A DNA stretch of 64,000 bases, taken from contig NZ_CP062938.1 in assembly GCF_014898155.1 (NCBI RefSeq), positions 2,856,840 to 2,920,839 of the forward strand, given 5' to 3'. The number at the start of each line of letters is the position of its first letter. The stretch's first letter is position 1. The translations under genes were made by a program, and so were the position numbers. The stretch is from Bifidobacterium eulemuris. GTDB taxonomy: Bacteria; Actinomycetota; Actinomycetes; Actinomycetales; Bifidobacteriaceae. Under the pieces are notes generated by a model that searched no databases, was not told the DNA's origin, and saw only the letters and a list, made by a program, of their open reading frames with translations. Below, in pieces: positions 1 through 64,000 of the stretch.

Positions 1-1
1 C

Positions 2-1450
2 TACACGGCCGGCGAGGTCGCCGAACGCATCCCGTTCTCCTCGGAGCGCAAATGGAGCGCCATCGTCAGATCCTTCGACTCCGCCTCCGGCTCCGCTCAG
101 GATGACGCGCGGGGCGGCGCAGCCTCCGCCTCCTCCGTCATCTTGAGCGGAGGGCGCAGCCCGGAGTCGAAAGATCTCACCTGGACCATGGGCGCGCCCG
201 AGGTGCTGCTCTCCGCGTTGGACGGCGACCACGGCGACATCCTCGCCCAAGTCAACGGGTATGCCGACGACGGCAACCGCGTGCTGCTTATCGTACGCTC
301 CGATTCGGCCGTCCCCGCCGACTTCGGGGAGGATCCGCGCCTCGACCCCGCCGGCGTGCCCGTCGCGCTGGTGCTGTGCTCCGAACGCGTCCGCCCCGAT
401 GCCGCCGAAACGCTTGCATGGTTCCGCGAGCAGGGCGTGCGATGCCGGGTGATCTCCGGCGACAATCCGGTCACGGTCGGCGCGATCGCCCGCAAGGTGC
501 GCCTTACCGGAGAACGCGAACCGGTCGCCATGGACGCGCGCGAACTGCCCTCCGACACCGCCGAACTCGCCCGCGTGCTCGAGAACGTCGACGTGCTCGG
601 CCGCGTGCTGCCCGACCAGAAGAAAGCCATCGTCGAGGCGCTGCACCTGCAGAACCACGTCGTGGCGATGACCGGTGACGGCGTTAACGATTCGCTGGCG
701 CTCAAAGAGGCCGATCTCGGCATCGCCATGGGCAACGCCGCCCCCGCCACCAAAGCCGTGGCCCAAGTGGTGCTCGTCGACTCCAAATTCTCCCATCTGC
801 CCGACGTGGTGGCGCGCGGCCGTCAGGTGATGGCCAATATGGAACGCGTCGCCGGACTGTTCCTCGTCAAAACCGTGTACTCCGCGCTGATCTCGCTCGG
901 CGTGGTGCTCACGGCGATTCCATATCCCTATCTGCCCCGGCATGTCACCTATGTGGGGGCGCTGACCATCGGCATGCCCGCGTTCATCCTCGCGCTCGCG
1001 CCGAACACGCGCCGCTACATTCCCGGCTTCCTCAAACGCGTCGTGCATTTCGCCCTGCCGGGAGGCGTGGCCACCGGCCTGTCGGTGCTGTGCGCGGCGT
1101 GGTTCCTGCCTCCCATCATGGGATGGGACATCGTCAACTCCGACGCCGATCTGGCGGCCCTGCGATCCACCAGCGCGATCATCCTGTTCTTGATGGGCGT
1201 GTTCGTGCTCGCCCGGGTGGCGCAGCCGCTCAACAGTTGGCGAGGGATTCTGGTCGCGTTCTTCGCCGCGGCCGGCGTGATCGGCATGTTCATCCCCTTC
1301 GTGGCGAGCTTCTTCGCCCTGCATCTGCCCACCGGCAGCACGTTGGTCGCCACGCTGCTCGCGATGGTGGGCGCGGCCATCATCTTCTTCCTCTGCCTGT
1401 TCGTCGCCCCGCATGTGGCCAGACTGGTGCCGAGGCAGTATCTCACATAA
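2..1450 (+). CDS. Cation-transporting P-type ATPase (CtpE-like), C-terminal part; 5' end outside window
   Basis: The reading frame is open from base 2, so the gene starts upstream of the window; 482 residues are visible. It begins in the nucleotide-binding domain ([10 protein letters not shown]), continues through the phosphorylation-domain motifs ISGDNPVT and MTGDGVNDS, and ends in about six hydrophobic membrane segments, the order expected of a P-type ATPase. The IPFSS-RKWS signature resembles the actinobacterial CtpE calcium-ATPase subgroup, but the ion is inferred, not seen. The P-domain DKTG phosphorylation site would lie before the window. An in-frame palindromic repeat at 68-177 interrupts the nucleotide-binding domain and adds roughly 37 residues of low-complexity sequence. 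The TTG at 143 is inside this insert and is not the true start. Confidence 0.85.
68..177. repeat. Palindromic REP/MITE-like element inside the ATPase gene
   Basis: Two long arms, 68-106 and 137-177, are near-perfect reverse complements (left arm starts AGATCCTTCGACTCCG, right arm ends CGGAGTCGAAAGATCT) around a roughly 30-base GC-rich loop. The element is read through in frame by the ATPase. Repeats bounded by TTCGACTCC and CAGGATGAC-type ends are familiar as dispersed palindromes in bacterial chromosomes; no second copy was found in this window. Confidence 0.75.
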
Positions 1451-1544
1451 CAAGCCGACACGCCAGAGGGTCGGTAACGTTCTTGTACCATCCGAAGCGG
1501 ATAATCAACAGCATCACAGCCGTTATTTGAAGCTCGGAGGAAGC

Positions 1545-4253
1545 ATGTCCGTTCGCGACGACCAGCTGTCGACTTTGAAGGTCGCAGGCAAGGAATTCGA
1601 CTACTACCGCATCGACGACCTGCCTGGCGTCGACCACCTGCCCTACTCGCTGAAGGTGCTCGTCGAGAACCTCGTGCGCAACATCGACGGGGCCAACATC
1701 ACCGACGAGCATGTCAAGGCGCTGCTCGATTGGGATCCGGGCGCCGAGCCGAGCCACGAGATCCAGTTCACCCCCTCTCGCGTGGTGATGCAGGACTTCA
1801 CCGGCGTGCCCTGCGTCGTGGATCTGGCCACCATGCGCGACGCCGTGTCCGCCCTCGGCGGCGACCCGGACGTGATCAACCCGCAGGTGCAGGCCGACAT
1901 GGTCATCGACCACTCCGTGCAGATCGACAAGTACGGCGTGGCCGACGCGCTCGAACAGAACATGGACATCGAATACCAGCGCAACGGCGAACGCTACCAG
2001 TTCCTGCGCTGGGGTCAGCAGGCGTTCAAGAACTTCCGCGTCGTGCCGCCGGGAACCGGCATCATCCACCAGGTCAACATCGAATACCTGGCCTCCGTGG
2101 TCATGTCCAAGGACTCCGGCCTGAACGACGGCCGCAAGCTCGCCTACCTCGACTCCTGCGTGGGCACCGACTCGCACACCACCACCGTCAACGGCCTGGG
2201 CGTGCTCGGCTGGGGTGTGGGCGGCATCGAAGCCGAGGCCGCCATGCTCGGCCAGCCGATCTCCATGCTCGTGCCGCGCGTCGTGGGATTCAAACTCACC
2301 GGATCCATTCCCGAGGGCGTCACCGCCACCGACGTGGTGCTCACCATCACCGACATGCTGCGCCAGCACGGTGTGGTCGGCAAGTTCGTGGAGTTCTACG
2401 GCGAGGGCATCGCCTCCGTGCCTCTGGCCAACCGCGCAACCATCGGCAACATGGGCCCCGAATTCGGCTCCACCTGCGGCATCTTCCCGATCGACGACGT
2501 CACGCTCGACTACCTGCGCTTGACCGGCCGCTCCGAAGAGCAGGTCGCGCTCGTCGAGGCCTACGCCAAGGCCAACAAGCTGTGGGGCGACACCACGGCG
2601 GAAGGATATGTGGAGCCTCGGTATTCCGAATACCTGGAGCTCGATCTGGGCGACGTGGTGCCGTCCATCGCCGGACCCAAGCGTCCGCAGGACCGCATCG
2701 TGCTCGCCGAATCCAAAGCCAAGTTCGAAGAGACCCTGCCCGCCTACACCACCGAACGCACAGTGAACGATCCGGTCGCCGTCTCCACCGACTTCCGCGG
2801 CGACTTCGACGTGAAGAACGGCGACGTGGCCATCGCCTCCATCACCTCCTGCACCAACACCTCCAATCCCTCCGTGATGATCGCCGCCGGTCTGATCGCC
2901 CGCAACGCGGTCGCCAAGGGACTTGAGCCCAAGCCTTGGGTCAAAACCTCGCTGGCCCCCGGCTCCCAGGTCGTGGCCGACTATCTGAAGCAGGCCGGCC
3001 TGCAGGACGATCTCGACACGCTCGGCTACCAGCTCGTCGGCTTCGGCTGCGCCACCTGCATCGGCAACTCCGGCCCGCTGCTGCCCGAAATCTCCAAGGC
3101 CATCAACGAGAACGACCTGACCGTCACCGCCGTGCTCTCCGGCAACCGCAACTTCGAAGGCCGCATCAGCCCGGACGTCAAGATGAACTATCTGGCATCC
3201 CCGCCGCTGGTCATCGCCTACGCGCTCGCCGGCACGATGGATTTCGACTTCGAAACCCAGCCGTTGGGCCAGGACAAGGACGGCAACGACGTGTTCCTCA
3301 AGGACATCTGGCCCTCCAACGCCGAGGTCGAGCAGGTCGTGGCCGACACGGTCAGCCGTGAGATGTTCGTCGCGGACTACGCCTCCGTATTCGACGGTGA
3401 CGAGCGTTGGCGCGGCCTCGACGTGCCCGAAGGCGAGCTCTTCGCCTGGGACGACGCCTCCACCTACGTGCGCAAGCAGACCTTCTTCGACGGCATGAGC
3501 GCCCAGCCCGAGCCGGTGGCCGACATCCACGGCGCGCGCGTGCTCGCCCTGCTCGGCGACTCCGTCACCACCGACCACATCTCCCCGGCCGGCGCGTTCA
3601 AGGCGGAAAGCCCCGCCGGACGCTACCTGACCGAGCGTGGCGTGGAGCAGAAGAACTTCAACTCCTACGGTTCCCGTCGCGGCAACCATGAGATCATGGT
3701 GCGCGGCACCTTCGGCAACATCCGCCTGAGGAACCAATTGCTCGCCTCGGTGGGCGAGGAGGTCACGCCCGGCGGCTTCACCTACGACTTCCTCGACGGC
3801 AAGCCGACCACGATCTTCGAGGCCGCGCAGCACTACATCGCCAACGAGGTTCCGCTGGTCGTGCTCGCCGGCAAGGAGTATGGCACCGGCTCCTCGCGCG
3901 ACTGGGCCGCTAAGGGCACGGTGATGCTCGGCGTCAAGGCCGTGATCACCGAAAGCTTCGAGCGCATCCACCGCTCCAACCTGATCGGCATGGGCGTGCT
4001 GCCGCTGCAGTTCCCCGCCGGGGAGAGCTACGCCTCCCTCGGCCTGGACGGCACGGAAACCTATGACATCGCCGGCGTGGAGGAGCTCAACAGCGGCGTG
4101 ACCCCGAAGACGGTTCATGTCACCGCCACACGTACGGACGGCTCCGTGGTCGAATTCGACGCCGTGGTGCGCATCGACACACCCGGCGAGGCCGACTACT
4201 ACCGCAACGGCGGCATCCTGCAGTACGTGCTGCGCAACCTCATGCGTCAGTAA
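1545..4253 (+). CDS. acnA: Aconitate hydratase A
   Basis: 902 residues, typical of bacterial AcnA. It interconverts citrate and isocitrate through cis-aconitate with a [4Fe-4S] cluster in the cytosol; in bifidobacteria it belongs to a partial TCA branch feeding glutamate synthesis. Cluster cysteines are visible at about 436 (SCTNTSNPS), 502 and 505 (CATCIGNSG). The C-terminal swivel domain has the substrate-binding [12 protein letters not shown]. The start is ATG 1545 because GGAGG lies 5 bases upstream; the frame stays open further upstream to 1413, but that stretch has no family similarity. It stands alone and is followed by a strong hairpin terminator. Identification is secure. Confidence 0.97.
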
Positions 4254-4280
4254 GCGACGCGCGGGCATACGGCGGATAGA

Positions 4281-4327
4281 CGTGGGGCCGTGGCTTCTTC
4301 AGGAGCCACGGCCCCACGCCTGTTGTT
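4281..4327 (+). terminator. Intrinsic terminator after acnA
   Basis: Perfect 15-base arms (CGTGGGGCCGTGGCT at 4281-4295 and its complement at 4304-4318) with a short loop, followed by a T-rich tail. Confidence 0.8.
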
Positions 4328-4477
4328 ATGACAGTGAACGCGGTAGATAATGCAAGTAATGAGGCGGATAGTGCAACTGTTGACCGTTGCGGCGGGGGAT
4401 TGTGCTAGGTAGAGTTGTGTGAGTCGACATACGTAAAACGATTGACATTCAACCGGCAAAGGAGCGTACAACAAGCC

Positions 4478-5146
4478 ATGACCACGCAATCGACCCCCGG
4501 ATACGCCAGCCAACGCGAACGCATGCTCGCCGGCGAACTCTATGTCGCCGACGATCCGCAGCTGCAGGAGTTGAACATGCGCAAGCGTCGTCTGGTGCAC
4601 GCCATCAACACGAGCGGTTATGACGCTTTCGACGAGCGCAAAGCCCTGTTCACGGAGCTGTTCGGCTCATACGGCGAAGGCGCGTTCATCGAACCGCCGT
4701 TCAACTGCGACTATGGTTGCAACATCAGCGTCGGCAGGAACTTCTACGCCAATATGGACTGCATCTTCCTCGACGTGGCCCCGATCACCATCGGAGACCG
4801 CGTGTTCTTCGGCCCGCGCGTCAACCTGCTCACCCCGTACCATCCAATCGACGCCGCCGTGCGCTCGTCCGGACCCGAAGGCGCGCTGCCCATCACCATC
4901 GGCGACGACGTGTGGTTCGGCGGCAACGTGACCGTCTGCCCGGGCGTCACCATCGGCAACGACGTGGTGGTCGGAGCCGGTTCGGTGGTCGTCAAGGACA
5001 TCCCCTCGCACAGTGTGGCCGTGGGCAACCCCTGCCGGGTCGTGCGCGAGATCGGCGACGCGGACCGCGAGTATTGGGAGCGCAAGGCCGCCGAATATCA
5101 CGCATGGAAGGCCACCATCACGCCTTCCGACGCGTCGGCGGCCTGA
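4478..5146 (+). CDS. Maltose/galactoside O-acetyltransferase family protein (hexapeptide repeat)
   Basis: 222 residues. The N-terminal signature (ERMLAGELY) followed by a left-handed beta-helix of hexapeptide repeats (ITIGDDVWFGGN, VTIGNDVVVG, PCRVVREI) is that of the Maa/LacA sugar O-acetyltransferases, which transfer acetyl from acetyl-CoA to a sugar hydroxyl in the cytosol. The catalytic histidine is probably the one in LLTPYHPID. ATG 4478 is chosen because the Maa signature follows within 20 residues and AAAGGAG lies upstream, although the spacing is long. The 3' end overlaps the convergent AraC gene by 49 bases. The physiological sugar is unknown. Confidence 0.88.
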   Translation: MTTQSTPGYASQRERMLAGELYVADDPQLQELNMRKRRLVHAINTSGYDAFDERKALFTELFGSYGEGAFIEPPFNCDYGCNISVGRNFYANMDCIFLDVAPITIGDRVFFGPRVNLLTPYHPIDAAVRSSGPEGALPITIGDDVWFGGNVTVCPGVTIGNDVVVGAGSVVVKDIPSHSVAVGNPCRVVREIGDADREYWERKAAEYHAWKATITPSDASAA

Positions 5147-6120
5147 TCGTCAAGGGATTGCCGACGGTATTGCGACGGCGTGGCATCCATAACGGTGCGG
5201 AACGTGCGTGTGAAGAAACTGACTGAGGCGAATCCCGTCCGCGACGCGATGACGTTCACCGGCAGCGCGGTGGTCGTCAGCAGGCGCGCGGCGGCCCGGA
5301 CCCGCACGTCGGTGACGAATTCGATCGGCGTGAGATCCAGATAACGGCGGAATACCGTCGTGCAGGCGGTGCGACCAAGCGAGCCAGCCTCGGCGATCTG
5401 GGCCAAGGTGATGGGTTGGTCGTAGTGGCCATGCACGAATTCGACCATGGCGCTCAACGCGGCCAGATGCGGGTGCGCGCCGTCCATCGGCCGTGCCGTC
5501 TGGGATAGAGCCAACACGTCCCTGACCAGCGCGTAGAAACCGCTGGCCACGGTCAGCGGCGACAGTTCGTCGGCGTACACGCGGCTTTTCAGCAGCTGAT
5601 CCAACGTCGCCAAAATCCGTCGTCCCTCCTCGCGCCCCTCCTCGATCACCAGATACGGTAGTCGTCGGTTCTCCATCAACGGTGCGATATACCGTTGCGT
5701 GAGTTGCGGCAGAACGCCGAAACGCAGCGGATTGAGCAACGTGCAGGCGAACTCGCAGTCCCGGCCGTCCAAATCGAATCCGTAATGCAGCTGGCGTGAA
5801 TTGACGAAGATGCCCTGCCCCTCATCGAGACGCACGACGTCGCCGTTGACGAAGAACCGCATGCTTCCCCGGATCACATGCAGGAATTCGAAATCGACAT
5901 GCCAATGACATTCGGCGCGCATATGCGGATACTGGCTGAGCAGCGAATGTTCGGTGAACGAGAAGAACATCGGACCGTCATACCGCACCACCTCGGCACC
6001 GGTGGGCAGACGGCCGGCGGGCGCGACCGGAATCAACGGCAATGCAGCGGCGACGTCTCCTCCATCGGTTTGGGTCGCGGATTCCTTGTTCTGCGGCGAA
6101 CTGTCGGTCGGGTGGTCCAT
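5098..6120 (-). CDS. AraC-family transcriptional regulator
   Basis: About 340 residues. The N-terminal half is a cupin-like sensor (HWHVDFEFLHVIRG and a following segment on non-secreted hexose-sensor pattern), and the last ~100 residues form two helix-turn-helix motifs of the AraC/XylS class (ITLAQIAEAGSLGRTACTTV; ASRTGFASVSFFTRTFR). ATG 6120 is preferred because AAGG precedes it; an in-frame TTG at 6147 would add nine residues. It is divergent from the MATE exporter with a 98-base gap, so it probably controls that pump and itself. It converges on, and overlaps, the acetyltransferase gene. The effector is not deducible. Confidence 0.87.
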   Translation of the reverse strand: MDHPTDSSPQNKESATQTDGGDVAAALPLIPVAPAGRLPTGAEVVRYDGPMFFSFTEHSLLSQYPHMRAECHWHVDFEFLHVIRGSMRFFVNGDVVRLDEGQGIFVNSRQLHYGFDLDGRDCEFACTLLNPLRFGVLPQLTQRYIAPLMENRRLPYLVIEEGREEGRRILATLDQLLKSRVYADELSPLTVASGFYALVRDVLALSQTARPMDGAHPHLAALSAMVEFVHGHYDQPITLAQIAEAGSLGRTACTTVFRRYLDLTPIEFVTDVRVRAAARLLTTTALPVNVIASRTGFASVSFFTRTFRTVMDATPSQYRRQSLDDQAADASEGVMVAFHA

Positions 6121-6218
6121 CAGATTTGCCTTCGGTAGATAATCCAATTCTTCAACAGTGCTTTCCTATCGTATCCGAAGCACTACGTACGTTTCTTCTA
6201 TTGGGAGGGGTCTGTGTG

Positions 6219-7625
6219 ATGTCTGATCCGCAATCCGCCGCCGGCGCGACGGTGGCGATGCCGCGACGGGAGTTTCTCACGCACGTGTTCACGTTGGCGC
6301 TGCCCATCGCTTTTCAACAGTTCATGCTGGCGCTGTCGTCATGCGCGGACGGACTCATGCTCGGCGGCGTCGGACAGAACGAACTATCCGCCGTCTCGCT
6401 CGCCACCCAGTTCCAATTCATCTTCAATCTCATCCTCGCCGCGTTGATCCTCGGCATGAGCATGCTGGTGGCGCAGTATTGGGGCGCGCGGGACAGGGGA
6501 GCGGTGGAACGCGTGTTCGGTTTCGTGGTGCGGTATGCGGGACTGGTGGCCGCACTGTTCGCCGCGGCGACGCTGCTCGCGCCGGAACTCCTGATGTCGC
6601 TGATGACCAACGACGCCACACTGGTCGCGCTCGGAGCGCGGTACCTGCGCGTCTCCTCGGTCTCCTACCTGTTCATCGGCATATCGCAGATGGCCATCTG
6701 TCTGCTGAAGAACATCGGCGCGGCCGCGGCCAGCATGATGATTAGCACCGTGGGCGTCATCATCCATGTGGCGCTCAATCTGCCGCTGATCTACGGTATG
6801 GGTGGATGTCCCGCGCTGGGCGTCGAAGGCGCCGCGGTCAGCACGGTCATCTCCCGAGGCATCGAATTGGCATGGTCGCTGCTGCTGATCCGGCGGATCG
6901 GCGTGGTCCGGTTGCGTTGGCGGCATATCGCACGGCCGGACGCGGCGTTGCGCAAGGATTTCTGGCGGTACACCATCGTGCTGTTGGGCAATGAGCTCGT
7001 ATGGGGCTGCGGCTTCACCATGTACACCGTGATCATGGGTCATTTGGGTGCCGACGCCGTGGCCGCGAACGCGATCGCCAACATCGTCAAGGACCTGCTG
7101 GTGTGCATGTGCAGTGGTATGGGCAACGCCGGCAGCATCATGGTCGGCAATATGCTCGGACGCAACGATTTCGCCGGAGCGAGGCTCGCCGGCCGGCGCT
7201 TTTGCCTGCTGTCCGCGATCGTCGGCGTGCTGACGGGGCTGGCGATCCTCGCCATCCGTCCGCTGGTGCTGGAACTGGCTTCGCTGACTCCACAGGCCCA
7301 CGACTACCTATCGGTGATGCTGCTGGTGTGCGCGTACTACGCGGCCTGCAAGTCGATGACGGGACTGACCATCGGCGGCATCTTTCCCGCAGGCGGGGAT
7401 GTGCGCTTCGGTCTGGCCTGCGACTCCATCGTGATGTGGGTGATCGTCGTGCCCATCGGCCTGCTGGCCGCGTTCGTCTGGCATCTGCCGGTGATATGGG
7501 TGTATGTGCTGCTCAGCACCGACGAATGCATCAAGATGATCCCCGCCCTACTGCACTACCGTCGCCATCGCTGGCTGCGCAACGTCACACGCTCGGCCCC
7601 GCGCTCGTCGGATGCCGTGGAATAG
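6219..7625 (+). CDS. MATE-family multidrug/cation antiporter
   Basis: 468 residues with about twelve hydrophobic segments arranged as two similar halves. The opening (FTLALPIAFQQFMLALSSCADGLML shortened: LALPIAFQQFMLALSSCADG) and the internal LILAALILGMSMLVAQYWGA match the MATE (NorM/DinF-like) efflux family, which exports cationic drugs or metabolites using a Na+ or H+ gradient. GGGAGGGG lies 8 bases before ATG 6219; an in-frame GTG directly precedes it. Divergent AraC regulator suggests substrate-induced expression. Family call is firm, substrate unknown. Confidence 0.9.
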   Translation: MSDPQSAAGATVAMPRREFLTHVFTLALPIAFQQFMLALSSCADGLMLGGVGQNELSAVSLATQFQFIFNLILAALILGMSMLVAQYWGARDRGAVERVFGFVVRYAGLVAALFAAATLLAPELLMSLMTNDATLVALGARYLRVSSVSYLFIGISQMAICLLKNIGAAAASMMISTVGVIIHVALNLPLIYGMGGCPALGVEGAAVSTVISRGIELAWSLLLIRRIGVVRLRWRHIARPDAALRKDFWRYTIVLLGNELVWGCGFTMYTVIMGHLGADAVAANAIANIVKDLLVCMCSGMGNAGSIMVGNMLGRNDFAGARLAGRRFCLLSAIVGVLTGLAILAIRPLVLELASLTPQAHDYLSVMLLVCAYYAACKSMTGLTIGGIFPAGGDVRFGLACDSIVMWVIVVPIGLLAAFVWHLPVIWVYVLLSTDECIKMIPALLHYRRHRWLRNVTRSAPRSSDAVE

Positions 7626-7675
7626 GGTATGGCGGTGGGCGATGGAGGATGCCGGGATGCGACCGTCTGCGCCGT

Positions 7676-8344
7676 TCAGCGCCATAGGAAGCCGAGGATG
7701 TAGGCCAAGGCGGCCAGCGCCAGTGCGATGGATTTGATGATCTCCCGCCATCGGAACGGCTCTTCGAAGCTCTGTGCCTGAGGACGTGGCGAAAGCTCGT
7801 GTTCCGGCGCGTGCTTCGCCAGTTGTTGGATCTGCTGCTCCCGGTCCTTGTTCGCCCGATGCACGCCGCGCAGATCGGCGAGCTCCTTGTCTTTCATCGC
7901 CTGATGCGTGGTGGGGATCGCATTGTTCAGGAATCCGAGGAACGGCGCGAGAATCAGGCCGAACTGTCCGACCATCGTCAGTCCGTGCATACCCATCTGC
8001 ACCAGCATCAGGGTCGCGCCGGCGCATCCGAGCACGAACTCGATGCTGGGCAGGACAAGCATCGCCAGCACGGTCCAAAAGCCGCGCATCAGCTCCGTCC
8101 ATAGAATCACGATGGAGATTAAGGTGATGATCACCGTCGAAGAGAAGGTGCAGAAGTTCAGCACCAGCGTGTGGTCGCCGTCCTCGCTGAGCCCTTCGAT
8201 CAGCACGAATGCGGTGCCGGCCACTGTGACGATGATCTGCAAGGCCACCAGCCACCGGCATACCGTATCGCCCAGTTCTCGCCTCTTATGCGTATGGTCC
8301 GTATGATCTGCATGGTCCGCATGATGTTCCATGCGGTTCATCAT
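7676..8344 (-). CDS. Predicted membrane protein with His-rich N-terminus, function unknown
   Basis: 222 residues if started at ATG 8344. The frame stays open to 8407, but that stretch lies partly in the tandem-repeat array and no start has a convincing ribosome site. The N-terminus is histidine/aspartate rich (EHHADHADHTDHTHK), followed by four transmembrane segments (about residues 28-140), a charged helical stretch, and a final hydrophobic helix at the extreme C-terminus. I do not recognise the family. A His/Asp-rich tail on a small membrane protein could bind metal, but that is only a suggestion. It is transcribed away from the repeat array. Confidence 0.6.
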   Translation of the reverse strand: MMNRMEHHADHADHTDHTHKRRELGDTVCRWLVALQIIVTVAGTAFVLIEGLSEDGDHTLVLNFCTFSSTVIITLISIVILWTELMRGFWTVLAMLVLPSIEFVLGCAGATLMLVQMGMHGLTMVGQFGLILAPFLGFLNNAIPTTHQAMKDKELADLRGVHRANKDREQQIQQLAKHAPEHELSPRPQAQSFEEPFRWREIIKSIALALAALAYILGFLWR

Positions 8345-8402
8345 AGCCGTGAGGGCGACGATGGGTGACGGCGTGGACGATTGAACAGAAGGTGCCCATT
8401 CA

Positions 8403-8769
8403 TCCACGCTGGCAAGGTGCTGAGCGTGAACGAACGGTTGGCTGCTGACGGACTGTCCACACTGACGGGGTTCTCAGTGTGGGCGGATGGTTGGTTGCTG
8501 ACGGATCGTCCACGATGACGATTGGTAGCGTGGATGGATTGTCGGTGTATGTCGGATCGTCCACGTTGACGGGGTGCTGAGTGTGGATGGATGGGTAGTA
8601 GCTGACGGATCGTCCACGCTGATGGCCATCAGCGTGGATGGATTGCCGGTTTATGTCGAAATGTCCACGCTGGCAAGGTCCTCAACGTGGGCGGATGGGC
8701 GGCAACTGACAGATTGTCCACGCTGGCAAGGTCCTCCGCGTGGACGAATGGGCAGTAAGCGCCGGATCA
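8403..8769. repeat. Tandem array of seven 51-53 bp repeats with internal inverted repeats
   Basis: Units begin TCCACGCT (or close variants) at 8403, 8456, 8509, 8560, 8613, 8664 and 8717; lengths 53, 53, 51, 53, 51, 53 and 53. Each unit contains an inverted pair CCACGCT...AGCGTGG followed by GGATGG and a GCTGACGGAT-type tail. A degenerate partial unit precedes (8361-8402) and another follows (from 8770). The stretch 8345-8852 holds no credible gene. Units differ mainly inside the hairpin loop and tail, with several compensatory stem changes. Confidence 0.9.
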
Positions 8770-8852
8770 TCCTCGTTGATGGGATGTTCCGTGCCGCCCG
8801 GATATGCTATTTCGCCCATCCGCGCCGTTGAAATGGGAGGTTGCGATATCCC

Positions 8853-10172
8853 ATGCATCCGTTTGGGCCGCCTATCGAGATGCCGAAAGCGTTTAAAAAA
8901 AAACGAGGTAACGTGACCCGTATGGTTACGAAGGGAAACTTGCTCTGGGGAAGCGCGGCATACCGGTTGTGGTTCGTGTCCGATACGTCCGACGTGTGCG
9001 CGGTCAGTCTGCGGACTCTCGTGGTTCCTCTGTTGGCGTTGCAACTGTCCGGCTCCCAGTTCGTGGCCGGAGTGATCGTCGCGATCGAATCCACGATCAT
9101 GATGGTGCTGCTCCCGTTCGGAGGCACTTTGGCCGATCGTTGGAATCGGCGGCATATGATGATCGCATTGGGAGTTTTGGGCGCGGGCCTATCCATCGCG
9201 GCGACGGTATGCCTTGTGGCTGAACGGCTGAACACATGGTCGTTTGCCTTGATCATCGCATTGTTCGCCGTGGTCAACGGATTGTTGGGAACGTCGAATG
9301 ATGCGATTTTGAAGTCCATCGTTCCCATGGAGAACTTCGCCAAAGCCCAGGCCATTCGCGAAGGACGTGAGGCATGCGTGGAGCTTTCCGGCGGAGCCGT
9401 CGCGGGATTCCTCTACAAGCTGACGCAATGGTGCCCTTTTCTGGTTTCGGCGGTGTTGTATCTGACCAGTGCCGTCACTGCGCTGGCCCTTCCGCAATCT
9501 ACGGGGACGCGGCATAGGCATGCCGATACCGCGACGAATGAGGCCTCTTTTCTGAAACAGTTCGCCGAAGGTTGGGTTTGGGCCATGTCGCAACGTGTGT
9601 TCTTGGCCGCGATGGTTATGGGAGCTGCGGTCAACGTCGCCTGCGTCGGCGTCGTTGTGGGATTGCAGATCACGCTTGCCGATCAGGGCGTCGATCCCGT
9701 GCTGATCGGAGTGGTGAGCACGGTGAGCGGCGTGGGTGCCCTGATCGGTTCCGCGCTGTCTGGACGTCTGGTGGACGGCGTGCCGACCGGAAAGCTCATT
9801 ATCGGCGCGTTATCGCTGTTCACGATCAGTCTCGTTCTATTGCTGGTGTCGACGGCCTATCCCGTGGTGCTGGTCAGCCAAGGGATGGCCGGACTTGCGT
9901 TCCCCGCGTTGAACGCCGCCCTGTTGGGATTCATCTACGGCAAGACGCCTGAAGATCTGCAGGGTCGCGCTTCGGCGGTGTTCGAGACCACGGTCGGTCT
10001 GTTGGGCGCGTTGACCCCTGCTCTGGCCGGATATCTGCTGCAGACGAGGGGCGGATTCTTCTCGGTGGCGGCGCTTGCGTTGGCCTGCGCGATCGTCGGT
10101 CTTGCGATTGCGGTGTGTTCGCCGATTCGCGGCATCCCCAAGCCGGAACTCTGGGGCAACATCATGTTGTGA
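8853..10172 (+). CDS. MFS transporter (drug/siderophore exporter type)
   Basis: About 439 residues with twelve predicted membrane helices. The early motif LWGSAAYRLWFVSDT and the loop FGGTLADRWNRRHMM (variant of the MFS motif A) place it among major-facilitator exporters of the enterobactin-exporter/MFS_3 kind. The start is uncertain: ATG 8853 has GGGAGG 12 bases upstream; GTG 8913 and ATG 8922 lie behind a GAGG. A run of nine A at 8895-8903 falls between these alternatives. The last 36 codons are repeated as a remnant at 11486-11593, showing that this gene was once duplicated together with pncA. Confidence 0.85.
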   Translation: MHPFGPPIEMPKAFKKKRGNVTRMVTKGNLLWGSAAYRLWFVSDTSDVCAVSLRTLVVPLLALQLSGSQFVAGVIVAIESTIMMVLLPFGGTLADRWNRRHMMIALGVLGAGLSIAATVCLVAERLNTWSFALIIALFAVVNGLLGTSNDAILKSIVPMENFAKAQAIREGREACVELSGGAVAGFLYKLTQWCPFLVSAVLYLTSAVTALALPQSTGTRHRHADTATNEASFLKQFAEGWVWAMSQRVFLAAMVMGAAVNVACVGVVVGLQITLADQGVDPVLIGVVSTVSGVGALIGSALSGRLVDGVPTGKLIIGALSLFTISLVLLLVSTAYPVVLVSQGMAGLAFPALNAALLGFIYGKTPEDLQGRASAVFETTVGLLGALTPALAGYLLQTRGGFFSVAALALACAIVGLAIAVCSPIRGIPKPELWGNIML

Positions 10173-10244
10173 CTGGATGGTGGTGCGTCGCTTCGGCTAC
10201 GATGTGAGTGCGTCCGCCGACCTCACCATGCCGGTCAACGTTGA
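10173..10244 (+). pseudogene. Remnant of a second pncA copy
   Basis: Directly after the MFS stop, the bases resemble the spacer that precedes intact pncA, then jump to a segment (about 10190-10244) matching codons for the C-terminal LGYDVRVFTDLTVPVS part of pncA at 12158-12212. Most of the gene body is missing. It is read in no useful frame and is interpreted as a deletion remnant of a duplicated MFS-pncA unit. Confidence 0.65.
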
Positions 10245-10304
10245 ATTTGTGCGCTTCGACCGTCGCTTGCCTAGACCGTTGTTCAGACGACGGCATCTTC
10301 GATC

Positions 10305-11327
10305 TCAGGCTTTGCCGGAGGTCGGCTGGTGGGCGTCGATGCCATGCAGGGCGGAACGGTGATATGCGGCGGGAACTCCGGCGGACGTATGCGGATGGTC
10401 GTTCATCACCGCGAAATTCAATCCGATCAGCAGGCCTCCGCCTACAAAATTGCCGAGCAGGATCACTGTGACGGTCAGCACTTCCATCAACGGATCGCCG
10501 ACGCCCTGCACCCCCGTGATGAGAAACAGCACGGAATCCGCGATGGAATGTTCGAATCCGAGGAATGCGAACACGAACACCGCCACCACCATGATCACGC
10601 ATTTGGTGAAATCATTGGTGAGTTTGCCGTTGTACACCATCAGCATGCCGATGTTGATGCAGAAGTTGCAAAGGATCGCCCGCACGAACAGATCGGCCAC
10701 CCCGAACGCGCCGTCGTGCAGATAGCCGGTTTTCAGTTGAACCGCGGCGACCATCTGATCGAATACGGCACCATCTATGATGGTTGAGAACCGCAGCAAT
10801 ATGGCGATGACCAATCCGCCGATGAGATTGCCCGTGAGACATAAGGCCAGAATGCGCAGCGAGTGCGCCCAGTTGATGCGGTGATGGTAGGCACCGATGG
10901 ACACGATCATCATATTCGATGTCAGCAGTTCCGAATTGGTGTAGAAGATCAACACCAGCGCCCATCCGAAGGTGAGGGATGCCAGCACCTTGCCGAGTAT
11001 GGGGAATCCCGCCGGCGCGCCCTCGACGCGGAATGCGGCGACGATGGCGAAATAGGTGGTGAAGAAGATGCCGACGAACAGGCCGGCCATGATGGCGCGC
11101 TGCATGTATTTGCCGGCCATCTTGCCGGTCATGGTCTTCTTGGAATCCAAGGCGTCCAGCACGGTGCTGACGAACGTGCGGCCCGGGAACAACGGATCCA
11201 TAGGCTGCGGGGCGGCGAAGGGCGTGCCGTTGGATGGCGGCGAAGGCGTGTCGCCCAACGTGGTCGCGTAATCGTTCGGCATGCCGCCGATGTCCGCTGG
11301 ATGCTGTGGGGTGGGGTGATCTTCCAT
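10305..11327 (-). CDS. Formate/nitrite transporter (FNT) family protein
   Basis: 340 residues with a proline-rich cytosolic N-terminus of about 70 residues and six membrane helices. Family signatures include FYTNSELLTSNMM, ILCNFCINIGMLM and the pore motif GFEHSIADSVLF. FNT channels move formate, nitrite or related monocarboxylates; formate export fits bifidobacterial fermentation through pyruvate formate-lyase, but the substrate is inferred. ATG 11327 lacks a clear ribosome site; ATG at about 11282 is an alternative. The gene lies on the opposite strand between the two remnants of the MFS-pncA duplication. Confidence 0.88.
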   Translation of the reverse strand: MEDHPTPQHPADIGGMPNDYATTLGDTPSPPSNGTPFAAPQPMDPLFPGRTFVSTVLDALDSKKTMTGKMAGKYMQRAIMAGLFVGIFFTTYFAIVAAFRVEGAPAGFPILGKVLASLTFGWALVLIFYTNSELLTSNMMIVSIGAYHHRINWAHSLRILALCLTGNLIGGLVIAILLRFSTIIDGAVFDQMVAAVQLKTGYLHDGAFGVADLFVRAILCNFCINIGMLMVYNGKLTNDFTKCVIMVVAVFVFAFLGFEHSIADSVLFLITGVQGVGDPLMEVLTVTVILLGNFVGGGLLIGLNFAVMNDHPHTSAGVPAAYHRSALHGIDAHQPTSGKA

Positions 11328-11485
11328 ACGTTCAGTGTGTCATGCCGTGCGACCCTATACGATGCGGAATGCTATGAGTTTGCTCACATAACGCGGTTAT
11401 GGTGCCGAATATGGGTGAATATGCCATGCAAACGAGCTTGAATCCGGTCGCCATGGATATGACAGGCGCGGGAACCCTCATCCAG

Positions 11486-11593
11486 GTGGCGGCGCTTGCG
11501 TTGGCCTGCGCGATCGTCGGTCTTGCGATCGCGGTGTGTTCACCGATCCGCGGCATCCCCAAGCCGGAACTTTGGGACCGTGTTACCTTGTGA
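11486..11593 (+). pseudogene. 3' remnant of a duplicated MFS transporter gene
   Basis: The 108 bases repeat the last 36 codons of the MFS gene (10065-10172). The first 30 codons (VAALALACAIVGL ... GIPKPELW) encode the same residues in both copies, while the nucleotide differences I see in this stretch (about four) are synonymous; the last few residues differ. Upstream similarity ends abruptly at about 11485. The rest of the 11328-11656 gap holds nothing else recognisable. It sits just before intact pncA. Confidence 0.8.
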
Positions 11594-11656
11594 CCGGCTG
11601 ACGATGCTCGCATATGCGCCCGTGAGTATGATTGGGCGTGAATGAAGGAGGCCGAT

Positions 11657-12271
11657 ATGGTACGCAAGGCATTGATCGTGGTGGATGTGCAGCCGACCTT
11701 TTGCGAGGGCGGCGAGCTTGGCGTGGAAGGCGGCGACGCGGTGGCCGAGCGCATCGCCGCGTACATGACGGCGCATCGCGACGAATACGCGTATATCGCC
11801 ACCACGCAGGATTGGCATATCGAACCGGGGGAGCATTGGTCCGACCAGCCGGACTTCGTGGACACCTGGCCGGTCCACGGCAAAGCGGGCACGCCGAATG
11901 CCGAACTGCATCCGGCCGTCAAGGCGCTGGATATCGAACACCACTTCAAGAAAGGCCAGTATTCCGCGGCCTATTCAGGTTTCGAAGGCATCGAAGACAA
12001 CACCGACCGCATCCAGACGCGTGACGAGGTCGCCGCCGAAGCCGAGGCGGGCAGGACGCTCGCCACCGCGCTCGCCGATGCCGACGTGACCCAGGTGGAC
12101 GTGGTCGGCATCGCCGAATCGCATTGCGTCAAGGAGACCGCGCTCGACGCGCAACGCCTCGGCTACGATGTGCGCGTCTTCACCGACCTCACCGTGCCTG
12201 TCAGCGCCGAACTCGGCCAGGCCGCCCGCGAGGAGATGTCCAGCAATGACATCGAACTCGTACATTCATAG
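11657..12271 (+). CDS. pncA: Nicotinamidase/pyrazinamidase
   Basis: 204 residues of the isochorismatase-like fold. It hydrolyses nicotinamide to nicotinate and ammonia for NAD salvage in the cytosol. The catalytic triad is visible: Asp10 (VVDVQPTF), Lys99 (KKGQYSAAYSGF) and Cys157 (ESHCVKET); the metal-site region TTQDWHIEPGEHW is present. ATG 11657 has AAGGAGG five bases upstream; the in-frame ATG at 11642 lies before that site and is rejected. It overlaps the following nucleotidyltransferase by 26 bases. Confidence 0.93.
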   Translation: MVRKALIVVDVQPTFCEGGELGVEGGDAVAERIAAYMTAHRDEYAYIATTQDWHIEPGEHWSDQPDFVDTWPVHGKAGTPNAELHPAVKALDIEHHFKKGQYSAAYSGFEGIEDNTDRIQTRDEVAAEAEAGRTLATALADADVTQVDVVGIAESHCVKETALDAQRLGYDVRVFTDLTVPVSAELGQAAREEMSSNDIELVHS

Positions 12272-12593
12272 CCGTGATGATGAGCTGGAGACGATTCGGA
12301 CAATCGTCTCTCAGATCGCTCGACAGTATGGGCTTGCCGAGATGTATCTCTACGGCTCCATGGCTCGAGGCGATGCCGATTCTGACTCCGATATCGACCT
12401 GATGTACCGTTACAAGAAGGATAGACAAAGACAACTGCCGAACATTATGACGATGAAGGAGACGCTGGAGCGTATGTTGGGACGCGAAGTGTCGCTGCTG
12501 TCCCTGGATTCGCTCGAAAAACACGCTTTGACCAGTCGTGCGAGCAGACGGTTCTATGAAGGTGCCAAAACCGACATGATTAGGCTGGCGTGA
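12246..12593 (+). CDS. Minimal nucleotidyltransferase (MNT-domain) protein
   Basis: 115 residues. The motif GSMARGDADSDSDIDL is the GSx10DxD signature of small nucleotidyltransferases that pair with HEPN (DUF86) ribonucleases in the MNT-HEPN toxin-antitoxin systems; there the MNT protein adds AMP to and silences the HEPN toxin. No HEPN partner follows: only a seven-codon ORF precedes the convergent response-regulator gene. Start ATG 12246 has GAGGAG upstream and overlaps the pncA end. Its role is therefore uncertain; it could be an orphan antitoxin. Confidence 0.8.
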   Translation: MTSNSYIHSRDDELETIRTIVSQIARQYGLAEMYLYGSMARGDADSDSDIDLMYRYKKDRQRQLPNIMTMKETLERMLGREVSLLSLDSLEKHALTSRASRRFYEGAKTDMIRLA

Positions 12594-12637
12594 GGAGGCG
12601 TGTTGGTCGGAAAACTGCTATAGCGAGGGGCATTCAC

Positions 12638-13330
12638 TCATAGACGGGCGGGGATGTCGGCGCGTTCGACCAGACGCGCCATCTGCACGCGGCCCATGCT
12701 CAACTTGTCGGAGGCCGACGAGAGGTGGGCTTTGGCGGTGCGCTCGGAGATGAACATGCGGGAGGCGATTTCGGCGTTGGTGTAGCCCTCCGCGGCAAGC
12801 ACCACAGCCTCGCGCTCGCGTGCGGGCAGCGTATCCAACAGGGCACGTGCCTCATCGCGGCGCGACTGCGGCCGCTGCGCCGTCAGATCGCCGATCAGCT
12901 GCCGTTGGCTGGCGATGTTGAACTGGGGCGTTCCCTCGCATACGCCCAACACACGTCGGATGATCTCCTCCGGAGCGTCGGTTTTCGACACGAATCCCTC
13001 CGCGCCCGCCTCGATCGCCCGTTCGACCGTGTTGGATGGGCTGAGCGACGTCAGAATCAGCACATGCGGCGCGGGGGAGAGAGATCGCAGCATGCGGGTC
13101 GCATCGATGCCGTCCATACCGGGCATGGCGATGTCCATCAGCACCACGTCGGGATGTTCGTCGCGAGCCCGCTCCACCGCGGCCGTCCCGTCGGTGGACG
13201 TGGACACCACATGGATGCGCCCTGAGGAATAGTCGGTAAGAATCAGACTCATCGCCTGGCAGATCATCGGATCGTCGTCGATGACACTGACGCGTATGGG
13301 ATCGCCTTGCTGCACTTCGCTCACAAGCAT
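12638..13330 (-). CDS. NarL/LuxR-family response regulator
   Basis: 230 residues. The receiver domain (IRVSVIDDDPMICQAM) carries the phospho-acceptor Asp66 in VVLMDIAMPGMDG and the conserved Lys in GFVSKTDAP. The C-terminal LuxR-type helix-turn-helix is LPAREREAVVLAAEG followed by TNAEIASRMFISERTAKAHL. It starts five bases after the stop of the sensor kinase, so the two form an operon and a two-component system. The start ATG 13330 is chosen for position; the further upstream frame lies inside the kinase gene. The signal sensed is unknown. Confidence 0.9.
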   Translation of the reverse strand: MLVSEVQQGDPIRVSVIDDDPMICQAMSLILTDYSSGRIHVVSTSTDGTAAVERARDEHPDVVLMDIAMPGMDGIDATRMLRSLSPAPHVLILTSLSPSNTVERAIEAGAEGFVSKTDAPEEIIRRVLGVCEGTPQFNIASQRQLIGDLTAQRPQSRRDEARALLDTLPAREREAVVLAAEGYTNAEIASRMFISERTAKAHLSSASDKLSMGRVQMARLVERADIPARL

Positions 13331-13335
13331 CCAGT

Positions 13336-14859
13336 CTAGCGGCGTGCCGACGCAATCCACGGCAGGCGTACATCGAGATGGAACACGAGCCGTTCGTCGA
13401 ACCCATACCGACATGCGCCATGCGCTGAGGCGATGCGGGCCGTCAGTCCGGCGAGCCCGTTATGCGAATGCGATCCGTCATGCGGGGTGATAGTGGGAGC
13501 CGGCCGGGCGGAGCCCTGAATGACGGGAGATTGGGCGGGCGTCGCCTGCGATGCCGAAGGCGAGGTCGCCCGTGTAGGGGAATCCGTCGCGTCGATTTTC
13601 GCGGTGGTCGTCGGCGGTGCGGGATTGCTGACATGCACATGCACGCCATGTGTGGGGTTCGCGGTCACCTCCAATGAGACCGGAGCGTCCGGCGCATGAC
13701 GGCGCGCGTTGGTCAACCCCTCCTGGATGGCGCGATAGGCGATTTTGCCGATGCCCTCATCCAACGCGCTGAGCTGTTGGATGTCGATCCAAGTGTTGAG
13801 CCGCATGCCTGCGTTGCGGGCGTCGCCGACCAGCGAGTCCAAGGACTCACGCGTCAATGCCGTCTCGTCGGAGGGAATCAGCTGCTCCCAAGCCTGCTGC
13901 GGATGCCTCAGCATATCGATGATCGCATGCGCCTCATCCAACGCGCCGGCGGCCTGCCTACGGATATCCTCGCACTGGCGCACCAGCGCCTGCGCCTGCG
14001 CGGACGGCTCCAACTTGCCGGCTTCCGCCTGCAGCGCGCTCGCGTTCAACGCCAACAACGACAGCGAATGGGCCAGCGTGTCGTGCGCCTCCGCGGCGAT
14101 GGCGTCGGCCAGCTGCTGGTTGTTCAGATCGCTTTGCAGCGTGGCCGCATGGCTCGTGGCCGCGTCGGCGCGCGCTTTGACGGTTTGCAGATTGGCTCTC
14201 GATCGGATATGCAGCCCGATCAACGTGGCGATCACCACTTCGATCAGCGCCACGCTCACCGCGGTGACGACCACCGGTGTCTCTCCGGTGAGCATCTCCA
14301 GCGGCACGCCGTTTTGACCGGTGTGCGGTTTGGCAAAGATCATGTGCCAGAGCGAGGACTCCGGCGTGTTGAGGGCGTCGCGCAGATGCGCCCCAACGAC
14401 GATGACGGTCGCCACTCCAACCACCCGCACCGTGCGTTTCATGGAGCTGCGACGGGCGATCAGCGCGGTCAACGCCATCAACAGCAGCATCGGATCATAG
14501 GGGAATATCAGCACGACGGCGCAGCACAGCCAAAACACCAGCTCCGGATAGCGCGATCGGGCGGTCAGCAGAAAGGGGAATACGAACGCCAACAGCGTGC
14601 TGACGATCATCCACACGTACATACCGTTTTGGGGTTCGTCCATGTATTGCTGGGCGGCGAACGCGCATTGCATCAGGCAGCAGAACGCGGCGGCGGGAAT
14701 CATCACGACGGTGCACCACAGTCGCGTGCGCACCGGTACCTCGTCGTCCGCGTCTTGCGACAGGCCGGAGATCCACGGCATGGAATGCCACAGGCGGCGG
14801 TTCGGCGAAGTCCGCGTCGGCGCTGCCGGCGGGCGGGGGAGTGGTGCTGATGGGGTCAT
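13336..14859 (-). CDS. Sensor histidine kinase (HisKA_3 type)
   Basis: 507 residues. About five or six membrane helices occupy roughly residues 45-215, with only short external loops, as in intramembrane-sensing kinases. The dimerisation domain carries His259 in EAHDTLAHSLSLLAL, and the ATPase domain has the N-box LTNARRHAPDAP and a G-box NGLAGLTARI. A Pro/Ser/Thr-rich linker of about 50 residues splits the ATPase domain between those boxes. ATG 14859 is preferred; ATG 14904 is possible. Its promoter region is shared with the divergent DUF4190/DUF5067 gene, a plausible target. Confidence 0.88.
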   Translation of the reverse strand: MTPSAPLPRPPAAPTRTSPNRRLWHSMPWISGLSQDADDEVPVRTRLWCTVVMIPAAAFCCLMQCAFAAQQYMDEPQNGMYVWMIVSTLLAFVFPFLLTARSRYPELVFWLCCAVVLIFPYDPMLLLMALTALIARRSSMKRTVRVVGVATVIVVGAHLRDALNTPESSLWHMIFAKPHTGQNGVPLEMLTGETPVVVTAVSVALIEVVIATLIGLHIRSRANLQTVKARADAATSHAATLQSDLNNQQLADAIAAEAHDTLAHSLSLLALNASALQAEAGKLEPSAQAQALVRQCEDIRRQAAGALDEAHAIIDMLRHPQQAWEQLIPSDETALTRESLDSLVGDARNAGMRLNTWIDIQQLSALDEGIGKIAYRAIQEGLTNARRHAPDAPVSLEVTANPTHGVHVHVSNPAPPTTTAKIDATDSPTRATSPSASQATPAQSPVIQGSARPAPTITPHDGSHSHNGLAGLTARIASAHGACRYGFDERLVFHLDVRLPWIASARR

Positions 14860-15043
14860 GAGGTCCACTGTATTGCCATGCGCACCCTCGACGCCATTGG
14901 ACATGCGGTCAAAATCGGCGGACCGTCGTTGCCCGAACAGGCAATCGCAAATGGCCGTTCGTACACTGACGCGCACACGCGCGGGTCGATAGCGTCGGTA
15001 TCGTACGAGATTCGCCTCGTTCGACACGAGAAAGAAGGATAAG

Positions 15044-15877
15044 ATGACCTCTCCCACCGCGCCCGTCCAACCCGCCGCGGGCATGCCCGACGACCCCGCG
15101 CCCGTCCAACCGCGCCGCACCACCGCGGCCGGCATCGTCGCACTGGTATTGGGCGTCATCGCGCTGATACTGAGCTTCATCCCCATCATCAACAATCTGG
15201 CCGCCATCCTGGGTGTGATCGGCGCGGTGTTCGCCATCGTGGCCCTCGTGGGCACCTTCCGCGGCAAGAGACACGGCAAGGGTCTGGCCATCGCGGCCGC
15301 GGTGGTGTGCGTGCTGTCCGTGGTGGTGACGCTGGCCATCCAGTCGGCGACCGTCAGCGCCATCGACGACGCCGCCAAGGAGGCCAAAGGCATCGACACC
15401 TCGCAGGACGCCGGATCCGACGCCGACAATGGTACCGACGACGGTGCCGCCACGTCCTCCGATGATGGAGCCGACGATTCCGCGGCGGCCAACGACGAAC
15501 AGGACGGGGAAGGCGATATCGAAGGCGCCCATGTGAGCATCGTCTCCGCCGCGCGAAGCGGCAACGACTATGAAGGCAACGCCACCGTACTGGTCACCTA
15601 CGAGTGGACCAACACCACCGAGAAGAACAACTCCTTCGCGGCGTTGGCCAATCCGAAGGTGTTCCAGAACGGCACCGAATTGAGCACCGCCATCTACATG
15701 GACAATCCGGAAGGCTACGATTCCGACTCCTATCTGGCCGAAGCGCAGCCGAACGCCACCGCGAGGGTCACGCTCGGATACGTGCTGCAGGACGATTCGC
15801 CGGTCACCGTCGACGTCACCGCGCTTTTCTCCATCACCGACGATTCCAAGGTGACCCGCACCTTCTCCCTAAGTTAG
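15044..15877 (+). CDS. DUF4190/DUF5067 membrane-anchored protein
   Basis: 277 residues. Two or three N-terminal membrane helices (TTAAGIVALVLGVIALILS region, a GAVFAIVALVG helix, and AAAVVCVLSVVVTLA) form a DUF4190-like anchor. An acidic low-complexity linker rich in Asp, Ala and Thr (about residues 108-160) follows, then a C-terminal extracytoplasmic domain of the DUF5067 kind (ARSGNDYEGNATVLVTYEWT). Such proteins are common in Gram-positive surfaces but their function is not established. AGAAGGA precedes the ATG. Its divergent position to a two-component system suggests envelope-stress control. Confidence 0.8.
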   Translation: MTSPTAPVQPAAGMPDDPAPVQPRRTTAAGIVALVLGVIALILSFIPIINNLAAILGVIGAVFAIVALVGTFRGKRHGKGLAIAAAVVCVLSVVVTLAIQSATVSAIDDAAKEAKGIDTSQDAGSDADNGTDDGAATSSDDGADDSAAANDEQDGEGDIEGAHVSIVSAARSGNDYEGNATVLVTYEWTNTTEKNNSFAALANPKVFQNGTELSTAIYMDNPEGYDSDSYLAEAQPNATARVTLGYVLQDDSPVTVDVTALFSITDDSKVTRTFSLS

Positions 15878-15906
15878 ACGTAAGTTAGACGGCAGTCTGA
15901 CCGTTG

Positions 15907-15956
15907 AGGCGCGTTCCCGGCAGAGGACTCGGATCCATCGGCCCGGGACGCGCCTT
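15907..15956 (+). terminator. Hairpin after the DUF5067 gene
   Basis: Arms at 15907-15921 and 15941-15956 (AGGCGCGTTCCCGG with its near-complement) around a 19-base loop; the trailing sequence has only two T, so strength is moderate. Confidence 0.55.
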
Positions 15957-16081
15957 GCGCGCGACGAGGGAGATCCGGGCGCGTGATGAAACCGTGCGTG
16001 TTCGCCCCGAGCCGAGAGTTTTCATGGAATTGTAAGGCGGCGTCCACTACGATTGAGGCTAAGTCGACAAAAGGAGCGATT

Positions 16082-16948
16082 ATGACATTCGGTCAGCAGC
16101 CCCAGCGCAACGGCAACCAGCCGCAGCAGTTCAACGGCCAGCAGTATGGCCAGCCCCAATACGGGCAGCAGTATTACCAGCAGGCGCCGCAATACGCGCA
16201 AAACCAGGGCCAGTACGCCTACGCAGCGAACGGCATGGGCGGCACAGCCACTATGGACGCGCAGATGGCCTACTCCTATGAGGAGGCCCGCCGCGTCTCC
16301 GTCACCAAGGCCTACGGAGAGATGACCATCGGCCTGATCGTCACCGCGGTGGTCGCGGTGCTCGGCCAGATGACCGGCGCGTACTATTCCTTCGTCATGG
16401 CCACCGGTCTGATCGGCATCATCGGCCTGTGCGTCGCGCAGATCGCCCTGGCGGTGGTTCTCGGCGCGCGCATCATGAAGATGAAGTCGAGCACGGCCCG
16501 CGTCATGTTCTATGTGTACGCCGCTTTGATGGGTTTCACCCTGACCTCCATCTTCATGGTGTACGACCTCGGTTCGATCGGCATCGCGCTCGGCATCACC
16601 GCCGCGTTCTTCTTCGCGCTGACGATGTTCGGCATGACCACCAAGTTCGACATGCTCAAGGCCGGACCGATCCTGATGGTCGGTCTGATCGTGCTCATCA
16701 TCTCGCAGGTGGTGCTCATGTTCCTGCAGGTCGACGGTATGACCCAGATCGTGTGCGCGCTCGGCCTGGTGCTGTTCGCCGGCATGACCATCTACGACGC
16801 GCAGAAGACGCGCGCGCTGTTCGCGGCCTATGAGTCGCAAGGTCCGGAGATGATCAAGAAGATCTCGATCCTCTGCGCGTTGAACCTCTATCTCGACTTC
16901 GTGAACATGTTCCTCTACATTCTGCAGCTGCTGGGCAACCGCGACTAG
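16082..16948 (+). CDS. Bax inhibitor-1/YccA family membrane protein
   Basis: 288 residues. The first ~60 are Gln/Tyr-rich (repeats of QYGQPQYGQQYY type), a disordered cytosolic tail. Seven membrane segments follow from about residue 85, with ARRVSVTKAYGEMTIGL, and the closing NLYLDFVNMFLYILQLLG typical of the Bax inhibitor-1 family, whose bacterial members are proton-sensitive calcium-leak channels or protease partners. AAAGGAG lies upstream of ATG 16082. Monocistronic, with a terminator after it. Confidence 0.9.
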   Translation: MTFGQQPQRNGNQPQQFNGQQYGQPQYGQQYYQQAPQYAQNQGQYAYAANGMGGTATMDAQMAYSYEEARRVSVTKAYGEMTIGLIVTAVVAVLGQMTGAYYSFVMATGLIGIIGLCVAQIALAVVLGARIMKMKSSTARVMFYVYAALMGFTLTSIFMVYDLGSIGIALGITAAFFFALTMFGMTTKFDMLKAGPILMVGLIVLIISQVVLMFLQVDGMTQIVCALGLVLFAGMTIYDAQKTRALFAAYESQGPEMIKKISILCALNLYLDFVNMFLYILQLLGNRD

Positions 16949-16976
16949 TTCGCGGCAGCCGCCATGCCACAATGTT

Positions 16977-17012
16977 ATCGGCCCGTCGGTCCTTTCCGGC
17001 GGGCCGATTTGC
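16977..17012 (+). terminator. Intrinsic terminator after the YccA-like gene
   Basis: ATCGGCCCGTCGG and its near-complement flank a short TCCTTT loop, followed by TTTG. Confidence 0.7.
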
Positions 17013-17104
17013 GCGTATAGGGCATGTTTCGGAGCAACCGGCGAGTGGACATGGCCGAACCGGCATTGGGATTCTGTCAGTGAGACGGGTTAGCGTGGGA
17101 GGCC

Positions 17105-18094
17105 ATGAGAAAACAAGAGCTCGTCGGCATGATGTGCCTGCTGCTGACGGCATTGATTTGGGGCTCGTCCTTCGTTGCGCAGGTGCGGGGCATGGACTCG
17201 ATGTCCCCAATGTTCTTCAACGCCTGCCGCTTCACGCTTGGCGCGTTATCGCTGCTTCCGGTGCTGGCGGTCATGCGCCTGCACGCAAGGGCGAAGCGTG
17301 TCACACGCGGTTCCGAAGGCACGGACCCAAGCGTCATGCTCAAGACGGGGGACGAGGCGCATGGCGGACGCGACGCCGCGGCCATACGCCGTCACATTGG
17401 TGTGGGAACGCTCTGTGGCACTATTCTCTTCGCGGCCAGCACGCTGCAGCAGTACGGTATTCTCCTCGACCGCTCGGCTGGACGCGCGGGATTCCTCACC
17501 GCCCTGTATATCGTGATGGTGCCGCTGTTGGCATGGCTGTTCATGCGCCGCAGGGTGGGACTGCCGGTGGTGGTCGCCGTCGTCTTGTCGCTGGCAGGTT
17601 TCCACCTGCTGTGCGTTACGGATGGTTTCGGCCCGTTGGCGGGTGCCGACGTGTTGCTGCTGTTGAGCGCGGTGTCGTTCGCCGTTCATATCCTGGCGAT
17701 CGACACGTTGGGATCGACACTTGACGCGGTCGCTCTTTCCTTCGTGCAGTTCTGCGCCACCGCGGCGTTGAGTTGGATCGGCGCTTTGGCGGAGGGGAGC
17801 ATCTACTGGCCGGGTGCGGCCGGTTCCCTTGGCTCATTACTGTATGCGGGCATCGCTTCCGTGGGCGTGGCCTACACCCTGCAGGTGGTGGGGCAGCAGT
17901 GGGTGCCCCCGACCCGCGCCAGCCTCATTATGAGTCTGGAATCGTTCTTCTCGGCGTTGGGAGGCGCGCTGCTGCTCGGTGAGGTGATGTCGCCGCGGGG
18001 ATATCTTGGCTGTGCGTTGATCTTTCTCGGCACCATGCTGGCGCAGATGCCGGCGCGCCTGCCCGCGTTCCTGCGCAAGGACGCAAGCGATTAA
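17105..18094 (+). CDS. EamA-family (DMT) transporter
   Basis: 329 residues with ten hydrophobic helices in two EamA repeats: the first starts LLLTALIWGSSFVAQVRG, the second LLYAGIASVGVAYTLQVVGQ and ends in GYLGCALIFLGTMLAQMP. A roughly 30-residue hydrophilic insert separates helices three and four. DMT members export amino acids, metabolites or drugs; the substrate here is unknown. GGGAGG precedes ATG 17105. It converges with the RelQ-like gene whose stop abuts at 18095. Confidence 0.88.
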   Translation: MRKQELVGMMCLLLTALIWGSSFVAQVRGMDSMSPMFFNACRFTLGALSLLPVLAVMRLHARAKRVTRGSEGTDPSVMLKTGDEAHGGRDAAAIRRHIGVGTLCGTILFAASTLQQYGILLDRSAGRAGFLTALYIVMVPLLAWLFMRRRVGLPVVVAVVLSLAGFHLLCVTDGFGPLAGADVLLLLSAVSFAVHILAIDTLGSTLDAVALSFVQFCATAALSWIGALAEGSIYWPGAAGSLGSLLYAGIASVGVAYTLQVVGQQWVPPTRASLIMSLESFFSALGGALLLGEVMSPRGYLGCALIFLGTMLAQMPARLPAFLRKDASD

Positions 18095-18832
18095 TCACTC
18101 GGTGGTTTTCGGGGTCTCCTCGACCTGCGGGGCGCCGTTGATGTCGCGGTGGATGTTCTGCATCTGCACTTCGATGTTCTGCAGGGAGCGGGCGCAGTCG
18201 AGCAGCGTCTGCGAATGCTCGGCGAGTTTGTCGTCCGGCAGGTCGGTCTTGTATCGCAGCGCGTGCTCCAGGCTCGCCCAGTAATCCATGGCGATGGTGC
18301 GGAACTGCACCTCGACCGGCGTGTAGTGCGCGCCTGAGGAAAGGAACACCGGCACCGCGTAGATCACATGCAGCGAACGGTAGCCGTTCTGCTTGGGGTT
18401 CTTGATGTAGTCCTTGACGCGCAGCACCTGGATGTCCGACTGCGAGGACAGATAGTTCGACACGGAATACACGTCGTCGCGGTAGTTGCAGATGACGCGG
18501 ATGCCGGCCACATCGAACAGGTTGTCGCGGATGGAGTTCACGCTCACCGGCAGTCCCTTGCGCTCCAGCTTGCCGACGATGGAGTTGATGGATTTGAGTC
18601 TGCGTTCCATATGGTGGATCGGATCGTGGCTGAACCGCACCTGGAATTCGCCGTCGAGGATCTCCAGCTTGGTGCTGATCTCGTACATCGCACCTTCGTA
18701 GACCTGCATCTGGTCGATGAAATTGGTGATGTCATCGAGCCCGAACTGGCTTCCGCCCAAATCCACGGCTCTGAGACGGGCCTGCAGTTCGGATGAGCTC
18801 ATGCGGTTGTGGCGGTCAAGTATCACGATCAT
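18095..18832 (-). CDS. Small alarmone synthetase, RelQ/YjbM-like GTP pyrophosphokinase
   Basis: 245 residues, a single RelA/SpoT synthetase domain without hydrolase, TGS or ACT domains. Diagnostic stretches are SINSIVGKLERKGLP, LFDVAGIRVICNYRDDVYSV, KNPKQNGYRSLHVIY and PVEVQFRTIAMDYWASLEH. Such enzymes make (p)ppGpp from ATP and GDP or GTP in the cytosol, tuning growth and stress responses. Start ATG 18832 is uncertain since GGAG abuts it; another ATG lies at 18802. It faces miaB divergently across 139 bases. Confidence 0.9.
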   Translation of the reverse strand: MIVILDRHNRMSSSELQARLRAVDLGGSQFGLDDITNFIDQMQVYEGAMYEISTKLEILDGEFQVRFSHDPIHHMERRLKSINSIVGKLERKGLPVSVNSIRDNLFDVAGIRVICNYRDDVYSVSNYLSSQSDIQVLRVKDYIKNPKQNGYRSLHVIYAVPVFLSSGAHYTPVEVQFRTIAMDYWASLEHALRYKTDLPDDKLAEHSQTLLDCARSLQNIEVQMQNIHRDINGAPQVEETPKTTE

Positions 18833-18971
18833 CTCCGATTGTCGTCCGAGTGAACACGCTCGTTCCCAATATACCCGCCTTCCTGTAAATGAGCCGTGCG
18901 GTCGCTGAAGAGGCCGCGCTGACAAGCCCCACCGATAGGGCTGACAAGCCCCGCCGATAGGATGGTGTGTC

Positions 18972-20426
18972 ATGAACGAAGACATGATGACCGAAACCGA
19001 ACGCAACGCCACCGCACAGGACGCGCCGACCGCGCGCATGGGGGAGCGGGGCAAGGGATTGTTCCAGATCCACACGCTCGGCTGCCAGATGAACGTGCAT
19101 GATTCCGAGCGCATCGCCGGCGTGCTCGAGGCGGACGGCTACGTGCCGGCCACCGAGGAGCAGATCGACGGGCATGATGTGGATCTCATCGTGCTCAACA
19201 CCTGCGCGGTGCGCGAGAACGCCGCCGAGCGCATGTACGGCACGGTGGGCCTGTGGGCGGAGATGAAGCGCCAGCGGCCCAATCTGCAGATCGCGGTCGG
19301 CGGCTGCATGGCCCAGCTCGACCGCCAGCGGATCGCCGACAAGGCGCCGTGGATCGCGGCCGTGTTCGGCACGAAGAACATCGGCTCGCTGCCGCGTCTG
19401 CTCGAACAGAACCGCGTGACCGACCTGCCGCAGGTCGAGGTGGCCGACCAGCTCGAGTATTTCCCCAGCGACCTTCCCACGGCGCGCGCCTCGAAGGTCA
19501 GCTCGTGGGTGTCGATCTCCGTGGGCTGCAACAACACCTGCACCTTCTGCATCGTGCCCACCACGCGCGGCAAGGAGAAGGACCGCCGTCCCGGCGACAT
19601 CCTCGCCGAGGTGCGCGATTGCGTCCAGTCGGGCGCCAAGGAGGTCACGCTGCTGGGACAGAACGTGAACTCCTTCGGCTACGGCATCGGCGACCGCTAC
19701 GCCTTCTCTAAACTGCTGCGCGCCTGCGGCGAGATCGAAGGACTGGAGCGCGTGCGCTTCACCTCGCCGCATCCGGCCGCCTTCACCGACGATGTGATCG
19801 CCGCCATGGCCGAGACCCCGAATGTGATGCACCAGCTGCACATGCCCCTGCAGTCCGGTTCCGACAAAATCCTGCGCGCCATGCGCCGCTCCTACCGCAC
19901 GGCCAAGTTCATGGACATCCTGCGCAAGGTGCGTGAGGCGATGCCGGACGCGCAGATCTCCACCGACATCATCGTCGGCTTCCCCGGCGAGACCGAGGAG
20001 GATTTCCAGGACACGCTGCGCATCGTCGAGGAGGCGCGCTTCTCGTCCGCGTTCACCTTCATCTATTCGCCGCGACCTGGCACGCCGGCCGCCGAAATGG
20101 AGCAGGTGCCGCATGACGTGTCGCAGGAGCGTTTCGAACGTCTGGTCGCCCTGCAGGAGCGCATCACCGAGGAGGAGCTTAAGAAGTTCGAAGGCACGGA
20201 CGTCGAGGTGATGATCACCGGCACACAGGGCAAGAAGGACGCCGCCACGCATCGCGTGACCGGCCGCGAGCGCACCGGCACCCTGGTGCATATCGGCGTG
20301 CCCGAAGGCGAGCCGATGCCCGGAATCGGCGATTTCGTCACCGCCACCGTCACCCACGCCGGCCGCCACAACCTCATCGCCGACCCCGACCCGAAGGCCG
20401 GGCAGACCTATCATGTGCGCCACTGA
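18972..20426 (+). CDS. miaB: tRNA-2-methylthio-N6-dimethylallyladenosine synthase
   Basis: 484 residues, radical-SAM methylthiotransferase that converts i6A37 to ms2i6A37 in tRNAs reading UNN codons. The N-terminal UPF0004 domain has [11 protein letters not shown] and [14 protein letters not shown], whose cysteines hold the auxiliary cluster. The radical-SAM cluster cysteines are 186, 190 and 193 ([17 protein letters not shown]). A TRAM domain closes the protein. ATG 18972 or 18984 could start. It overlaps miaA by 14 bases, so the enzyme making i6A and the enzyme modifying it are co-translated. Confidence 0.96.
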
Positions 20427-21411
20427 CTCCACGCTGCGCGTCGTCTCCATCGTCGGTCCCACCGCCTCGGGCAAGACGGGGCTGGGCATCGCCATCGCGC
20501 GCCGGCTCGCCGAGCGGGGCGAGCGGGCCGAAATCGTGAACGCGGACGCCTACCAGATGTACCGCGGCATGGATATCGGCACCGCCAAGCCCAGCGCCGA
20601 GGAGCAGGCCGCCGTGCCGCACCATCTCATCGACGTCATCGACCCCGACGACACGATGACCGTGGCCCGTTTCCAGACGCTCGCCCGCGAAACCATCGCC
20701 GATCTCAAATCGCGCGGCATCCGGCCGATTCTTGTGGGAGGCTCCGGCCTGTACGCGCGCGCCGCCATCGATGACATCTCCTTTCCCGGCACGGACCCGG
20801 AGATCCGCGCGAAGCTTGAGGAACGCGAACGGACCGAAGGCGCGGGCGCGCTGTTCGCCGAGCTGCGCGACAAGGATCCCGTCGCCGCGGCGAATATGGA
20901 CGCGCGCAACGCCCGGCGCACCATCCGCGCGCTGGAGGTCATCGAACTGACGGGCCGCCCGTTCTCGGCCACGCTGCCGCGCTACCGGTATGTGATTCCT
21001 TCCGTGCAGATCGGCCTTGATCTGGACCGTGGGGAGCTCGACCGCCGCATCGACATCCGCACCAAGCGGATGCTGGATGAGGGATTCGTCGACGAGGTGC
21101 GGCGGCTGCGTTCGCGGCTGGGGGCTACCGCAGGCCGCGCGCTCGGCTACCAGCAGGTCATCGACTTCGAGGACGGGCTGATCGACGAGGAGGAGCTTTT
21201 CGCCGACATCGCGCAGAAAACCAAGCGGCTCGCCCGCAAACAGATGGGCTGGTTCGGCCGCGACCCCAGAATCCACTGGCTTGAGGCGCTGAACCCGCGT
21301 CTGGTGGACAACGCGATGGCGATTATCGCCCACGCCGACGCCGGCGACTACGATCCCATCGACGCGCGCGCCGACGAGTACGTCCAGCATCATCTGGGCG
21401 ACATCGGCTAG
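20413..21411 (+). CDS. miaA: tRNA dimethylallyltransferase
   Basis: 332 residues. Adds a dimethylallyl group to A37 of tRNA, the step before MiaB. The P-loop GPTASGKT is at residues 15-22, followed by the family motifs [18 protein letters not shown] and [11 protein letters not shown], the [18 protein letters not shown] segment, and [12 protein letters not shown]. The start lies inside the end of miaB, consistent with coupling. Its 3' end converges on the Fic gene. Confidence 0.96.
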
Positions 21412-21423
21412 AGCCGTGGGCCG

Positions 21424-22218
21424 TCAGTGCGCCGGACCCTGGTCCCAGCCGGCGATCAGGAACACGCGGGTCGGATTCGCCGGGCGGACGATGCCCGCGA
21501 ACATGCGTTCCAGCGCGTCGGTGTCGCCCCGATAGGCCGCGTGTTTGGCGGATTTGTATCCTTCACGGGTCACCGAACCCCAGTCGAGGTCCCAGCCGGC
21601 GTCATGCGCGAGCCGCGAGCCGAACATGCGTAGCACCATCGCGTTGCCGCCCTTGAACGGATGCAGATATCCCAACTCGTCGTAGATCCTCGTGAACTCG
21701 CGCACGAACACGTCGCGGTCCAACACCTGCAGATTGCGTTTGTCCGCCAGTTCGGTGGCGATGTTCAACGCGCCCGTCTCGATCAGCGCGGCGGGGAAGA
21801 ACGCTTCGGGATTCCTGGCGCGGGCTTTGTCGTCCGTCGCCTCGCGCGTCGTGTCGCTGGTGCGCAGCGCGCCCGCGTCCGCGAACACGCCCTCGAACAA
21901 TCCCCTATGGATGGCGGTCAATTCGGCCAGATCCCCGGAGGCGGGCCATCGACGTTCGGCAAGCAGCACCGTGCGGGCGAACACGCTATCCGCATGGTCC
22001 GTGGCATGGTCGTCCAGACTGCCGTCGGACAGGCGTCCGTTGCTTTGGATCTTTCGGGCGGTGGATTCGTCGGCGATCTCGATCAGCCGGGCGACGTCGA
22101 TGTCGCCCCGCTCGTAGTCCGCCGCGGCACGCATCGTCGCGTCGCCCGGCGTCATCGCTTCCAACGCGCAGTTCTTCAATGCAAATGCGACTGCGCTCGC
22201 ACGCTCTGCTGGAGTCAT
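21424..22218 (-). CDS. Fic-domain protein with degenerate active-site motif
   Basis: 264 residues from ATG 22218 (ATG 22257 would add 13). Fic enzymes usually transfer AMP to protein hydroxyls through the motif HPFx(D/E)GNGRxxR. Here it reads HPFKGGNAMVLR, at about residues 187-198: the His, Phe, Asn and final Arg remain, but the acidic residue is Gly, the second Gly is Ala and the phosphate-binding Arg is Met. The surrounding fold (REFTRIYDELGYLHPF; helix after the motif) is intact. A TxxxE-type inhibitory helix is not evident. It may have altered activity or be a non-catalytic relative. Confidence 0.78.
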   Translation of the reverse strand: MTPAERASAVAFALKNCALEAMTPGDATMRAAADYERGDIDVARLIEIADESTARKIQSNGRLSDGSLDDHATDHADSVFARTVLLAERRWPASGDLAELTAIHRGLFEGVFADAGALRTSDTTREATDDKARARNPEAFFPAALIETGALNIATELADKRNLQVLDRDVFVREFTRIYDELGYLHPFKGGNAMVLRMFGSRLAHDAGWDLDWGSVTREGYKSAKHAAYRGDTDALERMFAGIVRPANPTRVFLIAGWDQGPAH

Positions 22219-22438
22219 ATCACGATAATAGCCGGCTTGACTTGCGCAAAGGCGCATCCTTGCGATATTTCGAATGCCGGTGTCGACCGCCGCGGCGCGA
22301 ATCCGCGTGGTATGGCGCGATATCGCGTGCGGCGGACGCCCTTCGGACCCCGAGGTGTGAGGGTCGGGTGTCGTTGCGCGGCAAAACCGGCGTCGCTGCC
22401 GCCCCTAGGTCTGCCGTGGCGTAGAATCAGGAACCGTT

Positions 22439-25243
22439 ATGGCACGATCATCATCCTCGAAGAGTTCAGCGAAGTCCCGTAAAACCACCGGCGGGTCAGG
22501 CGCCCGCGACGGCAAAACCGCGATCCAGCCCGAATTCGGGGATGTCGCGGAGCCGATGTGGAAGAAAATCCTGCTCGCGATTCCGCGGGCCCTCGGCACC
22601 GCCGTGCGTTCGATCACCGGCGTGGGGGAGTACGATCCCGCCTACCGCCGCGACGGCCTGTGCTTCCTGCTGATGGTGTTGGCGGTGCTGTTCTGCGCCT
22701 CCGAATGGGTGCGTGTGGACGGCCCTTTCGGGCAGTTCCTGCACGCCGTGGCCTCGGGCGTGTTGGGCGTGATGAGCGTGGTGCTGCCGGTATTGCTGTT
22801 CTATGTGGCCGTGCGTCTGATGCGCAACTCCGGTAGGGAGTCGAACAATCCGCGCGTGGTGACCGGCTGGGTGCTGCTGCTGTGGTCCATCTGCTCGGTG
22901 ATCGATGTGGCGCTCGCCGCCGAATCCACGCAATTCGACATCGCCGTGCTGCAGAAGGCCGGCGGCCTGTTCGGCTTCTTCCTCGGATCGCCGTTGGCCT
23001 GGGGCCTATCCAACGCGTTCGCGATCGCCATCTTTGTGGTGGTGGGCCTGTTCTCCCTGCTGATGATCACCGGCACGCATGTGACCGACCTGCCCGAAGT
23101 GCTGGCGCGTTCATGGGCCAAACTGCGCAACAAGCCGTACCGACCGGAAGGCGAGGAAGAAGAGACGGGCGACCAGTTCCCCAACGAGGTACGCGTCGGC
23201 GACGGCACGCTCGCGTTCGCCGACGGCGTTCCCTCGCACGACGGCGATGAGACGGCCGAGGAACAATCCGAGCGCAAACCCGGTTTGTTCGCGCGCCTGT
23301 TCCGTCGCGCCAAAAACGTGGATGGCGGTGGCCTGGAGCGTTACGAAGCCGACGATCCCTTCGCCACCGCGGCGTCCCGGCATGGCGATGCCGCCGAAAC
23401 CTCGCTTATCGAGCCGGCCGGCATGCCGGCGGTGGATTCCGCGACGCAGGTCATGGGAATGGAATTCCCCTCGACCGACGCTCCCACCACGGCGATGCCC
23501 GGTCCGAGCGACGACCTGGACGGCGGCACGGTGACGATGCCCGCGCTCGCCGATCCCGAACACGACCCGTGGGCGCCCATCGCCACCGGCGTCATTCCGG
23601 CCGTCTCCGCCGACGGCGCAGGCTCCACCGTGGCCCTCGGCGCATCCGATTCCGCCCTTTCGGGCGAGCTCGATGGCGACGATGCGGACGGCGAACAGGA
23701 CGACTCCGACGATGCGCTGAAGCCCTACCAGCTGCCCAATCTCAACATCCTGTCCAAAGGCCAGCCGCATGCGATGCGCACCCCGGCCAACGACAAGGTG
23801 ATCGCAGCGTTGACCTCCACCTTCCAGCAGTTCAATGTGGACGCGAAGGTGATCGGCTTCCTGCGCGGCCCATCGGTCACCCAATACGAGGTGGAGCTCG
23901 GTGCGGGCGTCAAAGTCGAGAAGGTCACCAACCTGCAGCGCAACATCGCCTACGCGGTGGCCAGCTCCGACGTGCGCATCCTCTCGCCGATCCCCGGCAA
24001 ATCCGCCATCGGCATCGAAATCCCCAACGTCGACCGCGAGATCGTGCATCTGGGCGACGTGCTGCGTTCCGACAAGGCCATGAACGACCCCAATCCGATG
24101 GTCACCGGCGTCGGTAAGGACGTGGAGGGCCACTTCGTGACCGCCGACCTCGCCAAAATGCCGCATCTGCTGGTGGCCGGCGCCACCGGATCCGGTAAGT
24201 CGAGCTTCATCAACTCCATGCTCACCTCGATCATCATGCGCGCCACGCCCGAGCAGGTGCGGCTGATCATGGTGGACCCCAAACGCGTGGAGCTCTCCGC
24301 CTACGCGGGCATCCCGCATCTGCTCACGCCGATCATCACCGATCCCAAAAAGGCCGCGCAGGCCTTGGAATGGGTGGTCAAGGAGATGGACGCGCGCTAC
24401 TCCGACCTGGAGTTCTTCGGCTTCCGCCACATCAAGGATTTCAACGAAGCCGTGCGCGCCGGCAAAGTGCACGCCCCCCTCGGATCCCAGCGCAAGGTGG
24501 CCCCATACCCGTACATCCTCGTGGTCGTCGACGAGATGGCCGACTTGATGATGGTCGCGAAAAACGATGTGGAAAGCTCCATCCAGCGCATCACCCAGTT
24601 GGCGCGCGCCGCCGGCGTGCACCTCGTGCTCGCCACCCAACGCCCGTCCGTGGACGTGGTCACCGGCCTGATCAAGGCGAACATCCCCTCGCGACTGGCC
24701 TTCGCCACCTCCTCGGCCACCGATTCGCGAGTCATCCTCGACACGGTCGGCGCCGAGGCGCTGATCGGCCAGGGCGACGCGTTGTTCCTGCCGATGGGCT
24801 CGGCCAAGCCGATCCGCGTGCAGGGCTCATGGGTGTCCGAATCGGAGATCCGCAAGGCCGTGGAATTCGTGCGCACCCAACGCAAGCCGCGCTATCGCGA
24901 CGACATCGAACAGATGGCGCAGGAGGCCGAGAAGAAGGCCGTCGAACCCGACGAGGAGATCGGCGACGATATGGACGTGCTGCTGCAGGCGGCCGAACTG
25001 GTCGTCACCACGCAGTTCGGTTCCACCTCGATGCTGCAGCGTAAGCTGCGCGTCGGATTCGCCAAAGCCGGGCGTCTGATGGACCTGTTGGAATCACGCG
25101 GCGTGGTCGGCCCCTCCGAAGGGTCCAAAGCCCGCCAGGTGCTGGTTCAGCCCAATGACCTGCCGGCCGTGCTCGCCTTCATCCGCGGCGAAACCGACTC
25201 CTTGGAATCGTCCGCGGCCCAGCAGGGCACGCTTGAATCATGA
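22439..25243 (+). CDS. ftsK: DNA translocase FtsK
   Basis: 934 residues. Four membrane helices (about 75-215) anchor it at the septum; an acidic, low-complexity linker (about 220-430) follows. The motor has Walker [10 protein letters not shown] (residues ~582-590) and Walker [15 protein letters not shown], and the C-terminus carries the gamma winged helix ([20 protein letters not shown]) that reads KOPS-type polar motifs. It pumps chromosome termini during division and activates XerCD. AGGA lies seven bases before ATG 22439. Followed by pgsA after 66 bases. Confidence 0.96.
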
Positions 25244-25309
25244 CATTGCCAGCGTTCCTCCAGCCGGCGTCCACCTCTTCGGTAGAGCATGTGCGGTAAC
25301 GTGTGCTGT

Positions 25310-25969
25310 ATGACTGAGACCCAAACATCCAAGAAATCGTCGTTGCTGGACGGATGGAACGCCCCTCCGAATCTGGTCACCTACTCGCGCATCGTGCTGG
25401 TGGTGGTGTTTCTTGTGCTGGCGGCGCTCGCCGGCCCGTGGGGCGCGGACAATCTGACGATGCGTTGGGTCGCCGCCGTGCTGTTCATCATCGCCGCCTC
25501 CACCGATAAGATCGACGGCTGGATGGCCCGCAAATACCATATGGTCACCGAGCTGGGCAAACTGATGGATCCGATCGCCGACAAACTGCTCACCTGCGGC
25601 GCTCTGATTCTCGCCTCCATATTCGGCGAACTCGGCTGGTGGGTGACCATCCTGTTCCTCATACGCGAGATCGGCATCACCGTGATGCGTTTCTTCGTCA
25701 TCGACACCGGCGGCAAGGTGATCGCCGCCGAATGGCCCGGCAAGTTGAAAACCGTGTTCCAGTGCGTCGGCCTGTCGATGCTGCTGCTGCCGATGTGGTC
25801 GCTGGACGCCGGGCAGACGACTCCGATGTGGATGAGCGTCTACTACTTCCTCACCTACGCGATGATTTATGTGGCGTTGGTGCTGTGCCTGTACTCGGGC
25901 GGCATCTACCTGTACAACACCTTTGCCGGCGGCAAGAAGCAGCAGTCCGCCGGCGACGCCGAAGCCTGA
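25310..25969 (+). CDS. pgsA: CDP-diacylglycerol-glycerol-3-phosphate 3-phosphatidyltransferase
   Basis: 219 residues, integral membrane enzyme that makes phosphatidylglycerol phosphate. The CDP-alcohol phosphotransferase signature DGxxAR(x8)GxxxDxxxD is present as DKIDGWMARKYHM then ELGKLMDPIADKL. About five membrane helices. ATG 25310 is preferred over GTG/ATG codons further upstream because MTETQT leads directly into the conserved NLVTYSRIV helix. The stop is four bases before cinA, so they form an operon, the same order as in other actinobacteria. Confidence 0.94.
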   Translation: MTETQTSKKSSLLDGWNAPPNLVTYSRIVLVVVFLVLAALAGPWGADNLTMRWVAAVLFIIAASTDKIDGWMARKYHMVTELGKLMDPIADKLLTCGALILASIFGELGWWVTILFLIREIGITVMRFFVIDTGGKVIAAEWPGKLKTVFQCVGLSMLLLPMWSLDAGQTTPMWMSVYYFLTYAMIYVALVLCLYSGGIYLYNTFAGGKKQQSAGDAEA

Positions 25970-25973
25970 CGCG

Positions 25974-26630
25974 ATGACGCAACGGAACGACGCGTGCGCG
26001 GCCCCCTCATCCGATGGCGGGGCCGGTCAGGCCATGGCCGAATCGGCGTGCGCCGGTGAGGAGGGCCGTTCGTCCTCGAATGCGGCGAATGCGACGCAGG
26101 AGCGATGCGACGCGCTTGCGGCCCGTGTGCTGGCGTATTGCGAGGCGCGCGGACTGAAAATCGCCTGCGCCGAATCACTTACCGGAGGATTGCTGGCCGA
26201 CGCGTTCGTGCGGATTCCCGGGGCTTCGAATGTGCTGCTGGGATCGGCGGTCACCTACGACATCAACGCCAAAGCCTCCATACTCGGTGTGGATGGTGCC
26301 TTGCTCGGGCGTGAGGGCGCCGTCCATCCCGAAGTGGCGGAGCAGATGGCCGAGGGCGCGGCGCGGCTGTATGAGCAGCCGCAATACGGCGACAAAGTGA
26401 TCGGCCTGTCCACCACCGGCGTCGCGGGTCCCGGTCCGGACGGTGACAAGCCGGCCGGACTGGTGTATGTCGGCGTTTCGCTGCCGCCTTGCGTGGCCGC
26501 CGGTCGCGCCATGCGCCGAACCGAGTCCGTCGAATTGCGGTTGCATGGCACTCGAAGTGAGGTTCGACGCCTTACTGTCGCATGCGTTTTGGAAAACTTG
26601 AGCCAACTCTTAGCAATTTTTCAGGAATAA
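25974..26630 (+). CDS. cinA: CinA C-terminal domain protein (nicotinamide-nucleotide amidase type)
   Basis: 218 residues. The first ~45 residues are low complexity, the rest is the CinA C-terminal/PncC domain: AARVLAYCEARGLKIACAES, then LTGGLLADAFVRIPG, GLSTTGVAGPGPDGDKP and GLVYVGVSLP. PncC-type enzymes deamidate nicotinamide mononucleotide. The N-terminal COG1058 half found in long CinA is absent. Overlaps no neighbour; starts four bases after pgsA and is followed 63 bases later by clgR. Confidence 0.88.
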   Translation: MTQRNDACAAPSSDGGAGQAMAESACAGEEGRSSSNAANATQERCDALAARVLAYCEARGLKIACAESLTGGLLADAFVRIPGASNVLLGSAVTYDINAKASILGVDGALLGREGAVHPEVAEQMAEGAARLYEQPQYGDKVIGLSTTGVAGPGPDGDKPAGLVYVGVSLPPCVAAGRAMRRTESVELRLHGTRSEVRRLTVACVLENLSQLLAIFQE

Positions 26631-26693
26631 AACCCCGGTGATGTCGTGTTGACAAGAGTAGATGTTCCGATACACGACGCAAGGGATGGAATT

Positions 26694-27203
26694 ATGGAGA
26701 CGCTGACCCGCAACGAACAGCAAATGGAAATTCACGCCGCGGCGCCGACTGTGGTGCGTCCGGGAACCGCGCGCATGCGTGAGCTGACCCCGGCCCAGCG
26801 CCGTGCGGTGATGTTCGCGCAGCAGCAGGTGATCAAGGCGCGTGCCGCGAAAAAGGCCAAGGACGAGCGCCAGGCGGCGTTGAGCCGGATGTGGCAGGAG
26901 GAGGATTCCGACATCAAGCCGCGTTCCGCGACGCGTGTGCGTGAGGAATCCAAGACGACGGGGCGCGTGTCGCTGCGTGAGGCCATCGGCCAAGTGCTGC
27001 GCGATCTGCGCACCCGCGATCATAAGACCCTGCGTGAGGTCAGCGAGAAGGCCGGTGTGTCGCTGGGATATCTTTCCGAGGTGGAGCGCGGGCAGAAGGA
27101 GGCCAGCTCCGAGCTGCTCACCTCCATCTCCGAAGCGCTGGGCGTGAGCACCGCGCAGATGCTGCGTCTGGTCGCCGACCATCTCGACGAGGTCGGCGCG
27201 TAA
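26694..27203 (+). CDS. clgR: HTH (XRE) regulator, ClgR-like activator of protease genes
   Basis: 169 residues. The C-terminal helix-turn-helix ([20 protein letters not shown], then [19 protein letters not shown]) matches actinobacterial ClgR, which activates clp protease and other stress genes. Here the N-terminus has an extra ~95 residue basic segment not seen in short ClgR proteins. The position between cinA and recA is the same as in corynebacteria, supporting the call. AAGGGATGG precedes ATG 26694; a TTGACA at 26649-26654 may be its -35 box. Confidence 0.82.
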
Positions 27204-27218
27204 GGCGTATCGGTCGGG

Positions 27219-27262
27219 CCCGGCCCGTATCCGCATGTTGTCGGATACGGGCCGGGCGTTGT
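27219..27262 (+). terminator. Intrinsic terminator after clgR
   Basis: Perfect 16-base arms (GCCCGGCCCGTATCCG at 27219-27234; complement at 27243-27258) with an eight-base loop, tail GTTGTC. Confidence 0.75.
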
Positions 27263-27295
27263 CATGTTTGGGGCATGACGGTAGATTGGTCTGTT

Positions 27296-27538
27296 ATGCG
27301 GGAACGGGAATTCTGGGAATTGCTCGAAGAGGTGTTCGGGCGTGTCTATGGCCGCAGTCTGTCGCGCGACCAGCGGCTGGACCGTCTGGGCGGCATGACC
27401 GCGGTCGAGGCGTTGGAGGCCGGTGAGGAGCCCCGCACGATATGGAACGTGCTGTGCGACCAGATGGAGGTGCCGGACGGCGAGCGGTGGGGCAAGGATC
27501 ATAACGCACCGCCGATGCCATATGCTTCCGGACGATAG
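27296..27538 (+). CDS. DUF3046 family protein
   Basis: 80 residues starting MREREFWELLEEVFG. This matches the short actinobacterial DUF3046 family, whose members sit next to recA. The function is not known. The earlier in-frame ATG at 27275 is rejected because family members begin at the REFW segment. A terminator separates it from clgR, so it has its own promoter or a joint recA transcript. Confidence 0.85.
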   Translation: MREREFWELLEEVFGRVYGRSLSRDQRLDRLGGMTAVEALEAGEEPRTIWNVLCDQMEVPDGERWGKDHNAPPMPYASGR

Positions 27539-27895
27539 TATGTCGCGTTGGCGTCACCCGGACGGAGTGGCGTCCATGCGATTTGGTTTCCGATGCGTCG
27601 CGTCTGTGCGGGAGTGTGATTCGTGACGCGCCGACTGGGATGTCGGCGTGTCCTTTCGAAAAATCGAACAAATGTTCGTATCTGGGGGTATAGTGGTCCG
27701 CAGTGACGACGGCAGACTCGGCGAGTGGGTTTGCGCCGGCCGATGCGAAAACCCTGCTATGACAAGGAAATTCGCCGGTCGGAGTCGCGCGGGGCGAAGG
27801 CTCGGACCACATAGGCCGATTCCGCTTGCCTTGCGTGGCGTAACACCCATACGGTGGAATGACGTATTCGCCGCATGACGACAAAGGAGGCCATC
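27539..27895 (+). promoter_or_regulatory. recA upstream region and long leader
   Basis: The 357 bases between DUF3046 and recA hold no credible gene. They contain the SOS box and a TATAGT -10, which would put the transcript start near 27701 and give recA a leader of about 195 bases. AAAGGAGG precedes the recA ATG. Confidence 0.7.
27665..27678. promoter_or_regulatory. LexA/SOS (Cheo-type) operator of recA
   Basis: CGAACAAATGTTCG, a perfect match to the Gram-positive/actinobacterial SOS box CGAACRNRYGTTCG. A -10 hexamer TATAGT at 27689-27694 lies just downstream, so the box overlaps the -35 region and LexA would block the promoter. Confidence 0.9.
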
Positions 27896-29074
27896 ATGGC
27901 ACAGCAGACGAAGCCCGCCCCGCAGGGCACGGAGGGCGGAAACGCCGCCCCGCGTGAACTCGATCCTCTGCGCAAAGCCGCGCTTGACACCGCGCTGGCG
28001 CAGGTGGAGAAGAATTTCGGCAAAGGGTCGGCCATGCGTTTGGGCGATCGCGTCGAGCAGGACGTCGAAGTCATCCCCACCGGCTCCCTGGCCCTTGACA
28101 TGGCGCTCGGCATCGGCGGACTGCCCCGTGGCCGTATCGTGGAGATCTATGGTCCGGAATCCTCCGGCAAAACCACGTTGGCGCTCCACGCGGTCGCCAA
28201 CGCGCAGCGCAACGGAGGAGTCGCGGCCTTCATCGACGCCGAACACGCGCTCGATCCGGTGTACGCGCGCAAACTCGGCGTCGACACCGATTCGCTGATC
28301 GTTTCCCAACCCGATAACGGCGAGCAGGCTCTGGAGATCTCCGATATGCTGATCCGCTCCGGCGCGCTCGACATCATCGTCATCGATTCGGTGGCCGCCC
28401 TGGTACCCAAGGCGGAGATCGAGGGCGAGATGGGCGACAGTCATGTCGGCCTGCAGGCCCGATTGATGAGTCAGGCGCTGCGTAAAATGACCGGCGCGCT
28501 CGCGCAGGCGGGGACCACCGCCATCTTCATCAACCAGCTGCGTGAGAAGATCGGCGTGTTCTTCGGCAATCCCGAAACCACCACCGGAGGCAAGGCATTG
28601 AAGTTCTACTCATCCGTGCGACTCGACATCCGTCGCGTGCAGACCTTGAAGAACGGCGACGAGGCCGTGGGCAACCGCACGCGCGTCAAGGTGGTCAAGA
28701 ACAAGATGGCGCCGCCCTTCAAATCCGCGGAATTCGACGTGCTGTACGGCGAGGGCATCTCCCGCGAGGGCTCCGCGCTCGATATGGCCATCCAGGTGGG
28801 CGTGGTTAAGAAGTCCGGTTCCTGGTTCACCTACGAGGGCGACCAGCTGGGACAGGGACGTGAGAACGTGCGCAAGTTCCTCAAAGACAATCCTGCCGTC
28901 ACCGAGGAGATCGAGAACAAGGTCAAAGTCGAGTTCGGTCTGATTGAACCGACCGACCAGTTCGCCGAGGACGAGGCCACCAAGGCGGCGGCCGAGGCCG
29001 CCAAGGACGCTGAATCGCCTGCGACGAGCGAGGCGAACGCGACCGGTGCGAAATCGTCGAAATCCGCGAAATAG
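27896..29074 (+). CDS. recA: Recombinase A
   Basis: 392 residues, DNA-dependent ATPase that pairs homologous strands and triggers LexA cleavage. Walker [10 protein letters not shown] is at residues 86-94; Walker [14 protein letters not shown] and loop L2 [20 protein letters not shown] are intact. The C-terminus is an acidic and then Ser/Lys/Ala-rich tail. ATG 27896 has an ideal AAAGGAGG site and is preferred over the upstream in-frame ATG at 27875. RecX follows after 46 bases with its own ribosome site. Confidence 0.98.
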
Positions 29075-29120
29075 CGCGTTTTCTGCTGGTGATTCACACT
29101 CTTTACGGAGGTGAGTGCGC

Positions 29121-29822
29121 ATGATTGGAGCGGAAGCGTTTCTGGCTGAGCATGGCGTGGCGATTCCGGCGGATGGACCGGATAGCGCCCGCCATGCCCG
29201 AGCCGACCGTCGTTCCGCTGACGACAACGTCCTGTCCGACAGACCCGTCTCGGTCGGCCGTTCCGTTTCGACCGGCCGCCGTGGATTTGCCGAGCCTCTT
29301 ACTTGTGTCGATTCGGACAAGCGGGGACGTGCGGCGCGCCCGTCCGTCGGTGACGGGGCGGACGGACCGGATCTCGATGCCTGCCGTGAGGCGGCGTTGC
29401 GTCTGCTCGACGCGGCACCCCGCGCGTCGGGCGCGCTGCGCACTCGCCTGCTCGACAAAGGTTACGCGGATGGAATCGTCGACGAGGTCATCGAACGGCT
29501 CACCCGCGTGCAACTGCTGGATGACGAGGCGTACGCGCGTTCGGCGGTGCGTTACTGCGCGGGCCGTATGATGGGCCGGCGCGGCACCGTGATGGAGCTG
29601 GTCCGCAAAGGCGTGAGCCGCTCCATGGCCGAGCGTGTCTGCGCCGAAGCCGAATCCAACGGCGTGTTCGAGGAATCGGCATGGGAATTGGGACGTTCCG
29701 TCGCACGTAAAACCCGCGGCCTCGAACCCCAAACGCGCAAACGCCGCTTCTGGGGCGCGGGAGGCCGCAAAGGCCACAATCCGGAAACCCTACGCGCCGT
29801 AGCCGCCGAACTCTTCACCTGA
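29121..29822 (+). CDS. recX: RecA regulatory protein RecX
   Basis: 233 residues. The last ~150 carry the three-helix RecX repeats (EAALRLLDAAPRASGALRTR; DEVIERLTRVQLLDDEAYAR); the first ~85 residues are a variable Arg/Ser-rich extension. RecX binds within RecA filaments and limits their activity. CGGAGG lies nine bases before ATG 29121. Adjacent to recA and probably co-transcribed under the SOS box. Confidence 0.92.
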   Translation: MIGAEAFLAEHGVAIPADGPDSARHARADRRSADDNVLSDRPVSVGRSVSTGRRGFAEPLTCVDSDKRGRAARPSVGDGADGPDLDACREAALRLLDAAPRASGALRTRLLDKGYADGIVDEVIERLTRVQLLDDEAYARSAVRYCAGRMMGRRGTVMELVRKGVSRSMAERVCAEAESNGVFEESAWELGRSVARKTRGLEPQTRKRRFWGAGGRKGHNPETLRAVAAELFT

Positions 29823-30001
29823 ACCGCATCCCTCGTTGAACTGCGAAGTCGACGACGTTTCGAGGTGGTTGGCCGCGTCTGGTCGGAAAGCGCCGTATAC
29901 GGGTGGAGATGGTTGAGCGTGACGTGCGTGGGGATGATTGGTGGCGTGCGGCGGGTTCGTCGCGATAGGTCCACGTCGGCAAAAGCGCGGGATGGGGGAG
30001 G

Positions 30002-30370
30002 AAGTGAGACCTCTTATACCCCGGGTTCTGTCACGCGCGCCGAAACGCGCGCGGATGGCCATCCATCTCGACCTGACGTCGCCGCCAGGCTCTAGCAGCC
30101 TACCCGATGACACGGGCGAGCAGCCCTTGCCGCCATCTGCTTGGCCTTGCTCCCGATGAGGCTTGCCATGCGGTCCCTGTTACCAGGCACCCGGTGGTCT
30201 CTTACACCGCCGTTTCACCCTTACCCGTCGAGGACGGGCGGTCTGTTCTCTGTTGCGCTATCTCTCAGGTCACCCTGGGCGGACGTTATCCGCCATCGTG
30301 CTCTGTGGAGCCCGGAAGTTCCTCAGCCGATCCCAATGAAGATCACGGCCGCGGCCATCAAGAGGTCTCA
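30002..30370 (-). ncRNA. rnpB: RNase P RNA (bacterial class A)
   Basis: The catalytic RNA that removes tRNA 5' leaders. On the minus strand the RNA begins GAGACCTCTT (30369-30360) and ends with its exact complement AAGAGGTCTC (30015-30006), forming P1. The universal conserved blocks are present: GAGGAACTTCCGGGCTCCAC near the 5' end and GACAGAACCCGGGGTATAAG at the 3' end, along with the GGTGAAACGGCGGTGTAAGA region. A TATAGT -10 box lies at 30384-30379, seven bases before the RNA. Open frames across this interval are incidental. Confidence 0.95.
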
Positions 30371-30378
30371 ATCGCACA

Positions 30379-30384
30379 ACTATA
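30379..30384 (-). promoter_or_regulatory. -10 box of rnpB promoter
   Basis: Reads TATAGT on the minus strand, placed about seven bases before the first P1 nucleotide; no clear -35 consensus. Confidence 0.6.
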
Positions 30385-30466
30385 CCAGTGAATCGGGAAT
30401 AACGACGCGCCCTGATCTTTGGGAAAACTTCCCGCGCGTTTTCCCGTCGTTCGCTCGTTGGTTGGG

Positions 30467-30472
30467 TACAAT
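30467..30472 (+). promoter_or_regulatory. Probable -10 box of hpf promoter
   Basis: TACAAT with a following G-rich start region, 75 bases before the hpf ATG; the -35 is not distinct. Confidence 0.45.
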
Positions 30473-30547
30473 GGGGCGTACCCGAGCGGTGATGACGCTG
30501 TTCGGAACACATATAGCGGGCAACCGCTTGAGTCAAGGGAGGTCCAC

Positions 30548-31201
30548 ATGGAAATCGTCGTTACCGGACGCCACACGCAGATCAAGCAAAGGTTCCGTGA
30601 TGTCGTCGAAAGCAAGATGAATCGTGTGACCGCTATCGCCCCCGACGCCCAGCGCGCGCAGGTCGTGCTGACGCATGAGGGCAACCCCCGTCAGGCGGAC
30701 ACCGCCAAGCGGGTGGAAATCACCATCATCGCCGGTCGTACCGTGGTGCGCGCCGAGGCTTCCAGCACCGATGAGTTCAGCGCGCTGGATATGGCCTTGG
30801 ACAAGCTGACCCTGCGTCTGCGCCGCACGCGCGACCGTCGTAAGGACCATCGTCGCGGATATTCGAATCCGCTGCCGGTCGATTTGGGCGAGGTCGCTCC
30901 CGTCCCGGTGGAAGAGCCGGAGGAGGAACCGAACAACAGCCCGGAGGCCGCGGTCGCTTCGGATCTCGGTCCGGGCGAGTCGGTGGAGGTCCAGGTTGGG
31001 GACACGCCCATCGTCATCCGTCGCAAGCTGCATATCGCGGAACCGATGAGCATCGATGAGGCGCTGTACGAGATGGAGCTTATCGGACATGACTTCTTCC
31101 TGTTCGTGAACAAGGAGACCAACCGTCCGTCCGTGGTGTACCACCGTCACGGCTGGAGCTACGGCGTGTTCGAGATCGACACTCCGGAGAACATCCAGTA
31201 A
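30548..31201 (+). CDS. hpf: Ribosome hibernation-promoting factor, long form
   Basis: 217 residues. The N-terminal domain (MEIVVTGRHTQIKQRFRDVV to about residue 105) binds the 30S decoding region; the C-terminal dimerisation domain (PMSIDEALYEMELIGHDFFL, then NRPSVVYHRHGWSYGVFEI-type end) makes this the long HPF that forms 100S dimers in resting cells. GGGAGG precedes ATG 30548. It stands alone, ended by a strong terminator. Confidence 0.95.
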   Translation: MEIVVTGRHTQIKQRFRDVVESKMNRVTAIAPDAQRAQVVLTHEGNPRQADTAKRVEITIIAGRTVVRAEASSTDEFSALDMALDKLTLRLRRTRDRRKDHRRGYSNPLPVDLGEVAPVPVEEPEEEPNNSPEAAVASDLGPGESVEVQVGDTPIVIRRKLHIAEPMSIDEALYEMELIGHDFFLFVNKETNRPSVVYHRHGWSYGVFEIDTPENIQ

Positions 31202-31232
31202 GACGACGCATTGTCGGATAGTCTGATCGTCG

Positions 31233-31266
31233 GCCCGCAGTCCTTTGGGATTGCGGGCTTTTTCGT
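31233..31266 (+). terminator. Intrinsic terminator after hpf
   Basis: GCCCGCAGTCC/GGGATTGCGGGC hairpin with three-base loop followed by TTTTTC. Confidence 0.88.
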
Positions 31267-31393
31267 TGTCTCGGCGAGGCCTGCGCGAAAGATGCGCGCA
31301 AAGTTACGTAAAATGGTCGAAGTGAGATCGTGCCAGAGGAGAAACAGGACTATGCTCGGTAACGGTCCACACGAACGATACGAGGAGTGACAC

Positions 31394-34342
<2,949 letters not shown>

Positions 34343-34702
34343 GCCGCCGGCGATGCCAAAGGCATCACCACAAGCGGCTCACCCGAGGAGCGGAAAGCCC
34401 AATGGGCTTTCCGCGACGAAGGCATCCTTATGACGTGCCGACCGCATCGTCGTGCTGCATGACGGGCGTGTCGAAGTGGGTTTCCCGCGACGGAGGCATC
34501 CTTATGACGTAACGTCATTCGGACAAGCGTAATCGACGTGAAAGGGAGCTGACCTGATGGTCGGCTCCCTTTCACGTATTCGGGACGTCATATGAGGGGC
34601 GAGACCATCCGTGATACGGACGTGCCGGCTGACGATAACGCGGGACGATTACAATGGCGGACGGAACACAACAACGACGTGGCATGCGTCAAGGAGGGCA
34701 TC
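34343..34702 (+). other. secA-trpD intergenic region with direct repeats and hairpins
   Basis: No gene is seen. The region has a small hairpin (CGGAAAGCCC at 34391-34400 and complement at 34404-34413), two copies of an approximately 32-base direct repeat (34404-34436 and 34478-34510, sharing GGCATCCTTATGACGT), and a terminator at 34537-34580. Confidence 0.75.
34537..34580 (+). terminator. Intrinsic terminator between secA and trpD
   Basis: Perfect 13-base arms (CGTGAAAGGGAGC and complement) around a 14-base loop, followed by TATTCG; the tail is weak but the stem is strong. Confidence 0.7.
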
Positions 34703-35752
34703 ATGGCCGAAATCACTTGGAAGTCGATCCTCACGAAACTGGTTGGGGGCAACCATCTGACCGCCGAGGAATCCGAGTGGTTCGTCGACGATCTGATGCA
34801 GGGCAACGCCGATCCGGCGGCTGTGGGCGCCGTGCTCGCCACCCAGCAGCAGCTGGGACTGACTGCCGACGAGGTGCGCGGCGCGGCCAAGGCGATGGTC
34901 GCGCACGCCGTGCCTCTGCATGTGGCGGGGGAGACCACCGACATCGTCGGCACCGGCGGCGACGGCGCGGCCACCGTGAACCTGTCCACCATGGCGTCGG
35001 TCGTCGCGGCCTCCACCGGCGTGAAAATCGTCAAGCATGGCAATCGCGCGGCCTCGTCCAAAAGCGGCGCGGCCGACTGCCTCGAGGCGCTGGGTCTGCC
35101 GTTGGAGCTCGATCCCCAGGCCGTGGGCGAGATCGCCGATGAGGTGGGCATCACCTTCGCGTTCGCCAAAACCTTCCATCCGGCCATGCGTTTCGTCGGA
35201 CCGATCCGCGCCGCGCTCGGCGTGCCCTGCGTGTTCAACGTGCTCGGTCCGCTGACGAATCCGGCCACGCCGAAGCATATGGCCATCGGCTGCGCCAACC
35301 GCGCCATGAGCCCTATCATGGCGGCCGTCTATGCGGCCAATGGCCAGAGCGGCATGGTGTACACCTCGCAGGAGGGGCTTGACGAGCTCGCCCCGACCGG
35401 TCCCGTCTCCGTGTGGGAGTTCAAGGACGGCCAGGTAAGTGAAACCGAATTCGATCCGATCGAGGAACTGGGACTGGCAAAGGTCTCCTTGGACGATCTT
35501 CGCGGCGGAGAGCCGGAATACAACGCGCGGGCCGCGCGTGATTTCTTCGCCGGCAAGGATGTGCCGTTCCGGACCACCGCGCTGTTGAACGCCGCCTCCG
35601 CCATCGTGGCCGATGGCCGTCAGGTGCCGGCCGACGCCTCGCTTGCGGAGCGTTTTAAGGTGGCCTATGGCATCGCCGAACAGGCCGTCGACTCCGGCAA
35701 GGCCGAGGCGCTGTTGAACAAGTGGATCGAGGCGGCCAAGGCGCGCGCATAG
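34703..35752 (+). CDS. trpD: Anthranilate phosphoribosyltransferase
   Basis: 349 residues; transfers phosphoribose from PRPP to anthranilate in tryptophan synthesis. The PRPP and substrate motifs are IVGTGGDGAATVNLSTM, KIVKHGNRAASSKSG and GPLTNPATP. AAGGAGGG precedes ATG 34703; the frame is open upstream to 34592 without family similarity. No other trp gene is adjacent. It is followed by a strong terminator. Confidence 0.95.
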   Translation: MAEITWKSILTKLVGGNHLTAEESEWFVDDLMQGNADPAAVGAVLATQQQLGLTADEVRGAAKAMVAHAVPLHVAGETTDIVGTGGDGAATVNLSTMASVVAASTGVKIVKHGNRAASSKSGAADCLEALGLPLELDPQAVGEIADEVGITFAFAKTFHPAMRFVGPIRAALGVPCVFNVLGPLTNPATPKHMAIGCANRAMSPIMAAVYAANGQSGMVYTSQEGLDELAPTGPVSVWEFKDGQVSETEFDPIEELGLAKVSLDDLRGGEPEYNARAARDFFAGKDVPFRTTALLNAASAIVADGRQVPADASLAERFKVAYGIAEQAVDSGKAEALLNKWIEAAKARA

Positions 35753-35807
35753 AACGGTTCTCAATAACGTTCGTGCGACCCTGAATTTGGGCGCAAACGA
35801 ACATCGC

Positions 35808-35840
35808 GGGCGGAGTTTCGTTGAAACTCCGCCCTTTTCG
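35808..35840 (+). terminator. Intrinsic terminator after trpD
   Basis: GGGCGGAGTTTC (35808-35819) and its exact complement (35823-35834) with a three-base loop, then TTTTCG. Confidence 0.88.
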
Positions 35841-35937
35841 TGTTCTCGCATCCGAACGCCATGTTCGTTTCATGTGCGGAAAAGTCGCACGGGGTGGCGA
35901 CCCCATGTCGGCCGTGCGACCCCGCCCATGGAAACCC

Positions 35938-35946
35938 TTGGCAACA
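35938..35946. promoter_or_regulatory. TTGGCAACA operator-like site before kdgK
   Basis: TTGGCAACA lies about 110 bases before the kdgK start. A GTAGCCTGAACGCATCAATC stretch follows at 35973-35992 and is similar to one after the site before uxaB (47328-47347), suggesting a shared promoter layout. Confidence 0.5.
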
Positions 35947-36058
35947 TCTTCCTCCCCGCCGCATTCGGTGCTGTAGCCTGAACGCATCAATCAACAACCG
36001 GACGGCGGGTCTAGGTCAGTGCGCTCTGATGCCGGTTGCCGGTACGGAAGAGGCAAAG

Positions 36059-37033
36059 ATGACAACGGCGAATGGTGTCAAACCGGGCAAGGTGCTGCTG
36101 GTCGGCGAGCCCATGGGATTGTTTTCCGCCAATCAGGAGGGGCCTCTCAGCGAAGTCGGCGTATGGACCGCTTCGGTGGCCGGCGCCGAACTCAATGTGG
36201 CAATCGGCTTGAAAAGGCTTGGGCAGGACCCTCTGTATATGACCAAGATCGGCGACGATCCTTTGGGTGAACGCATCATGGCGTTCCTGGACGCCAATGG
36301 TTTGGACACCTCGCTGGTGCGGGTGGACGGCGGGCATCACACCGGTTTCATGATGAAGTCCCGCGTGAGCGAGGGCGACCCGAAAACCTTCTATTACCGT
36401 AAAGATTCGGCGGCTTCGACGCTGGGGGCCGACGACGTGGAGCGGCTTGATTGGACCGACATTTCCCTGACCCATATCACCGGCATCCTTCCGCCGCTGA
36501 GCGATTCCACGTTGGAGGCCGCCTATGCGCTGGTCGACCAGGCCCGGGAGCACGGAGCCTTCGTCAGCTTCGACCCGAATCTGCGCCCCGCCCTATGGAA
36601 AAGCGAGGACGTGATGACATCCACGCTGCGTCGGCTGGCCTCGCGCGCAGATCTGGTGATGCCAGGCATCGGCGAAGGGCAGGTGCTGTTCGGCGTGGAT
36701 ACCGTGGAGGACACCGCCAAAGCGTTTCTGGACAATGGCGCGAAAATCGTCATCGTCAAGGACGGTCCCCGCGGCGCCTACGCGTCCGACGGGTCGGCTG
36801 AGATCCGTGTGCCGGGCTTCGTCGTCGACCATGTGGTCGACACCGTCGGTGCCGGCGACGGCTTCGCCGCCGGAGTGCTGTCCTCGCTGTTGGAGGGTGG
36901 GGATCTCGCCGACAGTATGGAACGCGGCTGCGCGTTGGGTGCCATCCAGACGCAGCAGGTTTCGGACAACGAAGGGCTGCCTACGCCCGATCAGCTTGCG
37001 GAGTTCATCGCCGTCCACAAGCGGGCCGTCTGA
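36059..37033 (+). CDS. kdgK: 2-dehydro-3-deoxygluconate kinase (PfkB family)
   Basis: 324 residues. PfkB-family sugar kinase that phosphorylates KDG to KDPG. The N-terminal substrate loop (VAGAELNVAIGLKRLGQDP) and the catalytic VDTVGAGDGFAAGVL, with the base Asp in GAGDGF, are intact; MMKSRVSEGDPKTFYYRKDS resembles the KDG kinase lid. The next gene encodes KDPG aldolase, 49 bases downstream, which supports KDG over other sugars. GAGGCAAAG precedes ATG 36059. The upstream 35841-36058 holds the operator-like site and no gene. Confidence 0.9.
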   Translation: MTTANGVKPGKVLLVGEPMGLFSANQEGPLSEVGVWTASVAGAELNVAIGLKRLGQDPLYMTKIGDDPLGERIMAFLDANGLDTSLVRVDGGHHTGFMMKSRVSEGDPKTFYYRKDSAASTLGADDVERLDWTDISLTHITGILPPLSDSTLEAAYALVDQAREHGAFVSFDPNLRPALWKSEDVMTSTLRRLASRADLVMPGIGEGQVLFGVDTVEDTAKAFLDNGAKIVIVKDGPRGAYASDGSAEIRVPGFVVDHVVDTVGAGDGFAAGVLSSLLEGGDLADSMERGCALGAIQTQQVSDNEGLPTPDQLAEFIAVHKRAV

Positions 37034-37082
37034 GGCCACGTCGTCACGCGAATCGATACGGAAAAGGAAAGGACATCGAATC

Positions 37083-37736
37083 ATGAGCATCGCACGAACC
37101 AATGAGAAGACCATCGCCTACCTTGGCGAGCTGGGCATCGTGCCGTTGGTCACCCTGCATTCCGTCGAGGAGGCCGTGCCGCTGGCCCGCGCCCTTGAGG
37201 AGGGCGGTGTGCCCGTCGCGGAGGTCACCTTCCGTTCCCCGTATGCGATCGAGGGAATGAAGGCGATCGCCGCCGAAGTGCCCGGCGTCACGCTGGTGGC
37301 CGGCACCGTGCACGACGTCGACCAGGCCAAGGCCGCCGTCGAGGCCGGATGCGTCGGGTTGGTGACCCCCAGTTTCGACGAGGCCGTGGTCGATTGGGCT
37401 CTTGCGAACGATGTGCTGGTGCTGCCCGGCACCGCCGTGCCCTCCGATGTGGAGAAGGCCTACGACCGTGGTCTCAGGCACGTCAAGTTCTTCCCCGCCG
37501 AGGCCTACGGGGGAGTCAAGACGCTGAAGGCGCTGAACGGCCCGTTCGCCGATGTGAGGTTCCTGCCCACCGGCGGCGTGAGCCTCGCCAACGCGCGGGA
37601 CTATCTGTCGCTGGAGAATGTGTTCGCCATCGGCGGTTCCTTCCCTGTGCCGTCGGAGGCCCAGAAGGCCCATGATTGGGATGCCATCGTCCAAGCGTGC
37701 AAGGATTCCCGCGCCGTGGTGGAACAGGTCCGCTGA
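37083..37736 (+). CDS. eda: KDPG/KHG aldolase
   Basis: 217 residues of the class I KDPG aldolase family, splitting 2-keto-3-deoxy-6-phosphogluconate into pyruvate and glyceraldehyde-3-phosphate. The Schiff-base lysine is Lys135 (RHVKFFPAEAYGG) and the proton-relay Glu47 lies in PVAEVTFRS. The family's FLPTGGVSLANARDYL phosphate site is present. It forms an operon with kdgK and is the exit step for all uronate routes in this locus. GAAAGGACA precedes the ATG. Confidence 0.92.
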   Translation: MSIARTNEKTIAYLGELGIVPLVTLHSVEEAVPLARALEEGGVPVAEVTFRSPYAIEGMKAIAAEVPGVTLVAGTVHDVDQAKAAVEAGCVGLVTPSFDEAVVDWALANDVLVLPGTAVPSDVEKAYDRGLRHVKFFPAEAYGGVKTLKALNGPFADVRFLPTGGVSLANARDYLSLENVFAIGGSFPVPSEAQKAHDWDAIVQACKDSRAVVEQVR

Positions 37737-37751
37737 GGCGGCTTTCTCATA

Positions 37752-37805
37752 CGCGGTTTCGGCCGCGCCGCGCTGGCTTATTTCGCGTGGCGCGGCCGAA
37801 ACGCG
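37752..37805 (+). terminator. Hairpin after eda
   Basis: Arms CGCGGTTTCGGCCGCGCC (37752-37769) and complement (37789-37805) with a 19-base loop; no T run, so it may act with Rho or as an mRNA stabiliser. Confidence 0.6.
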
Positions 37806-37845
37806 TTATGGGAGATTCGAAACCAAATGTCGGTGCAACACAGCG

Positions 37846-37859
37846 TGGAATCGTTTGCA
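37846..37859. promoter_or_regulatory. LacI-type operator before the first lacI gene
   Basis: TGGAATCGTTTGCA fits the LacI-family consensus TGNAANCGNTTNCA at every defined position. It lies 73 bases before the regulator start, near a TTACACT -10-like element, consistent with autoregulation. Confidence 0.75.
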
Positions 37860-37931
37860 TTTTGTTTCAATATTCCTTACACTGGATTTCGGCATTGCGG
37901 TTGACCGAGAAGATTATGGAAACGAGATGCA

Positions 37932-38936
37932 ATGAGTGACGCAACGATTCAGGATGTGGCGCAGGCGGCGGGGGTGTCCGCCGCCACGGTGTCCAGGGCC
38001 TTGAACAACGGTTCGGTGAAGCAGGCGACGCGCGACCGCGTGCGCAAGGCCGCCGACAGGCTGGGGTATAAGCCGAACGCCGCGGCGCGCGATCTGATCG
38101 CGGGGAAAAGCGGCAAGGGGAATATCGCGGTGTTCGTCACCGACGTCGGCAATTTCTATTTCACCGATCTGTTCAAAGGCCTGTTCGCGCAGGCGCAGTC
38201 GTTGGGATATCGTCTGTTCGTGGCCGATCTCGAGCTGACCAACGATGTGGAGCGGACCGTCGGCGATGTGGTGTCCAGCTGCGAAGGGCAGGTGGTGGTG
38301 TCCCCGCGTATTTCGGACACGCTGATCCGCCGCTTGTTCCCCCAGCGCAACACCGTGCTGGCGAACCGTCAGATCGAGGGGTATACGGATGTCTGCATCG
38401 ACGACCGTTCGGGTATCATGCAGGCGGTGCGCCACCTCGCTTCGCTGGGGCATAAACGCATCGCCTATATCTCCGGGCTGTCGCATTCGTGGAGCAACCG
38501 CGCCCGTATCGATGCGGTTTCGCGGGGATGCGAGGAGTTCGGCGTTGAATGCGTGGCCATCGGGCCCTTCGAGCCCACCTACGGCGGCGGTGTGAACGCG
38601 GGCGATGCGCTGATGCTGGAGGAGGGCGTCACCGCGGTGATCGCGTTCAACGACCTGGTGGCCTCCGGCGTGGTTTCGCGCCTCGTTGAACGGGGATTGT
38701 CCATTCCGGAGGATATCAGCGTGATGGGCATCGATGATTCCGTGCTGTCGCGCGCCTCCCGTCCGCAGATGACCACGATCGATGTGCGGCAGGAACGTAT
38801 GGGTTCCCAGGCCGTGCGGTTGTTGGCGGAGCTGTTGGACGCCGAGCGCGAGGGCGTCGAATTCGAGCCGGTGTCGCATATGATTCCGGAAATTCTGATC
38901 ACAAGGGATTCCACTGCGGCAGCACGTATTTCATAG
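37932..38936 (+). CDS. LacI-family transcriptional regulator (no. 1)
   Basis: 334 residues. The N-terminal helix-turn-helix is TIQDVAQAAGVSAATVSRAL followed by the hinge region, and the rest is a periplasmic-binding-like sugar sensor (NFYFTDLFKGLFAQAQ; GVTAVIAFNDLVASGVVSRL; MGIDDSVLSRASRPQMTTID). Operator TGGAATCGTTT(G/A)CA copies lie before this gene and before the ABC importer that follows it, so it probably represses both until an oligouronide or other sugar binds. Terminated by a hairpin with a T run. Confidence 0.92.
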   Translation: MSDATIQDVAQAAGVSAATVSRALNNGSVKQATRDRVRKAADRLGYKPNAAARDLIAGKSGKGNIAVFVTDVGNFYFTDLFKGLFAQAQSLGYRLFVADLELTNDVERTVGDVVSSCEGQVVVSPRISDTLIRRLFPQRNTVLANRQIEGYTDVCIDDRSGIMQAVRHLASLGHKRIAYISGLSHSWSNRARIDAVSRGCEEFGVECVAIGPFEPTYGGGVNAGDALMLEEGVTAVIAFNDLVASGVVSRLVERGLSIPEDISVMGIDDSVLSRASRPQMTTIDVRQERMGSQAVRLLAELLDAEREGVEFEPVSHMIPEILITRDSTAAARIS

Positions 38937-38958
38937 GCAAATGCACTTAAAAACATTG

Positions 38959-38987
38959 AAATGCCGGCGTTTGTCGGCATTTTTTAT
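38959..38987 (+). terminator. Intrinsic terminator after lacI no. 1
   Basis: AATGCCG and its complement CGGCATT flank a short loop, followed by six T. Confidence 0.85.
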
Positions 38988-38996
38988 GAAGAAAAA

Positions 38997-39010
38997 TGGA
39001 ATCGTTTACA
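38997..39010. promoter_or_regulatory. LacI-type operator before the ABC importer
   Basis: TGGAATCGTTTACA, one base different from the site at 37846. A TATAGT -10 hexamer follows at 39053-39058. A leader hairpin (CGAACATCACC/GGTGTGTTCG) lies at 39070-39095. Confidence 0.75.
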
Positions 39011-39159
39011 GAAAACACGCGGAAGAAAGTGGAATTAAAATGAAAGTGTGTGTATAGTGTTTCATACAACGAACATCACCACGGTGGTGTGTTCGGGAAC
39101 CGCTCCGACCAACAACCGCACGGAGTGGATTCCATCAGCCAAACAAGAAAGGTCGTTCG

Positions 39160-40455
39160 ATGAAGAACATCAAGAAGATCCTCGCCGGCGCCACCGCCGT
39201 GGCGACCCTGATGGCCATGGCCGCCTGCGGGTCCTCCAATGAGTCCGGCGACGCAAGCGACTCGCAGAACCTGACCATCGCCTGGTGGGGCAACCAGGAC
39301 CGCAACGAAAAGCAGGATGCGGTCGACAAGGCGTTCGAAGCCGCGAACGAGGGCGTGAGCATCGACGGCCAGCCCTCCGAGTGGAGCGACTACTGGCAGA
39401 AGCTGTCGACCTCGGCCGCCGGCGACAGCATGCCCGACGTGATCGCCATGGACTACTCCTATTTCAACGAATATGTGGAGAACGGCCTGATCATCCCGCT
39501 CGACGAATACATCGAGGACGGCACCATCGACACCACCAATATCGATGAATCCATTCTCGCCTCCGGCCAGAAGGACGGCTCCCAGTACCTGATCTCCTCC
39601 GGATCGTCCTCGCCGGCCATGATCTACAACAAGACCCTGCTCGACGAGGCCGGCATCGAAATGCCCGAGGAGATGGATCTTGACGAATTCAAGGCCCTCG
39701 CCAAGGAGGTCTACGAGAAGACCGGTGTGAAAACCAACTTCCGCTACTACGAGGCCTCCGAGCTGCTCGAGTACGTGATGCGCGGCGAAGGCAAGACTCT
39801 GTTCGAGGACGAGGGTCTGGGCGTGACCGCCGAGGATGTGGAGCCCTACTTCGACGTCTATGAGGAGGGCATCAGCGAAGGCTGGCATATCAGCCCCGAG
39901 GTGTTCGCCGAGATCACCGCCGGCTCCGTCGACCAGGATCCGGTGGTCTATGGCTCCGATCCGTCCTCCATGTCGTGGGTGTCCTTCAAGTTCACTTCGC
40001 AGATGCCCGCCATGCAGGCCCTGACCGATGACGATCTGGCGCTCGCCCCGTGGCCGGCCGCCGACGTGACCGCGGCCAACTACATCAAGCCGGGCCAGTT
40101 CTGGGCCATCTCCAAGTCCTGCGAGAACCCGCAGCTTGCCGCCGAGTTCATCAACTACTACACCAACAACGAGGAAGCGGTCACGACCATGGGCACCGAC
40201 CGAGGCCTGCCCGTCTCCTCCGCGATGATGACCGTTCTGGAAGAGCAGCTGAGCGCCGACGAGCAGGAGATCGCGACCTTCCTCAACGATGTGGTGACGC
40301 CGAACTCGTCGGCCATCAACCCGCCGTCCCCGGCCGCCGCCTCCACCGTCAACTCCCAGACCCTTCCCGAAATCGAGGAGAACATCCTTTACGGCGCCAT
40401 CACCGCCAAGGACGCCGCGGCGACCTTCGTGGAAGAGGCCAACGCCGCCTACTAA
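39160..40455 (+). CDS. ABC transporter sugar-binding lipoprotein (family 1)
   Basis: 431 residues. A lipoprotein signal peptide ends at Cys23 (MAMAAC), so it is anchored outside the membrane. The mature part begins with a Gly/Ser/Asp-rich linker and the typical LTIAWWGNQDRNEKQDAVDK strand-helix of family-1 sugar-binding proteins; WYWxxP-type aromatic ligands are spread as in oligosaccharide binders. It delivers a saccharide, probably an oligouronide given its neighbours, to the two permeases. No ATPase is encoded, so a shared MsmK-type ATPase is expected elsewhere. Confidence 0.92.
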   Translation: MKNIKKILAGATAVATLMAMAACGSSNESGDASDSQNLTIAWWGNQDRNEKQDAVDKAFEAANEGVSIDGQPSEWSDYWQKLSTSAAGDSMPDVIAMDYSYFNEYVENGLIIPLDEYIEDGTIDTTNIDESILASGQKDGSQYLISSGSSSPAMIYNKTLLDEAGIEMPEEMDLDEFKALAKEVYEKTGVKTNFRYYEASELLEYVMRGEGKTLFEDEGLGVTAEDVEPYFDVYEEGISEGWHISPEVFAEITAGSVDQDPVVYGSDPSSMSWVSFKFTSQMPAMQALTDDDLALAPWPAADVTAANYIKPGQFWAISKSCENPQLAAEFINYYTNNEEAVTTMGTDRGLPVSSAMMTVLEEQLSADEQEIATFLNDVVTPNSSAINPPSPAAASTVNSQTLPEIEENILYGAITAKDAAATFVEEANAAY

Positions 40456-40491
40456 ACCGCCGACCGCAAGGACCCGACGGTTCGATCATCC

Positions 40492-40532
40492 TCGATGTGG
40501 CCTGCGGCGAACGCAGCCTCAGGCCACATCGA
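40492..40532 (+). terminator. Intercistronic hairpin between binding protein and permease genes
   Basis: Perfect 13-base arms TCGATGTGGCCTG (40492-40504) and CAGGCCACATCGA (40520-40532). No T tract follows. The placement is that of an attenuator or 3' stabiliser that keeps binding-protein mRNA in excess of permease mRNA. Confidence 0.65.
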
Positions 40533-40625
40533 CCACCAACCATCCAACATATGTAACCGTGGCCAGTGTTGGCCATATGGGGGAGAGGCCTCGCTGACCG
40601 ATCCCAAGCAAGAGAAAGGTTTGCT

Positions 40626-41582
40626 ATGTCTCAGGCATCTGCTGCTCCCGGTCGCCGTCTCGGCAATGCGGGCGTGCAGTTCAAGAAGCAAGGCAGATTC
40701 GCGCGGTTCATGACCTCGGAGAAGACCTCCGGCGTGGTGTGCGCGTTGCCGTTCATCATCGGTTTCCTCGTGTTCCTTCTGGTGCCGATCCTCCTGTCGT
40801 TCTACTACACGCTCACCGACTATTCGATCATCGGCGAGGCGGAGTTCATCGGTCTGCAGAACTACATCGATATGTTCTCGGACGACAAGTTCTTCAAATC
40901 GCTGGGCGTGACCTTCTTCTACGCGCTGGTCTCCACCCCGCTGCGACTCGTGTTCGCCCTGTTCGTGGCCATGCTGCTGCTGAAGAACTCCAAGGTCTCC
41001 GGCTTCTACCGCGCGGCCTACTATCTTCCTTCGATCCTGGGCGGCTCGGTGGCCGTGGCCATTCTGTGGAAGCAGATGTTCGCCGCGGACGGCGTGATCA
41101 ACCAAGTGCTCGGCATGTTCGGTCTGGAGACCGACTTCGCGTGGCTGGGCAACGAGTCCACCGCCATCTGGACCCTGATCATCCTGGGCGTATGGCAGTT
41201 CGGCTCGTCCATGCTGATCTTCCTGGCCTCCCTCAAGCAGATCCCGACCGAATTGTACGAGGCCGCGAGCGTGGACGGCGCCTCGAAGGCCCGCCAGTTC
41301 TGGAAGATCACCCTGCCTCTGCTGACCCCGACCATCTTCTTCAACCTGGTCATGCAGTCGATCAACGGCTTCCTGGCATTCACCCAGTGCTACATCATCA
41401 CCCAAGGCAAGCCGCGCAACTCCACCCTGTTCTACATGGTCTACATGTACGACGAGTCCTTCACCCGCCACCACGCCGGCTACGGCGCGGCCCTGGCCTG
41501 GGTCATGCTGCTGATCGTGGGCCTGTACACCGGGTTCCTGTTCCTTACCAAGCGTTTCTGGGTCTATGACGAGGAGGCCTGA
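40626..41582 (+). CDS. ABC sugar transporter permease 1 (MalF-like)
   Basis: 318 residues, six membrane helices after a basic cytosolic start. The permease EAA loop is EAASVDGASKARQFWKITLP. AAAGG precedes ATG 40626. It pairs with the next permease to form the membrane channel of a CUT1-type importer. The opening SGVVCALPFIIGFLVFLLVP is typical of the MalF/UgpA branch. Six bases separate its stop from the next start. Confidence 0.94.
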   Translation: MSQASAAPGRRLGNAGVQFKKQGRFARFMTSEKTSGVVCALPFIIGFLVFLLVPILLSFYYTLTDYSIIGEAEFIGLQNYIDMFSDDKFFKSLGVTFFYALVSTPLRLVFALFVAMLLLKNSKVSGFYRAAYYLPSILGGSVAVAILWKQMFAADGVINQVLGMFGLETDFAWLGNESTAIWTLIILGVWQFGSSMLIFLASLKQIPTELYEAASVDGASKARQFWKITLPLLTPTIFFNLVMQSINGFLAFTQCYIITQGKPRNSTLFYMVYMYDESFTRHHAGYGAALAWVMLLIVGLYTGFLFLTKRFWVYDEEA

Positions 41583-41587
41583 CCGAT

Positions 41588-42502
41588 ATGACCACCGCAA
41601 CCCTCAACCCCACCCCCGCGCATAAGGCCGACGTGCCCGTGCATGTGACCCGCGAGACCAACTGGCGTCATATCGCCGGCCGCGTGGTCTACCATGTGTT
41701 CGTCATGGCGTTCGCCCTGCTGATGATCTACCCGATCATCTGGATGGTGTTCTCCGCGTTCAAGCCCACCGACACGGTGTTCGCCACCGCGGGCCAGCTC
41801 ATCCCCACCGAATGGACGCTGGACAACTTCGTCAACGGCCTCAAGGGCTTCATGGGCACCGGATTCGTCCGCTTCATGGGCAACTCCCTGCTCATCGCCG
41901 TGATCGCCACCGCCGGCACCATCGCCAGCTCCGCCATCACCGCGTACGCGCTGAGCCGACTGAAGTTCCCCGGACGCAAGATCCTGTTCATCGCGATGCT
42001 CGTCTCCATGATGCTGCCCGCGCAGGTGCTTATGGTCCCGCAGTACATCTGGTACCAGAAGCTCGGCTGGACGGACAGCTACCTGCCGCTGATCGTGCCC
42101 TACTGCTTCGCGATTCAGGGATTCTTCATCTACCTGATCATGAACTTCATCGATGGAATCCCGCGCTCGCTCGACGAGGCCGCGAAAATCGACGGCTGCT
42201 CCTACTACGGCATCTTCTTCCGCGTGATCGTCCCGCTGATCACCCCGGCCGTGGTTACGGGCTGCATCTTCAGCTTCATGTGGCGGTGGGACGACTTCCT
42301 CTCGGCCCTGCTGTACGTGAACAAAACCGAATGGTATCCCGTGTCTCTGGCGCTCAAGCTGTTCTCCGACCCGTCCTCGGGCTCGGACTACGGCGCCATG
42401 TTCGCCATGGCCTCGATCTCCATCCTGCCGTCCGTCCTGATCTTCCTGTTCTTCCAGAAGCATCTGGTCCAGGGCGTGGCCACCTCCGGCCTCAAGGGCT
42501 GA
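41588..42502 (+). CDS. ABC sugar transporter permease 2 (MalG-like)
   Basis: 304 residues, six helices. The MalG-type signatures are FALLMIYPIIWMVFSAFKPT, the MLVSMMLPAQVLMVPQYIWY helix and the EAA loop DEAAKIDGCSYYGIFFRVIV. The C-terminus LVQGVATSGLKG is standard for this class. Co-transcribed with permease 1. A hairpin follows before the DUF624 gene. Confidence 0.94.
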   Translation: MTTATLNPTPAHKADVPVHVTRETNWRHIAGRVVYHVFVMAFALLMIYPIIWMVFSAFKPTDTVFATAGQLIPTEWTLDNFVNGLKGFMGTGFVRFMGNSLLIAVIATAGTIASSAITAYALSRLKFPGRKILFIAMLVSMMLPAQVLMVPQYIWYQKLGWTDSYLPLIVPYCFAIQGFFIYLIMNFIDGIPRSLDEAAKIDGCSYYGIFFRVIVPLITPAVVTGCIFSFMWRWDDFLSALLYVNKTEWYPVSLALKLFSDPSSGSDYGAMFAMASISILPSVLIFLFFQKHLVQGVATSGLKG

Positions 42503-42522
42503 CCGAGAGCCATCCCGTATCG

Positions 42523-42562
42523 TTTCCGTGGGCGGGTCTCCTCCTTTCCCCGCCCACGGAAA
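42523..42562 (+). terminator. Hairpin between permease 2 and the DUF624 gene
   Basis: TTTCCGTGGGCGGG (42523-42536) and its exact complement (42549-42562) with a 12-base loop; then C-rich sequence without T run. The rest of the 42503-42719 gap is CG-rich with no gene. Confidence 0.6.
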
Positions 42563-42719
42563 GCCCCCCGCACCGTGCGGACCCGGCCCGTCCCGTCCGC
42601 GTCACGCCGGCCCGCGCCGCGCTGTCCCGGTCCGTCCGAGTCCCCGCCGGTCGCGTCCGTCCTATCCGTCCCCTCCCGTCCCATCCGTTCGTCTCACTAT
42701 TTCAGGCATGGTGATTCCT

Positions 42720-43433
42720 ATGGCATTGAACCTGTATGGTCTGTTCTACGGCGGCTCGTCCCACGAGTCGGACCGCCAGCGCGATCCCAAAGGCGTCGCG
42801 CTGCTCCTCTCCGTGGTCAAATGGCACTGGTCCCGACTGATCGGCCTCAACCTGCTGTTCCTGCTCACCTGCGTTCCCATCGTGACCATTCCCTGCGCCA
42901 TGGCCTCCATGAGCCGTGTGACGGGACTGCTGATCCGGCGCAAGGTTTGCTATCCCGTCCACGACTATCTCACGACGTTCCGTACGGAATGGAAACGCTC
43001 CGCACTGGCCGGATGGGCCATGCTGCTGGTGTTGGCCGCCGCGCTGGTCGGCGTGTGGTTCTATCCGCGCGTCCACCCCGGCACACCGGGCATGATGGCG
43101 GCCGGAGCGCTGCTGGTCGTGGCTGTTCTGGACGCGTGCGCCATGATGTATCTCTTCCCGATGGTCGCCTTCACCGATCTGCCGGTCGGCAAACTGCTGA
43201 CCAACAGCGTGCTGCTGCTGTTCATGCGCCTGCCCCAGAGTCTGCTCGCCCTCGTGGCCATGCTCGCCCTGGTCGCGCTCAGCTGGGCGGGGCAGCTCGT
43301 CACCGTGTGGGTGATGCCCCTGATCGGGTTCAGTCTGATCAGTCTGATCGGCGTCTACGCCGCCTGGCCCGCGCTGCGCCGTCATGTCATCGTCGACGAC
43401 GACCCCGATCCCGCGGCGGCCCGGACCGCCTGA
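42720..43433 (+). CDS. DUF624 (YesL-like) membrane protein
   Basis: 237 residues with five or six membrane helices; the segment LIGLNLLFLLTCVPIVTIPC and the following AMASMSRVTGLLIRRK match the DUF624/YesL family. These proteins regularly accompany CUT1 sugar importers; in Bacillus the yes rhamnogalacturonan cluster has one. Their role in transport is not known. ATG 42720 is chosen over ATG 42708 because GGTGA lies seven bases before it. Confidence 0.85.
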   Translation: MALNLYGLFYGGSSHESDRQRDPKGVALLLSVVKWHWSRLIGLNLLFLLTCVPIVTIPCAMASMSRVTGLLIRRKVCYPVHDYLTTFRTEWKRSALAGWAMLLVLAAALVGVWFYPRVHPGTPGMMAAGALLVVAVLDACAMMYLFPMVAFTDLPVGKLLTNSVLLLFMRLPQSLLALVAMLALVALSWAGQLVTVWVMPLIGFSLISLIGVYAAWPALRRHVIVDDDPDPAAARTA

Positions 43434-43539
43434 AAAAGACCGTCGTGCCCGGAATCGAAGCCTGAGCGAAACCGGGCACGGCTTTCACCTCCGACTCAGG
43501 CATCCACTTCCACCACCCTTGTGCAAGGAGTGTTCCGAC

Positions 43540-45627
43540 ATGAAACTTGACGCCACCACCCTCATCGATGTGAGCGGCCGCTCCGACGCGGTGCGCGCCG
43601 CCGCCGAGGATCTGCGCCGCGACCTCGCCACAGTGTGTTCGGGCGCGTCCGCGACCCGCACGGAGGCCTCCCGCATCGTGTGCGACTGTGATGCCTCGCT
43701 TGCCGACGGCATGTTCCGCGTCGCCGCGGGCGCGGCCGAACTGCGTGTCAGCGCCGGCGACGAACTCGGATTCGTCTACGGCCTGTACCATATCAGCCGC
43801 GAACTGTTGGGCGTGCCGAATCTGTGGTTCTGGATGGATTGGCGTCCAGGCCGGGTGGGGGCGGTCGAAGTGCCGGACGGCTATGACTATGCGTCGAAGC
43901 CGTTCGCGGTCGCCGAACGAGGATGGTTCGTCAATGACGAAGTGCTGCTGATGGGATGGCAGCTGGAGAACGATCCCGACCTGCCGTGGCAGATGGTGTT
44001 CGAGGCGCTGCTGCGCTGCGGCGGCAATATGGTCATCCCCGGCACTGGCAACAACGCCGCGCATCATGCGTGCGCCGCCGCCAAACGCGGCCTGCGCATC
44101 GCCCAACACCATGCGGAGCCGTTGGGGGCGCGGCTCTTCTCCTCCGCCTATCCCGAACTCAACCCCTCATGGGACGAGCATAAGGACCTGTTCATCGGAT
44201 TGTGGCGCGAATCGATCGAATCGCGGCGCGGCCAGCATGTGATCTGGAACGTCGGCTTCCGCGGCCAAGGCGACACCCCGTTCTGGCACAGCGATCCGTC
44301 CTACGACACCGACGCCAAACGCGGCGCGCTGATGAGCGAGATCATCGGCATCCAACGACGGATGGTGCTCGAGGCCGACGCCCAGGCGCGCTGCTGCGTG
44401 TACCTGTACGGCGAAACCTTGGAGTTGTACCGCAAAGGCGTGCTCGATCTGCCGGACGACGTGATCACCATCTGGTCCGACAACGGTTTCGGACGTATGG
44501 TCACCCGCCGTCAGAACAACCACAATCCACGCATCGACGCGATGCCCGACCCGACCTACCAGGGCGCCCAAGGCATCTACTACCATGCGAGCTTCTACGA
44601 TCTGCAGGCCGCCAACCACATCACCACATTGCCCAACCAACCGGCCCATATCGTGCGCGAACTCGGCACGGTGCTCGCCCGAGGCGGCAGGGATTTCTGG
44701 ATCGTCAACTCGTCGAACGTCAAGCCGCACGCCTACTACCTCGACCTGATCGCCACGCTCTGGCGCGAAGGCGTGCCCGCGCAGGAGACCCCCGCCGACA
44801 CCGATTGCGCGCGGAATACCATCGACCCGGCCTGCCAACGCTTCGTCGACCGCCATATGGAGACGTTCGCGACGACGTATTACGGCGCGCGCGACGCCGA
44901 GGCGGTGGGACGCGCGTACCGCGAATACTTCGACGCGGCCGTGCCGTTCGGCGCGCGATGGGATGAGCATGCGGCCGAGCAGTACTTCAACCATTGCCCG
45001 CGCATGCTGATCACCCAGTTCATGCGCTCGCGCGGCGAAACCTGCGAGGATATGCTCTGGGCCACCGGAGACGAGTCTTTCGACGAGCAGATCGAAACCG
45101 TCGACCAGGTCGCCATACGCGGCGCCGAACGCTACGGCGCGCTCGTCACCCGCAACACCCTGGCGGCGGGCGTTATGGACGAACCGGCGGCGCGGCTGTT
45201 CGAGGATTCCATCGCCCTGCACGCGCGGGTCTACGCGCATTGCTGCAAAGGCGCCCATCTGGTGTGCAAGGCGTTGCGCCGGGGCCTGGACGACGACTGG
45301 CAGCACGCGTTCTGGTACGCGGGTCTGGCCAGACGGGAATACCGCAAGGCGCGCCTCGCCATGCTGAGCCGCGAGCACGGCGTATGGCAGGGCTTCTACG
45401 CCAACGAATGCCTGACCGATATCGCGCAAAGCGCATGGGTGATCTCCGGTCTGATGGCGTTCCTGCGCACCATGGGGGACGGCCCCCATTTCTACCAGTG
45501 GCAGCGCGACTTCATCTACAGCCGCGAGGAGGCGAAGATCACCACGCTGCTCAATCTGGAGAACCATCTGACCGACGACGAACTGTTCGAAGCCATGCTG
45601 GTCAAATGGGAGGACCGCATCGTCTAG
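43540..45627 (+). CDS. GH115-like alpha-glucuronidase family protein
   Basis: 695 residues, no signal peptide, so cytosolic. The N-terminal domain ends in GFVYGLYHISRELLGVPNLW, and the catalytic part begins with ERGWFVNDEVLLMGWQL, both typical of GH115, which removes (4-O-methyl-)glucuronic acid from xylan and arabinogalactan side chains. A HHAEPLGARLF segment and WNVGFRGQGDTPFW keep the family's substrate-binding order. It is shorter than most GH115 proteins (usually 800 or more). AAGGAG precedes ATG 43540. In this locus it would free uronic acids from imported oligosaccharides; specificity is inferred. Confidence 0.78.
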   Translation: MKLDATTLIDVSGRSDAVRAAAEDLRRDLATVCSGASATRTEASRIVCDCDASLADGMFRVAAGAAELRVSAGDELGFVYGLYHISRELLGVPNLWFWMDWRPGRVGAVEVPDGYDYASKPFAVAERGWFVNDEVLLMGWQLENDPDLPWQMVFEALLRCGGNMVIPGTGNNAAHHACAAAKRGLRIAQHHAEPLGARLFSSAYPELNPSWDEHKDLFIGLWRESIESRRGQHVIWNVGFRGQGDTPFWHSDPSYDTDAKRGALMSEIIGIQRRMVLEADAQARCCVYLYGETLELYRKGVLDLPDDVITIWSDNGFGRMVTRRQNNHNPRIDAMPDPTYQGAQGIYYHASFYDLQAANHITTLPNQPAHIVRELGTVLARGGRDFWIVNSSNVKPHAYYLDLIATLWREGVPAQETPADTDCARNTIDPACQRFVDRHMETFATTYYGARDAEAVGRAYREYFDAAVPFGARWDEHAAEQYFNHCPRMLITQFMRSRGETCEDMLWATGDESFDEQIETVDQVAIRGAERYGALVTRNTLAAGVMDEPAARLFEDSIALHARVYAHCCKGAHLVCKALRRGLDDDWQHAFWYAGLARREYRKARLAMLSREHGVWQGFYANECLTDIAQSAWVISGLMAFLRTMGDGPHFYQWQRDFIYSREEAKITTLLNLENHLTDDELFEAMLVKWEDRIV

Positions 45628-45684
45628 ACGGCGGACTGTGCGCGCGGCGGACAGTAAGGGACGGACAATAAGGGGACGACGACC

Positions 45685-47256
45685 ATGCCCGACGGATTCG
45701 ACATGTTCGACGCATGCGCCACCGCCACCACGCTGACCCTGTTCTGGGACAAGCCCGAACGGGCCGACCGTGGCACCGCGTACACGCTGTTCGTCGACGG
45801 CATGCCCGCGGCCCGCACCACACGGACCTTCGCCACCATCGAAGGACTCGCTCCCGATCGCCGTTACCACGTGGAGCTGCGCGCGTGCTTTCCCGAAGGG
45901 GCGAGCGCGATCCGGCTCGCCGAAGGAAGCTTCCGCACGGAAACGGTCAAACGCGACATCGACGTGTCGCGCCCGCCATACAACGCCGTTGGCGACGGCG
46001 TGACGATGAACACGCGGGCCATCCAACAGGCGCTCGACGATTGCGACGCCTCCAGCCGCGTCGTCATACCCGCGGGTGTGTTCCTCACCGGGGCCCTGAC
46101 CATGCATTCGGAAAGCGAACTGCATGTGAAGGCCGGGGGAGTTGTGCAGGGAAGCGTCGATCCAAGTGATTACGAGCCGCGCGTATGGAGCCGCTTCGAA
46201 GGCGTGGAGCGCGAATGCTATGCGAGCCTGGTCAATATCGGCGTGCTTGACCATACGGCGGGCCCCACTACCCATGACGTGCGGCTGTCGGGGGAGGGGG
46301 CGATTCGCGGCGGCGGCGCCCGGCTGATGCGCGCCACCATCGACCGCGAACGCGTGCGGATGGGCGGAGAGCTCGACGGCATGGCCGACTACATCGCCGC
46401 ATGCGAGAACGAGGACACCGTTCCGGCCCGCGCCCGAGGCCGCTTGATTTCCATCTGCAACGCCGAGCGCGTCGAGCTTGCCGGACTGGCCTTCGAGGAC
46501 GGGCCCGGCTGGAACATCCACTGCGTCTATTCGCGTCACGTCGTCACCCATGGGGCGATGATCCGCTCGTGTGGCGTGTGGAACGGCGACGGGTGGGATC
46601 CCGATTCCAGCGAGGACTGCGTGCTGTTCGACACGACGTTCGACACCGGCGACGATATGGTGGCCATCAAATCCGGCAAGAATCCGGAAGGCAACCGCAT
46701 CAACCGGCCCACGCGCCGCGTGCGGATATTCTCATGCTCCGCCCTCGGCGGCCATGGCATCGCCATAGGTTCGGAGATTTCGGGCGGCGTCGAGGACGTG
46801 CGCATCTGGGACGTCGACCTCGCGCGCTCGCGGTACGGCATCCATATCAAGGCCACCGCCAAACGCGGCGGATACGTGCGCGACGTCAGCGTGCGCGACT
46901 CGACCGTTGCGGCGGTCACCATCCATTCGGTCTCCTACAACGACGACGGCGAAAGCGGACCGGACCAGCCGTATTTCGAGCGTTTCCGGTTCGAACGGCT
47001 GCACGCGCTCGGACGCTATTGGGGCGAGACCGCGGACGACGTGTATCCCAGCACGGCCGTGCTGGTCAAAGGATTCGACAAACCCGGCCATGAGGCCCGC
47101 GACATCGTGTTCAAAGACGTGACGTTGGGCGGTGTGGACGGCGGCTGCGGGCGCGTCGAACTATGCGACTGCGCCGGAGTGGTGTTCGACCGCGTCGACG
47201 CCGCCTCCAATCCCGTCACCGACCCCAGCCGACCGTTCAAGGCCGCCGCTGCTTGA
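45685..47256 (+). CDS. Cytosolic GH28 family glycosidase no. 1 (polygalacturonase-like)
   Basis: 523 residues. Residues ~10-90 form a fibronectin-III-like domain, then a right-handed beta-helix of GH28. Active-site correspondences: NGDGWDPDS at 300-308 (usual NTDG), Asp323-Asp324 in GDDMVAIKSG and His357 in GHGIAIGSE. The usual RIK triad reads HIK (GIHIKA), so the substrate-binding Arg is replaced. No signal peptide, like intracellular exo-polygalacturonases that trim oligogalacturonides. The altered residue leaves the exact pectic substrate open. It follows the GH115-like gene by 57 bases. Confidence 0.82.
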   Translation: MPDGFDMFDACATATTLTLFWDKPERADRGTAYTLFVDGMPAARTTRTFATIEGLAPDRRYHVELRACFPEGASAIRLAEGSFRTETVKRDIDVSRPPYNAVGDGVTMNTRAIQQALDDCDASSRVVIPAGVFLTGALTMHSESELHVKAGGVVQGSVDPSDYEPRVWSRFEGVERECYASLVNIGVLDHTAGPTTHDVRLSGEGAIRGGGARLMRATIDRERVRMGGELDGMADYIAACENEDTVPARARGRLISICNAERVELAGLAFEDGPGWNIHCVYSRHVVTHGAMIRSCGVWNGDGWDPDSSEDCVLFDTTFDTGDDMVAIKSGKNPEGNRINRPTRRVRIFSCSALGGHGIAIGSEISGGVEDVRIWDVDLARSRYGIHIKATAKRGGYVRDVSVRDSTVAAVTIHSVSYNDDGESGPDQPYFERFRFERLHALGRYWGETADDVYPSTAVLVKGFDKPGHEARDIVFKDVTLGGVDGGCGRVELCDCAGVVFDRVDAASNPVTDPSRPFKAAAA

Positions 47257-47293
47257 ACGGACGGCTGGGCGGCGCCGCCGGCCTCTGCAATCC

Positions 47294-47309
47294 ATGGCAA
47301 CATGTTGAC
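47294..47309. promoter_or_regulatory. TGGCAACA operator-like palindrome before uxaB
   Basis: ATGGCAACATGTTGAC, with the perfect inner palindrome CAACATGTTG, lies about 120 bases before the reductase gene. A GTAGCCTTGAGGGCATCAAT stretch follows, similar to that before kdgK. Confidence 0.6.
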
Positions 47310-47430
47310 GGGCCCGACTCGTTTCGCCGTAGCCTTGAGGGCATCAATCCCAAACCGATACGCCACGCGGCCGTATCGTATCGGATGGGATCCGACCTGA
47401 TTGAACGCCACAGCGAAACGAGGAACTCAT

Positions 47431-48876
47431 ATGGAACCCATCAATGCCGGCATGGCTCTCGAACGCGGACTGACCACGGCGCGGGCGGCGGACCGTCCGA
47501 TCAAGGTGGTCCAGTTCGGCGAAGGCAATTTCCTACGCGCGTTCGTGGACTGGATCATCCAGCGGCTGAACGACGAGGGGCTGTTCGACGGCAATGTCGC
47601 GATCGTCCAACCGTTGGAGCGCGGGCGCGTCAAGGAGCTCGAGGCGCAGGACCGCCTGTACACGGTGATGCTCGAAGGCATCAAGGACGGCCGGGAGGTC
47701 CGCAGCCGCGAGCTGATCGACTCCATCGGCGCCACCGTCGACATGTATGAGGATTGGGAGGGCTATCTCGCCCTGGCGGACAACCCCGACCTGAAAATTG
47801 TCGTCTCCAACACCACCGAAGCGGGCATCGCGCTCAGCGACGAGGACGCGCCGGACGCCAAGCCGCCGAAAAGCTATCCGGCCAAACTGGCGCAACTGCT
47901 CAAGCGCCGCTACGACCGGGGCCTCGGCGGACTGCTGATCATACCCTGCGAGCTGATCGAGGACAACGGCCCGGCCCTGAAGCGCTGCCTGACGGACACC
48001 GCCCGCCGCTTCGGCTGGAGCGAGGATTTCGTCGACTGGCTCGAGCGTGAGAACACCTTCGTCTCCACGCTGGTCGACCGCATCGTTCCGGGATATCCGC
48101 GCGACAACGCCGAAGCGCTGTGGGAGGAGCTCGGCTACCGCGACGACAACATGGTCAAAGCCGAACCCTTCGCCCTGTGGGTGATCGCCGGCGACGCCGA
48201 GTCCCAGGCCACGGTGGAGCGGCTGCTGCCGGCGAAACGGCTCGGCATCGATCTGGTGACCTGCGACCAGGTGCGTCCCTATCGCGAACGCAAGGTGTTC
48301 CTGCTCAACGGCCCCCACACCACCATGGCCCAGGTCGCGCGACTGGCGGGCCTTGGCTCCGTGGGCGAGGTCATGGACGACGACGAGCTGCGCTCCTTCA
48401 TCGAACGCGAGATGCGCGAGGAGATCATCCCCGTGCTGACCCTGCCCGAGGACGAGCTCGAAGGCTTCGCCGACGCCGTGCTCGAACGGTTCCGCAACCC
48501 CTTCGTCAAGCATTCGCTCGACTCCATCGCCTTGAATTCCGTGGCGAAGTTCACCGCGCGCCTGCTGCCCATCGTGCACCGCAATGTGGAGCAGGGGCGT
48601 GGCGTGCCCCGTCGCGTCGCCCTCGCCCTCGCCGCCCTGATCGCCTCCTACGCGCGGCTGGCCCCGGTCGAGGTCGCCGTCGCCGATGTCGATGACGTCA
48701 CGACGCGTCTGGCGGGCGCGACCGCCGAAAGGGACTCCGTCGTTCGGGCGCTCGCCGACACGGCCCTGTGGGGCGAGGATCTCACCGCCATCGACGGATT
48801 GGCGGATCTGGTCGCCGACGACGTCGAGACGATCGCCGCGGGAGGCATCAGAACCCTGATCGCGCCGTTGGCGTGA
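47431..48876 (+). CDS. uxaB: Tagaturonate/fructuronate reductase (mannitol dehydrogenase family)
   Basis: 481 residues, NADH-dependent reductase. The Rossmann start QFGEGNFLRAFVDWIIQRLN and the VVSNTTEAGI element are those of UxaB (altronate oxidoreductase) rather than UxuB; TCDQVRPYRERKVFLLNGPH carries the catalytic lysine region. It reduces tagaturonate to altronate (or fructuronate to mannonate) after uronate isomerase. CGAGGA precedes ATG 47431; a TTG further upstream is in frame. The choice between the two substrates is by signature only. Confidence 0.86.
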   Translation: MEPINAGMALERGLTTARAADRPIKVVQFGEGNFLRAFVDWIIQRLNDEGLFDGNVAIVQPLERGRVKELEAQDRLYTVMLEGIKDGREVRSRELIDSIGATVDMYEDWEGYLALADNPDLKIVVSNTTEAGIALSDEDAPDAKPPKSYPAKLAQLLKRRYDRGLGGLLIIPCELIEDNGPALKRCLTDTARRFGWSEDFVDWLERENTFVSTLVDRIVPGYPRDNAEALWEELGYRDDNMVKAEPFALWVIAGDAESQATVERLLPAKRLGIDLVTCDQVRPYRERKVFLLNGPHTTMAQVARLAGLGSVGEVMDDDELRSFIEREMREEIIPVLTLPEDELEGFADAVLERFRNPFVKHSLDSIALNSVAKFTARLLPIVHRNVEQGRGVPRRVALALAALIASYARLAPVEVAVADVDDVTTRLAGATAERDSVVRALADTALWGEDLTAIDGLADLVADDVETIAAGGIRTLIAPLA

Positions 48877-48972
48877 GCCGACGCGTGGGGCTCTAGGCCG
48901 CATGGGCGGCCCAAAGCCCGCGCGTTCGAACAACGTGGAACCCGTTTCGTCATGCGTGTTCCTTCCTTCCCA

Positions 48973-49012
48973 ATGAGGCCGCCACCCGGGTGCCAACGGG
49001 TGGCGGCCTCAT
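48973..49012 (+). terminator. Intrinsic terminator after uxaB
   Basis: ATGAGGCCGCCACCCG (48973-48988) and its complement (48997-49012) with an eight-base loop; the tail is GGCCTTCTT. Confidence 0.7.
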
Positions 49013-49077
49013 GGCCTTCTTCCGCTATGATGAATGCTCAGAGGCATACCAAGGCGCGAGCGGAGGGGAGCATACGC

Positions 49078-50079
49078 ATGAGCGAGGGCAAGGTGACGAT
49101 CCGCGACGTGGCGAGGGAGGCCGGCGTATCCCCATCCACCGTCTCCCGCGCGTTCGCCCGACCCGACCGTGTGAGCGCCGCCACCGCCACCATCATCTTC
49201 GACGCGGCCAACCGACTGGGCTACCACAGCGAACCGGTGCAGACCGTGCCGCTGCGCGGCATCCGCGGCGTCATCGCCGTCATCGTGCCCGATATCGCCA
49301 ACCAATTCCTCTCCGACGTGATCCGCGCCGTGCAGCATGAATGCGACACGCACGACTACGCGCTGATTGTGGCCGAATCACGCGAAAGCGCCTCCATGGA
49401 ACGCACCGCCTTCGACCGCATCGCCCCGCTGGTCGACGGCGCGATCCTCACCTCGTCGCGCATGCCCGACGCGATGATCCGCAAATGCGCGCAGACCCGG
49501 CCCATCGTCTCGGCCAACCGCATCGTGCGCGGCGTGGACAGCGTGGTCATCGACATCAACGACGGCGTCGAACAGCTCGCCGACCATATCCAACGCATGG
49601 GATTCGACCGCGTCACCTATCTCGACGGGCCCGCCACCTCATGGTCGGTGGGATTCCGCTGGCATACCGTCTCGCAGGCCTGCGCGGCGCGTGGGATCGC
49701 CGCGCGCAGACTATGGCCGGGCGCTCCCACGGTGGAGGGCGGCTTCGCCTTCGCCGGAAAATACCTCGACGATCCCACCGGCATGGTCGTGGCGCACAAC
49801 GATCTGATGGCCGTCGGCTTCATGGCCGCCATGCGGCGACAGGGCAGGCACTGCCCACAGGATTATTCGATCGCGGGATTCGACAACGATCTGATCGGGC
49901 AGATCTCGCAGCCGACGTTGACCACGGTCCGCCAGTCGCCCGCCCTGATGGGCACGCGTGCGGCGCGCATCCTCTTCGACCGGCTCAAAGGGGAGCGCCC
50001 CGCGCAGGACATCACCACCGTGCCCACCTCGCTGATCATACGCGAGAGCACCCGCCGCCCGGGCGGGGAAGGCGCGTGA
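49078..50079 (+). CDS. LacI-family transcriptional regulator (no. 2)
   Basis: 333 residues. The helix-turn-helix is TIRDVAREAGVSPSTVSRAF; the sensor core runs from GVIAVIVPDIANQFLSDVIR to PTLTTVRQSPALMGTRAARI. GGAGGGGAG precedes ATG 49078. It resembles regulator no. 3 (both have a LWPG-PT-EGG segment followed by GKYL-DPTG), so the two are paralogues. It is placed between uxaB and uxaC and is a candidate controller of the TTGGCAACA sites. Confidence 0.92.
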   Translation: MSEGKVTIRDVAREAGVSPSTVSRAFARPDRVSAATATIIFDAANRLGYHSEPVQTVPLRGIRGVIAVIVPDIANQFLSDVIRAVQHECDTHDYALIVAESRESASMERTAFDRIAPLVDGAILTSSRMPDAMIRKCAQTRPIVSANRIVRGVDSVVIDINDGVEQLADHIQRMGFDRVTYLDGPATSWSVGFRWHTVSQACAARGIAARRLWPGAPTVEGGFAFAGKYLDDPTGMVVAHNDLMAVGFMAAMRRQGRHCPQDYSIAGFDNDLIGQISQPTLTTVRQSPALMGTRAARILFDRLKGERPAQDITTVPTSLIIRESTRRPGGEGA

Positions 50080-50130
50080 CGCCGTTCGGTCGGCATCCAT
50101 ATGGCCGGCGGCGAACCCCGTCCACAACGT

Positions 50131-50139
50131 TTGGCAACA
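50131..50139. promoter_or_regulatory. TTGGCAACA operator-like site before uxaC
   Basis: TTGGCAACA inside the imperfect palindrome CGTTTGGCAACAAACG (50128-50143), 68 bases before the uxaC start. Confidence 0.6.
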
Positions 50140-50206
50140 AACGGGCGTAAGCGGCCGTCGTCTCCTTAAGCTGACGGCACGACGCAACCAGCATGAAGGA
50201 GTGCAT

Positions 50207-51616
50207 ATGAATTTTCTGGACGACGACTACCTGCTGACCACCGATCTGGCCCAAGAGCTGTTCCACGCCCACGCCGCGACCATGCCCGTGGTCGACTACC
50301 ATTGCCACCTGCATCCCGAGGAGATCGTCGAAGACCCCTGCTTCACGGATATCGTCGCCGCATGGCTCACCGACGGCAACAACTACGGCGATCATTACAA
50401 ATGGCGTCTGATGCGAGCCAACGGCGTGCCCGAAGCGCTGATCACCGGAGACGGCGATCCATGGGAGAAATTCCTCGCCTACGCCACCACAATGGACAAG
50501 GCGATCGGCTCCCCGGTGTATCTGTGGACGCATATGGAACTGCGCCGCTACTTCGGCATCGAGGAGACGCTGACCGAAAAAAGCGCCAAAGCCATCTTCG
50601 ACGAATGCAACGCCAAGCTCGCCACCCCGGAATTCTCCCGCAGGTCCCTGCTGCGCCGCATGAATGTGGACACGGTGTGCACCACCGACGATCCGGTCGA
50701 CGATCTGCACTACCACGAGGAGTTCGCGCGTGAGGGCGACACCTTCGCCATGCTGCCCGCCATGCGCCCCGACAAGGCCCTCAACCCCGACAAGGAGGGC
50801 TTCGTCGAGTGGGTGGAGCGACTTGAGGCCGTCAGCGGCACGACCATCTCCTCGTTCGACGACTTCATCGCCGCGATGAGCCGGCGCATCGACTTCTTCC
50901 ACGAGCACGGGTCGCGTCTGGCCGACCATGCCGCCGACCTGATGACCTACGACGAGGCCACGCCGGCCGAACTCGACGCGATCCTCGCCAAAGCGCGCGC
51001 CGGCAAGGAGCTGACCGCGCTCGAGGTGTCGCAGTACCGCACCGCCTTCATGGTCCAACTCATGCGTCTGTACTCGGACAAGGGATGGGCCATGCAGATC
51101 CACCTGCACGCCATGCGCAACGTCAACACCCGCGAATTCGGCATCCACGGCGCCGACACCGGATACGACGCGATCAACGACCGTTCCATCGCCGAACCGC
51201 TGTATCGTCTGCTCGACGCCGCCGCGCGCGGAGGCGACGTGCCGAAGATGCTCATCTACTCGCTGAACCCGAACGACTACATGGCCATCGCCACCGTCAT
51301 GGGCGCGTTCCAAGGCGATATGAAGCAGCGGCTGTCGCTGGGCAACGCCTGGTGGTTCAACGACACCCGCACCGGCATCCGCCGGCAGCTGGAGGTGCAG
51401 GCCGAAACCTCGCTGCTGGGCAACGCGGTGGGCATGACCACCGACTCCCGCTCCTTCCTGAGCTTCCCCCGGCACGAGTTCTTCCGCCGCATCCTGTGCG
51501 AGCTGATCGGCGACTGGGCCGCCCGGGGCGAGGTGCCGAACGACGTCGACTACCTCGCGCCGCTGGTCGAGAACGTCTCGTTCAACAACGCCAAGGAGCT
51601 GTTCCTATGCGACTGA
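50207..51616 (+). CDS. uxaC: Uronate (glucuronate/galacturonate) isomerase
   Basis: 469 residues, metal-dependent amidohydrolase-fold enzyme that converts D-glucuronate to fructuronate and D-galacturonate to tagaturonate. The metal ligands His32-x-His34 (DYHCHLHPEE) and the NDYMAIATVMGAFQ region near residue 360 fit the family. AAGGAG lies five bases before ATG 50207. The gene end overlaps the following GH28 gene by ten bases, tying uronate release to its isomerisation. Confidence 0.96.
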   Translation: MNFLDDDYLLTTDLAQELFHAHAATMPVVDYHCHLHPEEIVEDPCFTDIVAAWLTDGNNYGDHYKWRLMRANGVPEALITGDGDPWEKFLAYATTMDKAIGSPVYLWTHMELRRYFGIEETLTEKSAKAIFDECNAKLATPEFSRRSLLRRMNVDTVCTTDDPVDDLHYHEEFAREGDTFAMLPAMRPDKALNPDKEGFVEWVERLEAVSGTTISSFDDFIAAMSRRIDFFHEHGSRLADHAADLMTYDEATPAELDAILAKARAGKELTALEVSQYRTAFMVQLMRLYSDKGWAMQIHLHAMRNVNTREFGIHGADTGYDAINDRSIAEPLYRLLDAAARGGDVPKMLIYSLNPNDYMAIATVMGAFQGDMKQRLSLGNAWWFNDTRTGIRRQLEVQAETSLLGNAVGMTTDSRSFLSFPRHEFFRRILCELIGDWAARGEVPNDVDYLAPLVENVSFNNAKELFLCD

Positions 51617-53190
51617 GCATCGTTTGGAAATGCGCGCGGGCCGCCGTCGTCGAAGCCGATGACGGCGGGGTGTACCGCACCCGAACCCAGTGGCGCATCA
51701 TCGTCAACGACCGGTTGTGGGGAACCACCGACCTGGTCGAAACCTATCTCGACGGCCTCGAGCCGAACACCACGTACCGCGTGCGCTACGAACGAGACCT
51801 CGCCGACGGCACCGTGGAGTCGTCCAACGCCGTGTTCGTCACCGAACCGGAGACCTTCACGCTGGACGTGCGCGATTTCGGCGCGGCCGGCGACGGTGAG
51901 CGCGACGACACCATCAGCCTGCAGGCCGCCATCATGGCCTGCCCCCGAGGCGGGCGCGTGCTGGTGCCGGCCGGCGAATACCGGGTGAAGAACCTGTTCC
52001 TCACCAGCGGGCTGACCCTCGAACTGGCCGAAGGCGCCACCATCGCCGCCCGGCATGACCGCGAGAACCTCGCCTATCTGCCCGGCACCGTGCAGGGCGA
52101 GCCCGGGGCCGGCTACGCGGGCGGCGACAAACTTCCGTTGGGTCGATGGGAGGGCGAGTCCTTCCCCATGTTCTGCGGCATCCTCACCGGGCTGGGCGTG
52201 AACGACGTGACCGTGTACGGCCGCGGCGTCATCGACGGCGGCGCCAACGACGACGAGGACAACTGGTGGTACGAGGCCAAGCGCATGCGCGTCGCCACAC
52301 GCCCGCGCATGGTGTTCCTCTCCGACTGCGAACGGGTGGATTTGGTCGGCGTCACGGTGCGCAACAGCCCCAGCTGGAACATCCATCCGGTGCTGAGCCG
52401 GAACCTGCGCTTCCTGAACCTCACCATCGAAAGCCCCAAGGTCTCGCCCAACACCGATGGGCTGAACCCCGAATCCTGCGACGACGTGCTGATCAAAGGA
52501 TGCCACTTCTCCGTGGGCGACGACTGCATCGCCGTCAAATCCGGCAAAATCGCCATGCCGAAGGAACTGCGCCCCGCATGCCGCAATCTGGTGATCGAGC
52601 AGTGCCATATGCACGACGGGCATGGCTCCATCGTGCTCGGCTCCGAAGCGGCCGGCGGCATCAAAGGCCTGATCGCCCGCGACTGCCTGTTCGAACGCAC
52701 CGACCGCGGCCTGCGCATCAAAACGAGGCGCGGGCGCGGACGCGACAGCGTGTATGAGGCGATCCAATTCGACCATATCGTGATGGACGAGGTGAAGGTG
52801 CCCTTCGTCGTCAACTCGTTCTACTACTGCGACGCGGACGGCACCAGCGATTACGTGCAGAACCGCGGACCCTTGCCCGTCGACGACGGCACGCCGAATG
52901 TGGCGTCACTGTCGTTCCGCAATATCGAGGCCACGAACTGCCATGCCGCGGCGGCCTATATCACCGGCCTGCCGGAAAGCAAGATCGGACGCGTGGCCTT
53001 CCACCACGTGCACGTCACCTTCGCGCCCGACGCCCAGCCCTTCCTGCCCGCCATGGCGTGCGGTGTGGAGGAGATGACGCGTCAGGGCATCATCGCCCAG
53101 AACGTCTCCTGTCTGGTGCTCGACGACGTGGACATCGAAGGGCAGGAGGGGGATGCGGTGCTGCCGTCGAATATCGACGTCGTCGAATGA
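51607..53190 (+). CDS. Cytosolic GH28 family glycosidase no. 2 (exo-polygalacturonase-like)
   Basis: 527 residues. An N-terminal Fn3-like domain (about 1-85) precedes the beta-helix, which begins at VRDFGAAGDGERDDTISLQ. All canonical GH28 residues are present: Asn282-Thr-Asp284-Gly (NTDG), Asp305-Asp306 in GDDCIAVKSG, His339 in GHGSIVLGSE and Arg370-Ile-Lys372. No signal peptide, as in intracellular exo-polygalacturonases. ATG 51607 overlaps the uxaC stop and has AAGGAG ahead. Predicted to release galacturonate from imported oligogalacturonides for UxaC. Confidence 0.88.
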   Translation: MRLSIVWKCARAAVVEADDGGVYRTRTQWRIIVNDRLWGTTDLVETYLDGLEPNTTYRVRYERDLADGTVESSNAVFVTEPETFTLDVRDFGAAGDGERDDTISLQAAIMACPRGGRVLVPAGEYRVKNLFLTSGLTLELAEGATIAARHDRENLAYLPGTVQGEPGAGYAGGDKLPLGRWEGESFPMFCGILTGLGVNDVTVYGRGVIDGGANDDEDNWWYEAKRMRVATRPRMVFLSDCERVDLVGVTVRNSPSWNIHPVLSRNLRFLNLTIESPKVSPNTDGLNPESCDDVLIKGCHFSVGDDCIAVKSGKIAMPKELRPACRNLVIEQCHMHDGHGSIVLGSEAAGGIKGLIARDCLFERTDRGLRIKTRRGRGRDSVYEAIQFDHIVMDEVKVPFVVNSFYYCDADGTSDYVQNRGPLPVDDGTPNVASLSFRNIEATNCHAAAAYITGLPESKIGRVAFHHVHVTFAPDAQPFLPAMACGVEEMTRQGIIAQNVSCLVLDDVDIEGQEGDAVLPSNIDVVE

Positions 53191-53299
53191 TGGCGGCACC
53201 TGCCCCAGGCTTTCGCGGGCCGGCGGCATGGCCTAGACTGGTTGGCGACGCCGGTCGGCGAAGAACGCCCAACACGTGAAGCATTGCGGGAGGCTGCCC

Positions 53300-54319
53300 A
53301 TGAAGAAGGTCACGATACGCGACGTCGCCAAAGCGGCCGGAGTGGCGCCCTCGACGGTTTCGCGTGCGTTGAGCGCCACCGAGCGGGTGAGTTCGGAGAC
53401 GACGCGACGCATCTTCGAAATAGCCGAACGCCTCGGATACCAGATGCCCGGCGACGAGGCCGCCGCCCCTTCGCCGGCGCTGAGGCGTCTGCTCGGCATC
53501 GTCGTGCCCGATCTGACCGATTCGTATTGCGCCGCCGTCACGCACGCCGTGGAGCATGAATGCTTCGGACATGGGTTCTCCCTGGTGGTCGCCGAATCGC
53601 GCGGCAGCGTCTCCTGGGAGCGTATGGCGCTCGACGGGGTGCTGAGGAACTGTGATGGCGCGCTGCTGTTCTCATCGCGGATGCAGAACGCGCAGATACG
53701 CGAGTACGCCGACCGTCTGCCGTTGGTGGTGATGGACCGGCAGATCAGGGGAGTGGGGTGTGTGGTCGTGGATCTGACGGCGGGTATCGGCCAGGCCATG
53801 AGCCTGTTCGCCGTGCGCGGCTACGAGCGCGTCACCTATCTGGCCGGCCCGGGCTTCGCCAAGGACGCGGCCTACCGTCTCAAAACGTTGGAATCCGCCT
53901 GCGACGAGCACGAACTCGCCGTGCGTCATCTGTGGCCCGGCGACCCCACCTTCGAGGGCGGACGGGCCTTCGTCGGCAAATATCTCGAGGATCCCACCGG
54001 CGCGGTGATCGCCTATAACGACATGATGGCGTTGGGATTCATGGCCGGCATGCGCGAACGGGGATACGAAGCGCCCCACGACTACGCGATCATCGGATTC
54101 AACGACAACGTCTCGGCCCGGGCGGCGACCCCGGCGTTGACCAGCGTGCGCATGTCCGCCGACGCGCTGGGCTCGTCCGCGGCACGTCTGCTGATGCGCC
54201 GGCTTGAGGGGGCGGGGGATGACGAGTCCCTTCGCGACGCCTATGTGACGGTGCCGTCCTCGCTGGTGCTGCGTGGCAGCGTCGGCACCGCGGAGCGCAA
54301 CGAAAGGCGACGGACATGA
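53300..54319 (+). CDS. LacI-family transcriptional regulator (no. 3)
   Basis: 339 residues. The helix-turn-helix is TIRDVAKAAGVAPSTVSRAL, and the sensor starts at RLLGIVVPDLTDSYCAAVTH. GGGAGG lies six bases before ATG 53300; the longer upstream frame is not used. A paralogue of regulator no. 2. Its stop overlaps the start of a LacI-type sensor that has no DNA-binding domain (ATGA overlap), so the two proteins are made together and may form a mixed oligomer. Confidence 0.92.
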   Translation: MKKVTIRDVAKAAGVAPSTVSRALSATERVSSETTRRIFEIAERLGYQMPGDEAAAPSPALRRLLGIVVPDLTDSYCAAVTHAVEHECFGHGFSLVVAESRGSVSWERMALDGVLRNCDGALLFSSRMQNAQIREYADRLPLVVMDRQIRGVGCVVVDLTAGIGQAMSLFAVRGYERVTYLAGPGFAKDAAYRLKTLESACDEHELAVRHLWPGDPTFEGGRAFVGKYLEDPTGAVIAYNDMMALGFMAGMRERGYEAPHDYAIIGFNDNVSARAATPALTSVRMSADALGSSAARLLMRRLEGAGDDESLRDAYVTVPSSLVLRGSVGTAERNERRRT

Positions 54320-55236
54320 ACAACGCACAGATGATGCAGTCAACCGTGGGGCCTTTGGACCGGGTCGAAGGTCTGATCACGCTCGCCATGCCCTCGATAT
54401 CACGCCCCTACCGCGCCCAGCTCGCTTCCACGGTGATCGCCGAGGCCCGCTCGCATGGCTGGCGGGTGGATATGGTCGTCTACCAGGACGAATGGGGACT
54501 GAGCGCCGAGGAATATCTCGACACCCGGCATGGGCCGTGCGATGGCCTGCTGCTGTATCTCGTGGGCGACGACACCCTGAGCGAGCGGGCGCTCACGCAG
54601 CCGTTCCCCGTGGTGTGCATGGGGCCGCGCCGCCAGACCTACGGCATGGCCGACCAGGTGTTGGCCGACAATGTGGCCGACGCGCGCAACGCGACCGAAC
54701 TGCTCATCTCCGCCGGCAGCCGCAGACTTGTGCTGCTGGGGGCGCAGGCCGCCTTCGACGGCGTCGCCGTGGACGCGACGCGCGAGACCACGCGCGGCTG
54801 GGAGCGCGTGCGCGGAGTGCTCGAAGCATGCGAGACGCATGGCGTCGCCTTGGATCCGGCGCTGATAGGCGTGACGGGGAACGAATGGACCATCGGCGCC
54901 GGCTATGAGACGATGATGCGTCTGGCCCGTGCGGACGCGCCGTTCGACGGCATCGTCGCATTGAACGACCAACTGGCCATCGGCGCGCTGTTCGCGATGA
55001 AGATGCTCGGCCGTGACGTGCCCCGCGAGGTGCAGGTCGTGGGATTCGACAACACCTTCGAAGGCGAACGCATGGTTCCTCCGCTGACCTCCGTGGATTC
55101 CAACATCACATGGATCGCGTCCGCCGCCGTCGACCTGCTTTCCCGGCGTATCCACGAACGCGCCGCCGGATACGACGTCGAGGCGGTGCGGTTCCAGCGC
55201 GAATCGATGATCGTGTTGCGCGGTACGACGCGCTAA
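54316..55236 (+). CDS. LacI-type ligand-sensor protein without DNA-binding domain
   Basis: 306 residues. After about 18 non-conserved residues it goes straight into the LacI sensor core (GLITLAMPSISRPYRAQLAS), with the expected FDGIVALNDQLAIGALFAMK, VVGFDNTFEGERMVPPLTSV and DLLSRRI segments. The 55-residue helix-turn-helix and hinge of LacI proteins are missing. There is no signal peptide, so it is not a periplasmic-type binding protein. Translationally coupled to LacI no. 3 by an ATGA overlap. It may tune that regulator as a heteromer; this is inference. Confidence 0.85.
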   Translation: MNNAQMMQSTVGPLDRVEGLITLAMPSISRPYRAQLASTVIAEARSHGWRVDMVVYQDEWGLSAEEYLDTRHGPCDGLLLYLVGDDTLSERALTQPFPVVCMGPRRQTYGMADQVLADNVADARNATELLISAGSRRLVLLGAQAAFDGVAVDATRETTRGWERVRGVLEACETHGVALDPALIGVTGNEWTIGAGYETMMRLARADAPFDGIVALNDQLAIGALFAMKMLGRDVPREVQVVGFDNTFEGERMVPPLTSVDSNITWIASAAVDLLSRRIHERAAGYDVEAVRFQRESMIVLRGTTR

Positions 55237-55481
55237 GAAACAGATGGTGCAACAAGAACGCAACAAAGTTGTTGCCATCATTTGCTGAGCGCGGATGACA
55301 CGCGGCTGAGATGGTTGATATATCAATAATCCTATCGTCTTGGGCTGTTGCGCAAATGTTGCGTATTAAGCTGAAATTAATGCAACATACAAAGTATGTG
55401 TGTTGCGCCGAATATCATTCCTGTCACGATCGACGCCAATGGCATCGCAGCCGCGCCGATCAGGCCTCCAAGGAGGGAAGC
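55237..55481. promoter_or_regulatory. Palindrome-rich control region before the GPH transporter
   Basis: The 245 bases hold no gene. They contain GCAACAAAGTTGTTGC (55260-55275, continuing CA; reverse strand reads TGGCAACA), the perfect 12-base palindrome TTGATATATCAA (55315-55326), TGTTGCGCAAATGTTGCG (55346-55363) and an imperfect palindrome at 55382-55406 with arms GCAACATAC/GTATGTGTGTTGC. They are A/T-richer than the flanks. Confidence 0.7.
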
Positions 55482-57089
55482 ATGGCTGAACAAGCGGTTC
55501 CGCAACAGCGCAAGGTGGGATTCCTCACCCGTCTCGGATATGGGTCCGGCAATCTCGTCGGATCGGGCGCGCTCGCGATCTCGGCCTCATGGCTGACGAT
55601 CTTCTACACCACCTACTGCGGTCTGAGCATGGCCCAGGCGACGTTCATCTACTCGTTCGCCCTGATCGCCGATGTGGTCATGAACCCCATCGCCGGATTC
55701 ATCTCCGATTCCTTCAACAACACCAAACTCGGCCGTCGTTTCGGCCGCCGCCGCTTCTTCATCCTCATGGCCGTGCCGGCCCTGGGCATCCTCAACCCGC
55801 TGATGTGGATCGTGGTTCCCGGAGGATTCTGGTACTACTTCGTGATCTATCTGGTGTACAACCTCATCTACACCACCGTGATGATCCCCTACGACGCGCT
55901 GCCCGCCGAGATGACCGGCGACTTCAAGGAACGCACCTATCTGTCCGGCCTGCGCTCCATCTTCGGCAAAGGCGCCAACTTCCTGACCGCGGCGCTGCCC
56001 GGCGTGTTCTTCGTGACCTTCGGCGAGAAGAACCCGATGGCGTTCTTCTACATGGGCCTGGCATTCGGCGTCATCATGGCCGGTGCCATGCTGTTCGTGT
56101 ACCTGACCACATGGGAGCGTCCCGTCGACGACACCACCATGGAGAAGGTCGACAACCCGCTCGAAGCCCTGAAGAAGCTGTTCGTCGACATCTTCTCCAC
56201 CCTGCGCATCCGCACCTTCCGCCACCTGCTGGGCATGTACCTCTTCGGCTTCGGCGCGGAATGGCTGTTCAACTCCACCTTCAGCTACTACGTGGTCTAC
56301 GTGCTCATGCTCCAGAAGTCCAACGCCTCCTGGTGGCAGTCGCTCAGCCCCATCCTGCAGGTCGTCTCCACGCTCGGCGTCATGTTCCTCATCGCGAAGA
56401 TCGGCTTCAGGAAGCCCTACATCATCGCCGAATGCGTGATCATCACCTGCGCCATCGCCTACGCGGCCTGCGGATTCTTCCATCTGGACGCCTCGTCCGC
56501 CGCCGGCATGGTCGCCATCACCTCCATCGTGGTCGTGTTCGGTCTGGGCACCGGCGCCGTCTACTACATCCCATGGCAGACGTACCTGTTCGTGGCCGAC
56601 GCCGACGAGATCGTCACCGGCCGCCGCCGCGAGGGCACCTTCTCCGCCGCCATGCACCTGTGCGGCAAGCTGATGAACTCCGCCGTCGTCGCCATCCTCG
56701 GCACCGCGCTGGCCGCCGCCGGATTCATCGAATCCACCGCCGACAACCAGGTGGCCGCCGCCGACCAGCCGGCCGCCGTGCACACCACCATCCTGCTGGT
56801 GCTCGTCATCGGCGTGGGCGGCCTGTCCCTGCTCGGCATGCTCTCCGCCCATCTGATGAAGATGGACAAGAAGAACGACGAGATCGCCATCGCGGAATGC
56901 GAGCGCATCAAGAACGGCGGCCGCATGGAGGACGTCGACCCCGAGGTCAAGCGCATCTGCGAGGAGCTCACCGGCGTCCAGTACGAGATCTGCTTCGGAC
57001 ACAACACCGTCGGCTACCACACGCCCGAGGAGCTCGCCCGCATCAAGGCCGAACTGCCGGAGCGCAAGGCGCTGAACTTCGGCAAGTAA
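55482..57089 (+). CDS. GPH-family sugar:cation symporter
   Basis: 535 residues with about twelve helices. The start (FLTRLGYGSGNLVGSGALAI), the loop DSFNNTKLGRRFGRRRFF and IPYDALPAEMTGDFKERTYL are typical of glycoside-pentoside-hexuronide symporters; the long C-terminal tail (about residue 450 onward) is hydrophilic. In this locus the cargo is probably a uronide or short unsaturated oligouronide destined for the GH105 gene that follows. AAGGAGGG precedes ATG 55482. It has its own operator-rich promoter region. Confidence 0.9.
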   Translation: MAEQAVPQQRKVGFLTRLGYGSGNLVGSGALAISASWLTIFYTTYCGLSMAQATFIYSFALIADVVMNPIAGFISDSFNNTKLGRRFGRRRFFILMAVPALGILNPLMWIVVPGGFWYYFVIYLVYNLIYTTVMIPYDALPAEMTGDFKERTYLSGLRSIFGKGANFLTAALPGVFFVTFGEKNPMAFFYMGLAFGVIMAGAMLFVYLTTWERPVDDTTMEKVDNPLEALKKLFVDIFSTLRIRTFRHLLGMYLFGFGAEWLFNSTFSYYVVYVLMLQKSNASWWQSLSPILQVVSTLGVMFLIAKIGFRKPYIIAECVIITCAIAYAACGFFHLDASSAAGMVAITSIVVVFGLGTGAVYYIPWQTYLFVADADEIVTGRRREGTFSAAMHLCGKLMNSAVVAILGTALAAAGFIESTADNQVAAADQPAAVHTTILLVLVIGVGGLSLLGMLSAHLMKMDKKNDEIAIAECERIKNGGRMEDVDPEVKRICEELTGVQYEICFGHNTVGYHTPEELARIKAELPERKALNFGK

Positions 57090-57095
57090 CATATC

Positions 57096-57129
57096 GAAGG
57101 CCGTCCTCCGCGCGAGAGGGCGGCCTTTC
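57096..57129 (+). terminator. Hairpin between GPH transporter and GH105 genes
   Basis: GAAGGCCGTCCTC and GAGGGCGGCCTTTC arms with a short loop; the three T tail is weak, so it may be a partial terminator. Confidence 0.6.
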
Positions 57130-57146
57130 CCGCGACAAGGAGAACC

Positions 57147-58292
57147 ATGGGAAGCTCACGCATCCTCAACACCTACATCCAGCAGCTCATCGAGACCTCG
57201 ACGCCGGAGGCGCCCGCGTGGAACATCGAGAAGATTCGCGCCGGCAAACCGAACACGTGGAACTACATCGACGGCTGCATGATCAAGGCGCTGATCGAAC
57301 TCAACGAGATCACCGGCAAAGACGTCTACCTCGACTTCGCGGACCGGTTCATCGACTACTTCGTCGACGACGACGGCATGATCGCCAGCTATGACCCGCT
57401 TGAATACAATCTCGACAACATCAACGCCGGCAAGACGCTGTATGGACTGTACAACATCACCGGCAAAACCAAGTACCGCAAGGCCATGGACGTGATCTAC
57501 GGCCAGCTCGAAGGCCAGCCGCGCACCAAGGAAGGCAACTTCTGGCACAAGCTCATCTACCCCAACCAGGTGTGGCTGGACGGTCTGTACATGGCCCAGC
57601 CTTTCTACGTGCAGTACGAGCTGAGCTACCGCGACGGACGCGCCTGCTCCGACTCCTTCCACCAGTTCCAGGTGGTGCACGATCTGATGCGCAACGAGCG
57701 CAACGGACTGTACTACCATGCCTACGATTCGTCGCGCAAGGACTTCTGGTGCGATCCGGTCACCGGACTGTCGTCCAACTTCTGGCTGCGCGCCGAAGGA
57801 TGGTTCGCGATGGCGCTGATCGACACGTGGGAGCTGCTTCCGGCCAATATGAGCGCCGAGAAGGACACGATGCGCCGCATGTTCAGCGAGCTGGTCGACG
57901 CCATGCTGCCCTATCAGGACGAGAAAACCGGCATGTGGCATCAGGTGATCAATCTGGGCCGCATCGCGCCGAACTATCTGGAGACCTCCGGATCGGCCAT
58001 CTTCGCCAACGCGATCATGAAAGGCGCGCGTCTGGGCGTGCTCGACGAACGCTACTGGGATTACGGATACAAGGCCTACAAGGGCATCTGCGACACCTGC
58101 ATGAACGAGGAAGGCGGACGCCTCACACTCGACAACATCTGTCTGGTCGCCGGCCTGGGCAACACCGAACACCGAGAAGGCACCTTCGACTACTACATGA
58201 GGGAGCCCAAGGTTCGCAACGACGCCAAGGGCGTCGCGCCGCTCGTCCTCGCGTACATCGAGGTGCTGCGGCATGAGCGCGGCAAGCGCTGA
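57147..58292 (+). CDS. GH105 unsaturated (rhamno)galacturonyl/glucuronyl hydrolase
   Basis: 381 residues, no signal peptide. The alpha/alpha-barrel of the YteR/GH105 family is recognisable: WNYIDGCMIKALIELNE, the central YPNQVWLDGLYMAQPFY with the likely catalytic Asp145, and GLSSNFWLRAEGWFAMALID. It removes the 4,5-unsaturated uronic acid from the end of lyase-generated oligosaccharides, giving 4-deoxy-5-keto-uronate. ACAAGGAGA precedes the ATG. The next two genes encode the two enzymes that take this product to KDG. Confidence 0.93.
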   Translation: MGSSRILNTYIQQLIETSTPEAPAWNIEKIRAGKPNTWNYIDGCMIKALIELNEITGKDVYLDFADRFIDYFVDDDGMIASYDPLEYNLDNINAGKTLYGLYNITGKTKYRKAMDVIYGQLEGQPRTKEGNFWHKLIYPNQVWLDGLYMAQPFYVQYELSYRDGRACSDSFHQFQVVHDLMRNERNGLYYHAYDSSRKDFWCDPVTGLSSNFWLRAEGWFAMALIDTWELLPANMSAEKDTMRRMFSELVDAMLPYQDEKTGMWHQVINLGRIAPNYLETSGSAIFANAIMKGARLGVLDERYWDYGYKAYKGICDTCMNEEGGRLTLDNICLVAGLGNTEHREGTFDYYMREPKVRNDAKGVAPLVLAYIEVLRHERGKR

Positions 58293-58295
58293 CGC

Positions 58296-58303
58296 TGGCA
58301 ACA
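58296..58303. promoter_or_regulatory. TGGCAACA operator-like site before the KduD/DhuD-type gene
   Basis: TGGCAACA then GCATGCAACC; it follows the GH105 stop immediately and lies 91 bases before the dehydrogenase start. Confidence 0.5.
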
Positions 58304-58393
58304 GCATGCAACCAATTTGGTCTGAGCGACTCGTTCGGCTTCAATACAACATCAACGGCCGTCGCGGATGACGGCACAGAAAGGACGGATGAC

Positions 58394-59200
58394 ATGACAT
58401 TCGATATGGGCAGGTTCTCGTTGGAGGGCAAGGTGGCGCTGGTCACCGGCGCCTCCTACGGCATCGGCTTCGCCATCGCCTCGGCCTTCGCCGCGGCGGG
58501 CGCGAAGATCGCGTTCAACGACATCAACGAGGAGGCTTTGGAGCGGGGCAAACAGGCCTATGCCGAAGCCGGCATCGACGCCCGCGGCTATGTGGCCGAC
58601 GTCACCGACGAGGAGCAGGTCGCCCGACTCGTCGCCGATATCGAGCGCGATCTGGGCACCGTCGACATTCTGGTCAACAACGCGGGCATCATCAAGCGCG
58701 TCCCCATGCTCGACATGCCCGTCGAGGACTGGCGCAAAGTCATCGACGTCGACCTCAACGCCCCCTTCATCGTCTCCAAAGCCGTCATCCCCGGCATGAT
58801 CGCCAAAGGCCACGGCAAAATCATCAACATCTGCTCTATGATGAGCGAGCTCGGCCGCGAAACCGTCTCCGCCTACGCGGCGGCCAAGGGCGGTTTGAAA
58901 ATGCTCACCCGCAACATCTGCTCCGAATACGGCGAGGCCAACATCCAATGCAACGCCATCGGACCGGGCTATATCGCCACCCCGCAGACCGCGCCTTTGC
59001 GTGAGCTTCAGGCCGACGGATCGCGCCATCCCTTCGACCAGTTCATCATCGCCAAGACGCCGGCCGCCCGTTGGGGCACCACCGAGGATCTGCAGGGCCC
59101 CGCCGTGTTCCTCGCCTCCGACGCCTCCGACTTCGTCAACGGACACGTGCTGTATGTGGACGGCGGCATTCTGGCTTATATCGGCAAGCAGCCCGCCTGA
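58394..59200 (+). CDS. kduD: SDR dehydrogenase, KduD/DhuD type
   Basis: 268 residues of the short-chain dehydrogenase family. The cofactor motif TGASYGIG lies at about residues 17-24, NNAG at about 96, and the catalytic Tyr161-x3-Lys165 in SAYAAAKGG. The set of motifs matches 2-dehydro-3-deoxy-D-gluconate 5-dehydrogenases, which reduce 2,5-diketo-3-deoxygluconate to KDG with NAD(P)H. The GH105 gene upstream and the isomerase downstream support this assignment over other SDR functions. GGATGAC precedes the ATG. Confidence 0.85.
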   Translation: MTFDMGRFSLEGKVALVTGASYGIGFAIASAFAAAGAKIAFNDINEEALERGKQAYAEAGIDARGYVADVTDEEQVARLVADIERDLGTVDILVNNAGIIKRVPMLDMPVEDWRKVIDVDLNAPFIVSKAVIPGMIAKGHGKIINICSMMSELGRETVSAYAAAKGGLKMLTRNICSEYGEANIQCNAIGPGYIATPQTAPLRELQADGSRHPFDQFIIAKTPAARWGTTEDLQGPAVFLASDASDFVNGHVLYVDGGILAYIGKQPA

Positions 59201-59305
59201 TCGAAGTAAATCGCGCGGTGACGGAGCGCCTTGAAGTCGCACACGTCACCGCGCGATTTACCGGATAGACAATTGGATAATTTCAACAGCAAAGGAAAAC
59301 AACCG

Positions 59306-59944
59306 ATGCGCATCGCTTTGATCAATGAGAATTCCCAGGCCGCCAAGAACGGTCTGATCTACGAGGCCCTGAAGAAGGTCGCCGACGAGAAGGGATTCGA
59401 AGTCGACAACTACGGCATGTACGCGGCCGACGACGACGCCCAACTCACCTACGTGCAGAACGGCATCCTCGCCGCGGCCCTGCTCAACACCGGCGCGGCC
59501 GACTTCGTGGTCACCGGCTGCGGCACCGGCGAAGGCGCCATGCTCGCCCTCAACTCCTTCCCGGGCGTGATCTGCGGGCACGTCGAGGACCCGCTCGACG
59601 CCTACACCTTCGCGCAGATCAACGACGGCAACGCCATGGCCATCCCCTTCGCCCTGAAGAACGGCTGGGGGCAGGAACTCCAACTCAAGTACATCTTCGA
59701 ACAGATGTGGCTCGAGGCGCCGGGCTCCGGCTATCCCAAGGACCGTGTGGTTCCGGAACAGCGCAACAAGAAGATCCTCGACGGCGTGCGCGAAGCCGCC
59801 TTCAAGCCGCTGGTCGACATCTACAAGGCCCTCGACCCCGAACTGGTCAAAGGCGCGTTCGCCGGAGCGCGTTTCAAGGAGCTCTTCTCCGCCCACGCGG
59901 CCGACGGCGAGATCAAGGACTATGTGCTGTCGCTAGTTGGATGA
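59306..59944 (+). CDS. RpiB/LacA/LacB-family isomerase, probable 4-deoxy-5-keto-uronate isomerase (DhuI-like)
   Basis: 212 residues. MRIALINENSQAAKNGLIYE opens the fold and VVTGCGTGEGAMLALNSFPG is the RpiB/LacA active-site loop; the C-terminal ~60 residues are an extension absent from RpiB itself. Relatives of this length (DhuI of streptococcal hyaluronan clusters, also called KduN) interconvert 4-deoxy-5-keto-uronate and 2,5-diketo-3-deoxygluconate, replacing KduI. Directly after the KduD-type gene and near GH105, this is the expected role. AAAGGA precedes ATG 59306. Confidence 0.8.
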   Translation: MRIALINENSQAAKNGLIYEALKKVADEKGFEVDNYGMYAADDDAQLTYVQNGILAAALLNTGAADFVVTGCGTGEGAMLALNSFPGVICGHVEDPLDAYTFAQINDGNAMAIPFALKNGWGQELQLKYIFEQMWLEAPGSGYPKDRVVPEQRNKKILDGVREAAFKPLVDIYKALDPELVKGAFAGARFKELFSAHAADGEIKDYVLSLVG

Positions 59945-59965
59945 CTCCTTCTCATTCGGTTTGCC

Positions 59966-59998
59966 GGCCGTGCGGTCTATTGAGTCCGTACGGCCTTT
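59966..59998 (+). terminator. Intrinsic terminator after the isomerase gene
   Basis: GGCCGTGCGG (59966-59975) and CCGTACGGCC (59986-59995) hairpin followed by TTT. It closes the uronate locus. Confidence 0.65.
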
Positions 59999-60196
59999 CC
60001 ATGCTTTTAGGGGAGATTGTATGGATTTGAGATGGGGCGTTGAAAATGGACGTCGGTCTTAGTTATCCAATGCCATGGCTGCGGTTCTGCGGTTTCGTCG
60101 CAGGTTCGCCGGTGATAGACTTCCGACTGTGTTGTTCACGGCTGTGCCAAGATGGTTGTGTGCCGTGAGTCTCGCTCCCAAAGGAGGGCTCCTGGT

Positions 60197-60933
60197 ATGT
60201 CTGAAACGGTTATCTATGCGTTCGGAGACAGCATTGTCAACGGTCATGCCTATCCGCAGCAAGGCAGCGTGGAACGTGCCGCCGCGTCGATTGGCGGCTG
60301 TCGAGTGATCAAGATGGCCCGCAATGGTGCCACCATCTGTTGTACTGAATTACACAACGCCGATCTGGGGGACAGATTAAAACCCAGATCGATGAGGTGC
60401 CGGCGGATGCTCCCGAGCCCGACATCATCGTGTTCGATGGTTTGACAAACGATGTGCATCAAGGTTTTATTCGTGAGAATCCCGGCTCGTTAACCGCGCT
60501 GGATGAATTCGATCCGGCGTGCTTTGATTCGGATACCTATGCTGGTTGTTTCGAGTCAACCATCGCTGAATTTCGTCGTCATTGGCCGAGCGTGCCAATC
60601 ATCTATCTGGCTGTGCATCGCAACGGTGGCCAAAGCTATGATGATCAGCTGACAGCCCGCCGACTGGCGTTGGGGGCGTGCTCTAAATGGAATGTCGCTG
60701 TGGCCGATGTGTGGGCGGACTCTGATCTTGACACCCGCCGGACTGCGGACCGGGAACGATATTCTTTTGACGCTCTGGGTTGTGACGGTCTGCCTGGAAC
60801 CCCTGAAACCATTACCTATAGTCAACCGGACACGCAACCGAGTGGCACCCACCCTAATTTTCCGGCCATCGACCGGTTCTATACGCCGGTGTTGGGCGAG
60901 AAGATTTCCTTCGTAATAGAAGGTTTGCGCTGA
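60197..60933 (+). pseudogene. SGNH (GDSL-like) hydrolase, frameshifted
   Basis: Two reading frames together make one SGNH hydrolase: frame 2 from ATG 60197 (ETVIYAFGDSIVNGHAYPQQ) and frame 1 from about 60380 (EPDIIVFDGLTNDVHQG) to the stop at 60931. One base is missing near 60370-60385. Block I GDS and block V GTHPN are intact. Such enzymes are carbohydrate or pectin acyl esterases; specificity is unknown. AAGGAGGG precedes the ATG. Either a broken gene or a sequencing gap. Confidence 0.8.
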
Positions 60934-61318
60934 TCTCATTTGTGAAATCACTGCGCTGGACTTCCATGGGAAGTCGATGGCATAACGGTCGCCGTTCATG
61001 TGCCAGGGGACCGCGATGATCGACTCGTCGAGGGTCGTCCTCGTTGACGACGGCTCCGTGGAATCGTCAGTGGTTGCGACACGCCAAACTTGCATCGATG
61101 GGAAACGTCGATATTCTAGTAAATACGTATCGAGTAAATACGTATCGACAATAACAAGCGCGATCAGATCTGAAGGATCACTGGTCGTTTCTGGAAGCGG
61201 CGAAGAAGCTGCTCAGGGAAAGGAAATCGATGAAACAGGATCATTCCGCGCGATTCCAATATCGCGCCCGTCGTGGCTTTGTCAGTCGTGGCGGCGTCTG
61301 CCGAAAGGGGGACGAGTC
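60934..61318. other. Intergenic region, no recognised gene
   Basis: 385 bases with A/T-richer composition. It holds a 15-base tandem repeat (61119-61148) and, in one frame, a peptide stretch DHWSFLEAAKKLLRERKS that looks protein-like but cannot be assigned; possibly debris of a gene broken by the indels seen here. Confidence 0.5.
61119..61148. repeat. Two tandem copies of a 15-base unit
   Basis: GTAAATACGTATCGA occurs twice end to end. Each has the palindrome ATACGTAT, so this may be a pair of operators one and a half helical turns apart. Confidence 0.75.
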
Positions 61319-62249
61319 GTGAGCGCAGCAAGCGAATTCGCCGTTTTGCTTAAGAATCGAGGTAAGTCCAAGACAAGGCCACCGATACCCGGGCTGCTTT
61401 GGGTTTTCTGGCTCCTTGGCTTATTGGAGCGATATGTCTGACCCTCGTTCCCATGATAGTCTCGCTTTATCTGTCGTTGACCAAGTACAACATGTTGACC
61501 AGTCCGAAATTCGTCGGTCTGCAGAACTACGCAACCTTGTTTCAGGACACACGGTATATCCAATCCTTGAAGGTCACGTTCAGCTATGTGATCATTTCGG
61601 TACCGCTGCAGCTGATCGTCGCCCTCGCTCTGGCCGTGGTACTTGATCGGGGAATGAGAGGTTTGACGTTCTACCGATCGGCCTTCTATCTGCCCTCCAT
61701 GCTGGGAGGCTCTGTAGCTATCGCGGTGTTGTGGAAGATGGTGTTCGGCTCCGAGGGTCTGTTCAATCAGGCTTTGGGATTGTTTGGATTGGAAGTCACC
61801 CAGTCGTGGATCGCAAACACCGCCACCGCCAACGGCACGCTTATGGTATTGCATATCTGGCAATTTGGCTCGCCCATGGTGATTTTCCTTGCAGGACTTC
61901 GCCAAATACCACGAGAGCTGTATGAGGCCGCAAGCGTTGACGGCGCGGGAAAGTGGCGTCAGTTTGTGTCCATCACCTTGCCGATGCTCAGCCCGATCAT
62001 CTTCTTCAATTTGGTGATAAGCATCATCAACAGCTTCCAGACCTTCACTCAAGCGTTCGTCGTTTCCGGAGGCACCGGCGGCCCCAACGATGCGACCTTG
62101 TTCTACACGCTTTATCTGTATATGCAAGGCTTCGGTTCGATGAAGATGGGATATGCCGCCGCCATGGCATGGATTCTCGTGGTCATCGTTGCCGCGCTGA
62201 CCGTAATCAATTTCGTCCTTTCGAAGTATTGGTGCACTATGATGACTAA
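61319..62249 (+). pseudogene. ABC sugar transporter permease 1 (second importer), frameshifted
   Basis: The likely start is GTG 61319 (SAASEFAVLLKNRGKSKT), after which the frame is lost between about 61350 and 61390. The bulk (GFLAPWLIGAICLTLVPMIV to INFVLSKYW) is a MalF-type CUT1 permease with EAA loop EAASVDGAGKWRQFVSITLP. A second missing base at about 62230 destroys the natural end (WVHYDD, stop 62247-62249) and fuses it to the next gene. Two permeases read as one 425-residue frame only because of this. Confidence 0.82.
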
Positions 62250-63141
62250 TGCGACAACCACTGTTAACGCCGTTTCGGCTGCGTCGATTCCCGTCCGAAA
62301 AGAGGAGCATAAGATTCGCAGGATCATCCTGCAGGTGGTCAAGCAACTGGTGGTGCTCGCCTTCGCGCTGATCATGCTGTACCCCATCCTGTGGATGGTG
62401 GCTTCAAGTCTGAGGAAGCCATCCGAGATCTTCACCAATATGGGGCTGTGGGTTTCCGATCCTCAATGGCACAATTATGTGGACGGCTGGAACGCGCTGA
62501 GTTACAGTTTCGGCAGATACTTCCTCAACTCGTTCATCATCGTAGCCTTCGCAATCGTGGGCAACGTCCTCACCTGCTCGATGGCGGCCTATGCCTTCGC
62601 TCGACTCAACTTCAAATTCCGGGGCTTGATGTTCGGATTTATGCTGTTGATGCTCATGATCCCGTGCATGTGGTGATTATTCCGCAGTACATCATCTGGA
62701 ACAACTTGGGGTTGATCAACACGTATGTGCCGCTGATCTTGCCGAAATTCCTGGCGATGGATGGTTTCTTCACATTCCTGTTCTACCAGTTCATCCGTGG
62801 ACTTCCGCGGGACCTCGATGAAGCCGCCAAAATTGACGGTGCTGGACATATTCGGATTTTCTTTCAGGTGCTGCTGCCGCTGATGAAACCGGCCATCGGC
62901 ACACCGTTGTGTTCACATTCATGTGGACGTTCAACGACTTCTTCAGCCAGTTGATCTATCTGACCGACCCGGCCAAATACACGGTGCCGATTGCGCTGAG
63001 GAACTTCATCGATGCGACGAGCCAGTCGAGTTACGGCCCGATGTTCGCCATGAGCGTGCTGTCCATCATCCGCTGTTCATCGTGTTCTGCTTCGGACAGA
63101 AGTATCTGGTCGAAGGCATCGCCACCACCGGAGGAAAGTGA
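62239..63141 (+). pseudogene. ABC sugar transporter permease 2 (second importer), frameshifted
   Basis: Starts at ATG 62239, overlapping the end of permease 1 as in intact operons. MalG-type features (FALIMLYPILWMVASSLRKP; HVVIIPQYIIWNNLGL; EAA loop DEAAKIDGAGHIRIFFQVLL; LVEGIATTGGK end) are spread over four frames. One base is missing at about 62668, 62904 and 63071, each in or beside a run of C. Otherwise the protein looks normal. Confidence 0.82.
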
Positions 63142-63273
63142 GGTAAGGAGGAAGAAGTAGCTGAAGACAAGCTGGAAAGGCTTTGTTCCTCAAATTTCGA
63201 TATCGCAGCAATGAACGTTTTGAGGCGTTCGAAGAAGTAACCGGCGAATGCCGACAACAACAAAGGAGTTACC

Positions 63274-64000
63274 ATGAAGTCCATGAAGAAGTGGATTAGC
63301 GCCACCGCGATTGTAGCGGTAGCATCGATGACTTTGGCGGGATGCGCAGGCGGCACGTCCGCACAGGCGATGCCGAGGTGAAGGCGTCGGACGAGGCCGT
63401 CCCATTCGTATCAGTTGGTGGGGTTCCGACACGCGAGTGCAGATCACGAAGACGCCATTGAAGCGTTCGAAGCAGAACACTCCAATATTGAGGTTGAGAC
63501 CACGTACAACGACTGGTCAGGATACTGGGACAAATTAGCCACTGAAAACGCCGGCAAAACGCTCCGGATGTGATGCAGATGGACGAGCTCTACCTTGCTT
63601 CATATGCTTCGCAGGGTTCACTGTTTGATTTGGATAAGAGTCGAGTATTTGAGCCTCGATGGCATGGACGAATCGTTGAGGATATGGGAAAGGTGGATGG
63701 CGTCCAGTATGCCGCCCGATTTCATCGACCGCCTTCGGCGTGGTCATCAATAATGATGTCGTGGAACAGTTGGGATTGACCGTTCCGGACACTCCGCATG
63801 GACATGGATGACCTCATTGAGTTCGCCGAACAGGTCGTTCAGGCCTCGAACGGTGAGACCGTAGGCATCGCACCGCTGAACAACGGCATGAGCCTGCAGC
63901 TGTGGGCGCGCCAGCAAGGCGAGAACCTCTTCGAGGACGGTGAGGTCTCCATTTCGGAGGATACGCTGGCCTCGTATCTGCAGATGTCCTACGACTGGAC
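63274..64000 (+). pseudogene. ABC sugar-binding lipoprotein (second importer), frameshifted, 3' end outside window
   Basis: ATG 63274 with AAAGGAG. The signal peptide ends at a lipobox Cys24 (LAGC). Pieces IRISWWGSDTRVQ, AIEAFEAEHSNIEVETTYND and GVVINNDVVEQLGLTVPDTP in successive frames are a family-1 sugar-binding protein. Frame losses lie at about 63361, 63402, 63452, 63566 and 63706, and one base is gained near 63797. From there the frame is open to the window end. Confidence 0.8.

Follow-up and report, generated by a model that had tools for sequence, protein, structure and literature searches.

A gene island in Bifidobacterium eulemuris that probably serves pectin-fragment import and acidic-sugar breakdown outside the usual sugar pathway of its host

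The phosphoketolase shunt is the metabolic hallmark of bifidobacteria, with the bifid shunt as their hexose route, and UxaC-UxaB-UxaA together with KdgK-Eda make up the E. coli-type isomerase pathway. In the B. subtilis yes/yte operon, YesL is a DUF624 protein. Pectin islands have been published for marmoset bifidobacteria, and section 9 of the same paper points to work on pectin degradation by B. vespertilionis (PMC8406136). In the available text of a further study (PMC12838403), type D dhuD-dhuI is known from six Actinomycetota strains, and lateral transfer is proposed for dhuD-dhuI in Actinomycetota.

Here we describe about two dozen genes that probably form an island for importing pectin fragments and breaking down acidic sugars, bypassing the host's usual sugar pathway. 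Within the window (the whole 64,000-nucleotide stretch of DNA analysed), profile searches recovered every enzyme, transporter and regulator named in an earlier sequence-only reading at or very near the positions it gave, with E-values that rule out chance (4.4e-187 for UxaC, 6.3e-87 for GH105 and 4.9e-58 for Eda). The host, read as a Bifidobacterium, indeed clustered with 111 other genomes as a single genus; its SecA matches that of G041 (identified as B. lemurum) at 97% and that of B. oedipodis at 87%. The island lies between trpD and pknB and spans ~40 kb, its pathway genes dispersed among glycosidases. The locus extends beyond position 64,000: past the window it carries another ABC importer and another GH115, each the second of its kind, and a further LacI gene. 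The B. lemurum locus is collinear with that of the host, and B. oedipodis has a related locus between the same two genes, trpD and pknB, but with its gene order changed. Across genomes, the trpD-pknB site is a recurrent insertion point carrying different glycan cassettes, which makes it a tractable system for studying island exchange.

The contig is an untrimmed circle, and the end of the window duplicates its start:

45854..64000, strand. : assembly overlap, the same DNA as contig positions 1-18163

The two copies are 99.88% identical, with 0 mismatches and 22 single-base gaps, 19 of which are bases missing from the window copy at 61369 or later; frameshifts beyond 61.3 kb look like contig-end errors. 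The first GH28 gene (GH28 a) is intact in the window copy and frameshifted in the contig-start duplicate.

The uronate genes form a route terminating at a KDPG aldolase, as had been read from the sequence:

36059..37033, +: KdgK candidate, PfkB-family sugar kinase (Pfam PfkB 1.4e-57)
37083..37736, +: Eda, KDPG/KHG aldolase (Pfam Aldolase 4.9e-58; TIGR01182 208.6 bits, cut-off 156)
47431..48876, +: UxaB, tagaturonate reductase, altronate-forming (PRK03643 528.6 bits, cut-off 359)
50201..51616, +: UxaC, uronate isomerase (Pfam UxaC 4.4e-187; PRK02925 577 bits, cut-off 387)
57147..58292, +: GH105, YteR-like unsaturated (rhamno)galacturonyl hydrolase (Pfam Glyco_hydro_88 6.3e-87)
58394..59200, +: DhuD, KduD-type SDR reductase forming KDG (PRK07097 499 bits, cut-off 369)
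59306..59944, +: DhuI, DHU isomerase of RpiB fold (PRK09273 295 bits, cut-off 137)
contig 24261-25898: UxaA candidate, altronate dehydratase, ~10 kb downstream, across the artificial end of the contig

The kinase scores below cut-off on both NCBIfam KDG kinase models (174 and 106, each against 400), and its candidate identity as 2-keto-3-deoxygluconate kinase is suggested by its PfkB family and its pairing with Eda, which it adjoins in B. lemurum and B. oedipodis also. Enzymes previously called KduD- and KduN-type are present, with their names corrected to DhuD and DhuI by nearness to streptococcal gbs1891/gbs1892. DhuD falls below cut-off on KduD models, the PRK07097 model that it passes carries the name gluconate 5-dehydrogenase, and among solved structures it matches 3cxr (1.5e-141) and gbs1891 (4u8g, 6.8e-136). 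DhuI, whose PRK09273 model carries the name hypothetical protein, combines PF02502 with PF12408 (RpiB fold with a DUF3666 tail) and matches gbs1892 (4u8e, 1.5e-79). The nearest solved structures to GH105 are 4wu0 (3.1e-87) and YteR (1nc5, 8.2e-58).

The route had also been called complete. Between 36059 and 59944 this holds for unsaturated uronate (GH105, DhuI, DhuD, KdgK and Eda), but the saturated branch has no dehydratase there. The candidate UxaA beyond the contig end has SAF, GD_AH_second and GD_AH_C domains and occurs in the same interval in B. lemurum and B. oedipodis. The sole NCBIfam model that it matches at E<=1e-30, galactarate dehydratase, scores below its cut-off, and the putative UxaA name, short of the curated equivalog cut-off, draws on family and neighbourhood.

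Glycosidase and uptake genes surround this route:

39160..40455, +: ABC solute-binding protein, YesO-like, with a lipoprotein-like start (SBP_bac_8 1e-25)
40626..41582, +: ABC permease (BPD_transp_1 1e-14)
41588..42502, +: ABC permease (BPD_transp_1 6.6e-21)
42708..43433, +: DUF624 membrane protein (DUF624 5.3e-11; MusI family below cut-off)
43540..45627, +: GH115-family protein, alpha-glucuronidase candidate (Glyco_hydro_115 4.8e-53)
45685..47256, +: GH28 a, exo-polygalacturonase-like (Glyco_hydro_28 1e-17; 2uve exopolygalacturonase 4.8e-36)
51607..53190, +: GH28 b, exo-galacturonidase-like, PglA-type (Glyco_hydro_28 6.4e-34, scan from 51619; ATG at 51607)
55482..57089, +: GPH-family cation symporter (MFS_2 4.4e-50; GPH model 113 bits, below the cut-off of 231)

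The two importer types read from the sequence were recovered, one as an ABC system and one as a GPH symporter. The best solved relative of the binding protein is YesO (5z6b, 3.6e-58), and we favour rhamnogalacturonan-type fragments over glucuronoxylan as the likely substrate, a preference to which this YesO-like importer and the YteR-like GH105 point. GH28 b matches an exo-poly-alpha-D-galacturonosidase (3jur, 5.8e-37) and reaches 416 bits on the PglA model, below its cut-off of 600; GH115 is distant from characterised members (BtGH115A, 5by3, 7.8e-19). Consistent with the earlier suggestion that the enzymes are cytosolic, a crude hydropathy measure detects nothing signal-like at the N-termini of the four glycosidases between 36059 and 59944 (best 15-mer mean 0.27-1.13, vs 1.94 for the binding protein). 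In the host genome, the PF18370 rhamnogalacturonan lyase, the one lyase family searched for, was absent (0/1 genome), while the same search found it in B. subtilis as a control.

Regulatory genes are interspersed with these, and short repeated sequences precede several of the transcription units:

37932..38936, +: LacI regulator 1 (Pfam LacI and Peripla_BP_3)
49078..50079, +: LacI regulator 2 (Pfam LacI 2.6e-13)
53276..54319, +: LacI regulator 3 (Pfam LacI 1.9e-14)
54316..55236, +: HTH-less LacI core (effector-binding) domain (Peripla_BP_3 3.5e-22)
37846: candidate operator TGGAATCGTTTGCA, upstream of LacI regulator 1
38997: candidate operator TGGAATCGTTTACA, upstream of the YesO-like binding protein
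35939..35946, +: TGGCAACA, candidate shared operator half-site, upstream of kdgK
47295, 50132 and 58296, reverse at 55270, and contig 24214 upstream of uxaA: further TGGCAACA copies

All three LacI regulators read from the sequence are full-length, and to them is added a fourth LacI-like protein without HTH, whose gene shares its first 4 bp (from 54316) with the end of the LacI 3 gene. PF00356 (LacI HTH) is absent from this core and from the nine listed members of its subfamily (45-100% identity), and the N-terminal domain is missing in all six of those that were aligned. The octamer TGGCAACA occurs 7 times in the trpD-to-kinase interval vs 1.02 in shuffles, none of 100 of which reach 7; counts in the host, B. 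lemurum and B. oedipodis are 7, 7 and 13, vs shuffle means of 1.0, 0.7 and 2.0. It lies upstream of six transcription units in both the host and B. lemurum (kdgK, uxaB, uxaC, GPH, dhuD and uxaA), and in B. oedipodis upstream of kdgK, uxaC, GPH, dhuD and uxaA. The route is presumably regulated by a LacI protein. A more speculative proposal, which we think will probably not hold in full, is that the UxaCBA and DhuI/DhuD branches into the KDPG-aldolase tail form one regulon with a shared operator, that growth on pectic substrates would drop the phosphoketolase shunt in favour of acetate plus formate, and that control lies with a LacI repressor translationally coupled to the HTH-less core, which would serve as a separate effector sensor or dimer partner.

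Uronate use had been described as rare in bifidobacteria, which is too strong: among 112 Bifidobacterium genomes (host included), Eda occurs in 19, DhuI in 13, GH28 in 30 and GH115 in 31, and pectin islands have been published (PMC8406136). The genus survey that the sequence-only reading had suggested placed related blocks in a minority of relatives, and uronate use is not so rare as to be remarkable. Eda is present in 14/14 genomes with the close UxaC type (P 4.8e-14) and in 13/13 DhuI genomes (P 8e-13), both values ignoring shared ancestry. Among the UxaC-bearing genomes tested, those behind named records (37 loci found), 21/22 have Eda. Conversely, 15 of the 19 Eda genomes have a UxaC-family gene and four do not, and 15 of 16 genomes with a divergent UxaC alone are without Eda, so UxaC alone is no predictor of the lower branch. 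GH115 is weakly tied to Eda (10/19 Eda genomes, P 0.011); being commoner than Eda, GH28 and GH115 must often serve without it. A KDPG aldolase in 19/112 genomes makes the genus metabolically less uniform than the textbook view, with a bearing on prebiotic pectin work and host diet.

We propose that the island is, at least partly, of lateral origin. Its base composition is native-like, which argues against this, but the 120 DhuI relatives listed fit lateral transfer: the first of them to be named from another taxon than Bifidobacterium, a Lachnospiraceae protein, covers 94% of the query with 81% identity, matching some of the values seen within the genus.

Gene content, family assignments, order, conservation, the co-occurrence of UxaC, DhuI and Eda, and the octamer upstream of route genes are direct observations, from which we infer substrates, uptake, cytosolic location and fluxes. 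Very probably, the island imports pectic fragments and passes both uronate branches through KDG to KdgK and Eda. Short pieces of pectin, with rhamnogalacturonan-type and oligogalacturonate fragments the likeliest, would enter by its YesO-type ABC importer; we infer that other organisms release them and so cross-feed the host. The GPH symporter would import mono- or disaccharides. Inside the cell, the GH28 enzymes would free galacturonate, with GH115 stripping off side groups of glucuronate and GH105 liberating unsaturated uronate. From there, the saturated uronate would reach KDG through UxaC, UxaB and UxaA, and unsaturated uronate, as DHU, through DhuI and DhuD; KdgK and Eda would yield pyruvate and glyceraldehyde-3-phosphate by a way around the fructose-6-phosphate phosphoketolase step. 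By stoichiometric reasoning, uronate use would be redox-neutral to pyruvate, so that acetate and formate, with little lactate, are expected.

The two GH115 genes of the locus raise the question of whether glucuronate-bearing side chains (glucuronoxylan or arabinogalactan/gum) are its main substrate and pectin secondary, with GH115 freeing (4-O-methyl)glucuronate for UxaC, UxuB and UxuA to convert to KDG. A second locus at contig 1.116-1.118 Mb, with a UxaC-type isomerase, UxuA, a UxuB-like dehydrogenase, a PfkB kinase and Eda, fits this view. However, UxaB exceeds the cut-off on the tagaturonate (galacturonate-branch) model and falls far below it on that for fructuronate reductase, the dehydratase beside the island is of altronate/galactarate type while the genome's single mannonate dehydratase (UxuA) lies in that second locus at 1.118 Mb, and GH28, YteR-type GH105 and the YesO-type binding protein are all pectin-associated. 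We regard a mainly glucuronate role as unlikely.

Far less probable still is a streptococcus-like role, in which the DhuI/DhuD/KdgK/Eda part would handle fragments of glycosaminoglycans instead of pectin. GH105 and UGL (GH88) do belong to one Pfam family, but the neighbouring hydrolase is nearest to 4wu0 and YteR among solved structures and the remaining island is pectin-type. DhuD and DhuI match gbs1891/gbs1892, whose cluster acts in glycosaminoglycan breakdown, yet DHU arises from both substrates (PMC12838403, available text). Somewhat less doubtful than the glucuronate role, though still improbable, is the reading that the host attacks pectin itself, through secreted lyases encoded elsewhere in the genome, and has no need for cross-feeding: the genome-wide lyase search covered one family, PF18370, and lyases are among the pectin-island genes described for marmoset MARM_A1 (PMC8406136, section 9). 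Against it stand the absence of PF18370 from the one genome searched and the lack of a signal-like N-terminus, by hydropathy, on the glycosidases between 36059 and 59944.

Together, these findings favour the pectic reading of an island that is coherent and genuine in gene content, yet not a novel type of system, with related blocks in a minority of relatives. Like the B. subtilis yes/yte system, it has a YesO-like binding protein, two permeases, a DUF624 protein and a YteR-like GH105; it differs in lacking the PF18370 lyase, in adding GH28 and GH115, and in being actinobacterial. Each of the five steps of the E. coli-type pathway is matched, by family, to a gene within the locus or close past its end, although here the hexose route is the bifid shunt and the genes are scattered among glycosidases across a 40-kb island. 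With the S. agalactiae type D cluster gbs1891-gbs1892 it shares adjacent DhuD (58394-59200) then DhuI (59306-59944) and a strong sequence match, but it has a YteR-like GH105 and ABC/GPH uptake where the streptococcal cluster, in the available description, has UGL and phosphotransferase uptake for glycosaminoglycan fragments (PMC12838403). Compared by description, PI-1/PI-2 of MARM_A1 are likewise Bifidobacterium islands with polygalacturonases, an unsaturated galacturonyl hydrolase and GH115, and have in addition rhamnogalacturonan lyases, rhamnosidases and rhamnose genes; the section 9 text names no KDPG-aldolase, UxaC or DhuI branch for them (PMC8406136). The host island unites GH28, an unsaturated uronyl hydrolase and GH115.

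Pfam and NCBIfam scans of the predicted uronate and pectic-fragment locus between trpD and pknB (kdgK to dhuI, 36059..59944) identified a PfkB-type kinase, a KDPG aldolase, three LacI regulators, a YesO-like binding protein, two permeases, a DUF624 protein, a GPH symporter, GH115, two GH28 enzymes, GH105, UxaB, UxaC, a LacI core without the helix-turn-helix domain (HTH-less), and a DhuD-DhuI pair, confirming the gene list of the sequence-only reading. By our own gene calls, all 21 genes from secA to dhuI lie on the plus strand; an RNase P RNA of class A lies at window 30001-30370 on the minus strand. The same reading had described a complete route from oligouronides to pyruvate and glyceraldehyde-3-phosphate. 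This stands for the unsaturated branch (GH105, DhuI, DhuD), which is present in the window, but the candidate dehydratase of the saturated branch lies outside: no altronate or mannonate dehydratase was found among the window genes scanned, and a UxaA candidate is found at the other end of the contig, so that this gap reflects the place at which the contig was cut.

The window runs from 2856840 to 2920839 on a single contig of 2,920,839 bases, and its segment 45854-64000 matches contig 1-18163 (the contig-start stretch, L006) over ~18 kb with 99.88% identity, no mismatch and 22 one-base gaps. The overlapping ends of the circular chromosome were left untrimmed. In the contig-start copy, GH28 a has lost single bases at two places and UxaB at one, which breaks both of these frames there. 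The window copy has 19 single-base deletions, all from position 61369 on, which account for an apparent permease fusion and an absent binding-protein frame. We considered whether the broken ORFs after 61.3 kb were pseudogenes and rejected this reading, since the contig-start duplicate has separate, longer open frames and the window copy carries the 19 deletions. Single-base deletions at both contig ends would disrupt gene calls whenever this assembly is annotated. At L006:14340-15077 (window about 60196-60933), inspection by eye shows a start resembling an SGNH esterase, after which the frame changes; the two assembled copies are identical at this frame change, and the ORF downstream of it has no Pfam match. 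Across the join, and at a second site on the contig, we find:

Past dhuI, as seen in the contig-start copy: second importer, made up of two permeases, a binding protein and a DUF624 protein
Past the second importer, read from the contig-start copy: second GH115, then a fifth LacI-type protein
L007:3189-4229 (on the stretch that also holds the UxaA candidate), minus strand: AP_endonuc_2 TIM-barrel protein, before UxaA
Contig 24261-25898, read from the contig-start side: UxaA candidate, then a PASTA-domain kinase
Contig 1.114-1.121 Mb (within L058, contig 1106001-1126000): second uronate locus, with a divergent UxaC, a second Eda (at about 1.116 Mb), UxuA, a UxuB-like dehydrogenase and a PfkB kinase

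The AP_endonuc_2 protein lies close to UxaA in three genomes and has no NCBIfam match at E<=1e-30.

In the proposed pathway, UxaC, UxaB and UxaA would lead to KDG along the saturated branch, and GH105, DhuI and DhuD along the unsaturated branch; KDG from both would then pass through KdgK to Eda. UxaC and UxaB exceed their curated cut-offs. The UxaA candidate, ~10 kb downstream of dhuI, has the SAF/GD_AH architecture and passes no curated equivalog cut-off. DhuI and DhuD, in the order dhuD-dhuI, match streptococcal gbs1892 (1.5e-79) and gbs1891 (6.8e-136), respectively. At the second locus, the divergent UxaC exceeds the PRK02925 cut-off and the UxuB-like dehydrogenase falls below that for fructuronate reductase; given this locus, glucuronate may use a route of its own.

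The best solved relative of the binding protein is YesO (3.6e-58), with a far weaker match to the sugar-binding protein 2uvh (2.8e-17), a Yersinia oligogalacturonate binder. Among solved structures, GH105 is nearest to 4wu0 and YteR. Taken together, these two likenesses favour unsaturated rhamnogalacturonan pieces as the predicted substrate. The two GH28 enzymes match exo-acting structures, the exopolygalacturonase 2uve in the case of GH28 a and the exo-poly-galacturonosidase 3jur in that of GH28 b, which would fit release of free galacturonate by these enzymes, and their translations show the GH28 active-site motifs NTD/NGD, GDD, GHG and R/H-I-K. In a crude hydropathy check (best 15-residue mean within the first 45 residues), the binding protein scored 1.94, and GH115, GH28 a, GH28 b and GH105 scored 0.27-1.13. 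Eda (1.77) and DhuD (1.69) came nearer to the binding protein, which we attribute to the strands of their barrel and Rossmann folds. The low values of the glycosidases, together with the absence of the rhamnogalacturonan lyase family PF18370 from the whole genome of the window species (0/1 genome), make import of fragments produced by other organisms likely.

The locus is shared with close relatives. SecA is 97% identical to that of G041, which we take as B. lemurum, and 87% identical to that of B. oedipodis; B. eulemuris and B. lemurum have been placed in one clade (PMC8074910). In G041, kdgK to dhuI is collinear at 92-100% identity, with the exception of the HTH-less protein (82%); UxaA (99%) comes after dhuI, and the second importer/GH115 module is absent. 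B. oedipodis has a rearranged related locus at the same trpD-pknB site, with identities of 93% for GPH, 95% for GH105, 87% for DhuD, 90% for DhuI, 89% for UxaA, 87-94% for the permeases and binding protein of the second importer, and 64-82% for the remaining shared genes. Its locus additionally holds GH2, GH3, UxuA, UxuB-like, IclR, SDR and amidohydrolase genes, and the first YesO-type importer was not seen there as a copy of its own. We also inspected this site in eight genus members without Eda, picked from the survey lists, six of which carry GH115. In four (G001, G015, G066, G003), the trpD-pknB gap is about 1.6 to 3.1 kb, and no locus proteins were detected within it; in the remaining four (G016, G024, G017, G074), GH115, GPH and ABC genes lie to either side of trpD, with pknB visible in two and the 20-kb stretch too short in the other two. 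Because half of these genomes are free of locus proteins and half have glycan genes around trpD, the trpD-pknB interval (window 35753 onward; L065-L072 in the relatives) is a recurrent insertion site for differing glycan-use cassettes.

Alignments of the window with G041, for three stretches also with B. oedipodis, yielded a shared octamer, TGGCAACA, which was picked by eye. There are six copies in the window, five of them intergenic and upstream of genes and one within GH115; intergenic DNA makes up 9.6% of 34592-59944. The upstream copies, and a seventh across the join, are:

35939, before kdgK
47295, before uxaB
50132, before uxaC
55270, reverse, before GPH
58296, before dhuD
Contig 24214, 47 bases before uxaA

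The 34.6 kb of the window left of the locus contains none. Between the trpD end and the kinase, we count 7 copies in the window species, 7 in G041 and 13 in B. oedipodis; shuffled sequences average 1.02, 0.72 and 1.97, respectively, and none of 100 shuffles reaches the count in any of them. G041 has the octamer ahead of each of these six genes (kdgK, uxaB, uxaC, GPH, dhuD, uxaA), and its seventh copy falls within UxaC. In B. oedipodis, the octamer lies 48-148 bases before kdgK, uxaC, GPH, dhuD and uxaA, and also before a second GPH gene and GH28 b; three other copies lie inside GPH, GH105 and UxaA and one lies 1.1 kb before uxaC, and there is none directly upstream of uxaB. The B. oedipodis sites before kdgK, dhuD and uxaA, unseen at selection, constitute the independent test. 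The octamer held up in two relatives and against shuffles. It is a candidate operator of a uronate regulon, and its recurrence lends further weight to reading these genes as one. All three species have both LacI 2 and LacI 3. A 16-bp palindromic form of TGGCAACA was found at only 3 sites, giving 6 hits over both strands; shuffles averaged 2.0 and reached 6 at most, so the palindrome is unsupported. Another candidate element, TGGAATCGTTTRCA, precedes LacI 1 as well as the importer, with 2 window hits versus 0.46 expected; 9 of 100 shuffles reach 2 hits, and we regard it as only a lead.

The HTH-less protein (54316-55236) overlaps the final 4 bases of LacI 3 and adjoins it also in G041 and B. 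oedipodis. The DNA-binding domain PF00356 is absent from all nine related database clusters at 45-100% identity (P0001-P0009, P0001 being the window's own), two of which come from contigs under 1.7 kb and are possibly cut, and an alignment of six subfamily members shows the N-terminal domain missing in each. The next relatives, at <=43% identity, mostly carry PF00356 (best 120 of 1,279). A role as sensor or dimer partner would be a guess.

The sequence-only reading had proposed a genus survey as a check. Among 112 Bifidobacterium genomes, the window's own included, and with counts that ignore common descent, DhuI is found in 13, Eda in 19, GH115 in 31 and GH28 in 30. UxaC-family proteins occur in 30, with a best match of 589-626 bits in 14 and of only about 243-262 in 16. 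Eda is present in all 14 genomes with close UxaC and all 13 with DhuI (11 have both), and in 21 of the 22 genomes with UxaC that were tested through named records (from 37 loci), the one without being Galliscardovia ingluviei. GH28 occurs in 12/14 close-UxaC and 13/19 Eda genomes, and GH115 in only 10/19 Eda genomes (P 0.011). Speaking against a simple UxaC-Eda story are 15 of the 16 genomes with divergent UxaC alone, which have no KDPG aldolase of PF01081, and four genomes with Eda and no UxaC.

Among the best 120 of 7,996 DhuI candidates, a minority of which carry names, the named relatives at the top are from Bifidobacterium. Outside it, the first named ones come from Lachnospiraceae, with identities of 77-81%; the top match in this group is 81% identical over 94% of the query, versus 78% over 100% for B. 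choloepi among the matches listed. This cross-phylum identity, the sole basis for lateral transfer, would fit acquisition of DhuI from Bacillota. Foreign base composition as a mark of recent transfer was dropped: the locus genes have native-like GC and GC3 values, close to those of secA and trpD, which lend it no support. Transfer from Bacillota has been proposed for Actinomycetota in general (PMC12838403), in a main text where 'Bifidobacter' does not occur.

Among the papers listed by our searches of the open-licence PMC literature, we found no description of a DhuI/UxaABC/Eda locus, with its double-branched route to Eda, in Bifidobacterium. Pectin use itself has precedent in the genus: marmoset bifidobacteria carry pectin islands and B. 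vespertilionis is cited as pectin-degrading (PMC8406136), and GH28 and GH115 are described as typical of species whose hosts eat fruit and insects (PMC8074910).
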